Of a stretch of DNA of 64,000 nucleotides, positions 1 through 64,000 are shown piece after piece. Position 1 is the first letter of the stretch; the number at the start of each line of letters is the position of its first letter. The position numbers and the translations under genes are program-made. This stretch comes from Amphiplicatus metriothermophilus (GTDB lineage: Bacteria; Pseudomonadota; Alphaproteobacteria; Caulobacterales; Parvularculaceae). The stretch lies in contig NZ_FZQA01000002.1 of the NCBI RefSeq assembly GCF_900199215.1, forward strand, positions 137,501 to 201,500, given 5' to 3'. The notes beneath the pieces are model-generated. The model made no database searches and was not told the origin of the DNA. It saw nothing but the letters and a program-made list of their open reading frames with translations.

Positions 1-440
<440 letters not shown>

Positions 441-577
441 GTCACAACTCATGCGCGGCGAACGCTCCGTCAACGGACGGCTCGCCGGAGCAGGACATTT
501 GAAGAGCGCGGCTCCTTCCGATCAGGGGCCGGCGCTTGCGCGGTCTTGTCCGCCTCTCGCAGTCCGTCGTCTTCGCC
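441..577 (+). other. 23S-5S internal transcribed spacer
   Basis: A 137-bp spacer separates the 23S and 5S genes. I see no tRNA-like cloverleaf or coding signal in it. It is expected to be transcribed and removed during rRNA processing. Confidence 0.6.
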
Positions 578-695
<118 letters not shown>

Positions 696-736
696 AGCCA
701 AGACGACGGATTTTTCGCTCTTGCGACCCTTCCTTG

Positions 737-755
737 CGGAACGTTTCGCGTTCCG
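737..755 (+). terminator. Hairpin after 5S, possible rrn terminator
   Basis: A perfect 7-bp stem (CGGAACG / CGTTCCG) with a 5-nt loop lies 42 nt after the 5S gene. There is no strong T-tract after it, so it may be a processing or Rho-assisted structure rather than a classical terminator. Confidence 0.3.
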
Positions 756-881
756 GAAACTGGAAATTCCCCTTGTTCGCCGTCCGGCTTGGCCTTCGCG
801 CCGGCGCGCGCGTTGATCTCGCGCGGCGTCGTCATATGATGAAGAGGCGAACTTGGGCGAGTCGCGGCTGTGGGGCGCGCA

Positions 882-1595
882 ATGTCGGCGAAAATCTTGT
901 TTGTCATCGCTTCGGCCTGCTCTCTCGCGCTTGTCGGGTGCGAGCGCGAAAGCGTCGCGAACGGGGAGGAAGACTCGCCGCCGCCGGCTGCAGGCGATCC
1001 CTACGCTAACAATAAGGCCAGCATTGACGTCTGGCTTGAGCGCCTCGAAGTCGGCAGCCGCGAGCTTTACAGCGCGCGCGTTCAGGTGGCGGACGCCGTC
1101 GACCTGCCGGCCGGCGCGCGCGTCGCCGACATCGGCGCCGGCACCGGCATCTACAGCCTCCTCTTCGCCGAGCGCGTCGGGACGGAGGGCGTCGTCTACG
1201 CCGTCGATATCGAGCCGCGATTTCTGAAGCTTATCAATCAGCGCGCCGAGGATCTGGGCCTGGACAACGTCGTTTCGGTTCTCGGGCGGGAAGATTCCAT
1301 CACCTTGCCGCCGGCCTCCGTCGATGTCGTTTTCATCTCCGACACCTATCACTATTTCGACGCGCCTGAAGCGATCATGCGGACCGTGTTCGAGGCGCTA
1401 CGCCCGGGCGGGTCGCTCTATGTCGTCGATTACGACCTGAAGGAGGGCGAAATGCCGCCCGCCGACAAGCGTCACGTCCGCGCGGGGCGCGAAGGCGTGG
1501 CCGCCGAGATCGAGGCGATCGGGTTCCAAAAGGCCGAGCACGTGTCCGTGCCCGGCCTTTCAGAGAACTATATGCTGCGCTTTCGCCGGCCGTAA
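882..1595 (+). CDS. Predicted lipoprotein with class I SAM-methyltransferase fold
   Basis: This 237-residue protein starts with a lipoprotein signal whose lipobox LVGC puts the lipidated Cys at about residue 20. A Rossmann methyltransferase domain follows, with glycine-rich motif I (VADIGAGTGIYS), an acidic end to beta-2 (YAVDIEP) and a motif IV-like stretch (VDVVFISDTYHYF). Residues after motif IV (LRPGGSLYVVDY) also match the family. I prefer the ATG at 882 over the in-frame GTG at 870 because it gives a clean signal peptide. The substrate is unknown. The odd feature is an apparent export signal on an enzyme whose cofactor, SAM, is cytoplasmic. The gene stands alone between the rrn operon and a convergent hydrolase gene. 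Confidence 0.8.
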   Translation: MSAKILFVIASACSLALVGCERESVANGEEDSPPPAAGDPYANNKASIDVWLERLEVGSRELYSARVQVADAVDLPAGARVADIGAGTGIYSLLFAERVGTEGVVYAVDIEPRFLKLINQRAEDLGLDNVVSVLGREDSITLPPASVDVVFISDTYHYFDAPEAIMRTVFEALRPGGSLYVVDYDLKEGEMPPADKRHVRAGREGVAAEIEAIGFQKAEHVSVPGLSENYMLRFRRP

Positions 1596-1623
1596 ACGCA
1601 AGCCGGCAAGAGCCGCCGCCGCG

Positions 1624-2517
1624 TCAGTCGAGATAGGCCGGCGGCTGCGGCAGGCGCTCGAAATCCGCCGCCTCGTGCTGAATGACCACCATCGCGCCGG
1701 TCTCTGCGGCGATCGCCTCGAACTTGTCCATCGAGCGCAGGGTTTCCTCGGCGTCCGTGTTGAAGCGCGGCACGGTGCGTCGCTCGCGCGCTTCGCTCAG
1801 GTGATAGAGATCGCCTGAAAGCAGCGCCGGTCCTGTATTTTCGAGCGTGACGAGCAGCACCGAATGGCCCGGCGTGTGGCCTGGCGCAGCGATGATGCGC
1901 ACGCTTCCGTCGCCGAAGACGTCATATTCGTCCGTGAAGGTGATCGTCTGCGCGTTCTCAAGCGCGCTGTAGAGAGGGAAAGTCTGCGCGTCGGCGCGCG
2001 CCTCGTCCCGGAACATATGCGCGCGCTCGTCTTCATGCACGATGAAAGTCGCATTCGCGAAGACCCCAGCGTTGCCGACATGGTCGAAATGAGAATGCGA
2101 GATCGAGAAATATTCGATGTCCCCGGGCGCGAGCCCGAGCCCGGGGAGCTGGCCGTCGAGCGTTTTCGGCATGGAGAGCGCGAAAGGCCCGTTCGTCACG
2201 CCGCCTTCGACCTCATGCAGCGAGTCCGGAAGGCCCGCATCCCACAAAAGATCGCCTTTCGGATGGCGGATTAGAAAGCACGTATCCACGGCGCTGTTCC
2301 GGCGGCCGTCATAGGCACCGCCCACGTCGAACACGCCGAGATCGAGCATCTCGATCCGGCCGCAGTCGAGCGTATAAAGACGCATTGACGGGGCGCCGCC
2401 GTCGCCGGCCTCTCCGGCCGATTCGGACGGCGCCGTCGATTCGGCGCCCGCCGGTTCCACCCGCGCGCAGCCAGCGGCGAGAACGACAAGACCGGCGAGG
2501 ATTGCGATCGTCTTCAT
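1624..2517 (-). CDS. Lipoprotein metallo-beta-lactamase-fold hydrolase, N-acyl-homoserine-lactonase-like
   Basis: This 297-residue protein has a lipobox (LAAGC, Cys17), an acidic/serine linker and then an MBL-fold domain. The zinc motif HxHxDH is visible as HSHFDH (H141, H143, D145, H146), a further metal His sits in AAPGHTPGHS, and a later bridging Asp in SGDLYH. Overall arrangement and length after the linker resemble the AttM/AiiB branch of N-acyl-homoserine lactonases. The substrate cannot be fixed from sequence, and related enzymes cleave other lactones. Lipidation predicts action in the periplasm or at the outer membrane, so it could quench external signals or degrade environmental lactones. 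It is convergent with the methyltransferase lipoprotein and follows the transglycosylase gene on the same strand after a 52-bp gap. Confidence 0.8.
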   Translation of the reverse strand: MKTIAILAGLVVLAAGCARVEPAGAESTAPSESAGEAGDGGAPSMRLYTLDCGRIEMLDLGVFDVGGAYDGRRNSAVDTCFLIRHPKGDLLWDAGLPDSLHEVEGGVTNGPFALSMPKTLDGQLPGLGLAPGDIEYFSISHSHFDHVGNAGVFANATFIVHEDERAHMFRDEARADAQTFPLYSALENAQTITFTDEYDVFGDGSVRIIAAPGHTPGHSVLLVTLENTGPALLSGDLYHLSEARERRTVPRFNTDAEETLRSMDKFEAIAAETGAMVVIQHEAADFERLPQPPAYLD

Positions 2518-2569
2518 GGAGACTTCTCCCTCTTTGGCGGGCGCAGGATTTACGGCGTCGCGCCGGACG

Positions 2570-5251
2570 TCAACAGGCCGGGCCGTCGCCGGCGAGTTCG
2601 GCGCGCATGCCGGCGTTGAGATCGTCTGCGGCGGCTTCTTCCCGTTCGGTTTCGGCGATGTAGTCGCGATAAGTCTGACACGACCCGGCGTCTTGAGCGT
2701 TCTGCGGGGAGGCGGGCTCGATCAGGACGCCCAGCAGCGGCGCAGGCGGAACGCCTTCCGCCTGAGAGTCCGACGCGGCGTCGGCTTCGTTTTCGGCCAG
2801 ACGCGCAAGAGACGCTTCCGCGCCGTCTGGCGGCCCGGCCGCGCCCGATACGCCCGCGGCGGCTGAAGAAGCCTCATCGAATGCGGCCGCCGGCTCGGAC
2901 AGGGCCGGTTGCGAGGGCTTCCTGGCGGGGGGCGCGGGCGCGCGGTCTGCAGTCTGCTCCTCCGCCAGAACCCGCCGCTTGCGGGCGGGCGTCTGCGGCG
3001 GCTGCTGGGGCTCATCGGTCGCCGCCGAGGACGAAGCTGCTTTGTCGCCCGGCGCCGGCGTCATGGGCGCCGCGTCCGCGGGCGCGAGAAGCGCGGCCGC
3101 GTTGGCGATCAGGATCGTCCGTTCCGGGATGGGCGGCAGATTTCCGTTGGGCGGCAGGGCGGCGAGAGCGCCTGCGCGCCCGTTCGGGCCGCCCCGTTCG
3201 AGATCGGCGGCGAGCCGGCCGGCGATGGCCGACTGCGTCAGGCGGCTGCGATAGACTTGGGCGTTTTCGAACACGCGCTGAACGTAGTTGCGCGTTTCGG
3301 AAAAAGGTATCTGCTCCACCCAGTCCACCGGATCCACCCCGGGCGCGCGCGGATCGCCATAGCGCTCGATCCATTCCTCCACCCGGTTCGCGCCGGCGTT
3401 GTAGGCCGCCAGCGTCATCACCCAAGATCCGTCATATTTCTCCATCAGATGCGACAGGTGCGCCGCGCCGATGATCATGTTGTAGACGGGATCGTCGAGC
3501 AGCGCCGAACGCGAATAAGGCAGCCCCTCCTTGCGGGCGGTGATCTGCGCCGTAGACGGAAGAAGCTGCATAAGGCCGCGCGCGCCGGCCCGCGAGTAGG
3601 CCCGCGGGTTGAATTCGCTCTCCTGGCGCGACAGGCCGAGAATGATCTCCGGCGGCGCGAAGCGCGTCGCCTCTTCCGGCACGAAAACGAGCGGGTAGGC
3701 GACCTCCGGCGCGAAGGCGCCGCGCCCGGCGCCGACTTTTCCCGCGCGCACGGCGAGATGAGTCGCGCCGCGCCGTTCCGCCAGCCGCATCAGCTCGACA
3801 TATTCGCCGGGCGATTCGAGTTCGTCGTCGACATGATAGGCGAAGACCATGAGCGCGTGATCGGACTGAAGGTCGGCGAGCATGCGCATGGCCTGAACCG
3901 TCGGTCGCGAGCCGAAACGCGCGCGCTCTTCCGGCGTCGGTTCGACGACCGGCCCGAAGTTCTGGGTGGCGGCGCCCAGCTTTTCGGCGGCGAGCTGGCC
4001 GTAATACGTATAGGCGTGCCGGGCGGCTTCGCCATAACGGGCCTGGGCGATGTCGTTCGCGCCGCGCGCTTCGGCGGCGCGGGCGAGCCAGTAATAGGCT
4101 CTCGCCAGAGAGATCGGGGCGCTCACATGCGCGGCGAGCGCGGAGAAGTGCGTCTCCGCCCGCTCCGGCGCGCCGAGAAACCGCAGGGCGATCCAGCCGG
4201 CGTTGAACTCGGCCTCGGCGAAATCCGGTCCGCCAGGTTCGAGCCCGTGTCCGGCGGCCATGTCGTAAGCCTCCGTATAGAGACCTTCTTTGAGCGCCCA
4301 GCGCATGAGCAGCTGGCGTTCGTCCCACCAGCGCGCGGCGTTGCGAAGCGCCGCCGGATCGGCGGGCGCCTGTCGGGCTATGGCGATCGCCCGAGGCTCC
4401 TCGCCGGCGCGGCGGAAATAGCGCACGGCGGCCAGCATGACGCCCGGATCGGCGCGGTCTTCCTCGCGAAGCGATTCATACATTTGCGCCGCCTTGCGCG
4501 CCGAGGTGAGAAGCGCCGCGCGCGTTTCCGCCAGGCGCCGCTCATGGGGCGGCAGGCGGGAGAAAATGCGTCTGGCCGCCGTAACCTGTTGCGACCATAG
4601 CAGACGGTCGACCCGGGCGATGTGGTCTTCCGTACGCAGATGGCGCCCGTACCGGGCGAGCGCGCTCTGTTCGACGATTGCCGGGAGATCATGGTTGATC
4701 CAGGCGTCGCGGAGCTGGACGACCGCCGCCTCGCGCTGGCCTTCATCCAGAAGGGCGCGCGCGAGGTGGATCTTCCCTTCGCCGGTCACCGGATCGCGCG
4801 TGTCAAAAAAGGCGAGGATCGCTTCCGGCCTGGCCGAGTTCGGAATCCGGCTCTCGACATGCGCCTGGATGCGCCGCGCCGCAGGCCAGCCGGAATGGCC
4901 GTCAAGAAACGCGTCGGCTTCTTCGATGTCGACGAGGGGGTCCTCAGCGTAAAAGTAAAGCCATTGCGCGAGACTGCGCGCAATCGGCGCGTCCGCAGCG
5001 GGCGCCAGCGCCTTCGCCCGCGACCAGTCGCGACGGGCGAGCGCTTCTTCTATCTCCTTAAGGAGCGCGTAATCGGCGGGCGAGAGCCAAGCCGGACCCG
5101 GCGCGGGGGGTTTCACCCGGGGCTCGGCGTAGAGCGCGGCGGCCGAGAGCGCGGAAACGGGCGTTGCGGCGGCCATGGTTTCCGCGACGGCCATCGCCGC
5201 CAGACAGGCTGCAAAACCGGCCAAACCGCGCCACAATCGCGTTCTACGCAT
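2570..5251 (-). CDS. slt: Soluble lytic murein transglycosylase (Slt70-type) with long disordered tail
   Basis: This 893-residue periplasmic protein begins with an N-terminal signal peptide. About 480 residues of alpha-helical, TPR-like superhelix follow, then the goose-lysozyme-like SLT domain. The catalytic Glu is in RQESEFNP (about residue 543), followed by the family motifs GLMQLLPSTA, AAYNAG and FSETRNYVQRV. The enzyme would cleave the MurNAc-GlcNAc bond of peptidoglycan to give 1,6-anhydro ends. The last 200 or so residues are Ala/Pro/Glu-rich and probably disordered; Slt proteins normally stop soon after the SLT domain. The gene is divergent from dapA, which is common in alphaproteobacteria. 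Confidence 0.93.
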   Translation of the reverse strand: MRRTRLWRGLAGFAACLAAMAVAETMAAATPVSALSAAALYAEPRVKPPAPGPAWLSPADYALLKEIEEALARRDWSRAKALAPAADAPIARSLAQWLYFYAEDPLVDIEEADAFLDGHSGWPAARRIQAHVESRIPNSARPEAILAFFDTRDPVTGEGKIHLARALLDEGQREAAVVQLRDAWINHDLPAIVEQSALARYGRHLRTEDHIARVDRLLWSQQVTAARRIFSRLPPHERRLAETRAALLTSARKAAQMYESLREEDRADPGVMLAAVRYFRRAGEEPRAIAIARQAPADPAALRNAARWWDERQLLMRWALKEGLYTEAYDMAAGHGLEPGGPDFAEAEFNAGWIALRFLGAPERAETHFSALAAHVSAPISLARAYYWLARAAEARGANDIAQARYGEAARHAYTYYGQLAAEKLGAATQNFGPVVEPTPEERARFGSRPTVQAMRMLADLQSDHALMVFAYHVDDELESPGEYVELMRLAERRGATHLAVRAGKVGAGRGAFAPEVAYPLVFVPEEATRFAPPEIILGLSRQESEFNPRAYSRAGARGLMQLLPSTAQITARKEGLPYSRSALLDDPVYNMIIGAAHLSHLMEKYDGSWVMTLAAYNAGANRVEEWIERYGDPRAPGVDPVDWVEQIPFSETRNYVQRVFENAQVYRSRLTQSAIAGRLAADLERGGPNGRAGALAALPPNGNLPPIPERTILIANAAALLAPADAAPMTPAPGDKAASSSAATDEPQQPPQTPARKRRVLAEEQTADRAPAPPARKPSQPALSEPAAAFDEASSAAAGVSGAAGPPDGAEASLARLAENEADAASDSQAEGVPPAPLLGVLIEPASPQNAQDAGSCQTYRDYIAETEREEAAADDLNAGMRAELAGDGPAC

Positions 5252-5384
5252 CGACGTCTCCTGAGAGCCCCAGCCGCGGAGGAAAAGGGTAACGCATTTG
5301 GCCGCGCTTCAAAATGCAGGCCAGCTTGCCGGAGACGGACATCGGGAGTATCGAGCGGGTAAATCTGACAGGCGCTTGGAAAAC

Positions 5385-6266
5385 ATGAAAAAAATTCAAG
5401 GCTGCATCACCGCCCTCGTGACGCCGATGCGCAATGGCGCAGTCGATGAGGATGCTTTTCAGCGGCTCGTCGAGCGGCAGATCGCGGCCGGCGTCCACGG
5501 CGTCGTGCCGGTGGGGACCACCGGCGAGTCGGCGACCCTGAGCCACGCCGAGCACCGGCGGGTCATCAGCCTGTGCGTGGAGGTCGTGGCCGGCCGGGTT
5601 CCGGTGATCGCCGGCGCCGGCTCGAACGCCACGGCCGAAGCGCTCGCGCTGGCGCGGTTCGCCGAGGAGGCGGGGGCCGACGCGCTGCTCACGGTCACCG
5701 GCTATTACAACAAGCCGAGCCAGGCGGGTCTGATCGCGCATTTCACGGCGCTGCATGACGCGACCGGCCTGCCGATCATTCTCTACAACGTGCCGGGGCG
5801 CACGGTCGCAAATCTGTCCGTAGAGACGATCGCGACGCTCTCACGGCTGCCGCGCATCGTCGGCGTGAAAGACGCGACCGGCGATCTCGCCCGCGTGGCC
5901 CTGCAGCGTCTTGCGAGCGGCGAGGACTTCACCCTGCTTTCCGGAGAGGACATGACCGCGGTCGGCTTCAACGCGATGGGCGGGCGCGGCTGTATCGGCG
6001 TGACGGCCAACGTCGCGCCGGAGCTGTGCGCGCGGATGCAGAACGCCTGTCTCGAAGGGGATTACGCGACGGCTCTTGCGCTGCAGGATCGGCTCGCGCC
6101 GCTCCATGACGCGCTCTTCCGCGACACCAGTCCGGGCCCGGTGAAATACGCCATGTCGCTTCTCGGTCTGTGCTCGGACGAGTTGCGGCTGCCGCTCGTC
6201 TCGCCGCCCGAGCCGGTCAAACAGAAGGTGCGCGAGGCGCTGTCCGGCCTCGGCCTTATCGACTGA
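5385..6266 (+). CDS. dapA: 4-hydroxy-tetrahydrodipicolinate synthase
   Basis: This 293-residue TIM-barrel enzyme condenses pyruvate with aspartate semialdehyde, the first committed step to meso-diaminopimelate and lysine. The Schiff-base lysine is K162 in GVKDATGD, the catalytic tyrosine Y134 is in YNVPGRT, and the GTTGES signature is at about residue 44. The start at 5385 ([11 protein letters not shown]) matches the family; an upstream in-frame extension does not. The stop codon overlaps the smpB start by one base. A function supplying peptidoglycan precursors fits the divergent transglycosylase gene. Confidence 0.96.
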
Positions 6267-6742
6267 TGGCGGCGGGCAAGGGCGACCATGGTCGCAAGAT
6301 CATCGCGGAAAACCGCCGCGCGCGCTTCGACTATCATATCGAAGATGTCGTCGAGGCCGGACTCGTGCTGACGGGCACTGAGGTGAAGGCGCTGCGCGAA
6401 GGCAAGGCGACGATCGCCGAATCCTACGCTTCTCCGGAAGGCGACGGCATCTATCTCATCAATGCGACGATCCCGGAATACTCCGCCGGCAATCGCGAGA
6501 ACCACGAGCCGAAACGGCCGCGCAAGCTCCTGCTGCGCGCCCGCGAGATCAGCCGTCTGACCCAGGCCGTGCAGCGCAAGGGTTACACGCTGGCCCCGCT
6601 GCGGCTTTACTTCAACGAGCGCGGCATCGCCAAGCTTGAGCTGGGCCTGGCGCTCGGCAAGAAGCTGCACGACAAACGCGAGACCGTTAAGCAGCGCGAC
6701 TGGACCCGGCAGAAGCAACGGCTGTTAAGGGAGAACCGCTGA
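6266..6742 (+). CDS. smpB: SsrA-binding protein SmpB
   Basis: This is a 158-residue tmRNA partner for trans-translation and ribosome rescue. Typical blocks are present: [41 protein letters not shown] and the basic C-terminal tail [18 protein letters not shown], which in the family forms a helix in the mRNA channel. The start codon overlaps the dapA stop (TGATG), and the stop overlaps the next gene in the same way, so the three are probably co-transcribed. The tmRNA gene itself is not in this window. Confidence 0.96.
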
Positions 6743-7251
6743 TGATGGACGCGCCGCCGCCGAACTTGCAAAACGAGCCGCCTCGGGAGGAAGACGAGGG
6801 CCCCAAGGTTCGCGTGCATCCGCCGACGGTGATGTTCGCCGCGCTCGTCGCCGGTTTTCTCGTTCGCCTTTACGCCGGCGGCTCGTTGCCGCTGCCGCGC
6901 GCGCTGGCGGAAGGTCTGGGCGGCTTTCTCATCATACTCGCCCTGGGCATTCTGATGGCGGCGACGCGCGCATTCAACGAAGCCGGCGAGACGCTTCAGC
7001 CCAACACGCCGTCGAAGCGGCTGCTCACCGAAGGACCGTACCGCTTTTCCCGCAACCCCGTTTATCTCGCGATGATGATATTCGGCGCGGGCTTCGGGAT
7101 AGCGACCTCTAACGTGTGGATCGTCCTGACTACGGCGCTCGCCGGCGTCATCCTTCATTTCTTCGCGATCAAGCCGGAGGAGGCGTATCTCGAAAGGAGA
7201 TTCGGGGACGCCTTCGCCGAATACCGCCGACGGGTGCGGCGCTGGATCTGA
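6742..7251 (+). CDS. Isoprenylcysteine carboxyl methyltransferase family membrane protein
   Basis: This 169-residue protein has three or four predicted membrane segments. It carries the ICMT/phospholipid-methyltransferase-type C-terminal signature: GPYRFSRNPVYLA, then PEEAYLERRFGDAFAEYRRRVRRW. Bacterial members methylate unknown small or lipid substrates with SAM at the membrane. The N terminus is acidic and proline-rich before the first helix. It is translationally coupled to smpB by a TGATG overlap. The family call is secure; the substrate is unknown. Confidence 0.85.
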   Translation: MMDAPPPNLQNEPPREEDEGPKVRVHPPTVMFAALVAGFLVRLYAGGSLPLPRALAEGLGGFLIILALGILMAATRAFNEAGETLQPNTPSKRLLTEGPYRFSRNPVYLAMMIFGAGFGIATSNVWIVLTTALAGVILHFFAIKPEEAYLERRFGDAFAEYRRRVRRWI

Positions 7252-7268
7252 GCCAGCGCAGCGCCGGG

Positions 7269-7748
7269 TCAGGCCGACTCGTCCCTGTAATCCGGCACGA
7301 ACGCGAGCACCGTTTGAAACGCGGCCGCCGCGCCCGCCCCGCCGGAAATGCATAGCAACGCGACGCTCAGAAGATCCCCGACCACATAACGCGACCCCGC
7401 CGCGAGCGCGAGCACGACGCCCAGCGTCAGGCCCGCGCGGGCGTAAAACCGCACAAGATCCGCGAAAGCGTCGCCGTCGCCGGTGAAATGCGCGGCGAAC
7501 CGGGGCCTGGCGAGCCATACATAGGTCCAGCAGCCGACGCCGCCCGCGACGATCGCGAGGATCAGCTTGCGGCCGTGGAATACATTCTCGATGAGATCGC
7601 GCGCCTCGGCGAAGCTGAAGGCGGCGACTGCCGCGCCGATCACGCCGAAGATCGCCGACGCGCTGAGCGTCGCAAAGGGGCGCGTCCGGCGCGCCCGACG
7701 GATGGCGGCCTGTTCGGGCCTCGGCGGCAAACCCCAATTGCGCGCCAT
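7269..7748 (-). CDS. Hypothetical inner-membrane protein
   Basis: I do not recognise this 159-residue protein. It has a basic N terminus (RRARRTRPF) and about four hydrophobic segments, near residues 26-48, 62-80, 104-122 and 125-148. A His/Phe/Asp-rich loop lies between the second and third. It ends YRDESA. It is convergent with the ICMT-family gene and sits 42 bp downstream of the uracil-DNA glycosylase gene on the same strand, so it may be the last gene of that transcript. Codon use looks like the neighbours. Confidence 0.65.
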   Translation of the reverse strand: MARNWGLPPRPEQAAIRRARRTRPFATLSASAIFGVIGAAVAAFSFAEARDLIENVFHGRKLILAIVAGGVGCWTYVWLARPRFAAHFTGDGDAFADLVRFYARAGLTLGVVLALAAGSRYVVGDLLSVALLCISGGAGAAAAFQTVLAFVPDYRDESA

Positions 7749-7790
7749 CGCGGTCTCCCTGCAGTTGATGCAGCGGTCTGAAGGTTACCC

Positions 7791-8474
7791 TTATCGCCTT
7801 GGCGGGGCTAGGCTTCGCGATTCAAGAAGAGTCCGCGCCTCGGCGAAAACCGCCTCGAACATCTCGGGCGTCAGCCTGCCCGTGTTCGTGTTGTATCGCG
7901 AGCAGTGATAACTGTCGAACAATGTCACCCCGCCGGCTTCATGCCGGGCGCCATGGGCGAACGGCGTCGCGCTGCGGCGCAGACCGAGCGCCAGGACGGT
8001 CGATTCGTGCGCGATCCTGCCGAGACATAGGATGGCGCGCAGATGCGGCAGGGCCTTGATCCGCGCCTGGAGAAACGTTCGGCAGGCGTTGATTTCGGCG
8101 GGCGCAGGCTTGTTCTGCGGAGGAACGCAGCGAACCGCGTTGGTGATCATCGCATCGATGAGCCTTAGCCCGTCGTCCGGCCGCGCCTCATATGTTCCTT
8201 CGGCAAAGCCGAATTTGAGGAGCGTGCCGTAAAGCAGCTCGCCGGCGTAATCGCCGGTGAACGGCCGCCCGGTGCGATTGGCGCCCTGAAGGCCGGGCGC
8301 GAGCCCGACAATGAGCAGACGCGCCTGCGGATCGCCAAAAGACGGCGCCGGCCCGTTGAACCAGTCAGGGTGAGCGCTCTGGTTTTCCCGCCGATAGGCG
8401 ACGAGGCGCGGACAGACTGCGCACTCGCGAGGAGGCTCAGGCGCGATTTGCGCGACGGCGGGGTTCGACGCCAC
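7791..8474 (-). CDS. Uracil-DNA glycosylase, family 5 (UdgB-like)
   Basis: The 227-residue product has the N-terminal cysteine pair CAVC and two further Cys around VRCVPP...INAC, which would hold a 4Fe-4S cluster. The uracil-pocket motif GLAPGLQGANRTGRPFTGD is typical of family 5 enzymes. The C-terminal loop SYHCSRYNTNTGRLTP replaces the more usual HPS. The enzyme excises uracil and some deaminated purines from DNA. I place the start at GTG 8474, just after the upstream stop at 8485-8487. The in-frame extension further upstream overlaps the acidic-tail codons of that gene and reads as an Arg/Thr/Lys-rich shadow. Confidence 0.85.
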   Translation of the reverse strand: MASNPAVAQIAPEPPRECAVCPRLVAYRRENQSAHPDWFNGPAPSFGDPQARLLIVGLAPGLQGANRTGRPFTGDYAGELLYGTLLKFGFAEGTYEARPDDGLRLIDAMITNAVRCVPPQNKPAPAEINACRTFLQARIKALPHLRAILCLGRIAHESTVLALGLRRSATPFAHGARHEAGGVTLFDSYHCSRYNTNTGRLTPEMFEAVFAEARTLLESRSLAPPRR

Positions 8475-8484
8475 GTCGGGCCGA

Positions 8485-9141
8485 TCAGTCCACGTCCTCG
8501 TAATCGTCCTCGTCTTCGTATTCGCCTTCGTCCTCGAAATCGTCCTCTTCGAATTCTTCTTCATCGTGGGCGGGGCGAGCCTTGCGCTGCTGACCGGCCG
8601 CGCGGCCGATGATGGATTCAAGCTCGGCGAGGTCGATGAAGCGGTCGGCCTGGCGGCGCAGTTCGTCCGAGGCCATGGGCGGGCTCGACTTCACCGTGGA
8701 CACGACCGTGACGCGGACCCCCTGTGCCTGAACGGCCTCAATCGCCCGCCTGAAATCGCCGTTGCCGGTGAACAGCACGATGTGATCAAGCTTCGGGGCG
8801 AGGACCAGCATGTCCACGACGAGTTCGATGTCGACGGAGCCCTTGAAACGCCGGCGGCCCTGCGCGTCGACATATTCGCGCGAGGGCTTCGTGACCATCG
8901 AATAGCCGTTATAGTCGAGCCAATCGACGAGCGGGCGCAGGGGGGAATAATCCTGCGTCTTATCTTCCTGGATCACCGTATAGTAGTAGGCGCGCACCAG
9001 CCGGCAGTTCGCCTGAACTTTCGCCAGCAGGCTCTTGTAATCCAGGTCGAAACCCAGCCCGCGCGCCGCCTTGTAGAGATTGGCTCCGTCAATGAAGAGC
9101 GCGGTTCTTTCATCCGCGCGCAAACCCAGAAAACCCGTCAT
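8485..9141 (-). CDS. NYN-domain (LabA/DUF88-like) putative ribonuclease with acidic tail
   Basis: This 218-residue PIN/NYN-fold protein has metal-binding acidic residues in LFIDGANLY (D18), GSVDIELVVDM and FTGNGDF, the pattern of LabA/DUF88 proteins, which are putative Mg-dependent RNases. The last 26 or so residues are almost purely Asp/Glu/Tyr and likely disordered; such tails can bind basic proteins or mimic nucleic acid. The uracil-DNA glycosylase gene follows with only 10 bp between stop and likely start. It is divergent from folK. Confidence 0.88.
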   Translation of the reverse strand: MTGFLGLRADERTALFIDGANLYKAARGLGFDLDYKSLLAKVQANCRLVRAYYYTVIQEDKTQDYSPLRPLVDWLDYNGYSMVTKPSREYVDAQGRRRFKGSVDIELVVDMLVLAPKLDHIVLFTGNGDFRRAIEAVQAQGVRVTVVSTVKSSPPMASDELRRQADRFIDLAELESIIGRAAGQQRKARPAHDEEEFEEDDFEDEGEYEDEDDYEDVD

Positions 9142-9221
9142 CCATTCCTCTCAGTATCGCTCTTGGCGTAATTGGATTGAAACAACGCTTCGTCTCTATG
9201 CTTCAAGACGGTTTAAAAGAC

Positions 9222-9752
9222 ATGATTCTCGTCGCATTGGGATCGAATTCGCCATTCGGCCGGCTCGCCCCGGCCGACATCATTTTATCCGCGCTGGGCG
9301 CGCTGGGGCGAGTCGCAAATGTGCGAGCCGCGTCGCGACTTTATGCCTCGCCCGCCTGGCCGGACCCGACGGAGCCGCCTTTCGTCAACGCCGTGGCGCG
9401 GCTGGAGACGGCGCTGTGCGCGGAGGCGCTTCTGGCGTCTCTTCACGCCGTCGAAGCCGGCTTCGGCCGGCGCAGAAGCCGGCCGAACGCCCCGCGAACG
9501 CTCGATCTCGATCTTCTGGATTATCACGGCATGACGCGCGTTGCAGACGCCGCCTCTTCGCTGGTTCTGCCCCATCCCAGGCTCGCGAAGCGCGCCTTCG
9601 TGCTCGCGCCGCTCGCGGAGGTTGCGCCCGCATGGCGGCACCCGGCGACGGGCGAAACCGTCGCCGCGCTCGCAGCAGTGGCCCGGAACCCCGCCGTCCG
9701 GCCGCTGGCGGCGCCGGGGAGCGGCCGGCGGGGCGACGGATTCGAGGGGTGA
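9222..9752 (+). CDS. folK: 2-amino-4-hydroxy-6-hydroxymethyldihydropteridine pyrophosphokinase
   Basis: This 176-residue protein starts MILVALGSN, the classical HPPK N terminus. Later blocks are PPFVNAVARLET, the catalytic RPNAPRTLDLDLLDYHG (Mg/ATP-binding Asp residues) and LPHPRLAKRAFVLAPLAEV. It transfers pyrophosphate from ATP to the pterin in folate synthesis. The in-frame start at 9177 lies in what looks like promoter DNA, so 9222 is preferred. It is followed by rpoZ and the (p)ppGpp synthetase, a standard alphaproteobacterial order. Confidence 0.94.
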   Translation: MILVALGSNSPFGRLAPADIILSALGALGRVANVRAASRLYASPAWPDPTEPPFVNAVARLETALCAEALLASLHAVEAGFGRRRSRPNAPRTLDLDLLDYHGMTRVADAASSLVLPHPRLAKRAFVLAPLAEVAPAWRHPATGETVAALAAVARNPAVRPLAAPGSGRRGDGFEG

Positions 9753-9798
9753 TTTTGCGGCGCAGCAGTTGTCTTTCGGCGCGCGCAGGATTATGTCA

Positions 9799-9813
9799 GC
9801 GGGCTCAGCCCGC
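9799..9813 (+). terminator. Short GC hairpin between folK and rpoZ
   Basis: A perfect GCGGGC / GCCCGC stem with a 3-nt loop lies 47 nt after folK and 24 nt before the rpoZ start. It has no T-run. It may weaken readthrough from folK into rpoZ. Confidence 0.3.
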
Positions 9814-9836
9814 ACCACCCGCATCAGGAGAACCGG

Positions 9837-10199
9837 ATGGCTCGCGTCACCGTTGAAGATTGCGTCGAGAAGGTTTCGAACCGCTTCGATCTCGTATTGC
9901 TGGCCGCCCACCGGGCGCGCGTGCTTTCCTCAGGCGCGCCCTTGCTGGTCGATCGCGACAACGACAAGAACCCGGTCGTGGCGCTGCGCGAGATCGCCGA
10001 CGGCGCGCTCGAACCCGACGCCGTCGCGGAGGATCTCGTCGCCTCGCTGCAGAAGCATATCGACACCGAAGAACCTGAAGAGGGCGCTCCGGTGGAGAAG
10101 GCGGACCAGCCTGAATTCGACAGGATCACCGAGGAAGAATATATTCGCGCCCTGAAGGCGTCGGGGATGACGACGCCGCAGTCCCTGCCCAAGGGTTAA
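9837..10199 (+). CDS. rpoZ: DNA-directed RNA polymerase omega subunit
   Basis: This 120-residue protein has the omega signature at its N terminus ([13 protein letters not shown], then [14 protein letters not shown]) and [12 protein letters not shown]. The C-terminal acidic extension ending in a conserved EEEYIRAL segment is typical of alphaproteobacterial omega. It chaperones the beta' subunit and in many bacteria is linked to ppGpp binding, which fits the rsh gene 20 bp downstream. The ribosome-binding site AGGAG lies about 7 nt before the ATG. Confidence 0.95.
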
Positions 10200-10219
10200 G
10201 GGAGGCGCCGTCGGGCGAC

Positions 10220-12667
10220 ATGGCCGACCCCACCCACGGAGATCCCCGCCGTCACGGAGATCCGTCGTCCGTCGGCCGCGCCGAGATGGAACAGCATCGT
10301 CTCGCCGGAAAGGATGCTGGCGCGAATGCCGAGAAAACATGCGCGACTGCTGCGAAAACGCCTTCAGAACAGGGCTCGCGCGCGCCGCAAGCTCGCCCTG
10401 TCGGATCGTCGGCGACGACGGCGCAGACTCGTCGCGATCAGAACGATGCGACAGCGCCGGCGGCTTCGCATCCGGTGGGGTTCATCCGGCAATATGAGCT
10501 CGTCGATCGCGTCAAGGCGTACGATCCGCAGGCGGATGAAGACCTCCTGAATCGCGCCTATGTGTTCGCGATGAAGGCCCATGGCGGCCAGATGCGGAAG
10601 TCGGGCGATCCTTATTTTACCCATCCGCTCGCGGTGGCGGGCATCCTGACCGAACTGCGGGCCGATCCGGCGACCGTCGCCACGGCGCTGCTGCATGACG
10701 TCGTCGAGGACACCGACACGACGATCGACGAAATCCGGCGCCTTTTCGGCGACGAGATCGCGCGCCTGGTGGACGGCGTCACGAAGCTGTCGCAGATCGA
10801 GCTGAAATCGGACGCCAGCAAGCAAGCGGAGAATTTCCGGAAATTCGTCATGGCGATGGCGGACGACGTGCGCGTGCTGCTCGTCAAGCTCGCCGATCGT
10901 CTGCACAACATGCACACGCTCTATCACGTGCCGGATGCCGACAAGCGTCAGCGGGTCGCGCTCGAGACGATGGAGATATACGCGCCGCTCGCAGGCCGCA
11001 TCGGCGTGCAACGGTTTCGGGAAGAGCTCGAAGACCTGGCGTTCCGCGAGCTTAGCCCGCACGCCTATGAAACCATCAGCAAACGTCTGGAAGAGCTTCA
11101 GGCGACGACCGTGGGCGGCGTGGTGGAGCTCGCCCAGACCCTGCGCGCGCGGCTTGAGAAGGCGGGCGTAAAGGCCCAGGTTCACAGCCGCGAGAAACGC
11201 CCCTATTCCATCTGGCGCAAGATGGCGGCGAAGAACGTCTCCTTCGACGAAATCGCCGACATTTACGCCTTTCGCGTCATCGTCGACACGGTCGAGGACT
11301 GCTATCGCGCGCTTTACGTCATCCATACCGGATGGCGCATGATTCCGGCCGAATTCGACGATTACATTTCTGCGCCCAAGCCGAACCACTATCAGTCCAT
11401 CCACACCGCCGTCATCGGCCCGCCGCGGGCGGACGGCGGGCGCCAGCGGATCGAGATCCAGATCCGAACGAACGAAATGCACGAGACGGCCGAGCGCGGC
11501 GTCGCCGCCCACTGGCAATACAAGGACCCGGCCAATGGCGACGGCGGCGTCGTCGAGATCATCCCGCCTGGCCAGTACGACCCATATGAAACGCCGCGTC
11601 GGCTCGTCGAAATGTTCCAGCATGGCGAGGACGTCGAGGAGGCGCTGCGTTTCGCCAAGCTTGAGCTGTTTCAGGATCAGGTCTTCTGCTTCACGCCGAA
11701 GGGGCGGGTCATCGCGCTGCCGAAAGGAGCCACGGCGATCGACTTCGCCTATGCGGTGCACACCGACGTAGGCGACGAGTGCATCGGCGTGAAGATCAAC
11801 GGCGTGCAGAGGCCCTTGCGCACGCCCTTGAAGAACGGCGACGTGGTGCAGATCCTGCGCGCGAAAAACGCCCCGCCGCCCGCCGAGTGGGAGACGCTCG
11901 CGGTCACGGGCCGCGCGCGCTCCGCGATCCGTCGGCGCATCAAGAAGATGCAATATGCCGAGCAGGTCGCGCTCGGCCGCAGCATCGCCGAAAGCGTCTT
12001 CAGCGGCGCGCATCTTGAGTTTTCGCCCAAGGCGGTGCGGGCCGGCCTCGTTCGCCTCGGCGAGAGATCCGTCGACGACGTGCTCGCCAAGGTCGGCCGC
12101 GGCGAGCTTACGGTGAATCAGCTCATCGAAGCGGTCTATCCAGGCGCTAGCCATGAAGCCGAAGGCGAGATCCGCGCCGCCGGGCGCAAGCCGTTCAAGC
12201 CGCGCGTCGCCATTGAAGGACTCACCCCCGGCGTGTCGGTGAAGATGGCGCAATGCTGCACGCCGCTTCCGGGCGAGCGCATCGTCGGCATTCGCCAGCC
12301 CGACGGCTCGATACTCGTGCACACGATCTATTGCGAGAAGCTCGCCGAAGAAGATCCCCCTCAGGGGCTCTGGCTCGACCTCAAATGGCGCCGCGACGGC
12401 GAGGGGCTGTTCGGTTACGCCCGGATCGTCGTAACGGTGCGCAACGAGATCGGCGTTTTGTCGGACGTCGCGGGCATCATCGCCCGCTATGGGGTCTCCA
12501 TCGCCAACATCAAGATGCGCAATCGCGCGCAGGATTTCGTAGAGATGTTCATCGACGTCGAGGTGAAGGACGCCCGCCAGCTCATGCAGATGCTGGCCGG
12601 CCTCAGGGCCTCGGCCAATGTGGTGTCGGCCGAAAGACGCGAGGGCGCGGACGATGAAGACCGCTGA
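10220..12667 (+). CDS. rsh: Bifunctional (p)ppGpp synthetase/hydrolase (RelA/SpoT homologue)
   Basis: The single Rsh stringent-response enzyme expected in an alphaproteobacterium. Domain order is an N-terminal extension, an HD hydrolase (THPL, HD at 159-160 in LLHDVVEDT, LVKLADRLHNM), a synthetase (KRPYSIWRKM, PNHYQSIHTAV, IEIQIRT), a TGS domain (VFCFTPKGRVIALPKGATAIDFAYAVH), a conserved-Cys region (MAQCCTPLPGERIVGI) and a C-terminal ACT domain. Both active sites look intact. At 815 residues it is about 80 longer than usual. The first 85 residues are low-complexity, and an in-frame GTG at 10475 (VGFIRQYELV) would give the usual length, so the true start may be there. The 3' end overlaps pyrE by 14 bp. 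Confidence 0.95.
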   Translation: MADPTHGDPRRHGDPSSVGRAEMEQHRLAGKDAGANAEKTCATAAKTPSEQGSRAPQARPVGSSATTAQTRRDQNDATAPAASHPVGFIRQYELVDRVKAYDPQADEDLLNRAYVFAMKAHGGQMRKSGDPYFTHPLAVAGILTELRADPATVATALLHDVVEDTDTTIDEIRRLFGDEIARLVDGVTKLSQIELKSDASKQAENFRKFVMAMADDVRVLLVKLADRLHNMHTLYHVPDADKRQRVALETMEIYAPLAGRIGVQRFREELEDLAFRELSPHAYETISKRLEELQATTVGGVVELAQTLRARLEKAGVKAQVHSREKRPYSIWRKMAAKNVSFDEIADIYAFRVIVDTVEDCYRALYVIHTGWRMIPAEFDDYISAPKPNHYQSIHTAVIGPPRADGGRQRIEIQIRTNEMHETAERGVAAHWQYKDPANGDGGVVEIIPPGQYDPYETPRRLVEMFQHGEDVEEALRFAKLELFQDQVFCFTPKGRVIALPKGATAIDFAYAVHTDVGDECIGVKINGVQRPLRTPLKNGDVVQILRAKNAPPPAEWETLAVTGRARSAIRRRIKKMQYAEQVALGRSIAESVFSGAHLEFSPKAVRAGLVRLGERSVDDVLAKVGRGELTVNQLIEAVYPGASHEAEGEIRAAGRKPFKPRVAIEGLTPGVSVKMAQCCTPLPGERIVGIRQPDGSILVHTIYCEKLAEEDPPQGLWLDLKWRRDGEGLFGYARIVVTVRNEIGVLSDVAGIIARYGVSIANIKMRNRAQDFVEMFIDVEVKDARQLMQMLAGLRASANVVSAERREGADDEDR

Positions 12668-13241
12668 CGTGCTGAAAGAGTTCGAGGAAGCCGGCGCGCT
12701 CCAGAAAGGACATTTCGTCCTGTCGTCGGGCCTTCACAGCGACACGTATCTCAACAAGTCGATCGTCTCCATGCACCCGCCGCGTACGGAAAAACTGTGC
12801 CGGGCGCTTGCGGAGAAAATCCGCGGCGCCTTCGGCTCTGACGTCGATTACGTGGTTTCGCCTGCAATGGGCGCGATCATTTACGGCTACGAGACCGCGC
12901 GCCATCTCGGCGTTCCTTTCATGTTCGTCGAACGGGTCGAGGGGAGGTTCGAGTTGCGGCGCGGCTTTTCGCTGGAGAAGGGCGCGCGCGTCGCCGTGGT
13001 GGAGGACATCGTTTCGACAGGCCTTTCGGCGCGCGAATGCATCGAGGCCGTGCGCGCGCTTGGAGCGGAGGTCATCGGCCTCGGCTGTCTCATCGACCGC
13101 TCGGACGGGACGGCGGACGTCGGCGCGCCGCTCGTCGCGCTGGCGGCGCTGAATGTCGAGGCCTGGCCGGCGGACGCGCTTCCAGATCATCTCAAGGCGA
13201 TTCCGGCGGTCAAGCCGGGCAGCCGCGGAGTGAGCCAATGA
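12654..13241 (+). CDS. pyrE: Orotate phosphoribosyltransferase
   Basis: This 195-residue enzyme adds PRPP to orotate in UMP synthesis. It has the N-terminal [18 protein letters not shown] block and the PRPP-binding motif [16 protein letters not shown]. The start is the ATG at 12654 ([14 protein letters not shown]), 14 bp inside the end of the rsh gene. The stop overlaps the pdxJ start (ATGA). Pairing of a ppGpp enzyme gene with a nucleotide-synthesis gene is conserved in this lineage and probably reflects co-transcription rather than direct regulation. Confidence 0.95.
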
Positions 13242-14020
13242 GCAGCCAGTCGTCAAAAGAGGGGGCGAAAAGGCCGATCCGGCTCGGCGTCAACATCGAC
13301 CATGTGGCGACCATCCGCAACGCGCGCGGCGGACCGCATCCAGACCCCGTGCGCGCCGCCCAGCTCGCCGCCGACGCCGGCGCCGACGGCGTCACCGCCC
13401 ATTTGCGCGAGGATCGCCGGCATATCCGCGACGACGACATGCGCCGGCTCAAGGCGGAGATCGATCTGCCGCTCAATTTCGAGATGGCCGCCACCGCGGA
13501 GATGCACAAGATCGTCGCCGAAGTGCGTCCGCACGCCTGCTGCATCGTTCCCGAGAACCGCAACGAGCGCACGACCGAGGGCGGGCTCGACGTACACGGT
13601 CAGAAGACGTTCATCGCGCCCTATGTGCGCGAGCTGAGCGATGCAGGCATTCGCGTCTCGCTCTTTGTCGATCCGCAGGAAAAACAGATCGAAGCGGCCA
13701 GGGAGGTCGGCGCCCCGGTCGTCGAAATCCACACCGGCGCCTATTACGAGGCCTGCGCCGCAACCCGGCCCGAGCGCATCGCCCATGAGCTCGAACTGAT
13801 CCGAAAGGCCGCCGCCTTCGCCGCCGGGCTGGGGCTTGAGGTGCACGCCGGCCACGGGCTCACCTTTCACAACGTCCAGCCGGTTGCTGCGATCGCCGAG
13901 ATCATGGAGCTCAATATCGGCCACTTCCTCATCGGCGAGTCGGTGTTCATGGGACTTGGCGCGGCGGTGAAGGAGATGAAGCGGCTGATGCAGGACGCGC
14001 GCACGGGCGGGCATTACTGA
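13238..14020 (+). CDS. pdxJ: Pyridoxine 5'-phosphate synthase
   Basis: This 260-residue TIM-barrel enzyme closes the pyridoxine ring from 1-deoxyxylulose 5-phosphate and 3-amino-1-hydroxyacetone phosphate. The signature blocks are [60 protein letters not shown] and [17 protein letters not shown]. The ATG at 13238 overlaps the pyrE stop, and the stop overlaps the acpS start (TGATG). The pdxJ-acpS pair is an old proteobacterial association. Confidence 0.96.
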
Positions 14021-14427
14021 TGATCGTGGGCCTCGGCAATGACATCATCGACATCCGCCGGATCGAGCGCACGCTCGAACGGCATGGGGAGCGCTTCGTC
14101 AGGCGCGTCTTCACCGAGATCGAGCAGGCGAAATCCGATCGCCGGCTCAACCGGGCCGCGTCCTACGCCAAACGCTTCGCCGCGAAGGAAGCCTGCGCGA
14201 AGGCGCTCGGCACCGGGCTTTCGCGCGGCGTCTTCTGGCGCGACATGGGCGTGGTGAATCTGCCCGGAGGCAAGCCGACCATGCGCCTCACGGGCGGCGC
14301 GGCGAAAAGGCTTGAAGAAATCGTCCCGCCCGGCCATGCAGCGGACATTCACGTGACCATCACCGACGAATATCCGCTCGCGCAGGCTTTCGTGATTATC
14401 TACGCTCGGCCGGCGCAGGAAACATGA
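14020..14427 (+). CDS. acpS: Holo-[acyl-carrier-protein] synthase
   Basis: This 135-residue phosphopantetheinyl transferase transfers the 4'-phosphopantetheine arm from CoA to ACP. The N-terminal [16 protein letters not shown] (Mg-binding Asp8) and the [16 protein letters not shown] block (catalytic Glu) are both intact. It is translationally coupled to pdxJ by a one-base overlap. The next gene, lepB, starts 66 bp downstream with its own ribosome-binding site. Confidence 0.96.
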
Positions 14428-14493
14428 TAGGGATCGGCGCGCGGCGGGGGGCTGCGGCGATTGCGAAGCGGAAAGACAGGCAGGGAGCGGAGA

Positions 14494-15294
14494 ATGGCGT
14501 TTGGTCTGAAAAGCGGCGTCGAGGGGGAGCCGCTGAAAGAGAAGAAAAAGCTCACCGCGGCCGAGGAGGCGTGGGATCTGGCGAAGACCGTCTTCTACGC
14601 CGTGGCGATCGCGCTCGTCCTGCGTATCGCGCTGTTCCAGCCGTTTAACATTCCCTCGGGCTCCATGCAGCCCAATCTGCTGGTCGGCGATTTTCTTTTC
14701 GTCTCGAAGCCGGCCTACGGCTATTCGCGCGCCTCGCTCGTCTATCCCTTGACGCGCCTGCCGATCGAAGGCCGGCTGTTCGGCAAGGCGCCGGAACGCG
14801 GCGACATCGTGGTGTTCAAGAACCGCAAGGATCACAACAAGGATTACATCAAGCGCGTCATCGGCCTGCCGGGCGATGAGATACGCATGATCAACGGCCG
14901 TCTGCACATCAATGGCGAGCCGGTGCGCAAGGAATTCATCGGCATGCAGATGACCGTCTGCGGCGCCCGGATGAGAGAAGCGCCGATCTATCGAGAAACG
15001 CTCGACAACGGCGTGAGCTATATCGTTGAGGAATGCGACGGCGACAATAACGAGCTCGACAACACGCCTTCCTATTACGTGCCGGCCGGCCATTACTTCA
15101 TGATGGGCGACAACCGCGACCATTCGCAGGACAGCAGGGTTCTGCACGCGGTCGGCTTCGTGCCTGAGGACGATCTCGTCGGCAAGGCGGAACGGCTGTT
15201 CTTCTCCGTCGACGGCTCGAAGGCGCGGCTGTGGGAAGTCTGGAAATGGCCTTTCGCCGTCCGCTACGGTCGAATTTTCGACCCGGTGCGATGA
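14494..15294 (+). CDS. lepB: Signal peptidase I
   Basis: This 266-residue membrane serine protease removes Sec signal peptides. A single N-terminal membrane helix (FYAVAIALVLRIALF) is followed by box B with the nucleophile Ser57 (PSGSMQPNLLVGD), box D with the general-base Lys120 (DYIKRVIGLPGD) and box E (GDNRDHSQDSR). A CAGGGAG ribosome-binding site precedes the ATG at 14494; the upstream in-frame ATG at 14461 lacks one. The stop overlaps the rnc start (ATGA). Confidence 0.96.
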   Translation: MAFGLKSGVEGEPLKEKKKLTAAEEAWDLAKTVFYAVAIALVLRIALFQPFNIPSGSMQPNLLVGDFLFVSKPAYGYSRASLVYPLTRLPIEGRLFGKAPERGDIVVFKNRKDHNKDYIKRVIGLPGDEIRMINGRLHINGEPVRKEFIGMQMTVCGARMREAPIYRETLDNGVSYIVEECDGDNNELDNTPSYYVPAGHYFMMGDNRDHSQDSRVLHAVGFVPEDDLVGKAERLFFSVDGSKARLWEVWKWPFAVRYGRIFDPVR

Positions 15295-15986
15295 CCGACG
15301 CAGGCCTCGACGCTTTGGAGAATCGGGTCGGGCATCATTTCGCCGACGCCTCCTTGCTGGAGCGCGCGCTCACCCATTCCAGTCTTTCGGCGGGCGGGCG
15401 CGTGCGCGATCTCGAACGGCTGGAGTTTCTGGGCGACCGGGTGCTGGGCCTGCTTGCCGCCGAAGCGCTCTGGCGGCGTTATCCGCATCTCGAAGAGGGC
15501 GACCTCGCGACGCGATTCAACGCGCTCGTGCGCAAGGAGACCTGCGCCAAGGCGGCGCTTGCGCTCGGACTGGATGCGCTGATCCGCATGTCGCCCCATG
15601 AGGAGAGCGCCGGCGGACGGCGCAAGAAGGCCATTCTGGGCGACGTCTGCGAGGCGTTTCTCGGCGCGCTCTACATCGACGGCGGGCTGGAGGCGGCCCG
15701 GCGCGCCTTCGACCTGTTCTGGGCGCCCAATCTGGAGGCGCTGTCGACGGCTCATCGCGATCCGAAAACCACGCTTCAGGAATGGAGCCAGGAGCGCAAG
15801 AAAGGCCCGCCCCGCTATGAGGTCGTCGCCTCCGGCGGGCCCGCCCATGCGCCAGCCTTCGAGATCGAGGTGCAGGTGGAGGGCTTCGCGCCGGCGCGCG
15901 GCGAAGGCCGCTCCAAGCGGCAGGCCCAGATGGCCGCCGCCGAAGCATTCCTCATCCGCGAAGGCGTGTGGAAGGAAGATGACTGA
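15291..15986 (+). CDS. rnc: Ribonuclease III
   Basis: This 231-residue double-strand-specific RNase matures rRNA and some mRNAs. The endonuclease signature ERLEFLGDRVLG and a second acidic cluster in KKAILGDVCEAFLGALYIDGG carry the Mg-binding residues. A C-terminal dsRBD starts near DPKTTLQEWSQ and ends GRSKRQAQMAAAEAFL. The start at 15291 (MTDAGLDALENRVG) overlaps the lepB stop; the longer reading frame runs inside lepB. It overlaps era by 8 bp, giving the classical lepB-rnc-era set. Confidence 0.96.
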   Translation: MTDAGLDALENRVGHHFADASLLERALTHSSLSAGGRVRDLERLEFLGDRVLGLLAAEALWRRYPHLEEGDLATRFNALVRKETCAKAALALGLDALIRMSPHEESAGGRRKKAILGDVCEAFLGALYIDGGLEAARRAFDLFWAPNLEALSTAHRDPKTTLQEWSQERKKGPPRYEVVASGGPAHAPAFEIEVQVEGFAPARGEGRSKRQAQMAAAEAFLIREGVWKEDD

Positions 15987-16920
15987 AACGCGCTGCGCTT
16001 TCGTCGCCGTCATCGGCGCGCCCAACGCCGGCAAATCGACGCTCGTCAATGCGATGGTCGGCGCGAAGGTGTCGATCGTCACCCACAAGGTGCAGACGAC
16101 GCGCGCGCGCGTGCGCGGCGTGGCGATCCATGACGAGACGCAACTCGTCTTCATCGACACGCCGGGGATCTTCTCCCCGCGCCGAAGGCTCGATCGCGCT
16201 ATGGTCGCCGCGGCCTGGGATGCGCTCGAAGGCGCCGACGTCATATTGCTTATGGTCGACGCGCCGGCCTATCGGGCGGGAAAGGGCGGCGCGGGCGCGG
16301 ACGCGGCCTCGCGCCGCGCGGTCGAGGATACGGATGCGATCGTCGCGGGTCTGAAAGAGCGCGGCGCCAAGGCGGTTCTCGTGCTCAACAAGATCGACCG
16401 CATCGCGCGCGGCGAGCTTCTGGCGCTGATCGACGCGTTCAATGCGCACGGCGTCTTTACGGACGTTTTCCTGATTTCGGCGACGACCGGCGACGGAATC
16501 CTTGATCTCAAGGCGTTCCTCGCCAAACGCGCGCCGCAAGGCCCATGGATGTATCCGGAAGATCAGCTTTCTGATAATTCAGAAAGGCTCATGGCGGCTG
16601 AGGTGACGCGCGAAAAGATCTACCTGCGCCTCCATCAGGAGCTGCCCTACGAGACGACCGTCGAGACGGAAAGCTGGACGCGTACGGGGAAAGGCGGCAT
16701 CCGCATCGAACAGACGATCTATGTCGCGCGCGAAAGCCAGAAGCCGATCGTTCTCGGCAAGGGCGGCCAAACCCTGAAGGCCATCGGCGCGGCGGCGCGC
16801 AGGGAGCTGACCGAGCTTCTCGGCGTTCCGGTTCATCTTTTCCTTCACGTGAAGGTCAAGGAGAACTGGGCCGAAGACCCGGCGCGCTATCGCGCCATGG
16901 GACTCGACGTCGCCGACTGA
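15979..16920 (+). CDS. era: GTPase Era
   Basis: This 313-residue GTPase takes part in 16S rRNA maturation and 30S assembly. G1 is GAPNAGKST, the G2 effector region includes KVQTTRARVRGV, G3 is DTPGI and G4 is NKID. The C-terminal KH domain contains KPIVLGKGGQTLKAIGAAARREL. A longer-than-usual Gly/Ala-rich insert (AYRAGKGGAGADAASRR) lies between G3 and G4. The true start is the ATG at 15979, 8 bp inside rnc; the reading frame open upstream of it is a shadow of rnc. Confidence 0.95.
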   Translation: MTETRCAFVAVIGAPNAGKSTLVNAMVGAKVSIVTHKVQTTRARVRGVAIHDETQLVFIDTPGIFSPRRRLDRAMVAAAWDALEGADVILLMVDAPAYRAGKGGAGADAASRRAVEDTDAIVAGLKERGAKAVLVLNKIDRIARGELLALIDAFNAHGVFTDVFLISATTGDGILDLKAFLAKRAPQGPWMYPEDQLSDNSERLMAAEVTREKIYLRLHQELPYETTVETESWTRTGKGGIRIEQTIYVARESQKPIVLGKGGQTLKAIGAAARRELTELLGVPVHLFLHVKVKENWAEDPARYRAMGLDVAD

Positions 16921-16966
16921 GCCGCCGCGGCGCGGCTCTCGCCGGAAGACGTGATCGGAGCGTTCG

Positions 16967-17695
16967 ATGCAGTTCGCGGACGAAGCCGTCGTTCTCTCGG
17001 CCCGGCCTCATGGGGAGGCGCATGCCGTGGTCGAGCTTTTCACGCCCGCGCACGGGCGCTGGGCGGGGCTCGTCTATGGCGGGCAGGGACGGCGGATGCA
17101 GCCCGTCCTGCAGCCGGGCAACGGCGTGCGCGCCGAATGGAAGGGCAGGCTCAGCGACAGCCTCGGCCATTTCTCCCTGGAGCTTGTCAACGCGCGCGCG
17201 GCCGCGCTGATGCAGGAACGGCTGTCCCTTGCGGGTCTTTCGGCGGCCTGCGCGGTCGCCGCGGCCTGCCTTCCCGAGCGCGAGGCTCATGCCCGCGCCT
17301 ATCATGCGATGAGCGTGCTGCTCGACAATCTCGACGACGCGCAGGTCTGGCCGGCGCTGATGGCGCGATGGGAGCTCGGGCTGCTCGCCGAACTCGGCTT
17401 CGGTTTGACGCTTGATCGCTGCGCGGCGACCGGGACGCGGGAGAACCTGATCTATGTCTCGCCGCGCTCGGCCTGCGCGGTGTCGGCCGAAGCGGGCGAG
17501 CCCTACAAGGGAAAGCTTCTGCCGTTGCCGGCGTTCCTGCGCGGCGAATCGGCCGAAGCGAGCCTCGCCGACGCGCTCGACGCGCTGAAGACCACCGGCT
17601 ACTTCATCGAGACGCGCATTCTCCACCCGGCGGGCCGCCAGCTTCCGGAAGCGCGCGCGAGGCTGTTGGAATTGCTCGCCAAAACAAATAATTAG
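16967..17695 (+). CDS. recO: DNA repair protein RecO
   Basis: This 242-residue recombination mediator loads RecA at gaps together with RecR. The N-terminal OB-fold starts MQFADEAVVLSARPHGEAHAVVELFT and continues HGRWAGLVYGGQGRRMQPVLQPGN. The C-terminal helical region includes RWELGLLAELGFGLTLDRC. A GGAG ribosome-binding site sits about 6 nt before the ATG. It ends the dense housekeeping run; era-recO adjacency is conserved in proteobacteria. Confidence 0.93.
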   Translation: MQFADEAVVLSARPHGEAHAVVELFTPAHGRWAGLVYGGQGRRMQPVLQPGNGVRAEWKGRLSDSLGHFSLELVNARAAALMQERLSLAGLSAACAVAAACLPEREAHARAYHAMSVLLDNLDDAQVWPALMARWELGLLAELGFGLTLDRCAATGTRENLIYVSPRSACAVSAEAGEPYKGKLLPLPAFLRGESAEASLADALDALKTTGYFIETRILHPAGRQLPEARARLLELLAKTNN

Positions 17696-17731
17696 CCCCT
17701 GTTTTTGCGCCGCCGCGCCGAGGCTCGTATC

Positions 17732-18628
17732 ATGCCCGGCGAGGCATTCTTCCCGCCCTTTCGCGACCCGTCGCAGCAGGAGATGACCGAAGATCAGGAA
17801 TCATATCGCCGCGCCAATGAGGCGAAAGCGAAATTCGACGATATCTACAACGCGCCGGATCCGCGCGCCTATTACGCGACTCTCGCCGCGCTCGATTACC
17901 AAATCCCGACCCAAGCGCGGCCTGTGTTTCAGAGATTGATCCGCAGCATCGACAAGGAACGTCCGAAAGTCGTGGACGTCGGGTGCTCCTATGGCGTGAA
18001 CGCCGCCATGATCCGACACGATCTGAGCTTCGACGCGCTGGCGCGTCGTTACGCCGCGCCAAAGATGCAGGCCGCCGCGACGGCCGAGGTCATTCTAGAA
18101 GACGCCAGACTGTTCGCCGAACTGCCGCAGGCGGTAGAGGCTTCTTTCATCGGCGTCGATGTCGCTAACGAAGCGGCGGGCTATGCGAAATCCGTCGGCC
18201 TCATCGAGGAGGCGGCGGTGGAGAATCTCGAGGTCGAGCCCCTTTACGATCCCGCGCCGTTCGCCGACGCCGACCTGTTCATCACCACCGGCGCCGTGGG
18301 CTATGTGACCGCTGAGACCTTCGCAAAACTCATCGACGCGGTGAAAGGCCCGCCGCCGATGGTCGCCGCGTTCGTGCTCCGTCAGTTTCCCTTCGACGAC
18401 ATCGCCGCGCGCCTTGAGGATTACGGCTTGATCACCCGGAAGCTGGAAGGGCGATATTTTCCCCAGCGCCGCTTCCGCGACGCGGCGGAGGCCGAAGCGG
18501 CGGTCGAGGCGGTGCGCGCGCTCGGGCTCGACCCGACAGGGCTTGAGGCGGAAGGGCGCTATTACGCGGAGCTTTATCTCGCCGCGCCCAGGGGCGGGCT
18601 GCGCGTTGAGACGCTTTTTCCGGCCTGA
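17732..18628 (+). CDS. Class I SAM-dependent methyltransferase-like protein, substrate unknown
   Basis: This 298-residue protein has a Rossmann motif I ([17 protein letters not shown]), a post-I acidic segment ([16 protein letters not shown]) and a motif IV-like stretch ([15 protein letters not shown]). The rest is alpha-helical with no signal peptide or membrane segment, so it should be cytoplasmic. I chose the ATG at 17732 over an in-frame upstream start at 17705 that adds only an Arg-rich leader. An alternative is the ATG at 17783 ([10 protein letters not shown]). The start is 37 bp after recO. No clear functional link to neighbours. Confidence 0.75.
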
Positions 18629-18699
18629 GCGCGGCGCTGGAAAAGGGCGGGAGTCGGGGGCGGCTGGCGCCGCGCCGAGACTCTGCTATCCAGCCCGGC

Positions 18700-20955
18700 A
18701 TGGCGAAAACGAAAATCCCGAAGGGGCCGGACAAGCCCCAGCCCGAAGACATTTTTCTCGAGCCGTTCGACGAGGCGCTGTCGCGGCGTTATCTGGCCTA
18801 TGCGCTCTCGACCATTACGGCGCGCGCGCTGCCCGACGTGCGCGACGGGCTCAAGCCCGTTCACCGGCGCATCCTCTACGCCATGCGTCAGATGCGCCTT
18901 TCCCCCGGCGGCGCGTTCCGAAAGTCCGCAGGGGTCGTCGGCGAGGTGATGGGCAAGTTCCACCCGCACGGCGATCAGGCGATCTACGACGCGCTCGTGC
19001 GTCTCGTGCAGGATTTCTCCGTGCGCGTCCCGTTGATCGACGGGCAGGGCAATTTCGGCAATATCGACGGGGACAACCCGGCGGCCATGCGCTACACGGA
19101 AAGCCGGCTCACCGAGGCGGCGGCGCTCCTCCTCGACGGCATCGACGAGGACACGGTCGATTTCCGCGACACCTATGACGGGCTCGGCAAGGAGCCTGTC
19201 GTATTGCCGGCAGCGTTTCCGAACCTTCTGGCGAACGGGGCGTCGGGCATCGCGGTGGGCATGGCGACGTCGATCCCGCCGCATAATCCGGCCGAGCTGA
19301 TCGACGCAGCGCTCCATCTCATCAAGGCGCCGAACGCCGCGACGGCGACCTTGATGAAATATGTGAAGGGGCCGGATTTTCCGACCGGCGGGATCTGCGT
19401 CGAAACGCCCGAGACGATGGAGGAAGCCTACGCCACGGGGCGCGGCGGCTTCCGCGTGCGGGCGCGGTGGCATACGGAGGATCTGGGGCGCGGGCGCTAT
19501 CAAATCGTCGTCACGGAGATTCCATATCAGGTCCAGAAAGCGAAGCTCGTCGAGAAGATCGCCGAGCTGATGGCGGCGAAGAAGCTGCCCATGCTCGCCG
19601 ACATACGCGACGAAAGCGCGGAGGACATCCGTCTCATTCTGGAGCCGCGCGCGGGAACCGTCGACTCCTCCGCGCTGATGGAGGCGATGTTCCGCGCCAC
19701 CGATCTCGAAAACCGCTTCCCGCTCAACATGAACGTTTTGGGGGCGGACGGAGCGCCGCGCGTGATGGGACTGCGCGAGGCGCTGCGCGCCTATCTCGAT
19801 CATCGCAAGGAAGTGCTGGTCCGGCGCACGAATTTCCGCCTCGCCAATATCGCCAGGCGGCTTGAAATTCTCGACGGCCTGCTCGTCGCCTATCTCAATC
19901 TCGACGAGGTGATCCGGATCATCCGGTATGAGGACGATCCCAAGGCCGAGCTCATGAAGGCGTTCAGGCTCTCCGAGGTTCAGGCCGACGCCATCCTCAA
20001 CATGCGCCTCAAATCCCTGCGCAAGCTTGAGGAGATGGAGATACGCGCCGAGCACAAGGACCTTAAGAAGGAGCAGAAGGAGCTCAAGGCGCTGCTCGCT
20101 TCCGACGACCTTCAATGGAAGCGCATCAGCGAGGAGCTTAAGGAGGTCCGCAAGGTCTTCGACCCGAAAAGCCCGCTCGGCCGGCGGCGCACGACATTCG
20201 AGGCGGCGCCGGAAGCCGCGGAGATCGATCTCGACAGCCTCGTCGAGAAAGAGCCCGTCACCGTCATCCTGTCCGAAAAGGGATGGATACGGACCATGAA
20301 GGGCCATATCGAAAACCCCGCCGACGTCAAATACAAGGAAGGCGACCGGGCGAGCTTCGTCATTCCCGCCATGAGCACGGACAAGCTCATGCTGTTCGGC
20401 ACCGACGGAAAGTTCTACGCGCTCGACGTCGCCGGCCTGCCGGGCGGGCGCGGCTTCGGCGAGCCGATCAGGCTGTCGATCGACCTTCCGAACGATCAGG
20501 CCGTGGCGGCGGCTTTCATCTATCAGGGCGGGCGCAAGCTGCTGCTCGCCTCGTCATCCGGGCACGGGTTCGTGGTTTCGGAGGATGACTGCATCGCCAC
20601 GACCCGTAAGGGCAAGCAGACGCTCAACGTGCCGGCCGGCGCTGAGGCCGTGGTGTGCCGGGAGGCGGAGGGCGACATGGTCGCCTCCGTCGGCGACAAC
20701 AAGAAGCTGCTCGTCTTTCCGCTTTCCGAGCTTCCCGAGATGGCTCGCGGCAAGGGCGTGCAGCTTCAGAAGTTCTCCTCGGGCGGGCTGTCCGACGCCA
20801 AGGTCTTCTCCGCGAAAGAGGGCCTGACCTGGATCGACCGTTCGGGACGCACCCAGACGGTGGACGGCTGGAAAGGCTATGTGGGCAAACGCGCCCAGGC
20901 GGGCCGCGTCGCGCCGAAAGGCTTTCCCGCATCGAAAAAGTTCGGGGGGCGCTGA
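18700..20955 (+). CDS. parC: DNA topoisomerase IV subunit A
   Basis: This 751-residue type IIA topoisomerase subunit cuts and rejoins DNA with ParE to decatenate chromosomes. The active-site tyrosine is Y132 in [10 protein letters not shown]. The winged-helix core ([17 protein letters not shown]), tower and coiled-coil ([14 protein letters not shown]) are present. The C-terminal blades are short, as in ParC and unlike the six-bladed GyrA pinwheel. The quinolone-determining segment reads [13 protein letters not shown], with Gln93 and Asp97 where E. coli ParC has Ser80 and Glu84. The gene is convergent with gspO, with 41 bp between them. Confidence 0.94.
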
Positions 20956-20996
20956 GCCCGGCCCCCTGCTTCGCCTCAACGGTGTGCGAACAGCGG

Positions 20997-21779
20997 TCAT
21001 CCCGCCGCCGATCCCAGAAAGGCCGCTGCGCCGCCAAGGCAAAGGCCGGGACCAAAGGCGATCGGCGCGGCGGCGTCTACGCGTTTTCCCATAACGGCGC
21101 GCACGCCGACGACCGCCAGGGTCGCGAGCGCGCCGACGAACACCGCCGGCGCCAGCGCCGGCCAGCCGCCCCAAGCGCCGATGGCCGCCAGCAGCTTGGC
21201 GTCGCCCGCGCCGAGGCCTTCGCGCCCGCGCAACGCGGCATAGGCGAGAGCGATGAGGCCGAAAGCGGCGTAGCCCGCCGCCGCGCCGACGGCCGCGGCT
21301 TCGAGCGGAACGAATCGGTCCCCGACATTGGCGAGAAGTCCGAAAAGCAGAAGCGGCAGGGTGAGCGCGTCAGGCAGAAAACCCGTCTCGAAGTCGATCG
21401 CCGCGAGGGCGATCAGGCTCCACAGAAAGATCGCGGCGAGCAGCGCCTCCGGCGAAGCGCCGAACAGGGCGAGCGCGCCGAGGGCCGCGAGCGCGCCGGC
21501 GAGCTCGACGAGCGGATAGCGCGGCGGGATCGCCGCCCCGCAAGCCGCGCAGCGCCCGCGCAGCGCGAGGTAGCTCGCAAGCGGAATGAGATGGAGCGGC
21601 GACAGCCGCGTGCGGCATTGCGGACAATAAGAACGCGGCGCGAGCAGCGTTCCCCTGTCGGCGCCGTCCGATTCCTCGATCAGCCCCCACATGGACGGGC
21701 CGCGATAAATGACGACGTTCAAAAACGACCCGGCAAGAAGGCCCGCCAGCGCGGCTGTGACGTAAAAGAACCACTCCAT
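20997..21779 (-). CDS. gspO: Prepilin peptidase of the type II secretion system
   Basis: This 260-residue polytopic membrane aspartyl protease cleaves and N-methylates type IV prepilins and pseudopilins. It has a cytoplasmic tetracysteine loop (CPQCRTRL ... CAACGAAI) and the two catalytic Asp residues in AIDFETGFLPD and GLGAGDAKLL. N-terminal GSFLNVVIYR also fits the PilD/GspO family. The start at 21779 gives MEWFFYVTAALAG; the in-frame upstream extension is charged and less likely. It is divergent from the surface lipoprotein and about 6 kb from gspC. Since gspG-K are in this window and no other prepilin peptidase is, it is the natural processing enzyme for them. Confidence 0.93.
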   Translation of the reverse strand: MEWFFYVTAALAGLLAGSFLNVVIYRGPSMWGLIEESDGADRGTLLAPRSYCPQCRTRLSPLHLIPLASYLALRGRCAACGAAIPPRYPLVELAGALAALGALALFGASPEALLAAIFLWSLIALAAIDFETGFLPDALTLPLLLFGLLANVGDRFVPLEAAAVGAAAGYAAFGLIALAYAALRGREGLGAGDAKLLAAIGAWGGWPALAPAVFVGALATLAVVGVRAVMGKRVDAAAPIAFGPGLCLGGAAAFLGSAAG

Positions 21780-21817
21780 GAAATTGCGCGGCTCCGATTT
21801 ATTTCTGCGCACATAGT

Positions 21818-21840
21818 GCGGTTAAGGGCGCTTTAACCGC
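21818..21840. promoter_or_regulatory. Inverted repeat in divergent gspO / surface-lipoprotein promoter region
   Basis: GCGGTTAA and TTAACCGC form a perfect 8-bp inverted repeat with a 7-nt centre, 38 bp upstream of the gspO start. It could be an operator or an mRNA-leader hairpin for gspO. A second perfect palindrome lies about 35 bp further on. Confidence 0.4.
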
Positions 21841-21875
21841 AAGAGACGGCGATTCCAGCGGAAAATCTTAACTTC

Positions 21876-21890
21876 GCGCACAAGGTGCGC
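21876..21890. promoter_or_regulatory. Short palindrome GCGCAC-AAG-GTGCGC
   Basis: A perfect 6-bp inverted repeat with a 3-nt centre lies in the divergent intergenic region, between the gspO-proximal repeat and the PhoB-like sites. Its role is unknown; a dimeric regulator site is possible. Confidence 0.35.
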
Positions 21891-21914
21891 ATACTGAGCA
21901 TACGGCCCGTCGAT

Positions 21915-21954
21915 TTGTCACAAAACTGAAAATCAACCGTCATGTCACTGTCGC
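21915..21954 (+). promoter_or_regulatory. Pho box array (four PhoB-type heptamers)
   Basis: Four heptamers lie exactly 11 bp apart: TTGTCAC, CTGAAAA, CCGTCAT, CTGTCGC, separated by 4-bp A/T-containing spacers. PhoB binds CTGTCAT-like 7-mers with 4-bp spacers in pairs, so this is two consecutive Pho boxes in the orientation that would activate the lipoprotein gene starting 94 bp downstream. Heptamers 1, 3 and 4 match at 5 or 6 of 7 positions; heptamer 2 is weaker. Phosphate-starvation control is an inference from this pattern. Confidence 0.72.
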
Positions 21955-22047
21955 GCCGCACGGCTAGCTCCCCGGCGTCGTGGGCGGCGCAAGGGCGACG
22001 CTCATCGGTTTTTTGCAAAGCGTCAACCACTCCGCGGGGGTCATGAC

Positions 22048-24837
22048 ATGAGGTTTCTTACGAACGTCCGTTCGATTCTGCTCGCCGGCGGCGCCGCGCT
22101 GGCGCTCGCCGCCTGCACCCAGGGCGAGGAAATCGCCTCGCCGGGGCCGAGCAATCCCGGCACGCCTCCGGGCGGCGGAGGCGGCGGCGGGGGCGGCGGG
22201 GGCGGCGGCGGGGCGCAGTGCCCAAGCGGCTTCACCGAAGGGACGGGCGTCGGCGGCTTCACCGTCTGCAATATTTCCGGCACGCTGCTCGGCGATCTCA
22301 CCCTGCCTTTCGTGCAGGGCGTCGCCTATCGCCTCGACGGGCGCGTGGATGTCGGCGAGGATGGCGGCCCGACCTGCTCCGGCGGGGCTGACGAAGCCAC
22401 CTTGACGATTGAACCCGGCGTCATTGTGTTCGGCGCTTCGGGCTCCGATTACCTGGTCGTCAATCGCTGCTCACGGATCATCGCCGACGGCGAGCAGAAT
22501 GCGCCGATCGTCTTCACCAGCGAGAACGACCTAGAGCGCCGGGCCGTCGATCCAAACGACACGGGCGGCTCTGCGATCTCCGAATGGGGCGGGGTGGTGG
22601 TTCTCGGCCGCGCGCCGATCAACCGCTGCATCGCCGGAACGCCGGGCACGGTCGACTGCGAGCAGACCATTGAAGGCGTCACGAATCCGGATGCGCTTTA
22701 CGGCGGCGCGACCGTCGACGACGACAGCGGCGTTCTGCGCTACGTGCAGATTCGCTTCGCCGGCTTCGCGATCAATCAGGACGGCGACGAGCTGAACGGC
22801 CTGACGCTCGGCGGCGTCGGTTCCGGCACGACCGTCGAATATGTCCAGGTGCATAACAATTCCGATGACGGGATCGAGGTCTTCGGCGGCGCGGTGAACC
22901 TCAAATATATCGTGCTCACCGGCAATGACGACGACTCCTTCGACCTCGACAACGGATGGAACGGCGCGACGCAGTTTCTGGTGATTAAGCAGCGCGACGA
23001 CGGCGGCGACAACGGAATGGAGCTGTCGAGCGCGACAGGCGTGACGCCGGCGACAAATCCGACGATCGCCAATTTTACGCTGGTCGGCGCGCGGTCCAAC
23101 GCCTTCCGCATCAATTCCGGCCATATCGGACGCTTCATCAACGGCGTGGTTTCCTATGGCGGGAACTGCTTCCGCTGGGAAAGCTCGGCGGGCGACGGGG
23201 ACCCGTCGTCCTATGGCGGCGTCGACGTCGATCCGACCTTCAACTCTGTGCTGTTCGACTGCGACGGCGAGCTGACCAACGATTCGCCGGACACGCCGGC
23301 GGCGGTTCAGTCGGTCAACGCCGATCCCAACAATGTTATCGGCGAAAGCTCGCTCGCCGCGACGTTCTTCCCCGGCCCGAACGAGCTTGCGGTCACGCCG
23401 TTCGATCTGACGACGCTTCCCGGAATGTTCTTCGAGGATGTCGACTATGTCGGCGCGTTCGGCCCGGATGAAACCGAGACAGATAATTGGGCGACCGGTT
23501 GGACCTTCGCCCTGTTCCCCGAACCGGGCTGCCCGGCTGGCACGACGGATACGGGTTCGACGATCGGCGGCGTAAAGGTTTGCAGCGTCAGCGGCGTTCA
23601 AACTACGGATCTTCGCCTTACGCGCGGCAATTATTACCGGCTCGACGGCAGGGTCGATATCGGCGTCGATGTCGGCGCCGACGGCGCCAAGGCCGGAGGC
23701 GTCGCGGCCGAACTGACGATCGAGTCAGGCGCCGTGATCTTCGGCGAAAGCGGCGACGACTACCTGGTCGTCAATCGCGGCTCCAAAATTTTCTCGAACG
23801 GCACGGCGCAGAATCCCGTCATTTTCACATCGCGGGCGGATCTGGAAGACAACCAGCCCGATCCGCTTAACGCCATCGGCGAATGGGGCGGGGTGGTGGT
23901 TCTCGGCCGCGCGCCGATCAACCGCTGCATCGCCGGGACGCCGGGCACGGTCGACTGCGAGCAGACCATCGAAGGCGTCACGAATCCGGATGCGCTTTAC
24001 GGCGGCGCGATCGCCGATGACGACAGCGGCGCGATCAGGTTTACGCAGATCAAATACGCCGGCTTCGCGATCAATCAGGACGGCGACGAGCTGAACGGCC
24101 TGACGCTCGGCGGCGTTGGTTCCGGCACGACCGTCGAATATGTCCAGGTGCATAACAATTCCGATGACGGGATCGAGGTCTTCGGCGGCGCGGTGAACCT
24201 CAAATATATCGTGCTCACCGGCAATGACGACGACTCCTTCGACCTCGACAACGGATGGAGCGGGTTCACGCAATATCTCATCATCGTTCAGCGCGAGCTT
24301 GGCGGCGACAACGGGATGGAACTGTCGAGCGCGACAGGCGTGACGCCGGCGACAAATCAGACGATCGCCAATTTCACGCTGGTCGGCGGGCGCTCCAACG
24401 CCTTCCGCATCAATTCCGGCCATATCGGACGCTTCATCAATGGCGTCGTGGCTTATGACGGCGCGCCGTGTTTCCGCTGGGAAAGCTCGGCGGGCGACGG
24501 GGACCCGTCGTCCTATGGCGGCGTCGACGTCGATCCGACCTTCAACTCTGTGCTGTTCGACTGCGCTGGTCTGACCAACGATTCGCCGGACACGCCCGCC
24601 GCCGTCCAGTCGGTGAACGCCGATCCCAACAACACGACGACGACGCCGGACTCGCTGATCAACACCTTCGTCAACGGGCCGAACGAATCCTCCGTGACGG
24701 CGTTCGACCTCTCGACGCTGGGCGGCGCAGCGGCGGCATTCTTCGATGACGTCGATTACATCGGCGCGGTTCGGGATGCGAACGACCGCTGGTGGGCGGG
24801 CTGGACCTGCGGTCTTGAGCCTGGCTCGGATTGCTGA
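22048..24837 (+). CDS. Large surface lipoprotein, two near-duplicate beta-helix-like domains (ElpS-like)
   Basis: This 929-residue lipoprotein has its lipobox at LAAC (Cys23), a Pro/Gly linker with 14 consecutive glycines (residues 42-55) and two copies of a domain of about 430 residues (about 58-485 and 495-925). Each copy starts with a CPxG..GT segment and contains EWGGVVVLGRAPINRC, a TLGGVGSGTTVEYVQVHNNSDDGIEVFGG block and FRWESSAGDGDPSSYGG. Repeating short beta-strand turns suggest a right-handed beta-helix, and the domain resembles uncharacterised surface proteins of Bacteroidetes and Proteobacteria. Paired Cys residues fit an extracytoplasmic site. Its position between Pho boxes and TonB receptor plus T2SS genes suggests a T2SS-exported, phosphate-starvation surface protein. 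I recall ElpS of Caulobacter as a functional parallel; orthology is not proven. The enzymatic activity is unknown. Confidence 0.85.
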   Translation: MRFLTNVRSILLAGGAALALAACTQGEEIASPGPSNPGTPPGGGGGGGGGGGGGGAQCPSGFTEGTGVGGFTVCNISGTLLGDLTLPFVQGVAYRLDGRVDVGEDGGPTCSGGADEATLTIEPGVIVFGASGSDYLVVNRCSRIIADGEQNAPIVFTSENDLERRAVDPNDTGGSAISEWGGVVVLGRAPINRCIAGTPGTVDCEQTIEGVTNPDALYGGATVDDDSGVLRYVQIRFAGFAINQDGDELNGLTLGGVGSGTTVEYVQVHNNSDDGIEVFGGAVNLKYIVLTGNDDDSFDLDNGWNGATQFLVIKQRDDGGDNGMELSSATGVTPATNPTIANFTLVGARSNAFRINSGHIGRFINGVVSYGGNCFRWESSAGDGDPSSYGGVDVDPTFNSVLFDCDGELTNDSPDTPAAVQSVNADPNNVIGESSLAATFFPGPNELAVTPFDLTTLPGMFFEDVDYVGAFGPDETETDNWATGWTFALFPEPGCPAGTTDTGSTIGGVKVCSVSGVQTTDLRLTRGNYYRLDGRVDIGVDVGADGAKAGGVAAELTIESGAVIFGESGDDYLVVNRGSKIFSNGTAQNPVIFTSRADLEDNQPDPLNAIGEWGGVVVLGRAPINRCIAGTPGTVDCEQTIEGVTNPDALYGGAIADDDSGAIRFTQIKYAGFAINQDGDELNGLTLGGVGSGTTVEYVQVHNNSDDGIEVFGGAVNLKYIVLTGNDDDSFDLDNGWSGFTQYLIIVQRELGGDNGMELSSATGVTPATNQTIANFTLVGGRSNAFRINSGHIGRFINGVVAYDGAPCFRWESSAGDGDPSSYGGVDVDPTFNSVLFDCAGLTNDSPDTPAAVQSVNADPNNTTTTPDSLINTFVNGPNESSVTAFDLSTLGGAAAAFFDDVDYIGAVRDANDRWWAGWTCGLEPGSDC
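22582..24590 (+). repeat. Intragenic tandem repeat, offset 1299 bp, with near-identical cores
   Basis: DNA from about 22582-23300 recurs at about 23881-24590. Large parts are identical or differ only at silent sites; for example, a stretch of roughly 160 bp from the start of the ctgacgctcggcggcgt segment differs at a single base. The flanking first part of each domain (22219-22560 versus 23527-23860) is far more diverged. This mosaic suggests a duplication kept uniform by recombination. Confidence 0.88.
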
Positions 24838-24848
24838 CGCCGGGGGGC

Positions 24849-24874
24849 GGGCGGCGCAACCATTTGCGCCGCCC
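24849..24874 (+). terminator. Strong intercistronic hairpin between lipoprotein and TonB receptor
   Basis: A perfect 11-bp stem (GGGCGGCGCAA / TTGCGCCGCCC) with a 4-nt loop starts 11 nt after the lipoprotein stop. There is no T-run after it. It could partly terminate transcription or protect the 3' end of the lipoprotein message, giving more lipoprotein than receptor. Confidence 0.6.
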
Positions 24875-24911
24875 CAATCATTCGTCCGCAGAATTTTGGG
24901 GTTGAAAAATC

Positions 24912-27530
24912 ATGAAGTCGAAACACGCGCTGAACGGCCTCCTGCTGGCCACCACCATGCTCATCGCGCCGATTGGCGCGGCGGCGCAGGACGCCAGCGA
25001 GACGGTCTTGCCGACTGCGCCGGTCTTCACAGATGAAATTATCGTTCGGGGCAGGAATATTCCTGAGCCGCAACGGGCGACGTCTCAGGTTGCGACGTTT
25101 CTGTCGGCTGAAGATCTGACGCGGACAGGCGACGACAACGCGGCTCTGGCGCTGACGCGCCTGTCCGGCCTCAGCGTCGTCGGCGGGCGCTTCGCCTATG
25201 TGCGGGGTCTCGGCGACCGCTATTCCGCCGCTCGTCTCAACGGCTCGCTTCTGCCGAGCCCGGAGCCCTTGCGTCGGACGGTCCCGTTGGATCTTTTTCC
25301 GTCCAACATCCTGCAAGGCGCGGTCGTCCAGAAAACCTATTCGGCGAACTATCCTGGCGAGTTCGGCGGGGGGATGATCGACCTGCAAACGTTGCGACGG
25401 CCGGACGAAAGCTTCGTCAACGTCAAGCTCGGCGTCGGCATGAATCTCGAAACAACCGGCAAGAACGGCGTCTTCGTGCGCGGCGGCGATCTCGACTGGC
25501 TCGGCTATGACGACGGTCTGCGTGATATTCCGGAACCGCTCGACGCGCTCATCAAGTCCGGAACGCCGCTCAACGCCCTGACCCCCGCAGAACGCGAGAC
25601 CGTCGGGGAAAGCCTCGTCAACTCGCCGCTTTTGGTTATTCAGCAAGGAACGCTTGGACCGAACTGGGAAGCGTCCATCGACGGCGGGACGTCTGTCGAC
25701 CTCGGAGGCGATCTTACGCTCGGCCTCGTCGGCGTCGCCGGCTATAAGCAGGACTGGGAGACGGAGAGAGCCGTTCGGCAGCGCGTTTCGGGCGACATTC
25801 TCGGAAACGACTTCGAAAGCGTCGAGACCAGTCTCAATGCGACGGTCAACGCCTTGGGCTCGGCCTCTCTTTCCTGGGGCGAGCACCTTGTTCAGACGAC
25901 GTTGCTCTACATCCATTCGGGGCGGAAAGAGTCCCAGATTCTCGAAGGGTTCAACACCAACTCTCCCGGCACGGGACAGGTGCTGGACGAACGCAGCTCC
26001 TGGCTGGAACGCCAGTTGTCTTTCGCGCAGCTGAGAGGCGAGCACGGTCTTGGCGACTTTGAAATCAATTGGCGCGCTTCGGCGGCGCGTTCGAAGCGGG
26101 ATACGCCTTATGAGCAGTTCCTGAGGCGCATCAAAAACGCCGACGGCGTGCCGCTCTATTCCCAAGCCAACAACCGCACTATCGATTTTTCGGACCTGAC
26201 CGATGATGCGCTGGGCGGCGGGATCGACCTAGTCTACCACGCTCCCTTCTCGGGACCGCGCGAAGCGACGATCACGCTCGGGTACGAATATTCAAACAAC
26301 GAACGGGAATACAACCTGCTCGCCCTGCGGTTCGCCGGGGGCAACTCGCTTCCGCCCGACGTACAGGCGGCGCGGCCGGACTTTCTGTTCTCGCCGGACA
26401 ATATAGATCCGGCCCGTTTCTTCCTTATCGAAACTCAGACAAGCTCGGATTCGTACAAAGGCGAGATGACGATCCATGCCGGTTACGGCCAGATCGACGC
26501 CGAGCTTATTCCAACGGTCCGCACGACCGTGGGGGTTCGTTATGAAGACGCCGACCAGTCGGTCATCACCTTCAATCGTTTCGCCGCATTCGATCCGGAT
26601 CCGAGGAATTTCGGCCCCTCGACGGAATTGCTGAACGATTACTGGCTGCCGTCGGGGACGGTGACGTGGAATTTCACCGACAATATGCAGTTCCGCGTCG
26701 GCTACTCGCATACGATCGCACGGCCGCAGTTCCGCGAGCTTTCTCCTTCTCTGTTCTTCGATCCCGAAAATGATCGGTCCTACCGCGGCAACCGGTTCCT
26801 CGTGGACAGCGAATTCAGAAACTACGATGCGCGATATGAGTATTATCTCGGAAGAAACCAGTTTCTGACTCTCGCGGGATTCTACAAAACTATCGAAAAT
26901 CCGATCGAGGAAATTCAGTTTGAGTCGACGCAGTTCGAGTTCGATACGACCTTCATCAACTCGCCGCGGGCGCGGCTGTTCGGCGGAGAGGCGGAGTACA
27001 GAACGCGGTTCGCCATCGGGTGGAACGACTGGTTCGACCGTCGCGACTGGCTGTTCTCGGCCAACTATACCTACACCAACTCGGAGATCAGGCTGAAGGA
27101 CGGCGACACGGTCATCAATCCGTTCTCGGGCGCGCCTCAGTCGGCCGAGCTGTTTGGACTCGACGGTGCGCCGCTGCAGGGTACGCCGAAGCATATCGTC
27201 AATTCCCAGTTCGGCTGGGAAGGCGAGAACGATCAGTTTACGGTGCTGCTCGGTTGGGTCGGCGAGCGCATTCTGCAGCGGGGCAGCCCGAATGCATCGG
27301 GCGGGATTCCGGACGTCATTGAAAAGCCCGGCATCCAGCTCGATGTCGTCTATCGCTACGACATCGCCCTGTTCGGCGCAGACGCCACGATCGGTCTGGC
27401 CGCCCGGAACCTGACCGGGACCCGCCACGAGGAGTTCCAGCTCAGCAACGCGACCGAAAGCGGCCGCACCGAGTTCGACACTTACGACCGGGGGCGCAGC
27501 CTGTCGGCGAGCCTGACAGCCCGGTTCTGA
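24912..27530 (+). CDS. TonB-dependent outer-membrane receptor (lipoprotein/T2SS-linked)
   Basis: This 872-residue protein has a signal peptide ending near AAAQ, a TonB-box-like DEIIVRGR at about 41-48, a plug domain (SAEDLTRTGDDNAALALTRLSGLSVVGGRFAYVRGLGDRYS) and a 22-strand-type barrel. Barrel features include the conserved SHTIARPQFRELSPSLFFDPE segment and a C-terminal aromatic residue (SLTARF). It should import a large or scarce nutrient using TonB/ExbBD energy. The substrate is not readable from sequence. Its place 74 bp after the lipoprotein and just ahead of gspC suggests it works with the secreted lipoprotein, possibly in phosphate-related acquisition if the upstream Pho boxes drive it. 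Confidence 0.92.
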   Translation: MKSKHALNGLLLATTMLIAPIGAAAQDASETVLPTAPVFTDEIIVRGRNIPEPQRATSQVATFLSAEDLTRTGDDNAALALTRLSGLSVVGGRFAYVRGLGDRYSAARLNGSLLPSPEPLRRTVPLDLFPSNILQGAVVQKTYSANYPGEFGGGMIDLQTLRRPDESFVNVKLGVGMNLETTGKNGVFVRGGDLDWLGYDDGLRDIPEPLDALIKSGTPLNALTPAERETVGESLVNSPLLVIQQGTLGPNWEASIDGGTSVDLGGDLTLGLVGVAGYKQDWETERAVRQRVSGDILGNDFESVETSLNATVNALGSASLSWGEHLVQTTLLYIHSGRKESQILEGFNTNSPGTGQVLDERSSWLERQLSFAQLRGEHGLGDFEINWRASAARSKRDTPYEQFLRRIKNADGVPLYSQANNRTIDFSDLTDDALGGGIDLVYHAPFSGPREATITLGYEYSNNEREYNLLALRFAGGNSLPPDVQAARPDFLFSPDNIDPARFFLIETQTSSDSYKGEMTIHAGYGQIDAELIPTVRTTVGVRYEDADQSVITFNRFAAFDPDPRNFGPSTELLNDYWLPSGTVTWNFTDNMQFRVGYSHTIARPQFRELSPSLFFDPENDRSYRGNRFLVDSEFRNYDARYEYYLGRNQFLTLAGFYKTIENPIEEIQFESTQFEFDTTFINSPRARLFGGEAEYRTRFAIGWNDWFDRRDWLFSANYTYTNSEIRLKDGDTVINPFSGAPQSAELFGLDGAPLQGTPKHIVNSQFGWEGENDQFTVLLGWVGERILQRGSPNASGGIPDVIEKPGIQLDVVYRYDIALFGADATIGLAARNLTGTRHEEFQLSNATESGRTEFDTYDRGRSLSASLTARF

Positions 27531-27577
27531 GCATAGTAGGCAGAGGCGGGCCGGGGTAAAGGGCCCGAATCTTGCTA

Positions 27578-27607
27578 AGCAGCCGTCCGCGAAGGTGGGC
27601 GGCTGCT
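27578..27607 (+). terminator. Hairpin between TonB receptor and gspC
   Basis: An 8-bp perfect stem (AGCAGCCG / CGGCTGCT), extendable by three more pairs including one G-T, lies 48 nt after the receptor stop. It lacks a T-tract. It may be an attenuator separating receptor expression from the secretion genes. Confidence 0.5.
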
Positions 27608-27666
27608 GCGCATTCTGGTAAAGCTTCAGGGCGACGAGCCTTGGGGCGCGCGTAAGGTGAGCACTG

Positions 27667-28533
27667 TTGGCGGTGATCGGGCAGGACCAGTTTGAACGCT
27701 CGGCGGCTTTGGCGATGCGGGCGCGGTCATGGCTGCGCCGTCTGACCGGCTCCGCCGGCTCTTTCGGCGGGCTTAAGGCGATCGATGCGCCGCGCTTGGC
27801 GGAATTCGGGCTGGCCGCGCTGATCGCCCTTCTCTGCGCCGGGATCGCCCTCGACATGGTCGCGCCGCTCCCGGTTTCGCGCAAGCCCGCTGTTCCATCC
27901 GCGGCGCGCGCGGATCGGGGAATCGAAGCCCGCAATCCTTTCTTTTCCCCCGCGCGCGAGACGGCGCAGACGGCCGCCGCGCCGGCGGCGGAGACTACGC
28001 TCGATCTCAAGCTGCACGGCACATGGATCGACGATGCGGGCGGCACGGCGATCATTCGCACGCCTGACGGCAAGCAGAAGACCTACGCCGTCGGAGATGC
28101 GGTCTGCTGCGGGGCGCGGCTCGACGGCGTGTTCGCCGACCGCGTGGTCATTCTGCGCGACGGCGTGCGGGAATCGCTCCGCCTGCCGCGCGACATGGAC
28201 GCATCCGCGCGCGCCGCCGCCCCGACGACGGCACCGCCCCCGGCCAAACGGAATGCGGAGGATTTGCGCCGGATCATCCGCGTGCAACCTGTTTCCTCGG
28301 TCGGCGGCGCGCGTTTCGCTCTCTTCCCGGCCGGCGACGTCGCTGCGTTCGAAGCCCTTGGGCTTCGCGAAGGGGACATATTGCTTCGGATCAACGGCGC
28401 GCCTGCGCCGCAGGACGCAGAAGGTTTCGCACGTCTCGTCAACACGCTCGCCGACGCCGGCGAGGCGACGCTGACGGTCGAGCGCGATGGCGCGACCGCG
28501 ACAGTTCGCATTGCGCCCGCCGCCGGAGGCTGA
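27667..28533 (+). CDS. gspC: Type II secretion inner-membrane protein GspC
   Basis: This 288-residue protein has one membrane helix (LAEFGLAALIALLCAGIAL), a periplasmic homology region (LKLHGTWIDDAGGTAIIRTPDGKQKTYAVGDAVCCGARLDGVFADRVVILRDG) that docks on the secretin, and a C-terminal PDZ domain (EALGLREGDILLRINGAPAPQDAEGFARLV). The likely start is the TTG at 27667, preceded by AAGGTGAG at good spacing; a GTG lies two codons later. It opens the collinear gspC-N run and links the inner-membrane platform to the outer-membrane channel and substrates. Confidence 0.92.
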   Translation: MAVIGQDQFERSAALAMRARSWLRRLTGSAGSFGGLKAIDAPRLAEFGLAALIALLCAGIALDMVAPLPVSRKPAVPSAARADRGIEARNPFFSPARETAQTAAAPAAETTLDLKLHGTWIDDAGGTAIIRTPDGKQKTYAVGDAVCCGARLDGVFADRVVILRDGVRESLRLPRDMDASARAAAPTTAPPPAKRNAEDLRRIIRVQPVSSVGGARFALFPAGDVAAFEALGLREGDILLRINGAPAPQDAEGFARLVNTLADAGEATLTVERDGATATVRIAPAAGG

Positions 28534-28543
28534 TGCGCAGGAG

Positions 28544-30544
28544 ATGGCTCATCGCATGAAAATGACTGTTGCGTTCCTTGTCTGCCTGGCTGCTATCGCA
28601 AGCGCAGCCGACGCGCAGGACTCTGCGCGACAAACCTGCGGGGCGGCGATCAATTACGACGACGCAGACATCAGGGCCGTGGTCGACGAGATCGCCCTGC
28701 GCACCGGTCGGACGTTTCTGCTCGATCCCCGCGTGCAGGGCCGCGTAACGGTGAAATCCCCCCCCAATGGCGGTTTGTGCGCTGACGAAGCCTGGGAGCT
28801 GTTCCAGGCGATGCTGCGGGTGAACGGCTTCACGGCGACCCCGATCGGCTCCGGCAAGTACAAGATCGTGCCGGCGCAGGAGGGGCCGCGCGCAGCCGGC
28901 CCGGTCGGCGAGGCGGAAGGCGGCGATATCGTCACGCAGATCGTCCGCTTGCAGCATGTCGATGCGCGCGAGGCGGCGGCGAACCTTTCCCAGATCATCA
29001 ACGAGCGCGGAGTCGCGGCGCCGGTGCGCAGCGGCAACGCGCTGATCCTTGTCGACACAGCCGACAACATGGCGCGTTTGCGCGAAGTGCTCGCCCAGCT
29101 CGACCGCGACACGACCATCTATCGCACCATCCCGCTCAACTACGCCTCGGCCGGCGAAGTCGCGCGCGTCGTAGGCGGCCTGGCTCAGGAGATCACCGAA
29201 GAAGGCGGGCAGCGCGCGAAGATCAGCGTCGTGCCGGTCGAGGCGAGCAACAGCGTGCTCATTCGCGCCGAACCGGCGATCATCAACCGCCTTTCCAGAA
29301 TCATCGCCGAGCTTGATCAGATCGGTCAAGCGAAATCGGATTTGTCGGTGATATACCTCGACCATGCGGATGCGGAGGAGATGGCGTCGCTGCTCCGTGA
29401 GATTGCGGACGCGCAGACGACAGCCGGCGAAGACGGCGCGTCAGGCCGGCCGCGCGCGACCATATCGTATCACAAGCCGACCAACGCGGTGATCATCAAC
29501 GGCGATGCGGACATGCAGCGCACGCTGAAGAACGTCATAGCTCAACTCGACGTGCGCCGCGCGCAGGTTCTTATAGAAGCGATCATCGTCGAGGTTTCTG
29601 ACAGAACCGCCCGCGAGCTCGGTCTGCAATATTTCCTGACGGGGACAAAGGGAAGCTCGATTCCATTCATGACGACGAATTTTCGCTCGACGCAGCCGAA
29701 TATCCTGGCGCTGGCGGGGCCCACGTTGATCGAAACGGGCGTGCTGCCTGATACGTTCGAAGACTTTCGCGAGGATCTCGCGGAAGCCGCGCTCAATTCG
29801 CTCCTGGGCCTCAACGGGCTCGGTCTGGGCGGAGCGGGACGCATCGGCGACGACGGCGTGTTCAGCGCGATCCTGACCGCCATCAAACAGGACGACACTT
29901 CGAATGTGCTGTCGACTCCCTCGGTCGTCACTTTGGACAATCAAACGGCGCGGCTTTCGGTCGGGCAGGAGATACCGATCACCACCGGCGAGGCGATCGG
30001 CGACGATTTCACGAACGCCTTTCGTACGATCTCGCGCGAAGAAGTGGGCGTCATTCTGGAAGTGACGCCGCAGATCAACGAAGGCGGCACGATCACGATG
30101 GAGATTTCGCAGGAGACCTCCAGCGTCGCCGGGCAGATCATTGAGGAGTCGACCGATCTCATCACCAACAAGCGCGAGCTGACAACCATGGCTTTGGTTG
30201 ACGACGGCGATATTCTGGTGATCGGCGGCCTGATCGACGATCAGTCATCTACGCGACAGGACAAGGTGCCGCTGCTCGGCGATATTCCGGTCGCGGGCAA
30301 TCTGTTCCGGTCGTCCGGCAGAACCCGCGAGCGGCGCAATCTCATGGTCTTCATCAAACCCACGATCTTGCGGGATCGCGAGACGGCGCGCGCGGCGACG
30401 ACGAAGAAGCTGAACTATCTCAAAGCGCGGGATTCGCTTTACCGGGGCGAGCCGACATCGGATCTCGAGCGGCTTATCGAGCAGGCGACGGGCCTCGACC
30501 GGCCGGCCGACGCCGGCGACGCCAACGCCAACGACAGACCATGA
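28544..30544 (+). CDS. gspD: Type II secretion secretin GspD
   Basis: This outer-membrane channel subunit of about 666 residues has a signal peptide (MTVAFLVCLAAIASAADAQ), an N0 domain (INYDDADIRAVVDEIALRTGRTFLLDP) and three N1-N3 repeats (VRLQHVDAREAAANLSQII, IPLNYASAGEVARVVGGL, IYLDHADAEEMASLLREI). The secretin domain has VLIEAIIVEVSD, SNVLSTPSVVTLDNQTARLSVGQEIPI and VPLLGDIPVAGNLFRS. The start is at 28544 or the ATG at 28556, both behind AGGAG. The C-terminal residues after FIKPTILRD resemble an S-domain position. The stop overlaps the gspE start (ATGA). Confidence 0.96.
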   Translation: MAHRMKMTVAFLVCLAAIASAADAQDSARQTCGAAINYDDADIRAVVDEIALRTGRTFLLDPRVQGRVTVKSPPNGGLCADEAWELFQAMLRVNGFTATPIGSGKYKIVPAQEGPRAAGPVGEAEGGDIVTQIVRLQHVDAREAAANLSQIINERGVAAPVRSGNALILVDTADNMARLREVLAQLDRDTTIYRTIPLNYASAGEVARVVGGLAQEITEEGGQRAKISVVPVEASNSVLIRAEPAIINRLSRIIAELDQIGQAKSDLSVIYLDHADAEEMASLLREIADAQTTAGEDGASGRPRATISYHKPTNAVIINGDADMQRTLKNVIAQLDVRRAQVLIEAIIVEVSDRTARELGLQYFLTGTKGSSIPFMTTNFRSTQPNILALAGPTLIETGVLPDTFEDFREDLAEAALNSLLGLNGLGLGGAGRIGDDGVFSAILTAIKQDDTSNVLSTPSVVTLDNQTARLSVGQEIPITTGEAIGDDFTNAFRTISREEVGVILEVTPQINEGGTITMEISQETSSVAGQIIEESTDLITNKRELTTMALVDDGDILVIGGLIDDQSSTRQDKVPLLGDIPVAGNLFRSSGRTRERRNLMVFIKPTILRDRETARAATTKKLNYLKARDSLYRGEPTSDLERLIEQATGLDRPADAGDANANDRP

Positions 30545-32046
30545 GCGACGCCAGCACACAGTCGCCGGTGAGATTGACTTACGCGTTCGCCAAGGAGCGC
30601 GGACTCGTCGTGCTCGATGGCGCGTCGCGGCCGGTCGTCGTCGGGTCGCGCGGCAGCCCCGATCCATGGGCGCTGATCGAGGCGCGCCGGGTCGCCGACG
30701 CGCCGATCCTCATCGAGGAGATGCCGCCGGAGGCCTTTGAGCGCCGCCTGTCGGAGATTTACTCCGTAAACGCCATTCACGCCGACGATTTCGCGATGGA
30801 GGGAGACGAAGGCGATCTCATGTCGCTGGCCGAGGGGCTGCCCCAGACCGCGGATCTGCTGGAAGCTGAGGACGACGCGCCCGTCATCCGGCTTATCAAC
30901 GCGCTCATCGCTGAAGCGGTGAAGACGCGCGCCTCTGACATTCATATAGAACCCTACGAGAAAAGCCTGTCGGTGCGCCTGCGCATCGACGGCGTTTTGC
31001 GGGAAGTTTTGTCTCTGCCGGCGCGCATGACGGCGGCGCTGGTCTCGCGGGTGAAGGTCATGGCGCGCCTCGACATCGCGGAAAAGCGGGTGCCGCAGGA
31101 TGGGCGCATCTCCATTGCGCTCGGCGGCAAGGCGGTCGACGTGCGCGTTTCGACCCTGCCGGCCCGTTACGGCGAGCGGGTCGTCATGCGAATTCTCGAC
31201 AAGGAGGCCGCGCGACTCGACCTCGAGACGCTGGGCATGCCGGAAGACGTGAAGAGCCGTTTCAAGCAGGCGCTGCGCCGGCCGAACGGGATCATCCTCG
31301 TCACCGGCCCCACGGGTTCGGGCAAGACGACCACGCTTTACGCCGCGCTGACGCTGCTCAACGATCCGAGCCGAAACATCCTCACCGTCGAAGATCCCGT
31401 GGAATACGCCATCGACGGAATCGGTCAGACGCAGATCAACCCGCGCGTCGGCATGACTTTCGCGACCGGCCTGCGCGCGATTCTTCGTCAGGATCCGGAT
31501 ATCGTCATGGTCGGCGAGATCCGCGACGTGGAGACCGCCGAAATCGCCATTCAGGCCGCGCTCACCGGCCATCTTGTCCTGTCGACGGTGCACACCAATT
31601 CGGCGGTCGGCGCGGTCACGCGCCTGCGCGACATGGGCGCGGAGCCGTTTCTTCTGTCCTCCACCATCGCTGCGGTGATGGCGCAGCGTCTGGTGCGCCG
31701 GCTGTGCCCGTCCTGCAAGGAGCCGCACGCGCCGGACGAGGCGGAGCGGAGCGTCCTCGGCCTGGCGGCCGATGCGGCGGTCGAGATTTATCGCGCCGCG
31801 GGATGCGGACGCTGCGGACATACGGGTTACGAAGGCCGGATAGGGGTGTACGAACTGATCGTCGCCGACGAGACCTTGCGCAAGCTCATTCATGACGACG
31901 CCAGCGAACAGACGCTCGCCGCCCACGCCTTCCGCCATGCCGACACGCTCGCGCAATGCGGCTTCCGTCATGTGCTCGCCGGCGTCACGTCGCTTGAAGA
32001 AGTCCTCAGGGTCGTGCGCCAGGAGGAAGACGATGCCGGCCTATGA
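30541..32046 (+). CDS. gspE: Type II secretion assembly ATPase GspE
   Basis: This 501-residue cytoplasmic hexameric ATPase has Walker A GPTGSGKTT (Lys262), an Asp box (RASDIHIEPYE, LRIDGVL), Walker B-region RQDPDIVMVGEIRDVETAEIA and a His box (GHLVLSTVHTN). The zinc-binding tetracysteine CPSC ... CGRC identifies it as a GspE rather than a PilT. It powers pseudopilus assembly. It overlaps gspD by 4 bp and gspF by 14 bp. Confidence 0.97.
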   Translation: MSDASTQSPVRLTYAFAKERGLVVLDGASRPVVVGSRGSPDPWALIEARRVADAPILIEEMPPEAFERRLSEIYSVNAIHADDFAMEGDEGDLMSLAEGLPQTADLLEAEDDAPVIRLINALIAEAVKTRASDIHIEPYEKSLSVRLRIDGVLREVLSLPARMTAALVSRVKVMARLDIAEKRVPQDGRISIALGGKAVDVRVSTLPARYGERVVMRILDKEAARLDLETLGMPEDVKSRFKQALRRPNGIILVTGPTGSGKTTTLYAALTLLNDPSRNILTVEDPVEYAIDGIGQTQINPRVGMTFATGLRAILRQDPDIVMVGEIRDVETAEIAIQAALTGHLVLSTVHTNSAVGAVTRLRDMGAEPFLLSSTIAAVMAQRLVRRLCPSCKEPHAPDEAERSVLGLAADAAVEIYRAAGCGRCGHTGYEGRIGVYELIVADETLRKLIHDDASEQTLAAHAFRHADTLAQCGFRHVLAGVTSLEEVLRVVRQEEDDAGL

Positions 32047-33247
32047 GTACGAGGCGCTCGACCCTTCGGGGCGCGCGCGCCGCGGGATCGTCAGCGCCGA
32101 CAGCCCGCACCAGGCGCGCCGCGAGTTGCGCCGGCTGCGGCTCACGCCGCTGCGCCTGTCCGCTCCCCGGGCCGAGCGCGCCGGCCGGCTGGGCGGGCGT
32201 CGGCCGCCGCGGCTCGGGCATGGCGCGATCGTGCTCGTCACGCGCCAGCTCGCCGCGCTCGTGGCCGCCGCGACGCCGCTCGAGGAGGCGCTCAACGCCG
32301 TCGCTCTGCAGACGGAGAAACCGGCCGCGCGCGCGCGCCTTCTTGCAGTGCGCGAACGGGTGATGGAAGGCTGGCGCTTCGCCGACGCCCTGGCCGAAGA
32401 TCCGCGCTCCTTCTCCGATCTTTATCGCGCCGTCGTCGCGGCGGGAGAGACCTCCGGCGATCTCGCTGGGGCGCTCGATCGGCTTGCGACCATGCTGGAG
32501 AAGAATCGCGCCATGCGCAACAAGGCGCTCGCCGCGCTGGTCTATCCGGCCGTGCTGGCGCTCGTGGCCGGCGGCGTGCTGACCTTGCTGATGACGACGG
32601 TCGTGCCCAAGATCGTCGAGCAGTTCAACGCTTTCGGCGGCGAGCTGCCTGCGATCACCCGCGTCGTGATGGGGCTGTCGCATTTCATCGGCGCTTACGG
32701 GCTGTACCTGCTCGTCGGCGTGATCCTCCTCCTCGCCGCCTTCTGGAGAGGCATGAAGACGCCGGCCTTCAAGCTCGCCGTCGACCGGGCGCTATTGCGC
32801 CTGCCGGTCATCGGCCGGCTGTTGCGCGGGCTAGACGGAGCGCGCTTCGCCCGCACGCTCTCGACGCTGGTCGCGGGCGGGGCGCCGCTGCTCGACAGTC
32901 TCGCCGGCGCGCAGCGCACCTGCGCCAACGATTACATCCGCGCCCGGCTCGACGGCGCCATCGCGATGGTGCGCGAAGGCGCCTCGCTCGCGAACGCGCT
33001 GCGCCGGGCGGGCGCGCTGCCGCCGATGATGACGCATATGGCCGCCGCCGGCGAGCGATCGGGCGCGCTCCCGGATCTGCTTGACCGCGCCGCCGCGCAG
33101 CTTGAAGACGAATTTGATGCCGCTTCCACCGTCGCGCTAAGATTGCTCGAGCCGGCGATTATTTTCGCGATGGGCGGCGCGATCATGGTGATCGTGATTT
33201 CGATCCTGTTGCCGATCCTGCGGCTCAACGCCCTGGCGGCCGGGTGA
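32033..33247 (+). CDS. gspF: Type II secretion inner-membrane platform protein GspF
   Basis: This 404-residue protein starts MPAYEYEALDPSGRARRGIV, the GspF/PilC N terminus. Two homologous cytoplasmic helical domains follow (LVTRQLAALVAAATPLEEAL and FARTLSTLVAGGAPLLDSLAGA), each before membrane helices (LAALVYPAVLALVAGGVLTLLM, LYLLVGVILLLAAFW, IIFAMGGAIMVIVISILLPI). AGGAGGAAG lies just before the ATG at 32033; the open frame upstream is inside gspE. It is the rotating adaptor that GspE acts on. Confidence 0.95.
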   Translation: MPAYEYEALDPSGRARRGIVSADSPHQARRELRRLRLTPLRLSAPRAERAGRLGGRRPPRLGHGAIVLVTRQLAALVAAATPLEEALNAVALQTEKPAARARLLAVRERVMEGWRFADALAEDPRSFSDLYRAVVAAGETSGDLAGALDRLATMLEKNRAMRNKALAALVYPAVLALVAGGVLTLLMTTVVPKIVEQFNAFGGELPAITRVVMGLSHFIGAYGLYLLVGVILLLAAFWRGMKTPAFKLAVDRALLRLPVIGRLLRGLDGARFARTLSTLVAGGAPLLDSLAGAQRTCANDYIRARLDGAIAMVREGASLANALRRAGALPPMMTHMAAAGERSGALPDLLDRAAAQLEDEFDAASTVALRLLEPAIIFAMGGAIMVIVISILLPILRLNALAAG

Positions 33248-33271
33248 GTTCAACCGAACGCCGGAGAGAAT

Positions 33272-33739
33272 ATGAAAGAACGCATCGAACTACGGATCAA
33301 GGATCGCAGCCGCGCGCAGCGCGGCGTGACCCTCATCGAGCTTCTCGTGGTGCTCGCCATTCTGACCTTCATTTCGGCGATCGTCGTGGTCAACGTCCTG
33401 CCCGAGCGCGACCGCGCCGCGGCGCGCAAGGCCAGAATCGACATCGGCGTAATCGAAAGCGCGCTCGAGCAGTACCGCCTCGACATGATGACCTATCCGA
33501 GCACGGAGGAGGGTCTGGACGCGCTGGTCGAGCCTCCGCCGAACGCGCCGCGCGCCGATCAATACCGGCCCGGCGGCTATATCAAGCGCGGCGCGGCGGT
33601 CGACCCCTGGGGCAACCCTTATCAGTACCGCTATCCTGGCGAGTACGGCGTGTACGATCTTTTCTCCTACGGCGCGGACGGCGAACCGGGCGGGGAGGGG
33701 ATCAACGCGGATATCGGCAACTGGACGCCCGAACGCTGA
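33272..33739 (+). CDS. gspG: Major pseudopilin GspG
   Basis: This 155-residue prepilin has a 17-residue basic leader ending in G18, with cleavage before V19, and the conserved Glu at mature position +5 (VTLIELLVVLAIL). The first mature residue is Val rather than the usual Phe. C-terminal GspG features are present: YRLDMMTYPSTEEGLDALVEPP, DPWGNPYQYRYPGEYGVYDLFSYGADG and the Ca-binding-type end GGEGINADIGNW. It forms the pseudopilus shaft after processing by GspO. The stop overlaps gspH by one base (TGATG). Confidence 0.96.
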   Translation: MKERIELRIKDRSRAQRGVTLIELLVVLAILTFISAIVVVNVLPERDRAAARKARIDIGVIESALEQYRLDMMTYPSTEEGLDALVEPPPNAPRADQYRPGGYIKRGAAVDPWGNPYQYRYPGEYGVYDLFSYGADGEPGGEGINADIGNWTPER

Positions 33740-34248
33740 TGAGACGGAACGTTCAAAGCGGCCTGACGCTCATCGAGCTGCTGGTCGTGCTGGCGATTCT
33801 CGCGCTTACGGCGTCAGTCGTCGTTCTCAATGCGCCGCCGTCGCGTCAGACCGCGCGGGTCGAAGCCGAACGCTTCGCTGCGCGGCTCGATGCGGCGATG
33901 GCCTCGTCGCTTACGACAGGCGCGCCTTTGCGCCTTGCGACGACGCCGGCGGGCTATCGCTTTGAGCGCTATGCGGATGGGGGCTGGAACGCGCAGGAGG
34001 GCGAGGGTCCCATGGCGCCGCGCGCGCTGCCTCGCGAGGTCGCGCTGGCGTTCGAAACGCAGGACGCGGCGTTCGCCAACGCCGCGCCCGACGAAGCCGG
34101 AAAAGCGGAAGCGCCGCGCCGCCTGACGATCGACCCGGTCGGCGTCGGCGACGCTTTCGCCGCGGTATTCTCCGATGGCGAACAGATCTGGCGGGTCGAA
34201 ATCGATCATGCCGGAACGATTACGGTGACGCGCGATGACCGTTCGTGA
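33739..34248 (+). CDS. gspH: Minor pseudopilin GspH
   Basis: This 169-residue prepilin has cleavage site SG|LTLIELLVVLAIL (G8, Glu at +5) followed by about 130 residues of globular domain. The GspH identity rests on position after gspG, length and the N terminus; the globular part is poorly conserved. Its start is the ATG at 33739, in the last bases of gspG, and it overlaps gspI by 14 bp. It should join the pseudopilus tip complex or the junction between tip and shaft. Confidence 0.88.
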   Translation: MRRNVQSGLTLIELLVVLAILALTASVVVLNAPPSRQTARVEAERFAARLDAAMASSLTTGAPLRLATTPAGYRFERYADGGWNAQEGEGPMAPRALPREVALAFETQDAAFANAAPDEAGKAEAPRRLTIDPVGVGDAFAAVFSDGEQIWRVEIDHAGTITVTRDDRS

Positions 34249-34615
34249 CGCTGACAGCCAAAAAGGCTTCACCCTCATCGAAGCGCTCGTCGCGCTGGTC
34301 GCGCTCGGTCTCGTCGTCGGGGGCGCCCTGGCGTTGATTGCGCAGAACGCCCGTTTCATCGCCGCTGCGGAGGACCGGCTCGTCGCGCAGGCGCTTGCGG
34401 ATAATCTGATGGTCGAGGCGCTCGCCGCCTCGGCGCCGCTGGAACGCGAGGTGACAAGCGGCGAGACCAGTTTCGCCGGCCGCGACCTGCGCTGGCGGCG
34501 CGTCGTGGTAGAGACCGGCGTCGACGACGTCGTGCGCATCGATATCGACGTGCGTCGCCGCAAAGTCGGACAGACGCTCGCCGCGGCGACATCGCTCAAA
34601 CGGGAGCGATCCTGA
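34235..34615 (+). CDS. gspI: Minor pseudopilin GspI
   Basis: This 126-residue prepilin has cleavage site KG|FTLIEALVALVALG (G11, Glu at +5). The following NLMVEALAAS and the basic beta-strand-rich C-terminal half (LRWRRVVVETGVDDVVRIDIDVRRR) are typical of GspI. It nucleates the tip complex with GspJ and GspK. It overlaps gspH by 14 bp and gspJ by one base. Confidence 0.92.
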   Translation: MTVRDADSQKGFTLIEALVALVALGLVVGGALALIAQNARFIAAAEDRLVAQALADNLMVEALAASAPLEREVTSGETSFAGRDLRWRRVVVETGVDDVVRIDIDVRRRKVGQTLAAATSLKRERS

Positions 34616-35274
34616 TGCGGCGCGCGCAAGGCGGATTCACGCTGGTCGAACTTCTGGTCGCGCTATTCATCTTCGCGCTGATCGCCGGCGCGGGCGTCGT
34701 CGCCCTGCGCCTTGGGGTCGATGCGCGCGAGCAACTCGACGCGGCCGATCGTCGCCTGCGCGAGATGGAGATCGCGCGCCTCATCGTGAAGGAAGACCTC
34801 GCCCAGACGGTCGCTCGCCCCGTTCGCGACGCGTTCGGAGAACGGCTTGGCCCGCCTTTCCTCGGCGGCGTCGAGACCCGCGTCCGTCCGCCGATTGAAG
34901 GCGAAAGACTGCTTCTCGCCTTCGTGCGCGGAGGCTGGATCAATCCGGAAAGCGCAGCCCCGCGTTCAAGCCTTCAATATGTCGAGTATCTGGTCAAGGA
35001 CGACGCATTGATCCGCCGCGTGCGCCCTTATCTCGACGATGCGCGCGGCCAGCCGTCCTTCGAGCGCGTGCTGGTCTCCGGCGTATCGAATGTGGAGATC
35101 GCATTCCTCGCAGGGGAGGCCGGCGGCGCGCTCCAATGGGCGGAAGGATGGCCGGCGCCGGGCGGCGCCGGCGGCCTGCCGCGCGCGATGTCGCTTTCCT
35201 TCTCGACCGAACGGTTCACGGATTTTCGCCAGCTTTTCTGGGTCGGCGCAGTGGCGACGGGGGAGCGGTCATGA
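34615..35274 (+). CDS. gspJ: Minor pseudopilin GspJ
   Basis: This 219-residue prepilin has cleavage site GG|FTLVELLVALFIFALIAG (G7, Glu at +5). The family landmark VKEDLAQTVARPVRDAFG is followed by FLGG and the LLAFVRGGWINP segment. It forms the tip with GspI and GspK. It is coupled to gspI (TGATG) and gspK (ATGA). Length is within the usual GspJ range. Confidence 0.93.
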   Translation: MRRAQGGFTLVELLVALFIFALIAGAGVVALRLGVDAREQLDAADRRLREMEIARLIVKEDLAQTVARPVRDAFGERLGPPFLGGVETRVRPPIEGERLLLAFVRGGWINPESAAPRSSLQYVEYLVKDDALIRRVRPYLDDARGQPSFERVLVSGVSNVEIAFLAGEAGGALQWAEGWPAPGGAGGLPRAMSLSFSTERFTDFRQLFWVGAVATGERS

Positions 35275-36317
35275 GCCGGCCGATCGTTCCGCATGCGCCG
35301 GCGGATCGCGGAAGCGGGCGCCCCTCGAGTTCCGCATTCCGGTCCGGCCAAAAAGGCGCCGCACTGATCGTCGTCCTGCTGCTTGCCGCGACGCTCTCCT
35401 TCGTGGCGCTGGCGATCAGCGAACGGACGGTTCTCGCCGCCCAGCGCGCCGTTCACGCGCGCGCGCGCGCCGAGGCGCTCTGGCGCGCCTTCGGCGCCGA
35501 GGCGCTCGCGGCGGCGGCGCTGGCGGCTGCGGCGCGCGAGACGCCTGAGCGCATGACGCTCGACGAGCCCTGGATCGAACGCCCGATCGAAGTCCCGATG
35601 GAAGGCGGAAGGGCGGTCATCTGGTTCGCCGATGCGGGGCGCTGTTTCAATCTCAATGGGCTCGTGCGCGCTGACGGCGATCAGCTCTACGTCGCGCGCG
35701 AGGGCGCCGGCGAAGAACTCGCCGCGCTGCTCGATGCGGCGGGGGCGGGGGCCGGGGAGGCGGCGCGGCTCGCCGTCCTCGTCCAGGACTGGATCGACGC
35801 CGACAGCCTTTCCGCGCCGCAGGGGGCGGAAGACGGCTATTATCTCGGTTTGCCGGTCCCGTATCGCACGGGCGGAACGCTCCTTGCGGACGAGACGGAA
35901 ATGCGCGCTCTCGCCGACATGACGCCTGAGTTTTACGCGTTCGTCCGGCGTTATGCCTGCGCGCTGCCGACCCCCGAACCGTCGCCGCTTAACGTTAACA
36001 TGTTGCGCGCGGAGGACGCGCCTTTGCTGGTCGGGCTTCTTAAAGGCGCGATCAGTCTCGCCGCGGCGCAGGACGTCGTCGCCGACCGGCCGCCGGGCGG
36101 TTATGGCGCGGTTGACGAGTTCTGGAGTCACAGGGCGTTCGAGGACGTCGATGCGACGCAGGATGTCCGCAACCGGGTCGCGATCACGTCGCGTTACATC
36201 GCGGCGCGGGCGGAGATAGAGTATGAAGGCGTCGCCAGGGAGGCTCGAATGCTGTTCGAAATTGGCGAGGGCGGCCGCGTAAGGCTGCTGCGCCGCCGGC
36301 TGGGGCCCGACGCATGA
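35271..36317 (+). CDS. gspK: Minor pseudopilin GspK
   Basis: This 348-residue prepilin has an unusually long 29-residue leader ending KG|AALIVVLLLAATLS. Position +5 is Val rather than Glu, the known hallmark of GspK, which caps the tip. Later segments WFADAGRCFNLNGLV, VLVQDWIDAD, PLNVNMLRAEDAPLL and GYGAVDEFW fit the GspK alpha-domain insert. The start is the ATG at 35271 overlapping the gspJ stop. Overlaps gspL by 4 bp. Confidence 0.94.
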   Translation: MSRPIVPHAPADRGSGRPSSSAFRSGQKGAALIVVLLLAATLSFVALAISERTVLAAQRAVHARARAEALWRAFGAEALAAAALAAAARETPERMTLDEPWIERPIEVPMEGGRAVIWFADAGRCFNLNGLVRADGDQLYVAREGAGEELAALLDAAGAGAGEAARLAVLVQDWIDADSLSAPQGAEDGYYLGLPVPYRTGGTLLADETEMRALADMTPEFYAFVRRYACALPTPEPSPLNVNMLRAEDAPLLVGLLKGAISLAAAQDVVADRPPGGYGAVDEFWSHRAFEDVDATQDVRNRVAITSRYIAARAEIEYEGVAREARMLFEIGEGGRVRLLRRRLGPDA

Positions 36318-37507
36318 CCGACCTGCTGCTCATGCTTCTGGGCGAGTCTCCGGACGCGCCGCTGCGTTGGGGGCGCGTGCGCGACGGCCGGCTCATTGAG
36401 GGCGGCCGGCTTGATGACGCGCGTGGGCTGGCGGCGCTGCAGGATCATGCGGCCGAGGCCTCGCTCGTGGCTGCTCTCCTGCCGGGCGAACAGGTCGCGA
36501 CGCGCCGGCTCGCCGCGCCGCCGCGCGACGAGAGGAAGCTGCGCGCGGCCGCCGAATTTCTCATCGAGGACGAGCTTGGCGAGCCGATAGCGGATCTCCA
36601 CGTCGCCGTCGGCGCCGACGCGCGCGGCGCGCTCGCCGTCGCCGTGCGCAGGCGGATCGTCGAGAACTGGCTTGAAGCCTTCGCGGGCGCGGGCATCGGT
36701 TGCGCGCTTCTGAGCGCGGATTATCTCGCCCTGCCTCCAGCAGACAACGCAGCCGTCGTCATTTTCGACGGCGCGCGCGTCGTTGCGGCGATGCCGGATG
36801 GCGGGTTCGCCGTCGAGACGGCTTTGTTCGAGCGCATCGCTGCGGGCGTTTTTTCCGATGAGGTCGAGCGAATATCCGTGCTCGGAGACGCCGTTCATCG
36901 CCGGCTTCTGCCCAGAACTGTCGCGCTCGAATGGCTTGGAGCGAGCGGCGACGCAGCTCTGATTCTCGCTTATGCGCAGGCGATCGCCGAATCGTCGCCG
37001 GTCAATCTACGGCAGGGCGCCTATCGCCGCCGCAGGGACTGGCGCGCAGCCTTTGCGCCCTGGCGGCGGGCGGCGGCGCTCGCGGCGGCGTTGGCCGCGC
37101 TCCTACTCGTCGCCGGCGTCGCGGACGGACTGCGCGCGCATCGCATCGCCGATCGCTGGAGCGAGGCGGCGAGCGCTGTCCATGCAACGGCATTTCCCGA
37201 CGCCGTGGGCGAAAATCCGGCCGCCCATGCGCGGCGCGTGCTCGCCGCGGGGGGCGGGCCGTCTTTCCTCGCCCTGTCCGCCCGGTTCGCCGAAGCCGTC
37301 GAGGCGACAGGGACGGTTGAAATCGAACGCATAACCTTCGATGCGGCGCGGGGCGACTTCATCGTCAGCGTGCGGAGCCGCTCCGACGCGGACATCGAGG
37401 ATCTGAAACAGCGGCTGGCGGCGCTCGGAGTGGAGACCCGCGACAGCGGCGGCTACCGGCGGGCCGGCGCGGACTGGGTGGGCGAGTTGGCGGCGAGGAT
37501 GCGATGA
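36314..37507 (+). CDS. gspL: Type II secretion platform protein GspL
   Basis: This 397-residue protein has an N-terminal actin-like cytoplasmic domain (LLPGEQVATRRLAAPPRDERKLRAAAEFLIEDELGEPIADLHVAVG is the typical first part). One membrane helix follows (AAALAAALAALLLVAGVADGL), then a small ferredoxin-like periplasmic domain (IERITFDAARGDFIVSVRSRSDADIEDLKQRL). It anchors GspE to the membrane and binds GspM. It overlaps gspK and gspM by 4 bp each. Confidence 0.92.
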   Translation: MTDLLLMLLGESPDAPLRWGRVRDGRLIEGGRLDDARGLAALQDHAAEASLVAALLPGEQVATRRLAAPPRDERKLRAAAEFLIEDELGEPIADLHVAVGADARGALAVAVRRRIVENWLEAFAGAGIGCALLSADYLALPPADNAAVVIFDGARVVAAMPDGGFAVETALFERIAAGVFSDEVERISVLGDAVHRRLLPRTVALEWLGASGDAALILAYAQAIAESSPVNLRQGAYRRRRDWRAAFAPWRRAAALAAALAALLLVAGVADGLRAHRIADRWSEAASAVHATAFPDAVGENPAAHARRVLAAGGGPSFLALSARFAEAVEATGTVEIERITFDAARGDFIVSVRSRSDADIEDLKQRLAALGVETRDSGGYRRAGADWVGELAARMR

Positions 37508-37965
37508 CCGCATGGTGGAACGGCCTGACGGCGCGCGAGCGCCTCCTCGTCGCGATCGGCGGCGCCCTGGCGGCGCTTCTGTCGCTCGTCCAGTTCGTCA
37601 TCGTTCCGGTCGCAGGTTGGCGCGCGGCCGCCCATCGCGAGGCAGAGGCGGCGGAGACGGCTTACCGTCTCGTGGCGGAAGCCGCGGCGCTGGGCGGCGA
37701 GGCGCGCGCCGCGCCGGAGGAGGCCGTTCCCATCCGCAACGCCGTGGTTCAGGCCGCGCGGGACAACGGCGTGCCCCTGACCTTTCTCAATCCGCGGCCG
37801 GACGGCGATGTGGAGGCGCAGGCGAACGAGGCCGATCCGGAAAATCTTTATCGCATGCTCGCAACGCTCGAGGCCCGTTACGGGGTCGAGATCGTCCGCG
37901 CGGATATCGCACGCCTTTCGCCCGACTCTTCCATCGTGCGGGCGCGGATGACCTTTTCGCGATAG
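37504..37965 (+). CDS. gspM: Type II secretion platform protein GspM
   Basis: This 153-residue protein has the GspM start (WWNGLTARERLLVAIGGALAALLSLVQFVIVPV): a short cytoplasmic amphipathic segment, one membrane helix, then a coiled segment rich in Ala/Glu and a ferredoxin-like periplasmic domain. It partners GspL. It overlaps gspL by 4 bp, and gspN begins 9 bp later. Confidence 0.9.
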   Translation: MTAWWNGLTARERLLVAIGGALAALLSLVQFVIVPVAGWRAAAHREAEAAETAYRLVAEAAALGGEARAAPEEAVPIRNAVVQAARDNGVPLTFLNPRPDGDVEAQANEADPENLYRMLATLEARYGVEIVRADIARLSPDSSIVRARMTFSR

Positions 37966-37974
37966 GAGCGTCGA

Positions 37975-38772
37975 TTGGCCGTGCAGGATGGACAACGCAG
38001 CATGGACCGCGCGCCGCTGAAGCCGGCGCGCCCGCTTGTGTTTCTGGCCGCGGCGGCGTTCGCGATCAGCGTTCTTGCGAACCTGCCGGCCTCGCTCGTT
38101 CCGGTGCTGGCCGGATTCGACCGCTATGACGTCGCCTGGCGCAAGGCTGAAGGCTCGCTCTGGCGCGGCCGGATCGAGGGCGTCGTCTATCGCGGAGCGC
38201 CGCTGGGCGCGGTTTCGTTCCGCGTGCGACCATTATCGCTGTTGAGCGGCGGGCTCGCCGCCGAGCTTGATTTTCGCGGCGGCGCGCTCGAAGGCGCGAC
38301 TCGCGCGAGCGTCGGTCTCGGCGGCCGGATCGCGTTCGAGGGCGCCGATCTGGTTTTCGATCTCGGCGCGGCGCGGCGTTATCTGTTTCTCGGCGCGCCG
38401 CTCGAAGGTTCGGCGCGGATCGCGCTCGACAAGCTCGTGCTGACGCGCCGCGGCTGTCTCGCAGCCAGAGGCGATCTGTCGACCGACGTGCTGGCGCGCC
38501 GCGCGCGGCGGATGGGCGGAGAAGGATTCGTGCTCGCCGGAACGGCGGTCTGCGAGAATCATGAGCTTGTCCTCGATCTTTCGGGCCGCGGCGCGGAGGG
38601 CGCGGCGAGCCTCGTCATGCGCGTCCGGCCCGATTACACTTACGCGCTCGAAGCCGCCGTCGAGCCGGCGCGCGCAGATCTTGGGCTGGCGCTGGAGACC
38701 TTCGGCTTCGCCCGCGAGGACGGCGTGCTGACATACGGATCGACCGGCGCCATTCTCACGGCCGGCACATAG
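37975..38772 (+). CDS. gspN: Type II secretion protein GspN
   Basis: This 265-residue protein has one N-terminal membrane anchor (LVFLAAAAFAISVLANLPASLV), then GFDRYDVAWRKAEGSLWRGRIEGVVYRGAPLGAVSFRVRPLSLLSG, which is the recognisable GspN/AsmA-like region. A TTG at 37975 sits 6 nt after AGGAG; a GTG two codons later is an alternative. GspN is present in only part of T2SS clusters and its role is not settled. Confidence 0.87.
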   Translation: MAVQDGQRSMDRAPLKPARPLVFLAAAAFAISVLANLPASLVPVLAGFDRYDVAWRKAEGSLWRGRIEGVVYRGAPLGAVSFRVRPLSLLSGGLAAELDFRGGALEGATRASVGLGGRIAFEGADLVFDLGAARRYLFLGAPLEGSARIALDKLVLTRRGCLAARGDLSTDVLARRARRMGGEGFVLAGTAVCENHELVLDLSGRGAEGAASLVMRVRPDYTYALEAAVEPARADLGLALETFGFAREDGVLTYGSTGAILTAGT

Positions 38773-38783
38773 GGGAAACCGCA

Positions 38784-39260
38784 ATGCTGCGCCGTTATAT
38801 GATCGCCGCCATGCTCCTCGCCTCGGGCTGCGCCAGCGCGCCTCCCTCGGGGCCGGTCTCGACTGCAGCGCCGTCCGCGGGCGGCGAGGGGATCGCGCTC
38901 GGCGCGCTCGCGAACGCCGGCCTCAATCCGGGCGAGTGCGGCATGATTCTGTGGACGCTCGATGAAAACCGCCCGGCGCCGATATTCCGCTACGTCGTCG
39001 GCAAGGCCGCGGAGATTTCCGCGAACGGCGCGTTGATTCGCCTTGCGCCGGTCGGAGCCGAAGGCGCGGCTGCGTTCGGCGTGCACGAAAGCCAGACCTT
39101 TGAAGCGCCGGATGGGACGACTGCGCATGTCGAGGCGCGTTTCGGCCTTGGATTCGACAGAGGCGTATATCTCGAGCGCGGCCTCGTCCGGGTGGACGCG
39201 CCGGACGGCTGGCGCGCCGTCGCGCCGGCGGCGGGAATCGCCGGCTGCAGAGCAAAGTAG
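38784..39260 (+). CDS. Small lipoprotein at the end of the gsp cluster, function unknown
   Basis: This 158-residue lipoprotein has a lipobox (LLASGC, Cys16) and then a Ser/Ala/Gly linker. The compact domain contains GECGMILWTLDENRPAPIFRYVVGKAAEISANGALIRL and ends with a Cys pair-like AGCRAK. I do not recognise a named family. It starts 11 bp after gspN, so it is almost certainly co-transcribed with the secretion genes. No canonical GspS pilotin or GspAB is present here, so a role as secretin pilotin or assembly lipoprotein is a reasonable guess, without motif support. Confidence 0.75.
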   Translation: MLRRYMIAAMLLASGCASAPPSGPVSTAAPSAGGEGIALGALANAGLNPGECGMILWTLDENRPAPIFRYVVGKAAEISANGALIRLAPVGAEGAAAFGVHESQTFEAPDGTTAHVEARFGLGFDRGVYLERGLVRVDAPDGWRAVAPAAGIAGCRAK

Positions 39261-39311
39261 CGCCAGGCTGCGCAGTCCGGGCTGATCCGGCGCGCCCGCC
39301 GGCGTTTGGCG

Positions 39312-41189
39312 TCATCCCAGAATGCCGTCGATGCGCCGCTGCGCGATCGGATGATACCGCGCGCGCGCCTCGGCGTAGACGCGCCGCGCGAAATCCTCTC
39401 GGCCGTTCTCCTTGAGCGCCGTATACAGAGGATAGATGAACTTGCCGCGCCCGACGCGGTTGAGAAAATCCTCGATCGCCGGCATGGCGGGTTCGTAGCC
39501 GCCGGGAATGGCCTTCATGTACCACGCGAAGGCGATCTCGGCATTGGCGCTGTCGGTAAGGCCGAAACGCGCGTCCAGCGCGGCGAATTGCTCCTGCGTC
39601 ATCGCCTTCGGCAGCGTATTGATGAAATGCAGCCACTCATGCGCGGACCAGCTGGCGACCTCGAGCGCGTCCGCGCCGATCTCGCCGGAAAGCCAGCGCG
39701 CCTGTTGCGCGGCAACCTTTTCAAAAGCGTCAGAGACCGGCGTTTCGATGGTCTCAGGCAGGCCCGGCTCATACAGCCACGCGCGCAGCTCGGCTTCGCT
39801 CACGGCCTCAGGGTCGTCCGCAAGGAGATTTTCCCTGAGATACGTCTCGAAGTCCTCCGTCGTGATCGACTGGAAGGCGAAATGATCGAAATAGCCGCGA
39901 AGGAAGGCGTCGAACGCTTCGCGTCCGAATCGTTCTTCAAGAAACTTCAGAAAGAACGCGCCCTTGACGTAGGCGACCTGCGAAAAGGCGTCGTCGGGAT
40001 GGGCGAGGTCGGCCGGCAGCTTCAGCTGCGTAAGCGCCGGCCGCTCGGCGTTCGCGACGGTCCGCTTCAAGGAATCGAGATCGAGCGCGCGCTCCATCGT
40101 CGCGCGTTCGGGACCGTATAGCGCCTCCATCAGCCGGTTCTCGACATAGGAGGTGAAGCCTTCGTTGAGCCAGGCGTCGCGCCAGGTGGCGTTGGTGACG
40201 AGATTGCCCGACCAGGAATGCGCGAGCTCATGCGCGACGACGTTGGTCAGACTCTTGTCGCCGGCGACGAGCGTCGGCGTGAGAAAGGAAAGCCGCGGGT
40301 TCTCCATGCCGCCGAAAGGAAAGCTCGGCGGCAGCACGAGCAGATCGTAGCGCCCCCAGCGATAGGGTCCGTAAAGCGCCTCGGCCGCCTCCATCATCCC
40401 GGGCGTGTCTTCAAACTCCGCGGCGGCGGCGGCGAGAATGTCATCCTCCGCATAGATCCCGATGCGATCGTCGATCGCCCTGAAGGAAAGATCGCCGACG
40501 GCGACGGCGAGCAGATAGGCCGGCACGGGCTGCGGCATGTCGAAGACATACGCGCCGTCGCGGGGCCCTTCGTCCTGCGCCGCGCTCATCAGCGCGACCA
40601 GATCGGGCGGCGTCGTCAACCGGGCCGAATAGGTCATGCGCACCGCAGGCGTGTCCTGCACCGGCGCCATGGAGCGCGCGTTGATGGTCTGGTTCTGACT
40701 GTACATGAAAGGGTGGACGCCGCCCGCCGTTTGCGCCGGCGAGAGCCATTGCAGGCCCGCCGCGCCGGGGCTGGTGCGATAGGCGACGCGCACGCGTTCG
40801 GCGTCCTCCGGCAGCTCGATTTCGAGCCGGGAGCCGAGCGCCGGGTCGTCCTCTCCCAGAATGAAGGAGACATGCCTCCATGTCCCGCCGATTTCGGCCT
40901 CGACCGATTCGATTGCGAGATCGTTCGTGTCGAGAACGAGCGTATCGGCTTCCGGATCGAGACGTTTCAGGACGAGCGTCGCGGTTCCCTTAAGCGTCTG
41001 CTCGTCGAACAGCACGGCGAGATCGAGGTCGAGATGCGTCGCGCGCACCGCGTCGTAATTGGCGTAGGTGAACGGGTCAGCCCGCTCCGCTTTCGCCGTC
41101 TGGGCGTTCTCGCGCGCCGGCGCGGATTCCTGATTCGTGCACGCCGCGAGGAAAAGGGCGAGCGCGCCAGCGACATAACGGAGCGTCAT
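39312..41189 (-). CDS. M1-family aminopeptidase, leukotriene-A4-hydrolase-like, lipoprotein
   Basis: This 625-residue zinc aminopeptidase has a lipobox (LFLAAC, about Cys17). The saddle-like N-terminal beta domain is followed by the exopeptidase motif FGGMENPRLSF and the zinc site HELAHSW (H320, E321, H324) with the third ligand E343 in WLNEGF. PTLVAGDKSLTNVV and a C-terminal helical domain match the LTA4H-type branch of M1. It should trim N-terminal residues from peptides in the periplasm or at the surface. The start at 41189 (MTLRYVAGALALFLAAC) is set by the lipobox; the open frame upstream is not coding. It is convergent with the gsp cluster. Confidence 0.92.
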   Translation of the reverse strand: MTLRYVAGALALFLAACTNQESAPARENAQTAKAERADPFTYANYDAVRATHLDLDLAVLFDEQTLKGTATLVLKRLDPEADTLVLDTNDLAIESVEAEIGGTWRHVSFILGEDDPALGSRLEIELPEDAERVRVAYRTSPGAAGLQWLSPAQTAGGVHPFMYSQNQTINARSMAPVQDTPAVRMTYSARLTTPPDLVALMSAAQDEGPRDGAYVFDMPQPVPAYLLAVAVGDLSFRAIDDRIGIYAEDDILAAAAAEFEDTPGMMEAAEALYGPYRWGRYDLLVLPPSFPFGGMENPRLSFLTPTLVAGDKSLTNVVAHELAHSWSGNLVTNATWRDAWLNEGFTSYVENRLMEALYGPERATMERALDLDSLKRTVANAERPALTQLKLPADLAHPDDAFSQVAYVKGAFFLKFLEERFGREAFDAFLRGYFDHFAFQSITTEDFETYLRENLLADDPEAVSEAELRAWLYEPGLPETIETPVSDAFEKVAAQQARWLSGEIGADALEVASWSAHEWLHFINTLPKAMTQEQFAALDARFGLTDSANAEIAFAWYMKAIPGGYEPAMPAIEDFLNRVGRGKFIYPLYTALKENGREDFARRVYAEARARYHPIAQRRIDGILG

Positions 41190-41294
41190 GAGAATCCCCT
41201 CGACTATCGACCAAGAACTCCGCCGGGACCCTAAAGCCTCCCCTTGCATGCAGCAAGCCGCTTCGCGACGGCGCGGCCTCGGTTGATGAAGGAT

Positions 41295-41310
41295 GGCCGT
41301 TAAGACGGCC
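41295..41310. promoter_or_regulatory. Palindrome in the M1 peptidase / aldo-keto reductase divergent region
   Basis: GGCCGT-TAAG-ACGGCC is a perfect 6-bp inverted repeat 78 bp upstream of the aldo/keto reductase start. It could be an operator or a leader hairpin. Nothing else stands out in this 198-bp gap. Confidence 0.35.
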
Positions 41311-41387
41311 GGCTCTTGAAGCGCCGGAGCTTGGACTGCTACGTCATGGCGGCGCGCCTGCGCCTTCCGCCATGCATGGATGGGAAA

Positions 41388-42368
41388 ATGAAATACAGAA
41401 CGCTCGGCAAGTCCGGTCTGCGCGTTTCCGAAATCGGTCTTGGCTGCTGGCAGTTCGGCGGCGATTTCGGCCCCGTCGGCGAAGAGACGATCGAAGCGAT
41501 TCTCGACGCGGCTGGCGCGGAAGGCGTTAATTTCTACGACACGGCGGACGTGTACGGCGCCGGCCGCAGCGAAAGTCTGCTGGGGCGACGTTACGCCCGC
41601 CGCGCGCAGGAAATGACCATTGCGACGAAGGTCGGGCGCGCGCCGACGATCTATCCCGACAATTACTCTTATGAGGTGGTGCGCGAGAGCATCCTCGCTT
41701 CGGCGCGCCGGCTCGATCCTGCGCCGCTTGAGCTTGTGCAGATTCATTGTGCGCCCGCTGAAGAACTGCGCCGCGGCGAAATTTTCGAAATCATGAACCG
41801 TCTTCAGGGCGAGGGCCTATTCAGGCGCTGGGGCGCGAGCGTCGAGACCATTGAAGAAGCGAAGATTTGTCTCGAACAGGATGACCTTGTCTCGCTGCAG
41901 ATCATTTTCAATCTTTTCCGTCAGGACGCCGCATGGGAGCTGTTCCCGCAGGCCGAAGCGGCGAATGTCGGGATCATCGTACGCCTGCCGCTGGCGAGCG
42001 GGCTTTTGACAGGGAAGTTCCGGAAGGACTCGACCTTTTCTCCAGAAGACCATCGCAATTACAACCGTGACGGCGCGGCTTTCTCCGTAGGCGAAACATT
42101 CTCGGGAATCCTGCTTGAAACGGGCGTCGATCTCGTGGAAGCGCTGCGCGCCTTTGCGCCTGAAGGCTGGGGCATGGCTGACCTCGCCCTGCGCTGGATC
42201 CTCGATCACTCCGCCGTCAGCACGGTGATCGCCGGCTGTTCGAAACCGGAACAGGTTCGGTCCAATACGCGCGCCTGCGCGTTGCCGCCGCTGCCTGCCG
42301 AAACGCATAAGGCGTTGCGGACGTTTTACGAAACGCGCGTGCGACCGGCGATCCGCTGTCCGATTTAA
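41388..42368 (+). CDS. Aldo/keto reductase
   Basis: This 326-residue TIM-barrel NADPH-dependent oxidoreductase has the catalytic tetrad: D51 and Y56 in FYDTADVYG, K81 in IATKVGR and H120 in VQIHCAP. The N terminus MKYRTLGKSGLRVSEIGLGCW resembles the AKR11/12-like bacterial group. The C terminus has the NADP site SAVSTVIAGCSKPEQVRSN. The substrate is unknown. The preferred start is 41388; an in-frame upstream extension has no family match. It converges with the acyl-CoA synthetase gene, with 6 bp between stops. Confidence 0.9.
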   Translation: MKYRTLGKSGLRVSEIGLGCWQFGGDFGPVGEETIEAILDAAGAEGVNFYDTADVYGAGRSESLLGRRYARRAQEMTIATKVGRAPTIYPDNYSYEVVRESILASARRLDPAPLELVQIHCAPAEELRRGEIFEIMNRLQGEGLFRRWGASVETIEEAKICLEQDDLVSLQIIFNLFRQDAAWELFPQAEAANVGIIVRLPLASGLLTGKFRKDSTFSPEDHRNYNRDGAAFSVGETFSGILLETGVDLVEALRAFAPEGWGMADLALRWILDHSAVSTVIAGCSKPEQVRSNTRACALPPLPAETHKALRTFYETRVRPAIRCPI

Positions 42369-42374
42369 CCCAAC

Positions 42375-43895
42375 TCATGATTCGCCTACGGCGAAAGCGT
42401 CCTTGAACCGCTCCCGCAGCGCCTGCTTTTGCACTTTGCCCATCGCATTGCGGGGCAGGGCGTCGATCCAGAAGAAGCGACGGGGACGTTTGAAACGCGC
42501 CAGTCGCTCCAGCGCGGCGGCCAGCGCCGCGTCGTCGGGGCGCGGCGCGCCGGTCTGCGGCGCCAGAACCGCGACGACGCCTTCGCCCATGTCAGGGTGC
42601 GGAACGCCGATCACGGCGGACTCGGCCACGCCCGGAATCGCATCGAGGATCTGCTCGATCTCCGCGGGATAAATGTTGTAGCCGCCGGCGATGACGAGGT
42701 CTTTCGCCCGGCCGACCAGCGACAGGCGCCCTTCCTCGTCGAGCGCGCCGATGTCGCCGGTGACGAACCATGGGCCGCGAAAGGCTTCTTTCGTTTTCTC
42801 CGGCTGACGCCAGTAGCCGGCGAAGACGTTCGGGCCTTTCACTTCGACATTGCCCGGCTCGCCCGGGGGCAGCATGACGCCCGTCTCGTCCGTGATGCGC
42901 ACATAAACGTCCGGCAGCGCGAAGCCCACCGTTCCCGGAATGCGCGCCCCGTCAAGGGGATTCGAGGCGATCATGCCGGCTTCCGACATGCCGTAGCGTT
43001 CGAGAATCCGATGGCCCGTGCGCGCCTCGAACGCCTTGAAGGTTTCCGGCGAAAGCGGGGCCGAGCCGGAAACGAACAGGCGAACGCCGGCGCAGTCTTC
43101 CGCGCCGAAATCAGGATCGGCCAGCAGTCGCGCATAGAAAGTCGGCACGCCCATCATCACCGTCGCGCGTTTCAGATTCTCGCGCACGGCGGCGACGTCG
43201 AAGGCGGGCAGAAAAATGATCTCCGCGCCGTTCAGCATCGCCGTATGCAGCGCGACGAACAGGCCGTGTATGTGGAAGATCGGCAGGGCGTGCAGCAGCG
43301 CGTCGCCGGGCCGGAAGCCCCATATCTCGTGCAGGGCAAGCGCGTTCGAGGCGAGATTGCGCTGCGTCAACACCGTGCCCTTCGACCGTCCCGTCGTGCC
43401 AGAGGTGTAAAGGATAACAGCCGTATCGTCTTCCGCGCGAGGTTCTATATTCGTATACGGAATGTTATCCTCGGCGCAGTCGATGAGCGTTCCACGTCCG
43501 TCGGCGTCGAGCGTCATGATCGCTTTCGTTCCCGCCGCGCGCGCCGCGGGCCTGAACGCGTCTTCCCGCTCGGGCGCGCAGATGAAGACGGCGGGCTCGG
43601 CGTCCGTGAGAAAGAAGGCGACCTCTTCGTCCGTATACGCTGTGTTCAGCGGAACGTAGACGAGCCCCGTCCGCAGGGCGGCGAGATACAGCGCGACGTT
43701 CTGCGCGCTTTTCTCGACCTGAACGGCGACCCTGTCGCCCGGCCGCGCGCCGCAGGCGAGAAGCGCGCCGGCGATCCGCGCCGACAGGGCGTCGATCATG
43801 GCGTAGGTCCAGACCGGCCCGCCGGGGATGGTCAGGCAGGGCGCCTCCATTGGAAAGCGGGCGCGGAGGAGAGAAAAGAAGCCGCCGTCGGTCAT
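42375..43895 (-). CDS. Malonyl-CoA synthetase-like AMP-dependent acyl-CoA ligase
   Basis: This 506-residue ANL-superfamily ligase has P-loop ILYTSGTTGRSKG, HALPIFHIHGLFVALHTAML, GVPTFYARLL, SGSAPLSPETFKAFEARTGHRILERYGMSE, the hinge WFVTGDIG and the catalytic Lys in NAMGKVQKQALRE. The combination of FHIHGLF and ILERYGMSE is characteristic of the MatB (malonyl-CoA synthetase) branch; a methylmalonate or other short diacid substrate is possible. The start is placed at 43895 (MTDGGFFSLLRARFP), with an in-frame ATG at 43940 as alternative. It is divergent from parDE. Confidence 0.87.
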   Translation of the reverse strand: MTDGGFFSLLRARFPMEAPCLTIPGGPVWTYAMIDALSARIAGALLACGARPGDRVAVQVEKSAQNVALYLAALRTGLVYVPLNTAYTDEEVAFFLTDAEPAVFICAPEREDAFRPAARAAGTKAIMTLDADGRGTLIDCAEDNIPYTNIEPRAEDDTAVILYTSGTTGRSKGTVLTQRNLASNALALHEIWGFRPGDALLHALPIFHIHGLFVALHTAMLNGAEIIFLPAFDVAAVRENLKRATVMMGVPTFYARLLADPDFGAEDCAGVRLFVSGSAPLSPETFKAFEARTGHRILERYGMSEAGMIASNPLDGARIPGTVGFALPDVYVRITDETGVMLPPGEPGNVEVKGPNVFAGYWRQPEKTKEAFRGPWFVTGDIGALDEEGRLSLVGRAKDLVIAGGYNIYPAEIEQILDAIPGVAESAVIGVPHPDMGEGVVAVLAPQTGAPRPDDAALAAALERLARFKRPRRFFWIDALPRNAMGKVQKQALRERFKDAFAVGES

Positions 43896-43943
43896 GTCGG
43901 TCACAGGTCTCGTCCGAAAATCTGGCCTTTGATACGCCATAAA

Positions 43944-43956
43944 AGTGTATTACACT
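43944..43956. promoter_or_regulatory. Palindromic operator AGTGTATTACACT upstream of parDE
   Basis: A perfect 13-bp palindrome (AGTGTA-T-TACACT) lies 40 bp before the ParD start and overlaps a TATAAG element at 43956-43961. Ribbon-helix-helix antitoxins autorepress through short palindromes in exactly this position, so this is the likely ParD/ParDE operator. It also lies between the two candidate regions for the divergent ligase promoter. Confidence 0.68.
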
Positions 43957-43995
43957 ATAAGCCACTATTTAATCTCGCGATCCAGGAGTCCGCCG

Positions 43996-44280
43996 ATGAA
44001 GCCGGTCGGCCAGATGACCCTGACCCTTACCAGCGAACTCGAAGCCTTCGTGCGCGAGGAGGTGCGCCGGGGGGCTTACGCTTCGAGCAGCGAGTATATC
44101 CGCGAGCTCGTCCGCGAGCGCTATCGCCGTCAACGCGACAGGGCCGCACGGCTCGAAGCGCTTGATGACGCGCTTGCGCGCGGCCTCGCCGACGCCGAGG
44201 CGGGCCGCGCGGCCCCGCTCGACGAGGCGTTCAGGCGGCTTCGCGCGGAACTCGGCCTGCCGAATGAAAGCGGCGAGTAG
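43996..44280 (+). CDS. parD: ParD-family ribbon-helix-helix antitoxin
   Basis: This 94-residue protein has an N-terminal RHH DNA-binding fold (QMTLTLTSELEAFVREEVRRGAYASSSEYIRELVRERYRR), a long helix, and a C-terminal segment that would wrap the toxin. AGGAG lies 7 nt before the ATG at 43996; the frame open further upstream runs through the operator. It neutralises and, with ParE, represses its own promoter. It is immediately followed by parE with no gap. Confidence 0.93.
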   Translation: MKPVGQMTLTLTSELEAFVREEVRRGAYASSSEYIRELVRERYRRQRDRAARLEALDDALARGLADAEAGRAAPLDEAFRRLRAELGLPNESGE

Positions 44281-44577
44281 GTGAAGGTCGTCGTTACTGA
44301 CGCTGCCTTCGACGATCTCCTTCGCATCGGGCAGGCGATCGCGCAAGACAATCCCGCGAGGGCTGCGACATTTGTTGAGGAGCTTCAAGCGTGCTGCGAA
44401 AGGCTCGGCCATGCGCCGCGCGCCTTTCCGCTTCTTCCGGGTCATGAAGAAAGGGGCGTTCGACGCCGTCCGTATAGGGATTATATGATCTTCTATCGGA
44501 TCGAGGTCGACGCTGTCGAGATTCTCCATGTCATTCACGGCGCGCGGGATTACGAACGCATATTGTTTCCGGAATAG
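44281..44577 (+). CDS. parE: ParE-family toxin
   Basis: This 98-residue RelE/ParE-superfamily protein begins with GTG directly after the parD stop. The family signature is visible as VTDAAFDDLLRIGQAIAQDNP, FPLLPGHEERGVRRRPYRDYMIFYRIE and ILHVIHGARDYERIL. ParE members poison DNA gyrase; others in the superfamily cleave mRNA, so the target is inferred from the ParD partner. No disruption is seen, so the pair looks intact. Confidence 0.93.
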   Translation: MKVVVTDAAFDDLLRIGQAIAQDNPARAATFVEELQACCERLGHAPRAFPLLPGHEERGVRRRPYRDYMIFYRIEVDAVEILHVIHGARDYERILFPE

Positions 44578-44615
44578 GGGCGCGAAGAAATCGCGCCCCA
44601 AGTCCGTTCTTGCGC

Positions 44616-45977
44616 TTACGCCCACGCCTCCTTGGCCATCAGCTTCCTGGTCTGCTCTTCCGAGCGGCGATGGGCCGGCCGGTCCTTGAGGCCGTTCCAG
44701 TAGGCCTCGAACTCGGGGCGCTTCGGCACGGTTCCGAACTGCATCCCCCAGCCGATATGCGAGCCGAGATAGACGTCCGCGGCGGTGAAGCGGTCGCCGG
44801 CGACATATTTCCGGCCCTTGAGGTGGTTCGCGAGAGTTTCGATCACCAGCTCATATGTTCCGTAGCCGAACATGCGCTGCCGGTCGGGATCGGGGTCCCA
44901 GCCGACGGCGTGGTTGGAAAAGGCGGCCTCCATCGGTCCGGCCGCGAAGAACAGCCAGCGGTAATACGCGCCGCGCTCCTGCGGGATCGGCGCCAGGCCG
45001 GCGTCGGGAAAGGCGTCGGCGAGATAGGCGCAGATGGCCGCGCATTCGGTCACCACCGCATCGCCATGCCTGATCGCCGGCACCTTGCCCATCGGGTTGA
45101 TGGCGAGATAGTCGGGCGCCTTCATCGTGGTCCCGTATTCCAGGACCTCGATGCGGTAGGGCGCGCCGACCTCTTCGAGCATCCAGTGCACGATGCCGCC
45201 GCGCGACTGGGGATTGGTGTAGAAGACAAGCTCTTTCGTCATGGCTGTTTCCCTTTCCTTGAGGCGGGGCCGCTGTCCATACGCGACAGCATTGTCAAAT
45301 TCCGTCAGCAGCGACTGGCGCCATTCCTTCAGCAGCGCCTGCCGGCGCCGGGGATAGCGATCCTTCTCCAGCATCGCCGTCTCGATGCGGTCGGCGCGGA
45401 AATGGCGGAAGTCGCGGCGCAGCTCGCACCAGGCGGCGAGCACGCGGGTCGATTCGAAAAAGCCCAGAAGGAACGGCCACACCACGCGCTCGGAGCGCGC
45501 GCCTTTCTCGTCGCGATAGACGATCAGAAGCCGGCGTTCGGTCCGGATGGCCTCGCGCAGCAGCGACAGCGCCACCTTTTGCGGGCGCTCCCAGCCCCGG
45601 CCGACGAGAAGCGAGGCGTCGTCGAGCCGCCGGCGCAGGTCGTCGGGCAGCACCGCGGCGATCTTCGCCATCGCCTCGCCGGCGGCCCGCGACAGGCTGT
45701 CGTCCGTGCGCCGCGCCACCCAGCGCGCGCCCAGCGCTAGGGCCTCGATCTCCTCCTCGGAGAACATCAGCGGCGGCAGCATGAAGCCGGGCTTGAGCAC
45801 ATAGCCGACGCCGGGCTCGCCCTCGATTTCCGCGCCCAGCGCCTGCAGCGCGCCGATGTCGCGGTAAAGCGTGCGCAGGCTGATCCCCATCTCCTGGGCG
45901 AGGGACGCGCCGCTCACCGGCCCGCGATGGCGGCGCAGGATCTGGAGAAGCTCGAACAGGCGCTCGGTGCGGGGCAT
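44616..45977 (-). CDS. YafY/WYL-type regulator read in frame into a glutathione S-transferase
   Basis: One open frame of 453 codons holds two proteins. Codons 1 to about 225 encode an HTH_11 regulator (RTERLFELLQILRRHRGPVSGASLAQEMGISLRTLYRDIGAL) with a WYL domain (TERRLLIVYRDEKG, RVVWPFLLGFFESTRVLAAWCELR). From the ATG at 45242 onward a complete GST follows: MTKELVFYTNPQSRGGIVHWMLEEVG thioredoxin fold, NPMGKVPAIRHGDAVVTECAAI and a C-terminal helical domain. The GST ATG has its own AAGGAAAGGG ribosome-binding site, and the linker DNA carries a copy of the motif found upstream of the regulator. So it may be two adjacent genes without an intervening stop rather than a true fusion. Start 45977 is MPRTERL. 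Confidence 0.82.
   Translation of the reverse strand: MPRTERLFELLQILRRHRGPVSGASLAQEMGISLRTLYRDIGALQALGAEIEGEPGVGYVLKPGFMLPPLMFSEEEIEALALGARWVARRTDDSLSRAAGEAMAKIAAVLPDDLRRRLDDASLLVGRGWERPQKVALSLLREAIRTERRLLIVYRDEKGARSERVVWPFLLGFFESTRVLAAWCELRRDFRHFRADRIETAMLEKDRYPRRRQALLKEWRQSLLTEFDNAVAYGQRPRLKERETAMTKELVFYTNPQSRGGIVHWMLEEVGAPYRIEVLEYGTTMKAPDYLAINPMGKVPAIRHGDAVVTECAAICAYLADAFPDAGLAPIPQERGAYYRWLFFAAGPMEAAFSNHAVGWDPDPDRQRMFGYGTYELVIETLANHLKGRKYVAGDRFTAADVYLGSHIGWGMQFGTVPKRPEFEAYWNGLKDRPAHRRSEEQTRKLMAKEAWA
45293..45307 (-). promoter_or_regulatory. Candidate regulator site ahead of the GST coding region
   Basis: On the minus strand this reads TGACGGAATTTGACA, two TGAC half-sites one helical turn (10 bp) apart, 51 bp before the GST ATG. 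It matches the site upstream of the regulator (46002-46017) at most positions. It lies within the regulator's last codons. Confidence 0.45.
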
Positions 45978-46001
45978 GGGCGGCAGGATAGTAGGTCGTG
46001 A

Positions 46002-46017
46002 TGACAGATTTTGACAG
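46002..46017 (+). promoter_or_regulatory. Candidate regulator site TGACAGATTTTGACAG
   Basis: Two TGACAG direct repeats with a 10-bp period lie 25 bp upstream of the YafY/WYL regulator start. A related copy occurs before the GST start. An autoregulatory operator is the simplest reading. It is not a Pho box, which needs 11-bp spacing. Confidence 0.5.
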
Positions 46018-46546
46018 CGGGGGACGTCTCGCTTCGCGCCGGCGTTTCGCACGAAACCGAGGGGCGTCGAATCCGGCTGCTTCAGCGGGCGCGCGGCCTG
46101 CAGCCCGGTTTCGAACGAAACGCGTTCCGCCGTTTCGCACGATTTCGCCCCCGGGACGCGCGCGTCCGTCCCCGCGCCGGCGCGGGCGGGCGCCGGCTTG
46201 AGGCCCGGGCGCGGGGAACGGCGTCATGAGCGGCGTCTCGATCATGCGCCCAGTATGGGGCCGATCGGAAAGTCGGGGATAACTTTCCCCGTTTTTCAAC
46301 CAAGCGATTGAATTTACTTAGGTTGAACCCCGCATAAAGGCGAAGAAATGCAGGAACGGGCAGGGCGGCGGCGAAAGGGCGCAACGGCGACATCCTTCGC
46401 GCGGCGCGCGATCCAACGCGCGATCCAATATGCGAACGACGCGCTCCAGCCCCGCCGTTCCGCCTTTCGCGCCGCGCCCGCCCTTGACCTGACGGCGGTC
46501 AGCCGGAAAGAAGGCGGGCCAGACGGCCAGCGAGACGGGTGAGGCG
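46018..46546. other. Non-coding stretch before shc
   Basis: About 530 bp between the regulator promoter and shc have no supported gene. Short open frames on both strands lack ribosome-binding sites and family features. It contains the hairpin at 46274-46291 and an A/T-rich segment (GATTGAATTTACTTAGGTTG) near 46305 that may hold the shc promoter. Confidence 0.5.
46274..46296 (+). terminator. Rho-independent-type hairpin with T-run in the shc leader
   Basis: CGGGGA-TAACTT-TCCCCG followed directly by five T residues has the form of an intrinsic terminator on the plus strand. No plus-strand gene ends nearby (the last is parE, 1.7 kb upstream, behind minus-strand genes). It could end a short unannotated RNA or attenuate a long shc leader. 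Confidence 0.5.
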
Positions 46547-48589
46547 GTGCTCGACGAACAGGCGGCGAAAGCGGCGCGCGGCGACAATTTTCAGGCGGCC
46601 CTGTCCGAGGCGATCCAGGCGTCGGCCGACTGGCTCGTCCGGCGCCAGAAGCCTGAAGGCTATTGGGTCGGGCGGCTCGAATCCAATTCCTGCATGGAGG
46701 CGGAATGGCGCCTCGCCCTGTGGTTCATGGGGCTCGACGATCATCATCTTTGCCCCCGTCTCGCCGCGAGCCTGCGCGAGAGCCAGAGCGCGGACGGCTC
46801 GTGGCGGATCTATCACGGCGCGCCGGCGGGCGACATCAACACGACGGTGGAAGCTTATGCGGCCCTGCGCTGCCACGGCGACGATCCGCACGCGCCCCAT
46901 ATGGCGCGCGCGCGCGCGTGGATCCTGTCGAAGGGCGGGCTTCGCAACGTGCGCGTCTTCACGCGCTACTGGCTGGCGCTGATCGGCGAGTGGCCGTGGG
47001 ACCGGACGCCGAACCTGCCGCCGGAAGTCATCTGGTTTCCCAACTGGTTCGTCTTCTCGATCTACAATTTCGCGCAATGGGCGCGCGCCACCCTGATGCC
47101 GATCGCAGTGCTTTCCGCGCGCCGGCCGACGCGGCCCCTGCCGGCCGAGCGCCGGCTCAACGAGCTTTTTCCCGAAGGGCGCGCGCGCTTCGACTACGAA
47201 CTGCCGCCCAAGCCCGGCGCCGATTTCTGGGACCGGTTCTTCCGCGCGGCGGACAAGACCCTGCACGCCCTGCAAGGCTTCGGGCGCAAGACCGGCCTTT
47301 CCCTCGGCCGCGACGCGGCGATCAAGCGCGCGCTCGAATGGATCATCCGGCATCAGGACGCCGACGGCGTCTGGGGCGGCATCCAGCCGCCCTGGATCTA
47401 TTCGCTGATGGCGCTGCATACGGAAGGCTATGCGCTCGACCACCCTGTTCTGGCGAAGGGCCTGGCCGCGCTCGACGATCCGCGCTGGCGCGTCGATGTC
47501 GGCGAGGCGACGTGGATACAGGCCTCGACGAGTCCGGTCTGGGACACCGAGCTGACCTTGCTCGCCCTCCACGACGCCGATGTCGTCAAGGCGCATGAGG
47601 CGGCGGTCGAACGCGCCGTGCAATGGCTGCTCGACCAGCAGGTGCGCCGGCCCGGCGACTGGCGGGTGAAAGTCCCCAATGTCGAGCCCGGCGGCTGGGC
47701 CTTCGAGTACAAGAACTACTTCTATCCCGATACGGACGACACGGCCGTGGCGCTGATCGCGCTCGCCCCCTTCCGCGACGATCCGAAATGGAAGGCGAAA
47801 GGCCTCGACGAGGCGATCCGCCTGGGCGTCGACTGGCTCATTGGGATGCAGAGCGAATGCGGCGGCTGGGGCGCGTTCGACAAGGACAATGACAAGAAGA
47901 TCCTGACGAAGATTCCCTTCTGCGATTTCGGCGAGGCGCTCGACCCGCCTTCGGTGGACGTGACCGCCCATGTCATCGAGGCGTTCGGCAAGCTCGGCTA
48001 CGACAAGACCCATCCGGCGATGAAGCGCGCCCTCGACTGGATGAAGAAAGAGCAGGAGCCGGACGGATCGTGGTTCGGCCGCTGGGGCGTCAATTATGTT
48101 TACGGCACGGGCGCGGCGCTGCCCGCGCTCGAGGCGATCGGCGAGGATATGAGCGCGCCCTATGTGCAGCGCGCCTGCGACTGGCTCGTCTCCATGCAAC
48201 AGGCCGACGGCGGCTGGGGCGAGTCCTGCGCGTCCTATATGGACCCGGCCATGAAAGGGCGGGGGACGCCGACGGCCTCGCAAACCGCCTGGGCGCTCAT
48301 GGGGCTCGTCGCCGCGAACCGCGCGCAAGACCGCGAGGCGATCCAGAAAGGGCTCGCCTTTCTCGTCGAGCGTCAAAAGAACGGGACCTGGGAGGAGCCT
48401 GAGTATACGGGCACGGGTTTTCCCGGCTACGGCGTCGGCCAGACCATCAAGCTCGGCGATCCTCTGCTTGCGGAGCGTCTGAAGCAGGGGCCGGAGCTCT
48501 CGCGCGCCTTCATGATCAACTACAATCTCTATCGCCATTACTTCCCGCTGATGGCGATGGGCCGGGCGCGACGCCTGCTGGGCGCGTAG
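46547..48589 (+). CDS. shc: Squalene-hopene cyclase
   Basis: This 680-residue class II triterpene cyclase converts squalene to hopene and diplopterol, membrane-ordering hopanoids. The catalytic DxDDTA motif is present as DTDDTA (395-400) in YFYPDTDDTAVAL. QW repeats recur (GSWRIYHG, GVWGGIQPPW, GGWGAFDKDN, GSWFGRWGVNYVYGTG, GGWGESCASY, GTWEEPEYTGTGFPG). A GTG at 46547 starts the frame shortly after GGGTGAGG. The hpnCDE squalene genes usually nearby are not in this window. A large minus-strand frame across it is a shadow. Confidence 0.95.
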   Translation: MLDEQAAKAARGDNFQAALSEAIQASADWLVRRQKPEGYWVGRLESNSCMEAEWRLALWFMGLDDHHLCPRLAASLRESQSADGSWRIYHGAPAGDINTTVEAYAALRCHGDDPHAPHMARARAWILSKGGLRNVRVFTRYWLALIGEWPWDRTPNLPPEVIWFPNWFVFSIYNFAQWARATLMPIAVLSARRPTRPLPAERRLNELFPEGRARFDYELPPKPGADFWDRFFRAADKTLHALQGFGRKTGLSLGRDAAIKRALEWIIRHQDADGVWGGIQPPWIYSLMALHTEGYALDHPVLAKGLAALDDPRWRVDVGEATWIQASTSPVWDTELTLLALHDADVVKAHEAAVERAVQWLLDQQVRRPGDWRVKVPNVEPGGWAFEYKNYFYPDTDDTAVALIALAPFRDDPKWKAKGLDEAIRLGVDWLIGMQSECGGWGAFDKDNDKKILTKIPFCDFGEALDPPSVDVTAHVIEAFGKLGYDKTHPAMKRALDWMKKEQEPDGSWFGRWGVNYVYGTGAALPALEAIGEDMSAPYVQRACDWLVSMQQADGGWGESCASYMDPAMKGRGTPTASQTAWALMGLVAANRAQDREAIQKGLAFLVERQKNGTWEEPEYTGTGFPGYGVGQTIKLGDPLLAERLKQGPELSRAFMINYNLYRHYFPLMAMGRARRLLGA

Positions 48590-48599
48590 AACGAAAAAC

Positions 48600-48630
48600 G
48601 CGGCGCCCCTGGTTGCTCGCAGGGCGCCGC
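48600..48630 (-). terminator. Intrinsic terminator between shc and the AhpD-like pseudogene
   Basis: A 9-bp perfect GC stem (GCGGCGCCC / GGGCGCCGC) with a 13-nt loop is followed on the minus strand by GTTTTTCG. It serves the minus-strand gene best and probably also stops shc transcripts. Confidence 0.72.
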
Positions 48631-48659
48631 GAGGATCGGCGCGGGAATAATATGTCGGC

Positions 48660-48973
48660 TTACGTCGCGGTCTCGTCAAGCACGTGAACGCCGTGGGTGA
48701 CCGCGCCGCCCGCGCGCAGCACGGCGGCGACGAACACGACTTCGGCGAGCTCGCCCTGCGTGGCGCCGGCCGCGATCGCGGCCTTCTTGTGGATCTCGAT
48801 GCAGTAGGGGCACTGCGTGGTCAGCGCGACGGCGACGGCCATCAGCTCCTTGTATTTTTTCGGAATGGCGCCGTCGGCGAGCGCGCCTTGTCGAAAGCCA
48901 TGAAGGCGCTCATCGCTTCGCCGGCGTGCTCGTTATACAGGCCGAGTTTCTGCATGTTTTTCATGTCGTACAT
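48660..48973 (-). pseudogene. Carboxymuconolactone decarboxylase / AhpD-like protein, frameshifted
   Basis: Two frames together encode one typical AhpD-like protein of about 104 residues. The N-terminal part starts at the ATG at 48973 (MYDMKNMQKLGLYNEHAGEAMSAFMAFDKA) behind AAAGGA. Near 48881-48888, in a GCGCGC run, one base is missing. In the next frame the protein continues ALADGAIPKKYKELMAVAVALTTQ and then CPYCIEIHKKAAIAAGA, with the redox CxxC. Without the shift the protein ends 15 codons later at a TGA. Members are alkylhydroperoxidase-like reductants. It may be a recent pseudogene or an assembly error in a GC run. Confidence 0.85.
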
Positions 48974-49030
48974 GGCTGATTCATCCTTTTTTCAGAGGTT
49001 GCGGGAGGGTGACTGTCGCGCTGTTTGGCC

Positions 49031-49054
49031 AAGACGAAGCTTTATCTTCGTCTT
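49031..49054. terminator. Hairpin upstream of the AhpD-like pseudogene, downstream of the VOC gene
   Basis: AAGACGAAG-CTTTAT-CTTCGTCTT is a perfect 9-bp stem with a 6-nt loop, 64 bp after the VOC gene stop on the minus strand. It lacks a T-run there but could separate the two minus-strand genes. Confidence 0.45.
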
Positions 49055-49117
49055 CGTCAGCGCCTTGCTACTCTGTATACGAATAATAGAGGTTGCGAGA
49101 CTGCCGTGGAACAGGCG

Positions 49118-49513
49118 TCAGGCGGAAAAGCCGTTATGGACGACTTCCAGCTTGTTGCCGAAAGGATCGCGCACATAGGCCATATAGGCGCCCGGATCGC
49201 CGGGAAAGCCTCGCCGCTCGCCCGGCGCGCCTTCACACATCCCGCCGAGCGAAAGGGCGACCCTGTGAAAGGCGTCCACGGCTTCGCGGCTTTCCGCCGC
49301 GAAAGAGACGTGCGCGCCGTTCCCCCAGGTCGCCGGCCGTTTGTCATAAGGCGACATCGCCAGAAACTGCGGCGCGTCGACGCCGTAGGCGACAAAAGCG
49401 TGGTTCGCGGCGAGCCGTCTGACGCCGATCGTTCCCAAGACCGGATCGTAAAAGCGGGCCGCTTCCTCAAGATCGCCGACGCCGACGCTCAAATGATCGA
49501 TGATGTTCTTCAC
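49118..49513 (-). CDS. VOC-superfamily (glyoxalase/dioxygenase-like) protein
   Basis: This 131-residue protein has paired beta-alpha-beta-beta-beta modules: IIDHLSVGVGDLEEAARFYDPVLGTIG (metal His in the first strand) and AHVSFAAESREAVDAFHRVALSLGG ... YMAYVRDPFGNKLEVVHNG (metal Glu in the last). The start is a GTG at 49513 with GAGAGGA 5 nt upstream. VOC enzymes handle small electrophiles or act as binding proteins; the specific reaction is not evident. It lies between the AraC regulator and the AhpD-like pseudogene on the same strand. Confidence 0.88.
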   Translation of the reverse strand: MKNIIDHLSVGVGDLEEAARFYDPVLGTIGVRRLAANHAFVAYGVDAPQFLAMSPYDKRPATWGNGAHVSFAAESREAVDAFHRVALSLGGMCEGAPGERRGFPGDPGAYMAYVRDPFGNKLEVVHNGFSA

Positions 49514-49688
49514 CTCGTCCTCTCCGGATTCGAAGCTGTATCCGTCAGCGCCGCCGATGCGACGCCTCGGTTTTCAATATGATCTGGACCGGCGTTTCGC
49601 CATGCGATCCGTAGAAAGATGAACGACGCGTTCTGATTTGCGTACTGACAGCGCATTTGCGCGCCAGTCAGCCCCGCTCTGTTCGCCG

Positions 49689-50627
49689 TCAGGCCGCTTC
49701 GGCGGCGACGGCCGTTTTCTGATAACGGCCAGGCCCGACGCCGAAATGTTTCTTGAACGCCCTTATGAAAGCGCCGACGGATTGATACCCCACGGCCGGC
49801 GCGATGCGCGCGAGATTCGCGTCGCGCCGCGTCAGCATTCGCGATGCGAGCTCCATGCGCCATTGCGTAAGATACTGGATCGGCGAACAGCCGATCCGTT
49901 CGCGCATGCGCTCGGAAAACACGGTGCGCGACATGCCCGCCTCGCTCGCCAGCGCCTCCACGGTCCAGTCGCGATCGGGGGCCTGATGGATCGCCGACAG
50001 GGCGCGCGCAAGCTGCGGGTCGCGCAGGCCGGCGAGAAGGCCGACATCCGTTTGCCGCGCATGATGGCGCATGGTCTGGATGAAGAGGATTTCGGAAAGG
50101 CGGTTGATGATCGCATCCGCCCCCGGCGCGCGCTCATGAACCTCATGGGTGATGAACTTCATCGCCTCGTCTATCCAGCCGTAATTCAGGGACTGGAAGC
50201 CTTTCACATGGATGTAGGGCGGCAGCGCGCCGAGCAGAAGCCGGCCTGCGTTCGGATCGAAAGCGAAGTGCCCGCACACGAGACAGGCGGGCGAGGCGCG
50301 GTCCGGTCCGCCGTAAACGAGCGCGCCGGCTCCCTTGAAGCCGGCGCGCTGGACGACTTCATCGACCAGCATGGCGGGCCTGTCCGGCTCGTCGCTGAGG
50401 CGATGCTCCCTGCCGTGCGGAATGACGATCAGGTCGCCCGCGGCGAGCCGAACCGCATCGCCCGCCCCGGCGACGCGAACCCAGCACTGGCCGCGCGTGA
50501 CGAGATGGAATCGCGCCACGCTCGCATAATCCGGCACGCACACGCCCCAGGGCGGCGAAAACTCCGTCCGGAAATAAAGGCTGCCTTGCAGCTTCACGAT
50601 GTTCAGAATGTCGCTGAGAACGTCCAT
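49689..50627 (-). CDS. AraC-family transcriptional regulator with cupin sensor domain
   Basis: This 312-residue protein has an N-terminal cupin-type sensor (FHLVTRGQCWVRV, AAGDLIVIPHGREHRLSD, CGHFAFDPNAG) of the cupin_6 class. The C-terminal double HTH reads WTVEALASEAGMSRTVFSERMRERIGCSPIQYLTQWRMELASRML and then IAPAVGYQSVGAFIRAFKKHFGVGPGRYQ. It probably responds to a small organic compound and controls neighbouring detoxification-type genes (VOC, AhpD-like, aldo/keto reductase), though no operator is apparent. About 200 bp of featureless DNA separate its start from nagA. Confidence 0.9.
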   Translation of the reverse strand: MDVLSDILNIVKLQGSLYFRTEFSPPWGVCVPDYASVARFHLVTRGQCWVRVAGAGDAVRLAAGDLIVIPHGREHRLSDEPDRPAMLVDEVVQRAGFKGAGALVYGGPDRASPACLVCGHFAFDPNAGRLLLGALPPYIHVKGFQSLNYGWIDEAMKFITHEVHERAPGADAIINRLSEILFIQTMRHHARQTDVGLLAGLRDPQLARALSAIHQAPDRDWTVEALASEAGMSRTVFSERMRERIGCSPIQYLTQWRMELASRMLTRRDANLARIAPAVGYQSVGAFIRAFKKHFGVGPGRYQKTAVAAEAA

Positions 50628-50828
50628 GTCGGGTCCCGCGCAGGCGCGGCGCGCATTATGGACGGCTCATCCGCCATGGAAAGCCGTCACGGACGATCTG
50701 CGCATTTTTCCGGTCAGACGGCGGATTCAGCGCGTTCATAAGTTTTGAGACGGACGAACCCCGCAGCTTCCTGGTGCAGGTCGCGTTCAGGCGCGCGGCC
50801 CCGCGCCGGGCCGCTCGTCGCGGCGCGC

Positions 50829-52022
50829 TCACGGCGCATAACTTTTCCGTGAAGCGGCGGAGGTCGCGTTTAATTCTTTCGCCTCCCCGCTCGCAACGCC
50901 GTCGATCCAGGTTTCTCGCACGACGAGATCGTCGTCGAAAGCGACGAGGCTGGCGCGCCAGCCCGGCGCGATCCGGCCGAGTTCGCCGTCGAGGCCGAGA
51001 AACGCCGCCGGATGACGCGAGGCCATGCGCGTCGCCTCGGCGAGGCTCAGGCCCATCAGCGCGGCGGCGTTGCGCACGGCGCGCGCCATTTCGAGATCGG
51101 AGCCGGCGAGCGTGCCGTTCTCCGCCACGCACACTCCGTCCTCGACCGTAATGAGCCGGCCCTGCAGTCGGAAAGCCTTTTCCTTCATGCCGACCGTCGG
51201 CATGGCGTCGGTGACGAGCATCAGCCTGTCGAGCGGCTTGCACTTGAGCGCGACCTTCAGGACGGCGGGCGCCACGTGCCGGCCGTCGACGATGAGCCCG
51301 CACCAGCTGTTCGGGTCTTCGAGCGCCGCGCCGACGACGCCGGGCTCGCGGCTCGTCATCGGCGACATCGCGTTGAAGAGATGGGTGAAGCCGGTCACGC
51401 CCGCCGCGAGCGCGCCTTTCGTCACGTCATAGGTCGCGTCCGTATGGCCGGCCGAGACGATGACGCCCGCCGCGACAAGCCGGCGGATGAGCTCGGGCGG
51501 GGCGTTTTCCGGCGCGAGCGTGACGAGCGTTCTGCCGCGCTTCAGCGCGGTCAGAAGCGGCAGGTGCCCGGCTTCGAGCCGGCGGAACTTGGACGGATCG
51601 TGCACGCCCTTTTTGTCCGTGCTCAGAAAAGGGCCTTCGATGTGAATCCCGAGAACGCCGGGAACGCCTTCGGCGATGGCGGCGTCGACCGCCGCGACGG
51701 CCTCGGCGATGACGTCGAGCTCGTCGCTGATGAGCGTCGGCAGAAAGCCGGTCGTGCCGAAACGCCGGTGCGCCGCGCCGATCTCGCGAATGGTCTCGAC
51801 ATCCGGCGATTCGTTGAACAATCGTCCGTTCCCGCCGTTCACCTGAACGTCGATGAAGCCGGGTGCGAGGATCGCGCCGTCGAGATCGAAGCGCCGCCCG
51901 CCCGCGGGCGCTTCCTCGCGCGGGACGATCGCGGCGATGCGCGCGCCTTCGAGAACCAGCGCATGGCCTTCGATCATGCCCTGGTCGGCGAGGATGCGCG
52001 CGTTTGTCAGAACGGATTGCAT
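50829..52022 (-). CDS. nagA: N-acetylglucosamine-6-phosphate deacetylase
   Basis: This 397-residue amidohydrolase converts GlcNAc-6-P to glucosamine-6-P. Family markers are APGFIDVQVNGGNG, GIHIEGPFLS (metal Glu), VSAGHTDATYD (metal His), GFTHLFNAMSPM (metal His) and the catalytic Asp in LMLVTDAMPTVGM. The start is the ATG at 52022, whose first base overlaps the nagB-II stop; the long open frame beyond it is a shadow of nagB-II. It is the last gene of the nagR-nagB-nagA run. Confidence 0.95.
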   Translation of the reverse strand: MQSVLTNARILADQGMIEGHALVLEGARIAAIVPREEAPAGGRRFDLDGAILAPGFIDVQVNGGNGRLFNESPDVETIREIGAAHRRFGTTGFLPTLISDELDVIAEAVAAVDAAIAEGVPGVLGIHIEGPFLSTDKKGVHDPSKFRRLEAGHLPLLTALKRGRTLVTLAPENAPPELIRRLVAAGVIVSAGHTDATYDVTKGALAAGVTGFTHLFNAMSPMTSREPGVVGAALEDPNSWCGLIVDGRHVAPAVLKVALKCKPLDRLMLVTDAMPTVGMKEKAFRLQGRLITVEDGVCVAENGTLAGSDLEMARAVRNAAALMGLSLAEATRMASRHPAAFLGLDGELGRIAPGWRASLVAFDDDLVVRETWIDGVASGEAKELNATSAASRKSYAP

Positions 52023-53059
52023 CAGATCGTCTCGGTGACTTTGGCGAGATTGGGCGGGCGGTCCGGATCGAGGCCGCGCAGGGCCGCGAGCAGGTTCGCG
52101 GCTTTGTAAAAGCTCGCGATCTGGAGGATCGGCTGCAGGGCGGGCGGGGCGGCGATCTCCGGCAGGGCGCGCCCGCCCGGCGGCGGGGCGACGCCGGCGG
52201 CGAAAATCTGCGCGCCGAAGCGGGCGAGCTTGTCGAGGGTCGCGGCGTAGGCGGGCAGGGTCTCGTCGTCCTGCGCGAGAGCGAGGATCGGAAAGCCCTC
52301 GCGCACCAGCGCGGCCGGACCGTGCAGCGCCTCGGCGGCGCTGTAGGCCTCGGCGTGGAGCCGGCAGGTTTCTTTCAGCTTGAGCGCGGCCTCCTGCGCC
52401 GCGCCGAGGCCGAGCCCGCGGCCCAGCACGAAAGCGCTCGTCGCGGTCTCGAGCGTCTCGGCCAGCGGCGACCAGTCGAGCGCCCAGGCGCGCCCGAGCG
52501 CTTCGGGCAGGCGCGCGAGCGCGGCGAGCATCTCCGCGTCGCCGGTCCAGCGCGCGACCAGCATCGCGACCGCCGCCAGCGACGCGATGCAGGATTTCGT
52601 CGCCGCGACGCTGCGCTCCGGCCCGGCGCAAAGGGGAATGAGCTCGTCGGCGAGCCGGGCGAGGGGGGACTCCGCGTCGTTGACGAACGCGACGAGCAGC
52701 GCGCCCGATTCTTTCAGGTTTCGCGCCGCATGCAGAATATCCGGGCTCCGGCCGGACTGCGAGATCGCGAGGGCGAGCGCGCCCTGCGCGGGCGCCGGCG
52801 CGAGGTATACGGACGAGACCGATGGCGCGCAGGAGGCGCAGATCGCATAGGCGCGCGTCTCGATGAGATACTTCGCATAGGTCGCGGCGTGGTCGGAGCT
52901 GCCGCGCGCGCAGGTGACGACGAGACGCGGGCCGGCTTCGCGCAGCCGGACGCCCAGCCGCTCGAAGGCGCGCGCCTGGCTGTCGTAAAGGCGCGCGACG
53001 GCTTCGCCCGCTTCGGCGGCTTCGGCGTGCATGAGGGCGGCGGTCGGATCGCGACGCAT
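52022..53059 (-). CDS. nagB: Glucosamine-6-phosphate deaminase, NagB-II (SIS-domain) type
   Basis: This 345-residue protein has two SIS sugar-isomerase domains: VVTCARGSSDHAATYAKYLIE and ALAISQSGRSPDILHAA in the first; FVLGRGLGLGAAQEAALKLKETCRLHAEAYSAAEALHGPAALV in the second. It looks like the isomerase half of GlmS without the glutaminase domain, the NagB-II arrangement common in alpha- and gammaproteobacteria. It converts glucosamine-6-P to fructose-6-P and ammonia. The ATG at 53059 sits 10 nt after GAGGAG and is preferred to a TTG at 53068. Confidence 0.92.
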   Translation of the reverse strand: MRRDPTAALMHAEAAEAGEAVARLYDSQARAFERLGVRLREAGPRLVVTCARGSSDHAATYAKYLIETRAYAICASCAPSVSSVYLAPAPAQGALALAISQSGRSPDILHAARNLKESGALLVAFVNDAESPLARLADELIPLCAGPERSVAATKSCIASLAAVAMLVARWTGDAEMLAALARLPEALGRAWALDWSPLAETLETATSAFVLGRGLGLGAAQEAALKLKETCRLHAEAYSAAEALHGPAALVREGFPILALAQDDETLPAYAATLDKLARFGAQIFAAGVAPPPGGRALPEIAAPPALQPILQIASFYKAANLLAALRGLDPDRPPNLAKVTETI

Positions 53060-53080
53060 GCGGCGCAAACTCCTCTCGGT

Positions 53081-53824
53081 TCAGGTGGAAAGGCTGAGCT
53101 CGGCGACGAAATCATAGGCGTCGCCGCGATAATAGGACTGCGTGATCTCGACCGTGCGCCCGTCGCGTGCGAAGCCGCGCCGCTCGATCAAGAGGCCGGC
53201 CGCGCCCGCCGGCGTGCCGAGCAGCTCGGCCTGCTCGGCGGTGAAGTTGACCGCGCGCAGCCTTTGCAGCGCGCGCGTCGGCCGGCAGCCGGTCTCTTCA
53301 AGCGCGGCGTAAAGCGAGGTCTTCACCGCGTTCGCCGAGCGCAGGCAGAAAGCCGGAATGGTCGAATATTCAAGCGCCATCGGCGTGTCGTCGGCGAAGC
53401 GAATGCGATGGAAGCGATAGACCGGCGAGCCGGGGCTCAGGCCCAGCATCAGCGATTCCTGCGGCGTGACGGTCCCTTGCGACCGGTTGAGCCATTCGCT
53501 GCGCACGGTTCGCCCGCGCGCGCGCATATCCTCCGTAAACGAAGAAAGCTTGGCGAAGCTCTTCTCCACGCGGCCAGCCACGAAGGTGCCGGCGCCGTGG
53601 CGGCGCGTGAGCACGCCCTCGTCGACAAGCCCGTCGATCGCCTTGCGCACCGTCACCCGCGACAGCGCAAAGCGCGCCGCGAGCTCGCGCTCGGCCGGCA
53701 GCGCGTCGTTGGGCTCCCAGACGTTCTCGTCGATCGCCCGGCGGATGGCGCGCTGCAGGCGCAGATAAAGCGGAGCCGCGCTGTCCGCCGAGAGGTATTC
53801 TCCGATTTTTTCGTATGAATTCAT
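53081..53824 (-). CDS. nagR: GntR/HutC-family regulator of N-acetylglucosamine use
   Basis: This 247-residue repressor has an N-terminal winged helix (PLYLRLQRAIRRAIDENVWEPNDALPAERELAARFALSRVTVRKAIDGLVDEGVLTRRHGAGTFVA) and a UTRA effector domain (SEWLNRSQGTVTPQESLMLGLSPGSPVYRFHRIRFADDTPMALEYSTIP). Position ahead of nagB-nagA and divergent from the TonB receptor supports sensing of GlcNAc-6-P or GlcN-6-P. The start is the ATG at 53824, since upstream in-frame codons are Pro/Ser-rich leader. The 45-bp inverted repeat in the divergent promoter is its likely operator. Confidence 0.9.
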   Translation of the reverse strand: MNSYEKIGEYLSADSAAPLYLRLQRAIRRAIDENVWEPNDALPAERELAARFALSRVTVRKAIDGLVDEGVLTRRHGAGTFVAGRVEKSFAKLSSFTEDMRARGRTVRSEWLNRSQGTVTPQESLMLGLSPGSPVYRFHRIRFADDTPMALEYSTIPAFCLRSANAVKTSLYAALEETGCRPTRALQRLRAVNFTAEQAELLGTPAGAAGLLIERRGFARDGRTVEITQSYYRGDAYDFVAELSLST

Positions 53825-53899
53825 GCTTGCGCTCGACGGATCGGCGATGGGGACAGGCGACGGGCGGGGAATCCTAAGCCACACTTTTCCGCGGAAGGC

Positions 53900-53944
53900 A
53901 ATACCACTTTCAAAAATATGTCATAAAGGTATCTAAGTGGTATT
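53900..53944. promoter_or_regulatory. Long inverted repeat, candidate NagR operator pair
   Basis: AATACCACTT (53900-53909) and AAGTGGTATT (53935-53944) are perfect 10-bp inverted copies separated by 25 bp, in the 236-bp gap between divergent nagR and the TonB receptor. The surrounding A/T-rich DNA probably holds both promoters. TGGTAT half-sites fit what GntR/HutC-type sugar regulators recognise. The 35-bp centre spacing would put both on nearly the same helix face. Confidence 0.62.
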
Positions 53945-54060
53945 TGTTTGGCGCGACCTCTCTTGATTAACTCCCCCTATCGCGGCGCGGCTCGCGGCCG
54001 CCGGGTTCCGGCGCGCCGGCGCAATGGCCGCCGGAGGGGATGAAAGTCAGGGAGGACGAC

Positions 54061-56724
54061 ATGACTGGCATGAAATGGATGCTGACAGGCGCGGCGAGCC
54101 TTGCGGCGCTGGCGGCGGGCGCCCCGGCGTCGCCGGCCTTCGCGCAGGACGAGGCGGCGTCGGACGAAATCGTGGTGCGCGGCATCCGCCGTTCGCTGCA
54201 GGAATCGCTCGAGACGAAGCGCAACGCCGACACCCTGGTCGATGCGGTGACGGCGGAAGACATAGGCAAGTTTCCCGACAAGAACGTCGCCGAATCCTTG
54301 AGTCGCGTGCCGGGCGTCGTGATCAATCGCGAGTTCGGCGAAGGCGAGCGGGTCTCGCTGCGCGGCCTCGCGCCAAACCAGACCAAGACGCTGTTGAACG
54401 GTCATGCGGTGGCGACGGCGGACTGGTTCGTTCTCGATCAGCTGTCGGCGACGCGGAACTTCAACTACCTCGTCCTGCCGTCGGAGATCGTCGGCCAGCT
54501 TCAGGTCCATAAAAGTCCGCGTGCGGATATGGAGGAAGGCGGCATCGGCGGCGCGGTGAACGTCATCACCCGAAAGCCGCTCGATCTGCGCCCGTTCGAA
54601 GCGGCGCTGACGGCCGAAGCGGCCTATACGGCCCGCTCCGATTCCGTGGACCCGCAGATCTCCGGCATTCTGAGCTGGAAGAACGAGTCTGAAACGTTCG
54701 GAATCCTCGCCGCCGGCGTCTTCCAGCAGCGCGCGGTGCGCCGCGACGGCTTCGAGATTCTCGGCTACGATCCGGGTCTCGATCCGGCGGGACTCGATCG
54801 GCAGGTCCCGACGCTGATCGGCTCGGCGCTCTTCCAGCAGGAGCGCGAGCGCAAGGGCGGCAATGTCGAAATCCAGTTCCGGCCGAGCGACGCGCTGGAG
54901 GTCAACATCAGCGGCCTGTGGACGCGCTTCGGCGCCGACAACGTCAACGCCAACTATCTCGCCTGGGCGTCGAACGCCCTCGGCGCCGGCGCGGGGCTGA
55001 CGGGCGAGACGGTGATCGAAGACACGATCGTCGCCGGGACGATCGCCAATCCCGGCCCGGGCGGGCGCGGCGCTGTCTACGACACGATTTCGCGCATCGC
55101 CCACGCCGAAACCCGGCTCCTGGCCGGCGACGTCGTCTACAGCCCGAACGAGGACTGGAGTCTGCATCTGAAGGTCGGCTACACGGACGCCGAAGGCGAC
55201 ACCGACAGCCAGCCCTTCGTCGAATTCGCCGCGCCGACGGGCGTCGTCTTCGATCTTACCGGCGCCGCGCCGCGGGTCAGTTTCCCGGACATCGATCCGA
55301 CAGATCCGAACGACATGCTGTTCGATTTCGCATCGAACCATCAGATCACGAACGACGACAGCGAGTTCTTCGTCTACGCCGATGCGGAAAAGGCGGTCGA
55401 CGCCGGCGCGTTTCGCACGCTGAAGTTCGGCGTCAAGTTCACCGATCATGAACGCCGGACTGACTTTCAGGCGACCACCTTCGGCGGCTTTTTCCTGCCG
55501 TTTCTGGCGACGGGCTGCAATGGCGGGCCGTGCGACGCGGCTTTCTTCAGCCCGGGCGGCACGCCGGACGATTTCCTGAAGAACATCGCCGTTTCGGGCT
55601 CGCTCACGGATTTCTTCCTGCCCGATCAGGATATCATCAACGACGCGATCCTCAGCTTCGGGCCGGCCTTCGACCGTATTCCGCTTTACTCGGAGATTTT
55701 CTCCGTCGAGGAGAAAACCTATGGCGGCTACGTCATGGGCGATCTCGAAGGCGACCGCTGGCGCGGCAATATCGGCGTGCGCGTCGTCGCCACGGATCAG
55801 ACGTCGAGCGGCTTCATTCAGAACGCCACCGGCCCCGGCCAGGTGTCCAACGCCTTCGGCGTGTTTCTGCCGGTGACGGAGAAGCGGTCCTATACGGACA
55901 TTCTGCCGAGCGCGAATTTCGTCTATGACGTGACGGACACGTTCCTTGTACGGATCGCGGCGGCGCGCACGCTCACGCGGCCGGACTTCACCGACATCGC
56001 GCCGCGGGTGACGCTCAATCCCGGCGCGCTCACGGGATCGGGCGGCAATCCGGACGTCAAGCCGTTCCGCGCGAACCAGTACGACGTGTCGCTCGAATGG
56101 TATCCGCGCGAGAACACGTTGCTGGCGCTCGCCTTCTACTACAAGGACATCCTCAATTTCGTGACCAGCACCATCACCGAGGAAGTGTTCCCCATCGAAA
56201 CGCAGACGCCGAACCTGTCGCGCTGCACGCCGGCGGGCGGCTCCAACCCGGATCTGTTCAACTGCGAATTCGCCATCAACCGGCGGGCGAGCGGCGGCGG
56301 CGGCCGGGTGCAGGGCATCGAAGCGATCGCCCAGACGCCGCTGGGTCACGGCTTCGGGGTGCGCCTCAACTACAGCTTCTCCGACGCCGAGGCGGAGAAC
56401 GGCGATCCCATTCCGGGCAATTCGCGGCACGCCTTCCAGGCGAGCGGCTATTTCGAGAACGAATGGCTCAGCGCGCAGCTTTCCTATAACTGGCGCGATG
56501 AGTTTTTCATCACCTTCGATCGGGCCTCGCCGCTCAATCAGAAGGCGCTCGCCTCGCTCGACGCGTCGATGAGCGTTCAGGTGACGGATTATGCGGCGCT
56601 GACGTTCAACGCCGTCAATCTCACCAATGAGAAGATCGAGCAGTTCGCCGGCGAGACGTTCCGGCCGCGCGCGATCTACGACAACGGGCGTTACTTCTTC
56701 GGCGGCGTGCGCCTGGCGTTCTAG
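54061..56724 (+). CDS. TonB-dependent receptor for N-acetylglucosamine/chitooligosaccharides (predicted)
   Basis: This 887-residue receptor of the Xanthomonas/Caulobacter carbohydrate type has a signal peptide ending SPAFAQ and a TonB box region DEIVVRGIRRSLQESLETKRNADTLVDAVTAEDIGKFPDKNVAESLSRVPGV (plug). The barrel ends YDNGRYFFGGVRLAF with a C-terminal Phe. GGGAGG lies about 5 nt before the ATG at 54061. Substrate prediction rests on context: a GlcNAc regulator upstream, and a hexosaminidase and a GlcNAc-type PTS downstream. Confidence 0.93.
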   Translation: MTGMKWMLTGAASLAALAAGAPASPAFAQDEAASDEIVVRGIRRSLQESLETKRNADTLVDAVTAEDIGKFPDKNVAESLSRVPGVVINREFGEGERVSLRGLAPNQTKTLLNGHAVATADWFVLDQLSATRNFNYLVLPSEIVGQLQVHKSPRADMEEGGIGGAVNVITRKPLDLRPFEAALTAEAAYTARSDSVDPQISGILSWKNESETFGILAAGVFQQRAVRRDGFEILGYDPGLDPAGLDRQVPTLIGSALFQQERERKGGNVEIQFRPSDALEVNISGLWTRFGADNVNANYLAWASNALGAGAGLTGETVIEDTIVAGTIANPGPGGRGAVYDTISRIAHAETRLLAGDVVYSPNEDWSLHLKVGYTDAEGDTDSQPFVEFAAPTGVVFDLTGAAPRVSFPDIDPTDPNDMLFDFASNHQITNDDSEFFVYADAEKAVDAGAFRTLKFGVKFTDHERRTDFQATTFGGFFLPFLATGCNGGPCDAAFFSPGGTPDDFLKNIAVSGSLTDFFLPDQDIINDAILSFGPAFDRIPLYSEIFSVEEKTYGGYVMGDLEGDRWRGNIGVRVVATDQTSSGFIQNATGPGQVSNAFGVFLPVTEKRSYTDILPSANFVYDVTDTFLVRIAAARTLTRPDFTDIAPRVTLNPGALTGSGGNPDVKPFRANQYDVSLEWYPRENTLLALAFYYKDILNFVTSTITEEVFPIETQTPNLSRCTPAGGSNPDLFNCEFAINRRASGGGGRVQGIEAIAQTPLGHGFGVRLNYSFSDAEAENGDPIPGNSRHAFQASGYFENEWLSAQLSYNWRDEFFITFDRASPLNQKALASLDASMSVQVTDYAALTFNAVNLTNEKIEQFAGETFRPRAIYDNGRYFFGGVRLAF

Positions 56725-56891
56725 GCGGCCGCGGCGCGGCGTTTCCTCCCCCGGCGGGGCTTCGGCGCCGGTTTCTCGGCGCGCGAAGCTCCGCTCGGGA
56801 CCGCGGGCGGCGGCTTGACGGCGCGCCGGGCGCGCCCATGATGCGGTCGAGCTTGCCGCGGGCGGAAATCTGACGGAAGGTTGAGGCGAGA

Positions 56892-59246
56892 ATGATCGAG
56901 GCCGGCCGGCTGGCGCCTTTGGGAGCGTTGCTGTTTCTTGTCGCCGCCGGTTGCGCGGACGCGCCCGGAGACGGCGCGGCGGCGAGCGACGAACCCGGGG
57001 CGGCGCGCGTCGCCGTTCCGGTGATCCCGCTGCCGAAATCGGTCGAAGCCGGACACGGACGATTCCGCCTTGCCCTTGACGGCGCCGTCCAGGCGGAAGG
57101 CGGCGCGGAGGCCGCGCGCGTCGCCCGCTATTTCGCCGACCTGATGGCGCGCACTAGCGATGCGCGCTTGCGGGTCGGGACGGGCGGCGCGCTTGCGACG
57201 GGCGCGCTTGTCTTTCGTCTCGACACGGACGGGCCGGCGCAGGAGGGCGCCTATCGCATCGACATGACGCCGGAGCGGACGACGGTCAGCGCCGCCTCGC
57301 CGGCGGGATTGTTCTACGGCGCCGTCACCTTCTGGCAGCTCGCCGCCGCCGCGCCGCGCGAGGCGGGCGCGCTCGTCCTCGACGCGGCGCGCATCGAGGA
57401 CGCGCCGGGTTTCCCCTGGCGCGGCGTGATGCTCGATTCGGCGCGGCATTATCAGTCGCCGGATTTCATCAAGCGCTTCATCGACTGGATGGCGCTGCAC
57501 AAGCTCAACGTCTTTCACTGGCACCTGACCGACGATCAGGGCTGGCGCATCGAGATCGGGAAATATCCTCAGCTCACGGAGATCGGCGCCTGGCGGGTTC
57601 CTGCGGGCGCGCAGGGCGTCGATCCCGAAACCGGCGCGCCGCGCCGCTACGGCGGCTACTACACGCAGGATGAAATCCGCGAGATCGTCGCCTATGCGCG
57701 CGCGCGCTTCGTCACGATCGTCCCGGAGATTGAAATGCCCGGGCACGCCTCGGCGGCGATCGCGGCCTATCCGCAATACGGCGCCGCGCCCGAAGGCGCG
57801 CTGCGCGCGACCCCGAGCGACTGGGGAATCTATCCTTACGCCTACAATATCGAGGAGGAGACGTTCGGCTTTCTCGAAGACGTCCTTTCCGAGACCATGG
57901 CGCTGTTTCCCGGCCCTTACATCCATGTCGGCGGCGACGAGGCGGACCCGGAGCAATGGGCGGCGGCGCCCGGCGTCGCGGCGCGCATGCGCGCGCTCGG
58001 CCTCGAAGGAGCGCATGCCCTTCAGGGCTATTTCACCCGGCGGATCGACTCGTTCTTGCAGGGCCAGGGCCGCCGCCTCGTCGGCTGGGACGAGATTCTC
58101 GAAGGCGGGACGTCGCGGAACGCCGTGGTCATGTCATGGCGCGGGATCGACGGCGCCGTGGAGGCGGCCCGGCAGGGACGCGACGCGGTGCTCGCTCCCG
58201 CGCCCGTTCTCTATTTCGACAACTGGCAAAGAGCGGATCCTGACGAGCCGCCGGGGCGGGGCCATGTGGTCTCCCTGCGCGACGTCTACATGTTCGATCC
58301 TTATCCGCACGCGCTCGACGACGCGATGCGCGCGCATGTCCAGGGCGTGCAGGCGAATATCTGGACGGAGCACATCCGCACCCATGAAAGGGTCGAACAT
58401 ATGGCCTTCCCGCGGCTGGCGGCGGTTGCGGAAAACGCCTGGGCGCCGACAGCCGCGAAAGACTGGCCGGGTTTCCTCGCGCGCCTGACCCGCCTGCTCG
58501 CGCTTTATGACCGGTTGGGCGTCGGCTATGCGAAAAGCGCCTTTACGCCGCGCATTACGGTCGAGCCCGGCGAGGACGGCGCCTTCCGGGTGCGGATCGA
58601 CAACCAGGCGGATTACGGCGAGATCCGCTATGCGCTCGGGGGCGCCGAACCGGGCGCGGATTCGCCTCTGGCGAACGGAGAGATCGTTCTCAGCGGGCCG
58701 TCCATGCTCAAGGCAGCGACATTCGCGAACGGCGAGACGCTCGCCCGCGCGCAGATGAACGTCAGCGCCGATGCGCTGTTGCGCCGGCGCAGTCAGCAGC
58801 TTGCAACGTGTACGGAAAAGCTCGTCCTCAACCTCGAAGACGACGCGCCCCATGAAGGCCCGCGCGCGGTCTTTCTCATCGACGTCATGAATCCCTGCTG
58901 GCGGTTCGAAGGGGTCGATCTGACCGGCGTGACGGCGATCGAGGCGCGGGTGGGGCAGGTTCCCTTCAACTACCAGATCGGCGACGCGGTTCGCGAGATC
59001 GCATTCCGTCCCCCGCGCACGCCGGCGGGCGAGCTGGAAGCCCGCCTCGGCGGCTGCGAGGGCGAGCCGGTCGCGAGTCTGCCGCTCGAGGAGGCGGCGA
59101 CGGAGCCGGCCGTTTCGGTCTTGCGCGCATCCTGGCCGACCGTATCAGGCGTGCATGACGTATGCTTTCAGTTTACGGCGGAGTCGGTCGATCCCCTTTG
59201 GGCGATCGATGAGATTCGCTTCATTCGGAGCGATGCAAAGGAATGA
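56892..59246 (+). CDS. Beta-N-acetylhexosaminidase (GH20), lipoprotein
   Basis: This 784-residue lipoprotein has a lipobox (LVAAGC, Cys21) and a GH20b domain (PLPKSVEAGHGRF...). The GH20 barrel follows: FPWRGVMLDSARHYQSPDFIKRFIDWMALHKLNVFHWHLTDDQGWRIEI, PEIEMPGHASAAIAAYP and the catalytic pair D349-E350 in HVGGDEAD. About 200 C-terminal residues form extra beta domains rich in Cys that may bind sugar. It would release GlcNAc from chitin oligomers or glycans in the periplasm or at the outer surface. The stop overlaps the next gene (ATGA). Confidence 0.93.
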   Translation: MIEAGRLAPLGALLFLVAAGCADAPGDGAAASDEPGAARVAVPVIPLPKSVEAGHGRFRLALDGAVQAEGGAEAARVARYFADLMARTSDARLRVGTGGALATGALVFRLDTDGPAQEGAYRIDMTPERTTVSAASPAGLFYGAVTFWQLAAAAPREAGALVLDAARIEDAPGFPWRGVMLDSARHYQSPDFIKRFIDWMALHKLNVFHWHLTDDQGWRIEIGKYPQLTEIGAWRVPAGAQGVDPETGAPRRYGGYYTQDEIREIVAYARARFVTIVPEIEMPGHASAAIAAYPQYGAAPEGALRATPSDWGIYPYAYNIEEETFGFLEDVLSETMALFPGPYIHVGGDEADPEQWAAAPGVAARMRALGLEGAHALQGYFTRRIDSFLQGQGRRLVGWDEILEGGTSRNAVVMSWRGIDGAVEAARQGRDAVLAPAPVLYFDNWQRADPDEPPGRGHVVSLRDVYMFDPYPHALDDAMRAHVQGVQANIWTEHIRTHERVEHMAFPRLAAVAENAWAPTAAKDWPGFLARLTRLLALYDRLGVGYAKSAFTPRITVEPGEDGAFRVRIDNQADYGEIRYALGGAEPGADSPLANGEIVLSGPSMLKAATFANGETLARAQMNVSADALLRRRSQQLATCTEKLVLNLEDDAPHEGPRAVFLIDVMNPCWRFEGVDLTGVTAIEARVGQVPFNYQIGDAVREIAFRPPRTPAGELEARLGGCEGEPVASLPLEEAATEPAVSVLRASWPTVSGVHDVCFQFTAESVDPLWAIDEIRFIRSDAKE

Positions 59247-61816
59247 GCGAGAGAACGTTGACGGAAGCGCGCGCCGCCGACGACGGAGCGGCGAAGGGCC
59301 CGGTCGCGCTCGTCGCGCCATTGCCCGGGCTGGTGTCGCCGCTCGCCGAAACGCCCGATCCCGCTTTCGCGGGCGGGGCGCTCGGCGACGGGCTCGCCGT
59401 CGATCCGACGGGCGCGACCTTGCGCGCGCCCTGCGCCGGCGTGATCGTCGCCGTGGCGACGGCGCGCCACGCCGTCACCATCCGGGCGGAGAACGGGGCG
59501 GAAATTCTTCTTCATGTCGGCGTGGAGACGGTGGCGCTCGAAGGGGAAGGGTTCCGGACCCTGACGCGCGCCGGCGCGCGGGTGGACGCGGGCGCGCCGC
59601 TGATCGCTTTCGACATGGACTTCGTCGCGCGGCGGGCGAAGAGCCTCGTCACGCCCGTCCTCGTCGTCAACGGCGAGGCGTTCGCCGTCACGCGCCGCGC
59701 GGCGGCCGGCGAGATCGCGGAAGGCGACTTTCTGTTCGAGGTCGCGCCGCGCGCCGTCGCGCCGGCGACCGAATACAAGGCCGACGATGAGACGAAGGCG
59801 GAGGAAACGGCGCTCGTCGCCATGCCGCACGGGATTCACGCCCGGCCGGCGGCCGACATTGCGGCGGCGGCCAGGGCGTTCGCCAGCGACGTGCGGCTCG
59901 TCGTCGGCGCGCGCGAAGCCAACGCCCGGAGCGTGTCGTCGCTGATGAGCCTCGGCGCGAAAATGGGAGACGCCGCGCGCGTGCTGGCGCGCGGACGGGA
60001 TGCGTTGGAGGCTGCGCGCGCCGTGGCGGCGCTGATCGGCCCTTCCGGGCGAAGCGCGCGCCGAAAAGGCGACGACGATCCGCAAACGGAAGAGAATAGC
60101 GTCGCCGGCCCGTTCGCCGGCGAAACCGTGCTGACGGGCGTTTGCGCCGCGCCTGGTTTCGCCGTGGGCGAGGCCGTATTGCTTGCGCCGGAGTCCCGCG
60201 AGGAGGATTACGAGAACAAAGGGCTTGAGGTCGAGCGCGCCGCGCTCGACGCCGCGCGCGAGGCTGCGCGGCGGCGCCTCGTCGAGGCCATGGACGGCGC
60301 CGGTCAGGCGCAGCGCGGCATCCTGCGCGCGCACGCCGACCTTCTCGACGATCCCGAACTGGCCGAGGCGGCCGCCGCGCGCGTTGCGGCGGGGGAAAGC
60401 GCGCTCGCAGCCTGGCGCGGCGTGATGCGCGAGCAGGCCGCGCGGATGCGCGCCATGGCGGACCCGCGCATGGCCGAACGCGCAGCCGATTTCCTCGACC
60501 TGGAGCGTCAGGTCGCGGACGTGCTGCTCGGCCGCGCGCCGCAGGCGTCGCCAATGGCCGAAGGCGCCGTCCTCATCGCCGAGGAGGTCTATCCCTCGCA
60601 GCTTCTGCGCGCGGACGGAGCGCGCCCCGCCGCCATTGCGACCGCCGCCGGCGGAGCGAGCAGCCACGCGGCGATTCTCGCGGCGAGTCTCGGCGCGCCG
60701 ATGGTGGTCGCCGCCGGCCGCGATCTTCTGCGCGCGCCCGCCGGAGCGCCCGTCATCGTCGACGCCGATCGCGGCGAAATCGTCGTCAATCCGAATGCGG
60801 ATCGCCTGGCGAGGGCGCGCGAGCGTCTAGCGCGCCGCCGCGCGCGCCGCGCGCAGGCGCTGGAAACAGCTCGCGCCGCGTGCCGCACCAGGGACGGCGC
60901 GCGCATCGAAGCGCTCGCCAATCTCGCCTCGCCGGCCGAGGCGCGCCTCGCCGTGGAGAATTTCGCCGAAGGTTGCGGCCTTCTGCGTACGGAGTTTCTG
61001 TTTCTCGACCGGCTTTCGCCGCCCGATGAAGACGAGCAGGCCGAACAGTATCAGGCCGTCGCCGATGCGCTCGGCGCGCGCCCGCTCGCGATCCGCACGC
61101 TTGATATCGGCGCGGACAAGCCTGCGCCCTATCTCGCGCTGGAAAGAGAGGAAAATCCCGCGCTCGGCCTGCGCGGTCTGCGCGTTGGGCTCGAACGGCG
61201 CGATCTTCTGGAGGCGCAGCTGCGCGCGATCTTGCGCGTAAAGGCGCGCGGGCCCCTTCAGATCATGCTGCCGATGGTGAGTTTTTCCGACGAGCTCGCC
61301 GCGGCGCGCGCCATGCTCGACGAGCTGCGGGCGGCGATGGGCCGCGAAGAGCCCGTCCCGCTCGGCGTGATGGTGGAGACGCCCGCCGCCGCGCTCATCG
61401 CAGGCCGGCTCGCCGAGGCGGCCGATTTCTTCTCCATCGGCACCAACGATCTTGCGCAATACGCGCTGGCGATCGACCGCGGCCACCCCGGACTGGCGGG
61501 CCGGCTCGACCCGCTGCATCCGGCGGTGCTGCGGCTCGTCGCGATGACGGCTGAGGCCGGCGCCGCGCGCGGGCGGAGCGTGAGCGTATGCGGCGGCGCG
61601 GCGTCCGATCTCGCCGCGGCGGCGGTTCTCGTCGGCCTCGGCGTCGGCCGCCTTTCCGCCGCGCCCGCGCGCGTTCCCGAGATCAAGGCGTTTATTCGTA
61701 CTGTGACGATGGAGGAGTGCCGGGAGGCCGCCCGGCGCGCGCTCGCCGCGCGCGAGGCCGCCGAGGTTCGCGCGATCGCGCGCGAGATCTGGCCGCATCT
61801 GGACGAGGAACGATGA
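59243..61816 (+). CDS. ptsP: PTS fusion EIIA-HPr-EI (phosphoenolpyruvate-protein phosphotransferase)
   Basis: This 857-residue multiphosphoryl-transfer protein has three domains. The EIIA-Glc-like domain (about 20-170) carries H76 and phospho-acceptor H91 (LLHVGVE). HPr (about 190-275) has H199 in PHGIHARPA. Enzyme I (about 290-857) has phospho-His475 in GGASSHAAILAASLG, the PEP-binding LRTEFLFLDR and LGVMVETPAA, and active Cys in VSVCGGAASD. All three phosphorylation sites look intact, so it could carry phosphate from PEP all the way to the IIB domain of the adjacent permease. It is coupled by ATGA overlaps to the hexosaminidase and nagE. Confidence 0.95.
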   Translation: MSERTLTEARAADDGAAKGPVALVAPLPGLVSPLAETPDPAFAGGALGDGLAVDPTGATLRAPCAGVIVAVATARHAVTIRAENGAEILLHVGVETVALEGEGFRTLTRAGARVDAGAPLIAFDMDFVARRAKSLVTPVLVVNGEAFAVTRRAAAGEIAEGDFLFEVAPRAVAPATEYKADDETKAEETALVAMPHGIHARPAADIAAAARAFASDVRLVVGAREANARSVSSLMSLGAKMGDAARVLARGRDALEAARAVAALIGPSGRSARRKGDDDPQTEENSVAGPFAGETVLTGVCAAPGFAVGEAVLLAPESREEDYENKGLEVERAALDAAREAARRRLVEAMDGAGQAQRGILRAHADLLDDPELAEAAAARVAAGESALAAWRGVMREQAARMRAMADPRMAERAADFLDLERQVADVLLGRAPQASPMAEGAVLIAEEVYPSQLLRADGARPAAIATAAGGASSHAAILAASLGAPMVVAAGRDLLRAPAGAPVIVDADRGEIVVNPNADRLARARERLARRRARRAQALETARAACRTRDGARIEALANLASPAEARLAVENFAEGCGLLRTEFLFLDRLSPPDEDEQAEQYQAVADALGARPLAIRTLDIGADKPAPYLALEREENPALGLRGLRVGLERRDLLEAQLRAILRVKARGPLQIMLPMVSFSDELAAARAMLDELRAAMGREEPVPLGVMVETPAAALIAGRLAEAADFFSIGTNDLAQYALAIDRGHPGLAGRLDPLHPAVLRLVAMTAEAGAARGRSVSVCGGAASDLAAAAVLVGLGVGRLSAAPARVPEIKAFIRTVTMEECREAARRALAAREAAEVRAIAREIWPHLDEER

Positions 61817-63636
61817 TGAAGCAATCCTTCGCCGCCGGCGCGATGGCGGGGGCCCAGCGCCTCGGCCGCTCGCTGATGTTGCCCATCGCGGTGCTGCCTA
61901 TCGCGGGCCTGCTGCTGCGCGTCGGCCAGCCGGACATGCTGGCGATCCCGTTCGTCGCGGCGGCGGGCGAGGCGATCTTCGCCAATCTCGGCCTTCTGTT
62001 CGCCCTCGGCGTCGCGGTCGGTTTCGCGCGGGAGAACCACGGCGCGGCCGGCCTCGCCGGCGCCGTCGGCTTTCTCGTGGCGACGCAGGGGGCGGGCGCG
62101 CTGATCGCCCCGCCCGCCGAGCTCGCCGCCGGATGGAGCGAGGCGACGCGCGCCTTCGAGCTCGCGGCCTACAAGGAGCAGGCGCTTTCCAAAATGAGCG
62201 TGCCGATCGGCATTCTCTCCGGCGTCGTCGCGGGCCTGCTCTATAATCGCTATGCGGATATTCGCCTGCCGGATTATCTCGCCTTTTTCGGCGGCCGGCG
62301 CTTCGTTCCCATAGCAAGCGGATTCGTCGGCCTGGGGCTCGCTTTCGTCTTCGGCTTCGGCTGGGCGCATCTGGAGCGGGCCATGGACGCCTTCAGCCTG
62401 TGGATCGTCGATCTCGGGGGGCTCGGTCTGTTCCTTTACGGCGCGATCAACCGGGTACTGATCGTCACCGGCCTGCACCATATTCTGAACAACGTCGCTT
62501 GGTTCATCGTCGGCGACTATGAGGGCGCGACGGGCGACCTCAGGCGCTTCTTCGCGGGCGACCCTGAGGCGGGCGCCTTCATGAGCGGGTTCTTCCCGGT
62601 GATGATGTTCGGCCTGCCGGCCGCGTGCCTCGCCATGTATCACGCTGCCCGCCCGGAGCGGCGCAAGGCCGTGGGCGGCATGCTTCTGTCGATGGCGCTG
62701 ACCTCTTTTCTCACCGGCGTCACCGAGCCCATCGAGTTCGCATTCATGTTCCTCGCCCCGCTTCTTTACGCCGCCCACGCGCTGCTGACCGGCCTTTCGA
62801 TGGCGCTGATGGACGCGCTCGGCGCGAAGCTCGGATTCGGCTTTTCGGCGGGACTGTTCGATTACATCCTGAATTACCGCGCCGCGACGCGGCCCTGGCT
62901 TCTTCTGCCGGTCGGAGCGGCCTATTTCGCCCTTTATTATGCCGTGTTCCGCGCCTGCATCGCCTGGTTCGACCTGAAGACGCCGGGGCGCGAGGCGGCG
63001 GACGAAGCCCCGCTCACGCGCGCGCCGCGCGCCGTCGAGGCCGGCGAGTCTGCGATGGGCGAGCGCGGGTCCGCTTTCGTCGTCGCGCTGGGCGGGGCGG
63101 ACAATCTCCTTTCCGTAGACGCTTGCACGACGCGGCTGCGCCTGACGCTCGCCGATCAAGACGCGGTCGATCGCGCCGCGCTCGCGCGGCTGGGCGCGAA
63201 AGGCGTCGTCAGCCCCGGCGGTCCGGCCTTGCAGGTGGTGCTCGGTCCGGTCGCCGATCAGGTTGCGGCGGAGATGCGCGCCGCGCTGCCCGCGCGGACG
63301 GGCGAGCGGCCCAGGGCGTCGGCCAGGGCTGCGCCGTCCGTGGCCGCGCCCGAGATCGACGACGACATGCGCGGGCTGGCGAAGGCCGTGCTCGACGCGC
63401 TGGGCGGGGCGGGAAATGTGACGGACGCGGAAGAAGGGGCGGGCCGGCTGTGCGTGCGTCTGGCCGATGCGGGCCGCATAGACGAGGCGGCGCTCAGGCG
63501 CTGCGGCGCGCGCGCGCTCGCGCGGCCCTCGCCGGCGAGCGTCCAGCTCCTGCGCATGGCCGCGCCGGCGCGCCTCGCCGCGGCGATGAAAGAGGCGCTG
63601 GGACAGGCCGGCGCGGCGCGCAGGGCGTCGCCCTGA
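61813..63636 (+). CDS. nagE: PTS N-acetylglucosamine permease, EIIC-EIIB plus degenerate second EIIB
   Basis: This 607-residue permease has an EIIC membrane domain (about 1-390) with LMLPIAVLPIAGLLLRVG, GLHHILNNVAWF and the substrate motif GVTEPIEFAFMFLAP of the glucose/GlcNAc family. The first EIIB domain has phospho-Cys438 in SVDACTTRLRLTL. A second EIIB-like domain (about 515-595) aligns as VTDAEEGAGRLCVRL, with Gly542 where the catalytic Cys should be. It imports and phosphorylates GlcNAc to GlcNAc-6-P for NagA. No EIIA is attached; the upstream fusion supplies it. The ATG at 61813 follows GAGGA. Confidence 0.93.
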   Translation: MMKQSFAAGAMAGAQRLGRSLMLPIAVLPIAGLLLRVGQPDMLAIPFVAAAGEAIFANLGLLFALGVAVGFARENHGAAGLAGAVGFLVATQGAGALIAPPAELAAGWSEATRAFELAAYKEQALSKMSVPIGILSGVVAGLLYNRYADIRLPDYLAFFGGRRFVPIASGFVGLGLAFVFGFGWAHLERAMDAFSLWIVDLGGLGLFLYGAINRVLIVTGLHHILNNVAWFIVGDYEGATGDLRRFFAGDPEAGAFMSGFFPVMMFGLPAACLAMYHAARPERRKAVGGMLLSMALTSFLTGVTEPIEFAFMFLAPLLYAAHALLTGLSMALMDALGAKLGFGFSAGLFDYILNYRAATRPWLLLPVGAAYFALYYAVFRACIAWFDLKTPGREAADEAPLTRAPRAVEAGESAMGERGSAFVVALGGADNLLSVDACTTRLRLTLADQDAVDRAALARLGAKGVVSPGGPALQVVLGPVADQVAAEMRAALPARTGERPRASARAAPSVAAPEIDDDMRGLAKAVLDALGGAGNVTDAEEGAGRLCVRLADAGRIDEAALRRCGARALARPSPASVQLLRMAAPARLAAAMKEALGQAGAARRASP

Positions 63637-63664
63637 CAGGGATCCGGCCTGGCGGCGGAGGAAT

Positions 63665-63715
63665 CATGTTCCGTTCGAATGACGACGAACGCCGCCCGGA
63701 CCGGGGCGCGCGCTA
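63665..63715 (+). CDS. Possible 16-codon small ORF behind a strong ribosome-binding site
   Basis: An ATG at 63665 follows GGCGGAGGAATC, one of the best ribosome-binding sites in the window, and encodes MFRSNDDERRPDRGAR before a TAG at 63713. It lies 28 bp after nagE and could be translated from that transcript. There is no family support, and the strong site may be chance or the remnant of a lost gene. Confidence 0.25.
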
Positions 63716-64000
63716 GCCGCGCGCCTTCAGCGCCGCCCTGTGGGCGCGTGCCTCCTCCACATAATGGGCCGCGCCGATGAGGGCCATCCTGTCCTCGCCC
63801 TCCTTCAGGTCGCGGAATTTCCGCGCCGGCATGCCGGCCCACATCTCGCCCGTCGGCACGACCTTTTTCGGGCTGAGAAAGGCGCCCGCCGCCAGCGCGG
63901 CGCCGGTTTTCACCACCGAGCCGTCGAGCATGGTCGCGCACATGCCGACGAAGCCGCCGTCCTCGATCGTGCAGCCGTGCAGCATGCATTTATGGCCGAT
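63713..64000 (-). CDS. Gamma-carbonic-anhydrase-like hexapeptide-repeat protein (5' part outside window)
   Basis: The last 96 or so codons of a left-handed beta-helix protein are visible. The frame is open to the window edge and reads IGHKCMLHGCTIEDGGFVGMCATMLDGSVVKTGAALAAGAFLSPKKVVPTGEMWAGMPARKFRDL. GH..MLHGC and the VP.GEMWAGMPAR segment are the hallmarks of bacterial gamma-CA / PaaY-YrdA-like proteins. The start codon lies beyond 64000; an internal ATG at 63985 is not the real start because conserved residues precede it. Catalysis versus acyl-transfer or metal-binding roles cannot be decided from this part. Confidence 0.88.
   Translation of the reverse strand: MGHKCMLHGCTIEDGGFVGMCATMLDGSVVKTGAALAAGAFLSPKKVVPTGEMWAGMPARKFRDLKEGEDRMALIGAAHYVEEARAHRAALKARG

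Follow-up and report, generated by a model that had tools for sequence, protein, structure and literature searches.

The locus studied here lies in a 64-kb window (the whole stretch of DNA analysed, 64,000 nucleotides) from a 3.16-Mb genome of 98.4% completeness, and places a lipoprotein gene, a TonB-dependent receptor gene and a type II secretion system (T2SS) behind a PhoB-type promoter array. It raises the question of whether all of these parts form one nutrient-acquisition machine, with the T2SS working for the lipoprotein, or whether only some of them belong together. A locus of this type, elpS (cc0170)-cc0171-gspC-N of Caulobacter crescentus, was published in 2010 with its division of labour left open, and a similar layout was noted in Hyphomonas, Sphingomonas and Xanthomonas (PMC2996285). 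Our comparison singles out the box, the lipoprotein and the receptor. We read the locus as the Parvularculaceae version of an ElpS-type phosphate-starvation locus, in which a PhoB-driven lipoprotein and a TonB receptor would carry out the capture and the T2SS would be a general neighbour (probability roughly 0.8).

In the proposed mechanism, phosphorylated PhoB would bind the four-heptamer array when phosphate is scarce and induce the lipoprotein, as the conservation of the array suggests. Cys23 would anchor the protein in the outer membrane, where a flexible poly-Gly tether would present two predicted beta-helix modules. The likeliest role of these modules is to bind a polymer or glycan that carries phosphorus, or to trim it, and to hand it on to the TonB receptor encoded alongside. 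The hairpin between the two genes would probably result in more lipoprotein than receptor. The neighbouring T2SS would act as a general secretion machine that contributes at most indirectly to release or feeding of the lipoprotein, for example by exporting a tether-cutting protease as proposed for Caulobacter.

Organization of the locus

The gene order of the original prediction was found throughout, with the lipoprotein, the TonB receptor, gspC-N and a small lipoprotein on the plus strand and gspO divergent on the minus strand (Table 1). The T2SS set identified with Pfam and NCBIfam profiles is complete at the locus (C, D, E, F, G, H, I, J, K, L, M, N and O). The receptor scored under the cut-off of TIGR01782. 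The lipoprotein had been called duplicated, which is correct for the two halves of the protein but not for the gene, as there is a single gene with two homologous halves. The lipoprotein, TonB receptor and gspC-gspN follow the same order as in the Caulobacter elpS locus, whereas gspO is found at the lipoprotein end here and downstream of gspN in Caulobacter. Homologues from Caulobacteraceae with this layout are 40-51% identical to the lipoprotein, and the link to CC_0170 runs through these relatives and the published description.

Table 1. Annotated features of the locus, in window coordinates.
Feature	Position	Strand	Evidence
gspO prepilin peptidase, divergent	20997..21812	-	Pfam A24_N_bact + Peptidase_A24
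Four-heptamer PhoB-type array, 11-bp spacing	21915..21954	+	top site of window, 23.7 bits; kept in relatives
ElpS-like lipoprotein, 929 aa, two homologous halves	22048..24837	+	lipobox + linker; halves 72% identical in protein; predicted right-handed beta-helices
GC-rich mRNA hairpin, lipoprotein/receptor intergenic	24849..24874	+	-35.2 kcal/mol, z -2.7 (intergenic stretch folded)
TonB-dependent receptor, 872 aa	24912..27530	+	Pfam TonB_dep_Rec_b-barrel 1e-25 + Plug
Strong hairpin, TonB gene/gspC intergenic, no T-run	27578..27607	+	-70.9 kcal/mol, z -4.3, 0/200 shuffles (intergenic fold)
gspC	27667..28533	+	Pfam T2SSC
gspD secretin	28487..30544	+	TIGR02517 518 bits, above cut-off
gspE ATPase	30541..32046	+	TIGR02533 691 bits
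gspF, start inferred	32033..33247	+	TIGR02120 447 bits
gspG major pseudopilin	33272..33739	+	TIGR01710, T2SSG
gspH	33736..34248	+	Pfam GspH + N_methyl
gspI	34235..34615	+	Pfam T2SSI
gspJ	34615..35274	+	Pfam T2SSJ
gspK	35271..36317	+	Pfam T2SSK
gspL	36314..37507	+	Pfam T2SSL + GspL_C
gspM	37504..37965	+	Pfam T2SSM
gspN	37975..38772	+	Pfam T2SSN
Small lipoprotein	38784..39260	+	homologues near gspD in relatives; no Pfam/NCBIfam family

Structure of the lipoprotein

The lipoprotein carries a signal of the outer-membrane type (a LAAC-T lipobox with Cys23 and no Asp at +2) followed by the poly-Gly linker, and similar lipoboxes were found in nearly all relatives. In the AlphaFold model (pLDDT 86), a disordered tether (residues 1-54) is followed by two right-handed beta-helices, and the two homologous halves span residues of about 56-493 and 494-929. 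The Caulobacter ElpS differs in size, at about 50 kDa. Homologues with one, two or three modules exist. The literature searched held no report of two predicted beta-helices in such a lipoprotein.

Foldseek and VIA-align found tailspikes, NosD, alginate epimerases and lyases, and pectate lyases as the closest structural neighbours of both halves (Z about 18-22), and conserved Asp, His and Glu residues cluster densely in the centre of each half. Both observations would fit a lipoprotein with polysaccharide lyase or hydrolase activity of its own, for which phosphate would be no more than the regulatory signal. We regard this as possible but doubtful, as identity to the solved structures is only about 8-14%, a sequence search of the PDB gave no match and the fold is shared by non-enzymes such as NosD and the adenovirus protein LH3. 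The hydrolysis suggested by the original prediction finds no phosphatase fold in the model, which is predicted to be beta-helical. Membership of the PhoA, PhoX or PhoD phosphatases was rejected on the same model together with the lack of any Pfam or NCBIfam match, and membership of SusD was rejected in the same way, no SusD family being matched at E 0.1. The capture reading instead likens the pair to SusCD and PusCD, as a surface lipoprotein would be paired with a TonB-dependent outer-membrane channel, although the lipoprotein in this case is predicted to be beta-helical. Another likeness is found in Flavobacterium johnsoniae, where the related lipoproteins FI, FII and FIII are likewise encoded beside TonB-dependent transporters and are strongly induced on phosphate depletion (PMC8115612). 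Their context is that of Bacteroidetes and they have no adjacent T2SS. No CTGTCAT-type array was found at the Bacteroidetes loci of our wider set.

Concerted evolution of the two halves

The centres of the two halves (window positions 22581-23333 and 23880-24632) are 91% identical in DNA over 758 bp. When the edges of the halves were compared in 32 two-domain homologues, a clean N clade and C clade were observed, and the N and C halves of the same genome were sisters in no genome. The central 212 columns placed a genome's own halves as sisters in 19 of the 32 genomes, with support above 0.9 in 17 of them. Addition of more distant genomes gave own-sister halves in 27/56 genomes for the centre versus 1/56 for the edges. 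The pattern of the edges is the one that an old duplication should leave, and the simplest cause for the pattern at the centre would be repeated intragenic gene conversion, since purifying selection alone would not cluster paralogous halves by genome. Intragenic homogenisation of the lipoprotein centre was not found described in the literature searched, which also gave nothing specific on gene conversion inside outer-membrane proteins built in tandem.

The concerted evolution of the centre marks a likely functional surface. We tentatively suggest that the halves share the same surface ligand site, which selection would keep identical by recurrent conversion of the centre only, and that the protein might act as a bivalent (in some lineages trivalent) scavenger of phosphorus polymers feeding the TonB receptor.

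The promoter array and its regulator

The array consists of the heptamers TTGTCAC, CTGAAAA (a weak one), CCGTCAT and CTGTCGC separated by aaaa, tcaa and gtca. A weight matrix fixed beforehand from the CTGTCAT-type consensus was used to score 127,922 positions on the two strands of the window. The predicted array of four heptamers at exact 11-bp spacing before the poly-Gly-linked lipoprotein was the best array of the 64 kb, the next independent site reaching 12.1 bits, and none of 150 promoters resampled by a first-order Markov model matched its score. A second PhoB-type array ahead of the TonB gene or gspC, or one directed towards gspO, was looked for and not found.

Conservation of the array in relatives was among the checks proposed for this locus, and the array was found to be kept. 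Within the order, 23 of 39 promoters of homologous lipoproteins scored at least 14 bits at 11-bp spacing, and control spacings of 7-10 and 12-16 gave none or one above 14 bits. The other controls gave two on the minus strand and 0.8% for random 220-mers. A self-similarity analysis that uses no matrix showed peaks at 11 and 22 bp in the same promoters. In a wider set of named genomes, including Colwellia, Catenovulum, Pseudoalteromonas and Arsukibacterium among the array bearers, 29 of 77 lipoprotein promoters have the array at 11 bp, with none or one at neighbouring spacings. The array upstream of homologous lipoproteins is shared by Alpha- and Gammaproteobacteria, at 11 bp only among the spacings tested.

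The same type of array precedes pstS in four relatives (G039, G040, G047 and G055) and a weaker one is found in G050; many other pstS genes of the relatives have no array. PhoB is encoded in the genome, above the family cut-off. Taken together, the conserved spacing, the arrays before pstS in relatives and the presence of PhoB make control of the lipoprotein by PhoB the best reading of the promoter sequences, as had been predicted. It is also in line with Caulobacter, where phosphate regulation of elpS was shown experimentally and the PhoB regulon takes in the T2SS and TonB receptors.

It is improbable that the array serves another OmpR-family regulator and that the locus answers a different stress. 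Two observations speak for such a reading and against ours. One is that no Pst system, the usual signal input to PhoR, was recognised in the 98.4% complete genome, unlike in Caulobacter. PstS and a PstB orthologue were not found, nor were the PHO4/Pit and Na/Pi cotransporter families, although a PstS-like protein is present in some congeners. The other is a scan of 65% of the genome (2.06 Mb), in which only three strong PhoB-type arrays were found, two of them not before obvious phosphate genes. On the other hand, the half-sites TGTCA(T/C) at 11 bp are PhoB-type, and both the pstS arrays of the relatives and the phosphate response of elpS point to PhoB. ChvI was rejected as the regulator because its motif reported in Caulobacter, TTGC-N3-GCAA, differs from the array.

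A phoR-phoU-phoB cluster without pstCAB was found elsewhere in the genome (G000:C4:384500-402000, about positions 7988-11159 of that stretch, minus strand), and no PhoB-type array was found at the cluster, which also counts against our reading. Retention of these genes without a recognised Pst, Pit or Na/Pi importer was not found described in the literature searched. The strongest array found (G000:C4:197293-197332) reaches 33.3 bits, and the genes behind it encode a MotA/ExbB-like protein and an OmpA-type peptidoglycan-binding protein (NF006543). The third (G000:C6:100600-100639, 24.9 bits) is upstream of a chorismate mutase gene. A genome-wide phosphate regulon read from the arrays was rejected, as two of the three in the 2.06 Mb scanned precede genes with no clear phosphate role. 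Rfam gave no RNA gene that accounts for the arrays.

Association of the lipoprotein with the receptor and the T2SS

A TonB receptor adjoins the lipoprotein in every readable homologue of the order and, with few exceptions, in the wider set as well, where it is upstream in a few cases, and the proposed lipoprotein-receptor unit is thereby supported. The T2SS was observed to be less constant. In a set of 61 genomes, the lipoprotein is missing from nine with a full gspD (G006, G012, G013, G020, G026, G027, G036, G040 and G048), and a full-length gspD is missing from four with the lipoprotein (G039, G047, G054 and G055); the two genes are on separate contigs in G010 and G017. In the wider set, no T2SS gene was found within 10 kb of 17 of the 29 arrays. 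A deletion in G030 (C25, 11433-12615 of the locus) joins the 5' part of the lipoprotein gene to the 3' part of the receptor gene. Beside this relic, gspO, an intact T2SS and the promoter array, which scores 21.3 bits, are all retained.

The phosphatases secreted by Pseudomonas Hxc/Xcp connect a T2SS with phosphate starvation, and Klebsiella pullulanase is a lipoprotein that a T2SS serves as its client. The original prediction had regarded the T2SS here as serving mainly a single client encoded at the locus. A dedicated exporter that places the lipoprotein on the surface in the manner of pullulanase would account for the adjacency of lipoprotein and T2SS in many Alphaproteobacteria and Xanthomonas, and ElpS is missing from the medium of Caulobacter T2SS mutants (PMC2996285). 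However, ElpS stays on the surface of these mutants, the T2SS being needed only for proteolytic release (PMC2996285), which is attributed to a T2SS-secreted protease and is known from Caulobacter only. The prediction had named secretion of ElpS through the T2SS under phosphate starvation; phosphate control and a link to the T2SS stand, whereas surface display does not depend on it and the T2SS acts in release. The surface exposure of the Caulobacter homologue thus differs from that of pullulanase, and the Hxc/Xcp phosphatases differ in that no phosphatase fold is predicted here. With dissociation in both directions, the G030 relic and the exposure of ElpS without a T2SS, the dedicated client is unsupported and we judge a dedicated exporter to be unlikely.

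Comparison of the genomes says that the evolutionary unit would be the PhoB-type box, the lipoprotein and the TonB receptor, common to Alpha- and Gammaproteobacteria, with the T2SS as an optional neighbour that looks like a general-purpose system gained and lost independently. A unit without the T2SS shifts attention to ligand capture by the lipoprotein and receptor rather than to secretion.

The small lipoprotein downstream of gspN is unrelated to the ElpS-like lipoprotein. Homologues were found in 43 of the 61 genomes, and a hand comparison placed about 35 of them on the contig of gspD at a distance of 8-11 kb from it, also in genomes without an ElpS-like gene. By this distribution the small lipoprotein appears to belong with the T2SS, possibly as an accessory such as a pilotin. 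Prediction from the single sequence gave no usable model (pLDDT 40), and the literature on the Parvularculaceae T2SS held nothing specific.

Intergenic hairpins

Of 38 homologues, 37 have a strong hairpin (-18 kcal/mol or lower) directly 3' of the lipoprotein stop codon, compared with rates of 36% behind other long open frames and 20% at sites chosen at random. These hairpins vary in sequence and mostly have no T-run. A terminator after the lipoprotein or the TonB gene was rejected, as scan matches did not exceed those of shuffles and the intergenic hairpins have no T-runs. A recurrent hairpin between the lipoprotein and receptor genes was not found described in the literature searched. The lipoprotein/receptor hairpin may act in partial attenuation or 3'-end protection, which agrees with the report that elpS and cc0171 of Caulobacter are regulated separately.

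Follow-up and report, generated by a model that had tools for sequence, protein, structure and literature searches.

Why would a bacterium keep two copies of one domain within a single lipoprotein, close to identical in DNA at their centres and clearly different at their ends? The question is raised by a gene of Amphiplicatus metriothermophilus lying in the window, by which we mean the whole 64,000-nucleotide stretch that was analysed (contig NZ_FZQA01000002.1, positions 137,501 to 201,500). The initial annotation, made from the letters alone, had described a lipoprotein of two domains of about 430 residues, and the open reading frame does encode 929 residues, with a lipobox (LAAC) and two domains of about 435 residues. 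The gene, its parts and its neighbours are as follows, in window positions.

20997..21812, minus strand: prepilin peptidase (gspO-like), divergent, upstream (Pfam PF01478/PF06750)
21937..21954, plus strand: Pho-box-like site CCGTCATGTCACTGTCGC, matching CTGTCAT-N4-CTGTCAT at 11/14 positions, 111 bp upstream of the start codon
22048-24837, plus strand: two-domain ElpS-family lipoprotein gene (open reading frame of 929 aa, homology)
22048..22116, plus strand: predicted lipoprotein signal peptide and lipid-anchored Cys23, lipobox LAAC (sequence)
22117..22218, plus strand: stretch after the cysteine, with an IASPG motif and a Gly-rich linker (motif count, model)
22219..23529, plus strand: β-helix domain A, residues 58-494, 437 aa (self-comparison, model)
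22576..23295, plus strand: homogenised core of domain A (silent-codon breakpoint fit)
22864..23022, plus strand: acidic ladder of domain A, D273 D274 E277 / D295 D296 D299 / D321 E325, invariant or nearly so
23530..24834, plus strand: β-helix domain B, residues 495-929, 435 aa (self-comparison, model)
23875..24594, plus strand: homogenised core of domain B (silent-codon breakpoint fit)
24163..24321, plus strand: acidic ladder of domain B, D706 D707 E710 / D728 D729 D732 / D754 E758 (alignment)
24912..27530, plus strand: TonB-dependent receptor (TBDR), presumed partner (Pfam PF00593)
28034..28474, plus strand: small open reading frame, gspC by position only, no Pfam match
28487..36317, plus strand: type II secretion genes gspD to gspK (Pfam)

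Searches of Pfam, NCBIfam and PHROGs with the window protein returned no family, and neither sequence nor profile searches of the PDB yielded anything relevant or a matching solved structure. Each domain is 43% identical to the single-domain elpS product of Caulobacter vibrioides (locus L090; E 6e-102 and 9e-96), and the gene order elpS-TBDR-gspD is common to the window and that locus; in Caulobacter crescentus, elpS is likewise laid out with cc0171, a TBDR gene, and the type II cluster (PMC2996285). By homology and gene order, the window protein is a two-headed member of the ElpS family. What had been taken for a domain family of no known function is thus that of a phosphate-starvation lipoprotein (PMC2996285), although, recognised as the family is, the molecular function of ElpS is still open in the literature. 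With ElpS itself (CC0170; PMC2996285) the window protein shares its nature as a lipoprotein, the gene order, the conserved cysteine, invariant core residues and a Pho-type signal. It differs in that ElpS has one domain (~50 kDa), whereas the window protein has two, with A- and B-specific ends and a homogenised core. The single-domain layout of the type member is therefore not found here, and we treat layout as variable and non-defining: ElpS was already known, and what is new is the two-headed, face-homogenised form.

A match was found in 76/100 relatives. Two-domain genes are the usual form in the window's own family and are also present in three further families of its order, and single-domain genes were seen in the Caulobacteraceae members examined and, outside the order, in Xanthomonas. 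A TBDR gene lies on the same strand, at most 2.5 kb downstream, in 124 of the 127 loci with enough sequence, including many without type II genes in the sequence examined, so the lipoprotein gene's constant companion is the receptor rather than the secretion system. The window's receptor matched only the Pfam β-barrel model, and a separate plug-domain match was not reported.

Caulobacter ElpS is a phosphate-starvation-induced lipoprotein of the outer-membrane surface, present in stalks along with its TBDR; surface exposure and proteolytic release have been demonstrated for Caulobacter ElpS only, and the type II system there is required only for release, not for surface location (PMC2996285). 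In Caulobacter, TonB receptors belong to the PhoB regulon, as does the type II system (PMC11208175). In another phylum, the FI, FII and FIII proteins of Flavobacterium johnsoniae (Fjoh_3856, Fjoh_0546), reported as 31-36% identical to the Caulobacter protein and likened to the window protein by published description only, rank with the lipoproteins most strongly induced at low phosphate; FI is the most abundant exoprotein there, and two of the low-phosphate lipoproteins adjoin TBDTs (PMC8115612). ElpS-type lipoproteins count among the main low-phosphate exoproteins in Flavobacterium, yet in the literature that we found their bound ligand is not established, and our search found no later functional study of ElpS or of the Flavobacterium relatives.

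Scoring 66 family upstream regions for matches of at least 11/14 to CTGTCAT-N4-CTGTCAT, we found Pho-box-like sites at the spacer of 4 in 28, located 91-212 bp before the start, against 0-3 regions at spacers of any other length and 2 when the minus strand was scored; as scored, the enrichment across ElpS-family upstream regions is spacer-specific. In the window itself, four half-sites 11 bp apart (TTGTCAC, CTGAAAA, CCGTCAT, CTGTCGC) occupy 21915-21954, and their spacing suggests a tandem double Pho box. At the other end of the signal peptide, Cys23 is invariant in a 49-sequence alignment, its lipid modification being predicted from the lipobox, and the stretch that follows is of low confidence (disordered) in the predicted model. 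An [IV]-x-SPG motif (its SPG in the window is at 22138-22146, residues 31-33) stands 7-8, rarely 9-11, residues past the lipidated cysteine in 47/66 family members, and could be a surface-export signal, since the type II system is not needed for ElpS to reach the surface.

Turning to the mosaic, domains A and B are 75% identical overall, and when two breakpoints are fitted to the silent codons by maximum likelihood, the cores come out almost exactly where they had first been drawn (about 22582-23300 and 23881-24590). Identical silent codons number 194/213 in the core and 50/101 in the flanks (LR 65; 0/300 permutations equally good), which bears out the claim that core identity extends to third positions while the flanks have diverged; the longest exactly identical runs are 142, 94 and 60 nt. 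Divergence along the repeat is accordingly not uniform: in 20-codon windows, nucleotide identity between A and B is 40-62% in the N-flank and mostly 77-100% in the core. Two details needed adjustment. The identity of the cores is strong, but "near-perfect" was slightly too much, because three diverged islands (77-82% nucleotide identity) lie within them; and the divergence noted for the first part of each domain is real, but the C-terminal flanks have diverged as well.

Is this mosaic particular to one gene? We compared A and B segment by segment in 54 two-domain genes, and the layout proved family-wide. The flanks behave as orthologues, A with A and B with B: in 314 of 324 cases the closest domain from a different gene is of the same type (107/108, 103/108 and 104/108 in the three flank segments); in the two core segments, by contrast, the own-gene partner is the closest domain of all in 51/108 and 50/108. 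Segment trees agree, with own-gene A-B sister pairs in 0/54 genes for the N-flank, 27/54 for the core (supports 84-100) and 2/54 for the C-flank. By these trees and counts, therefore, the genes share an old duplication, and homogenisation of their cores has taken place repeatedly. The silent similarity S, corrected for codon usage, is above zero in the core of 54/54 genes (0.02-0.78) and about zero in the flanks; because it is positive in every gene and reaches 0.78 in the window gene, gene conversion, as judged from silent sites, is recurrent across the family and recent in the window gene. The recent conversion initially proposed thus stands for this gene, not as one event but as an instance of a process recurring in its 54 relatives. 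As some close orthologues with near-saturated silent sites keep amino-acid identity of up to 0.95, we relied on a contrast between faces of the protein and not on bulk amino-acid and silent numbers. The possibility that the variable core is fast-evolving among close relatives was rejected, the rate there being about that of the flanks.

The faces come from structure prediction. AlphaFold2 models the full protein with pLDDT 89.8 and pTM 0.79, and domain B alone with 96.4 and 0.95, each domain being a predicted right-handed β-helix. The acids of the ladder, invariant or nearly so, sit on consecutive coils of this predicted helix. Fold matches at Z 18-22 include phage tailspikes, NosD, AlgE4, PL6 and PL9 lyases and polygalacturonases, with tailspikes, NosD and AlgE4 at Z 20-22; PL9 Pel9A (1ru4; Z 19.5) has the highest identity among the fold matches listed, 18% over 298 residues. 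Matches of this kind to a predicted model show fold, not function.

Viewed column by column, sameness in the core is discontinuous and alternates along the predicted β-helix coil. Within genes, segments such as 241-247, 293-302, 319-336 and 351-360 reach identities of mostly 0.7-1.0, with many positions at only 0.12-0.3 between species, while the long strands 229-236, 262-269, 284-291, 307-314, 339-347 and 362-370 are weakly or not homogenised. The period of sameness is 27 residues, about one helix coil, and accounts for 56% of the variance (0/2000 block shuffles), a test independent of the face assignment, which was made from DSSP strand positions of the predicted model after the per-column pattern had been seen. 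Variable positions off the long-strand sheet are 0.80 identical within genes and 0.30 between species, against 0.50 and 0.36 on the sheet: a within-gene gain of 0.51 vs 0.17 (Mann-Whitney p 1.6e-13). The contrast holds in the 17 genes with nearly saturated silent sites (within/between 0.75/0.29 off the sheet, 0.44/0.34 on it). It also appears in five two-domain genes placed in the Gammaproteobacteria by search level and genome kinship (off the sheet, 0.66-0.86 within vs 0.42-0.50 between; on it, 0.47-0.63 vs 0.39-0.46).

Conversion tracts are normally far longer than the roughly 35 bp over which sameness alternates; on this ground we infer selection acting atop conversion, either to keep one face alike or to keep A and B distinct on the other. 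The split between the two processes is not clean, because silent similarity, too, drops somewhat on the long-strand sheet (0.175, against 0.295 off it), and tracts may partly avoid the sheet. The family is an unusually clear natural case in which conversion and face-specific selection might be separated inside one gene. Of the two explanations offered at the outset, gene conversion and selection for identical faces, both have found support, the one in silent homogenisation in 54/54 genes and the other in face-specific sameness, and they probably act together. The further idea that the diverged flanks set specificity found no clear support: they are conserved A-type and B-type segments and not obviously specificity regions. 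The homogenised core face would be the better candidate, since it is the part that varies between species.

What, then, might two matching heads be for? We think it fairly probable that this is a two-headed, Pho-regulated surface lipoprotein that captures a ligand or partner twice and works with the adjacent TonB-dependent receptor. The protein would be lipid-anchored at the surface and made under PhoB-type control when phosphate is short, each head a right-handed β-helix whose acidic ladder is invariant and whose rim varies between species. Presenting the same binding face, the heads would form a built-in, tethered dimer that captures the same ligand, or touches the same partner, twice, and passes the ligand to the receptor. 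The face differs between species, and recurrent intragenic conversion and selection for sameness would keep both heads alike. The domain ends, A-type or B-type, would remain distinct, as would one sheet in either helix, because they do separate structural jobs (packing, linker, cap). The matching faces suggest that both heads bind the same partner or nutrient; we infer ligand capture for the receptor, probably of a phosphorus-containing compound, and likewise which side of the two-headed protein would touch what. As a lipid-anchored surface partner encoded beside a TonB-dependent receptor, the protein would resemble SusD or PusD with their SusC-type receptors, but it is a predicted β-helix, whereas SusD has a helical fold, and the SusD-type Pfam domains PF07980 and PF14322 had no match in it. 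Against this receptor-partner model, however, cc0171 is constitutive while elpS is induced in Caulobacter (PMC2996285), and a strong Pho box was found in only 28 of the 66 upstream regions. Nor did co-variation with the TBDR pick out the homogenised face, whose partial r was 0.50 against 0.68 in the N-flank. The face-resolved pattern indicates which surface matters, pairs the lipoprotein with a specific receptor and invites point-mutant tests.

More tentatively, and as a possibility towards which we do not lean, the homogenised face could be the specificity surface of a phosphorus-scavenging receptor system, diversifying between species with its ligand; a polymeric or symmetric ligand, held by both faces simultaneously, would require the heads to match. 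If true, the protein would be a covalent dimer in which the two binding faces evolve together through gene conversion, with selection on one face of a β-helix.

A serious rival, albeit an unlikely one in our estimation, is an enzymatic β-helix: heads resembling polysaccharide lyases or hydrolases, with the acidic ladder as a calcium or catalytic site and two active sites working on the same polymer. The fold matches to AlgE4, PL6, Pel9A and polygalacturonases and the invariant acids on consecutive coils speak for it, as does the higher secreted phosphatase activity on elpS overexpression (PMC2996285). On the other hand, ElpS is associated with alkaline phosphatase and is not itself one, having shown no phosphatase activity when refolded or immunoprecipitated (PMC2996285). 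The 103-domain alignment holds no invariant Lys, Arg or His. Moreover, the window protein is without detectable sequence homology to the pectate-lyase-like proteins (AlgE4, PL6, PL9 Pel9A, NosD, tailspikes), so that the likeness is one of fold only: the Pfam search gave no enzyme family (pectate lyase, PL9, GH28), the solved-structure profile search no match, and the same fold serves non-enzymes such as NosD.

Could conversion alone suffice? Recombination would then act wherever the domains are still similar, the flanks having escaped long ago by drift, with no selection for sameness. Silent sites are indeed homogenised in every gene, such a process is self-limiting once copies diverge, and the left core boundary falls at a conserved EWGG motif. 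Yet sameness alternates every ~12 residues (~35 bp), finer than the expected tracts, and holds up where silent sites approach saturation; between species, residues 116-178 (the N2 flank) are better conserved than 318-427 but are not homogenised; and the gammaproteobacterial genes repeat the face contrast. We therefore regard purely neutral conversion as quite unlikely.

Improbable, to our minds, is diversification driven by outside attack, in which conversion copies each escape from phage or predator recognition into both heads: the family is surface-exposed, and one face varies between species yet matches in both heads, but among close relatives the variable part of the core does not outpace the flanks, and the acidic ladder is invariant. 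Tandem repeats can mislead assembly, but an artefact, a collapsed copy or a one-off duplication has a negligible chance of being the answer, because the copies differ by ~9% even in the core and about 50 relatives share the layout, single-contig genomes (e.g. G033, G064, G072) included.

Single-domain (L060, L062, L063) and two-domain (L008, L042) versions coexist in one family (f2), and the single-domain ones are B-like at the C-terminus, so heads may have been gained or lost repeatedly. Beyond the order, ElpS-like genes with two domains are present in another class of the same phylum (L160-L164, the gammaproteobacterial genes above). Their A-type flanks are no closer to the A of the window's family than to its B, and a separate duplication is therefore possible behind them.
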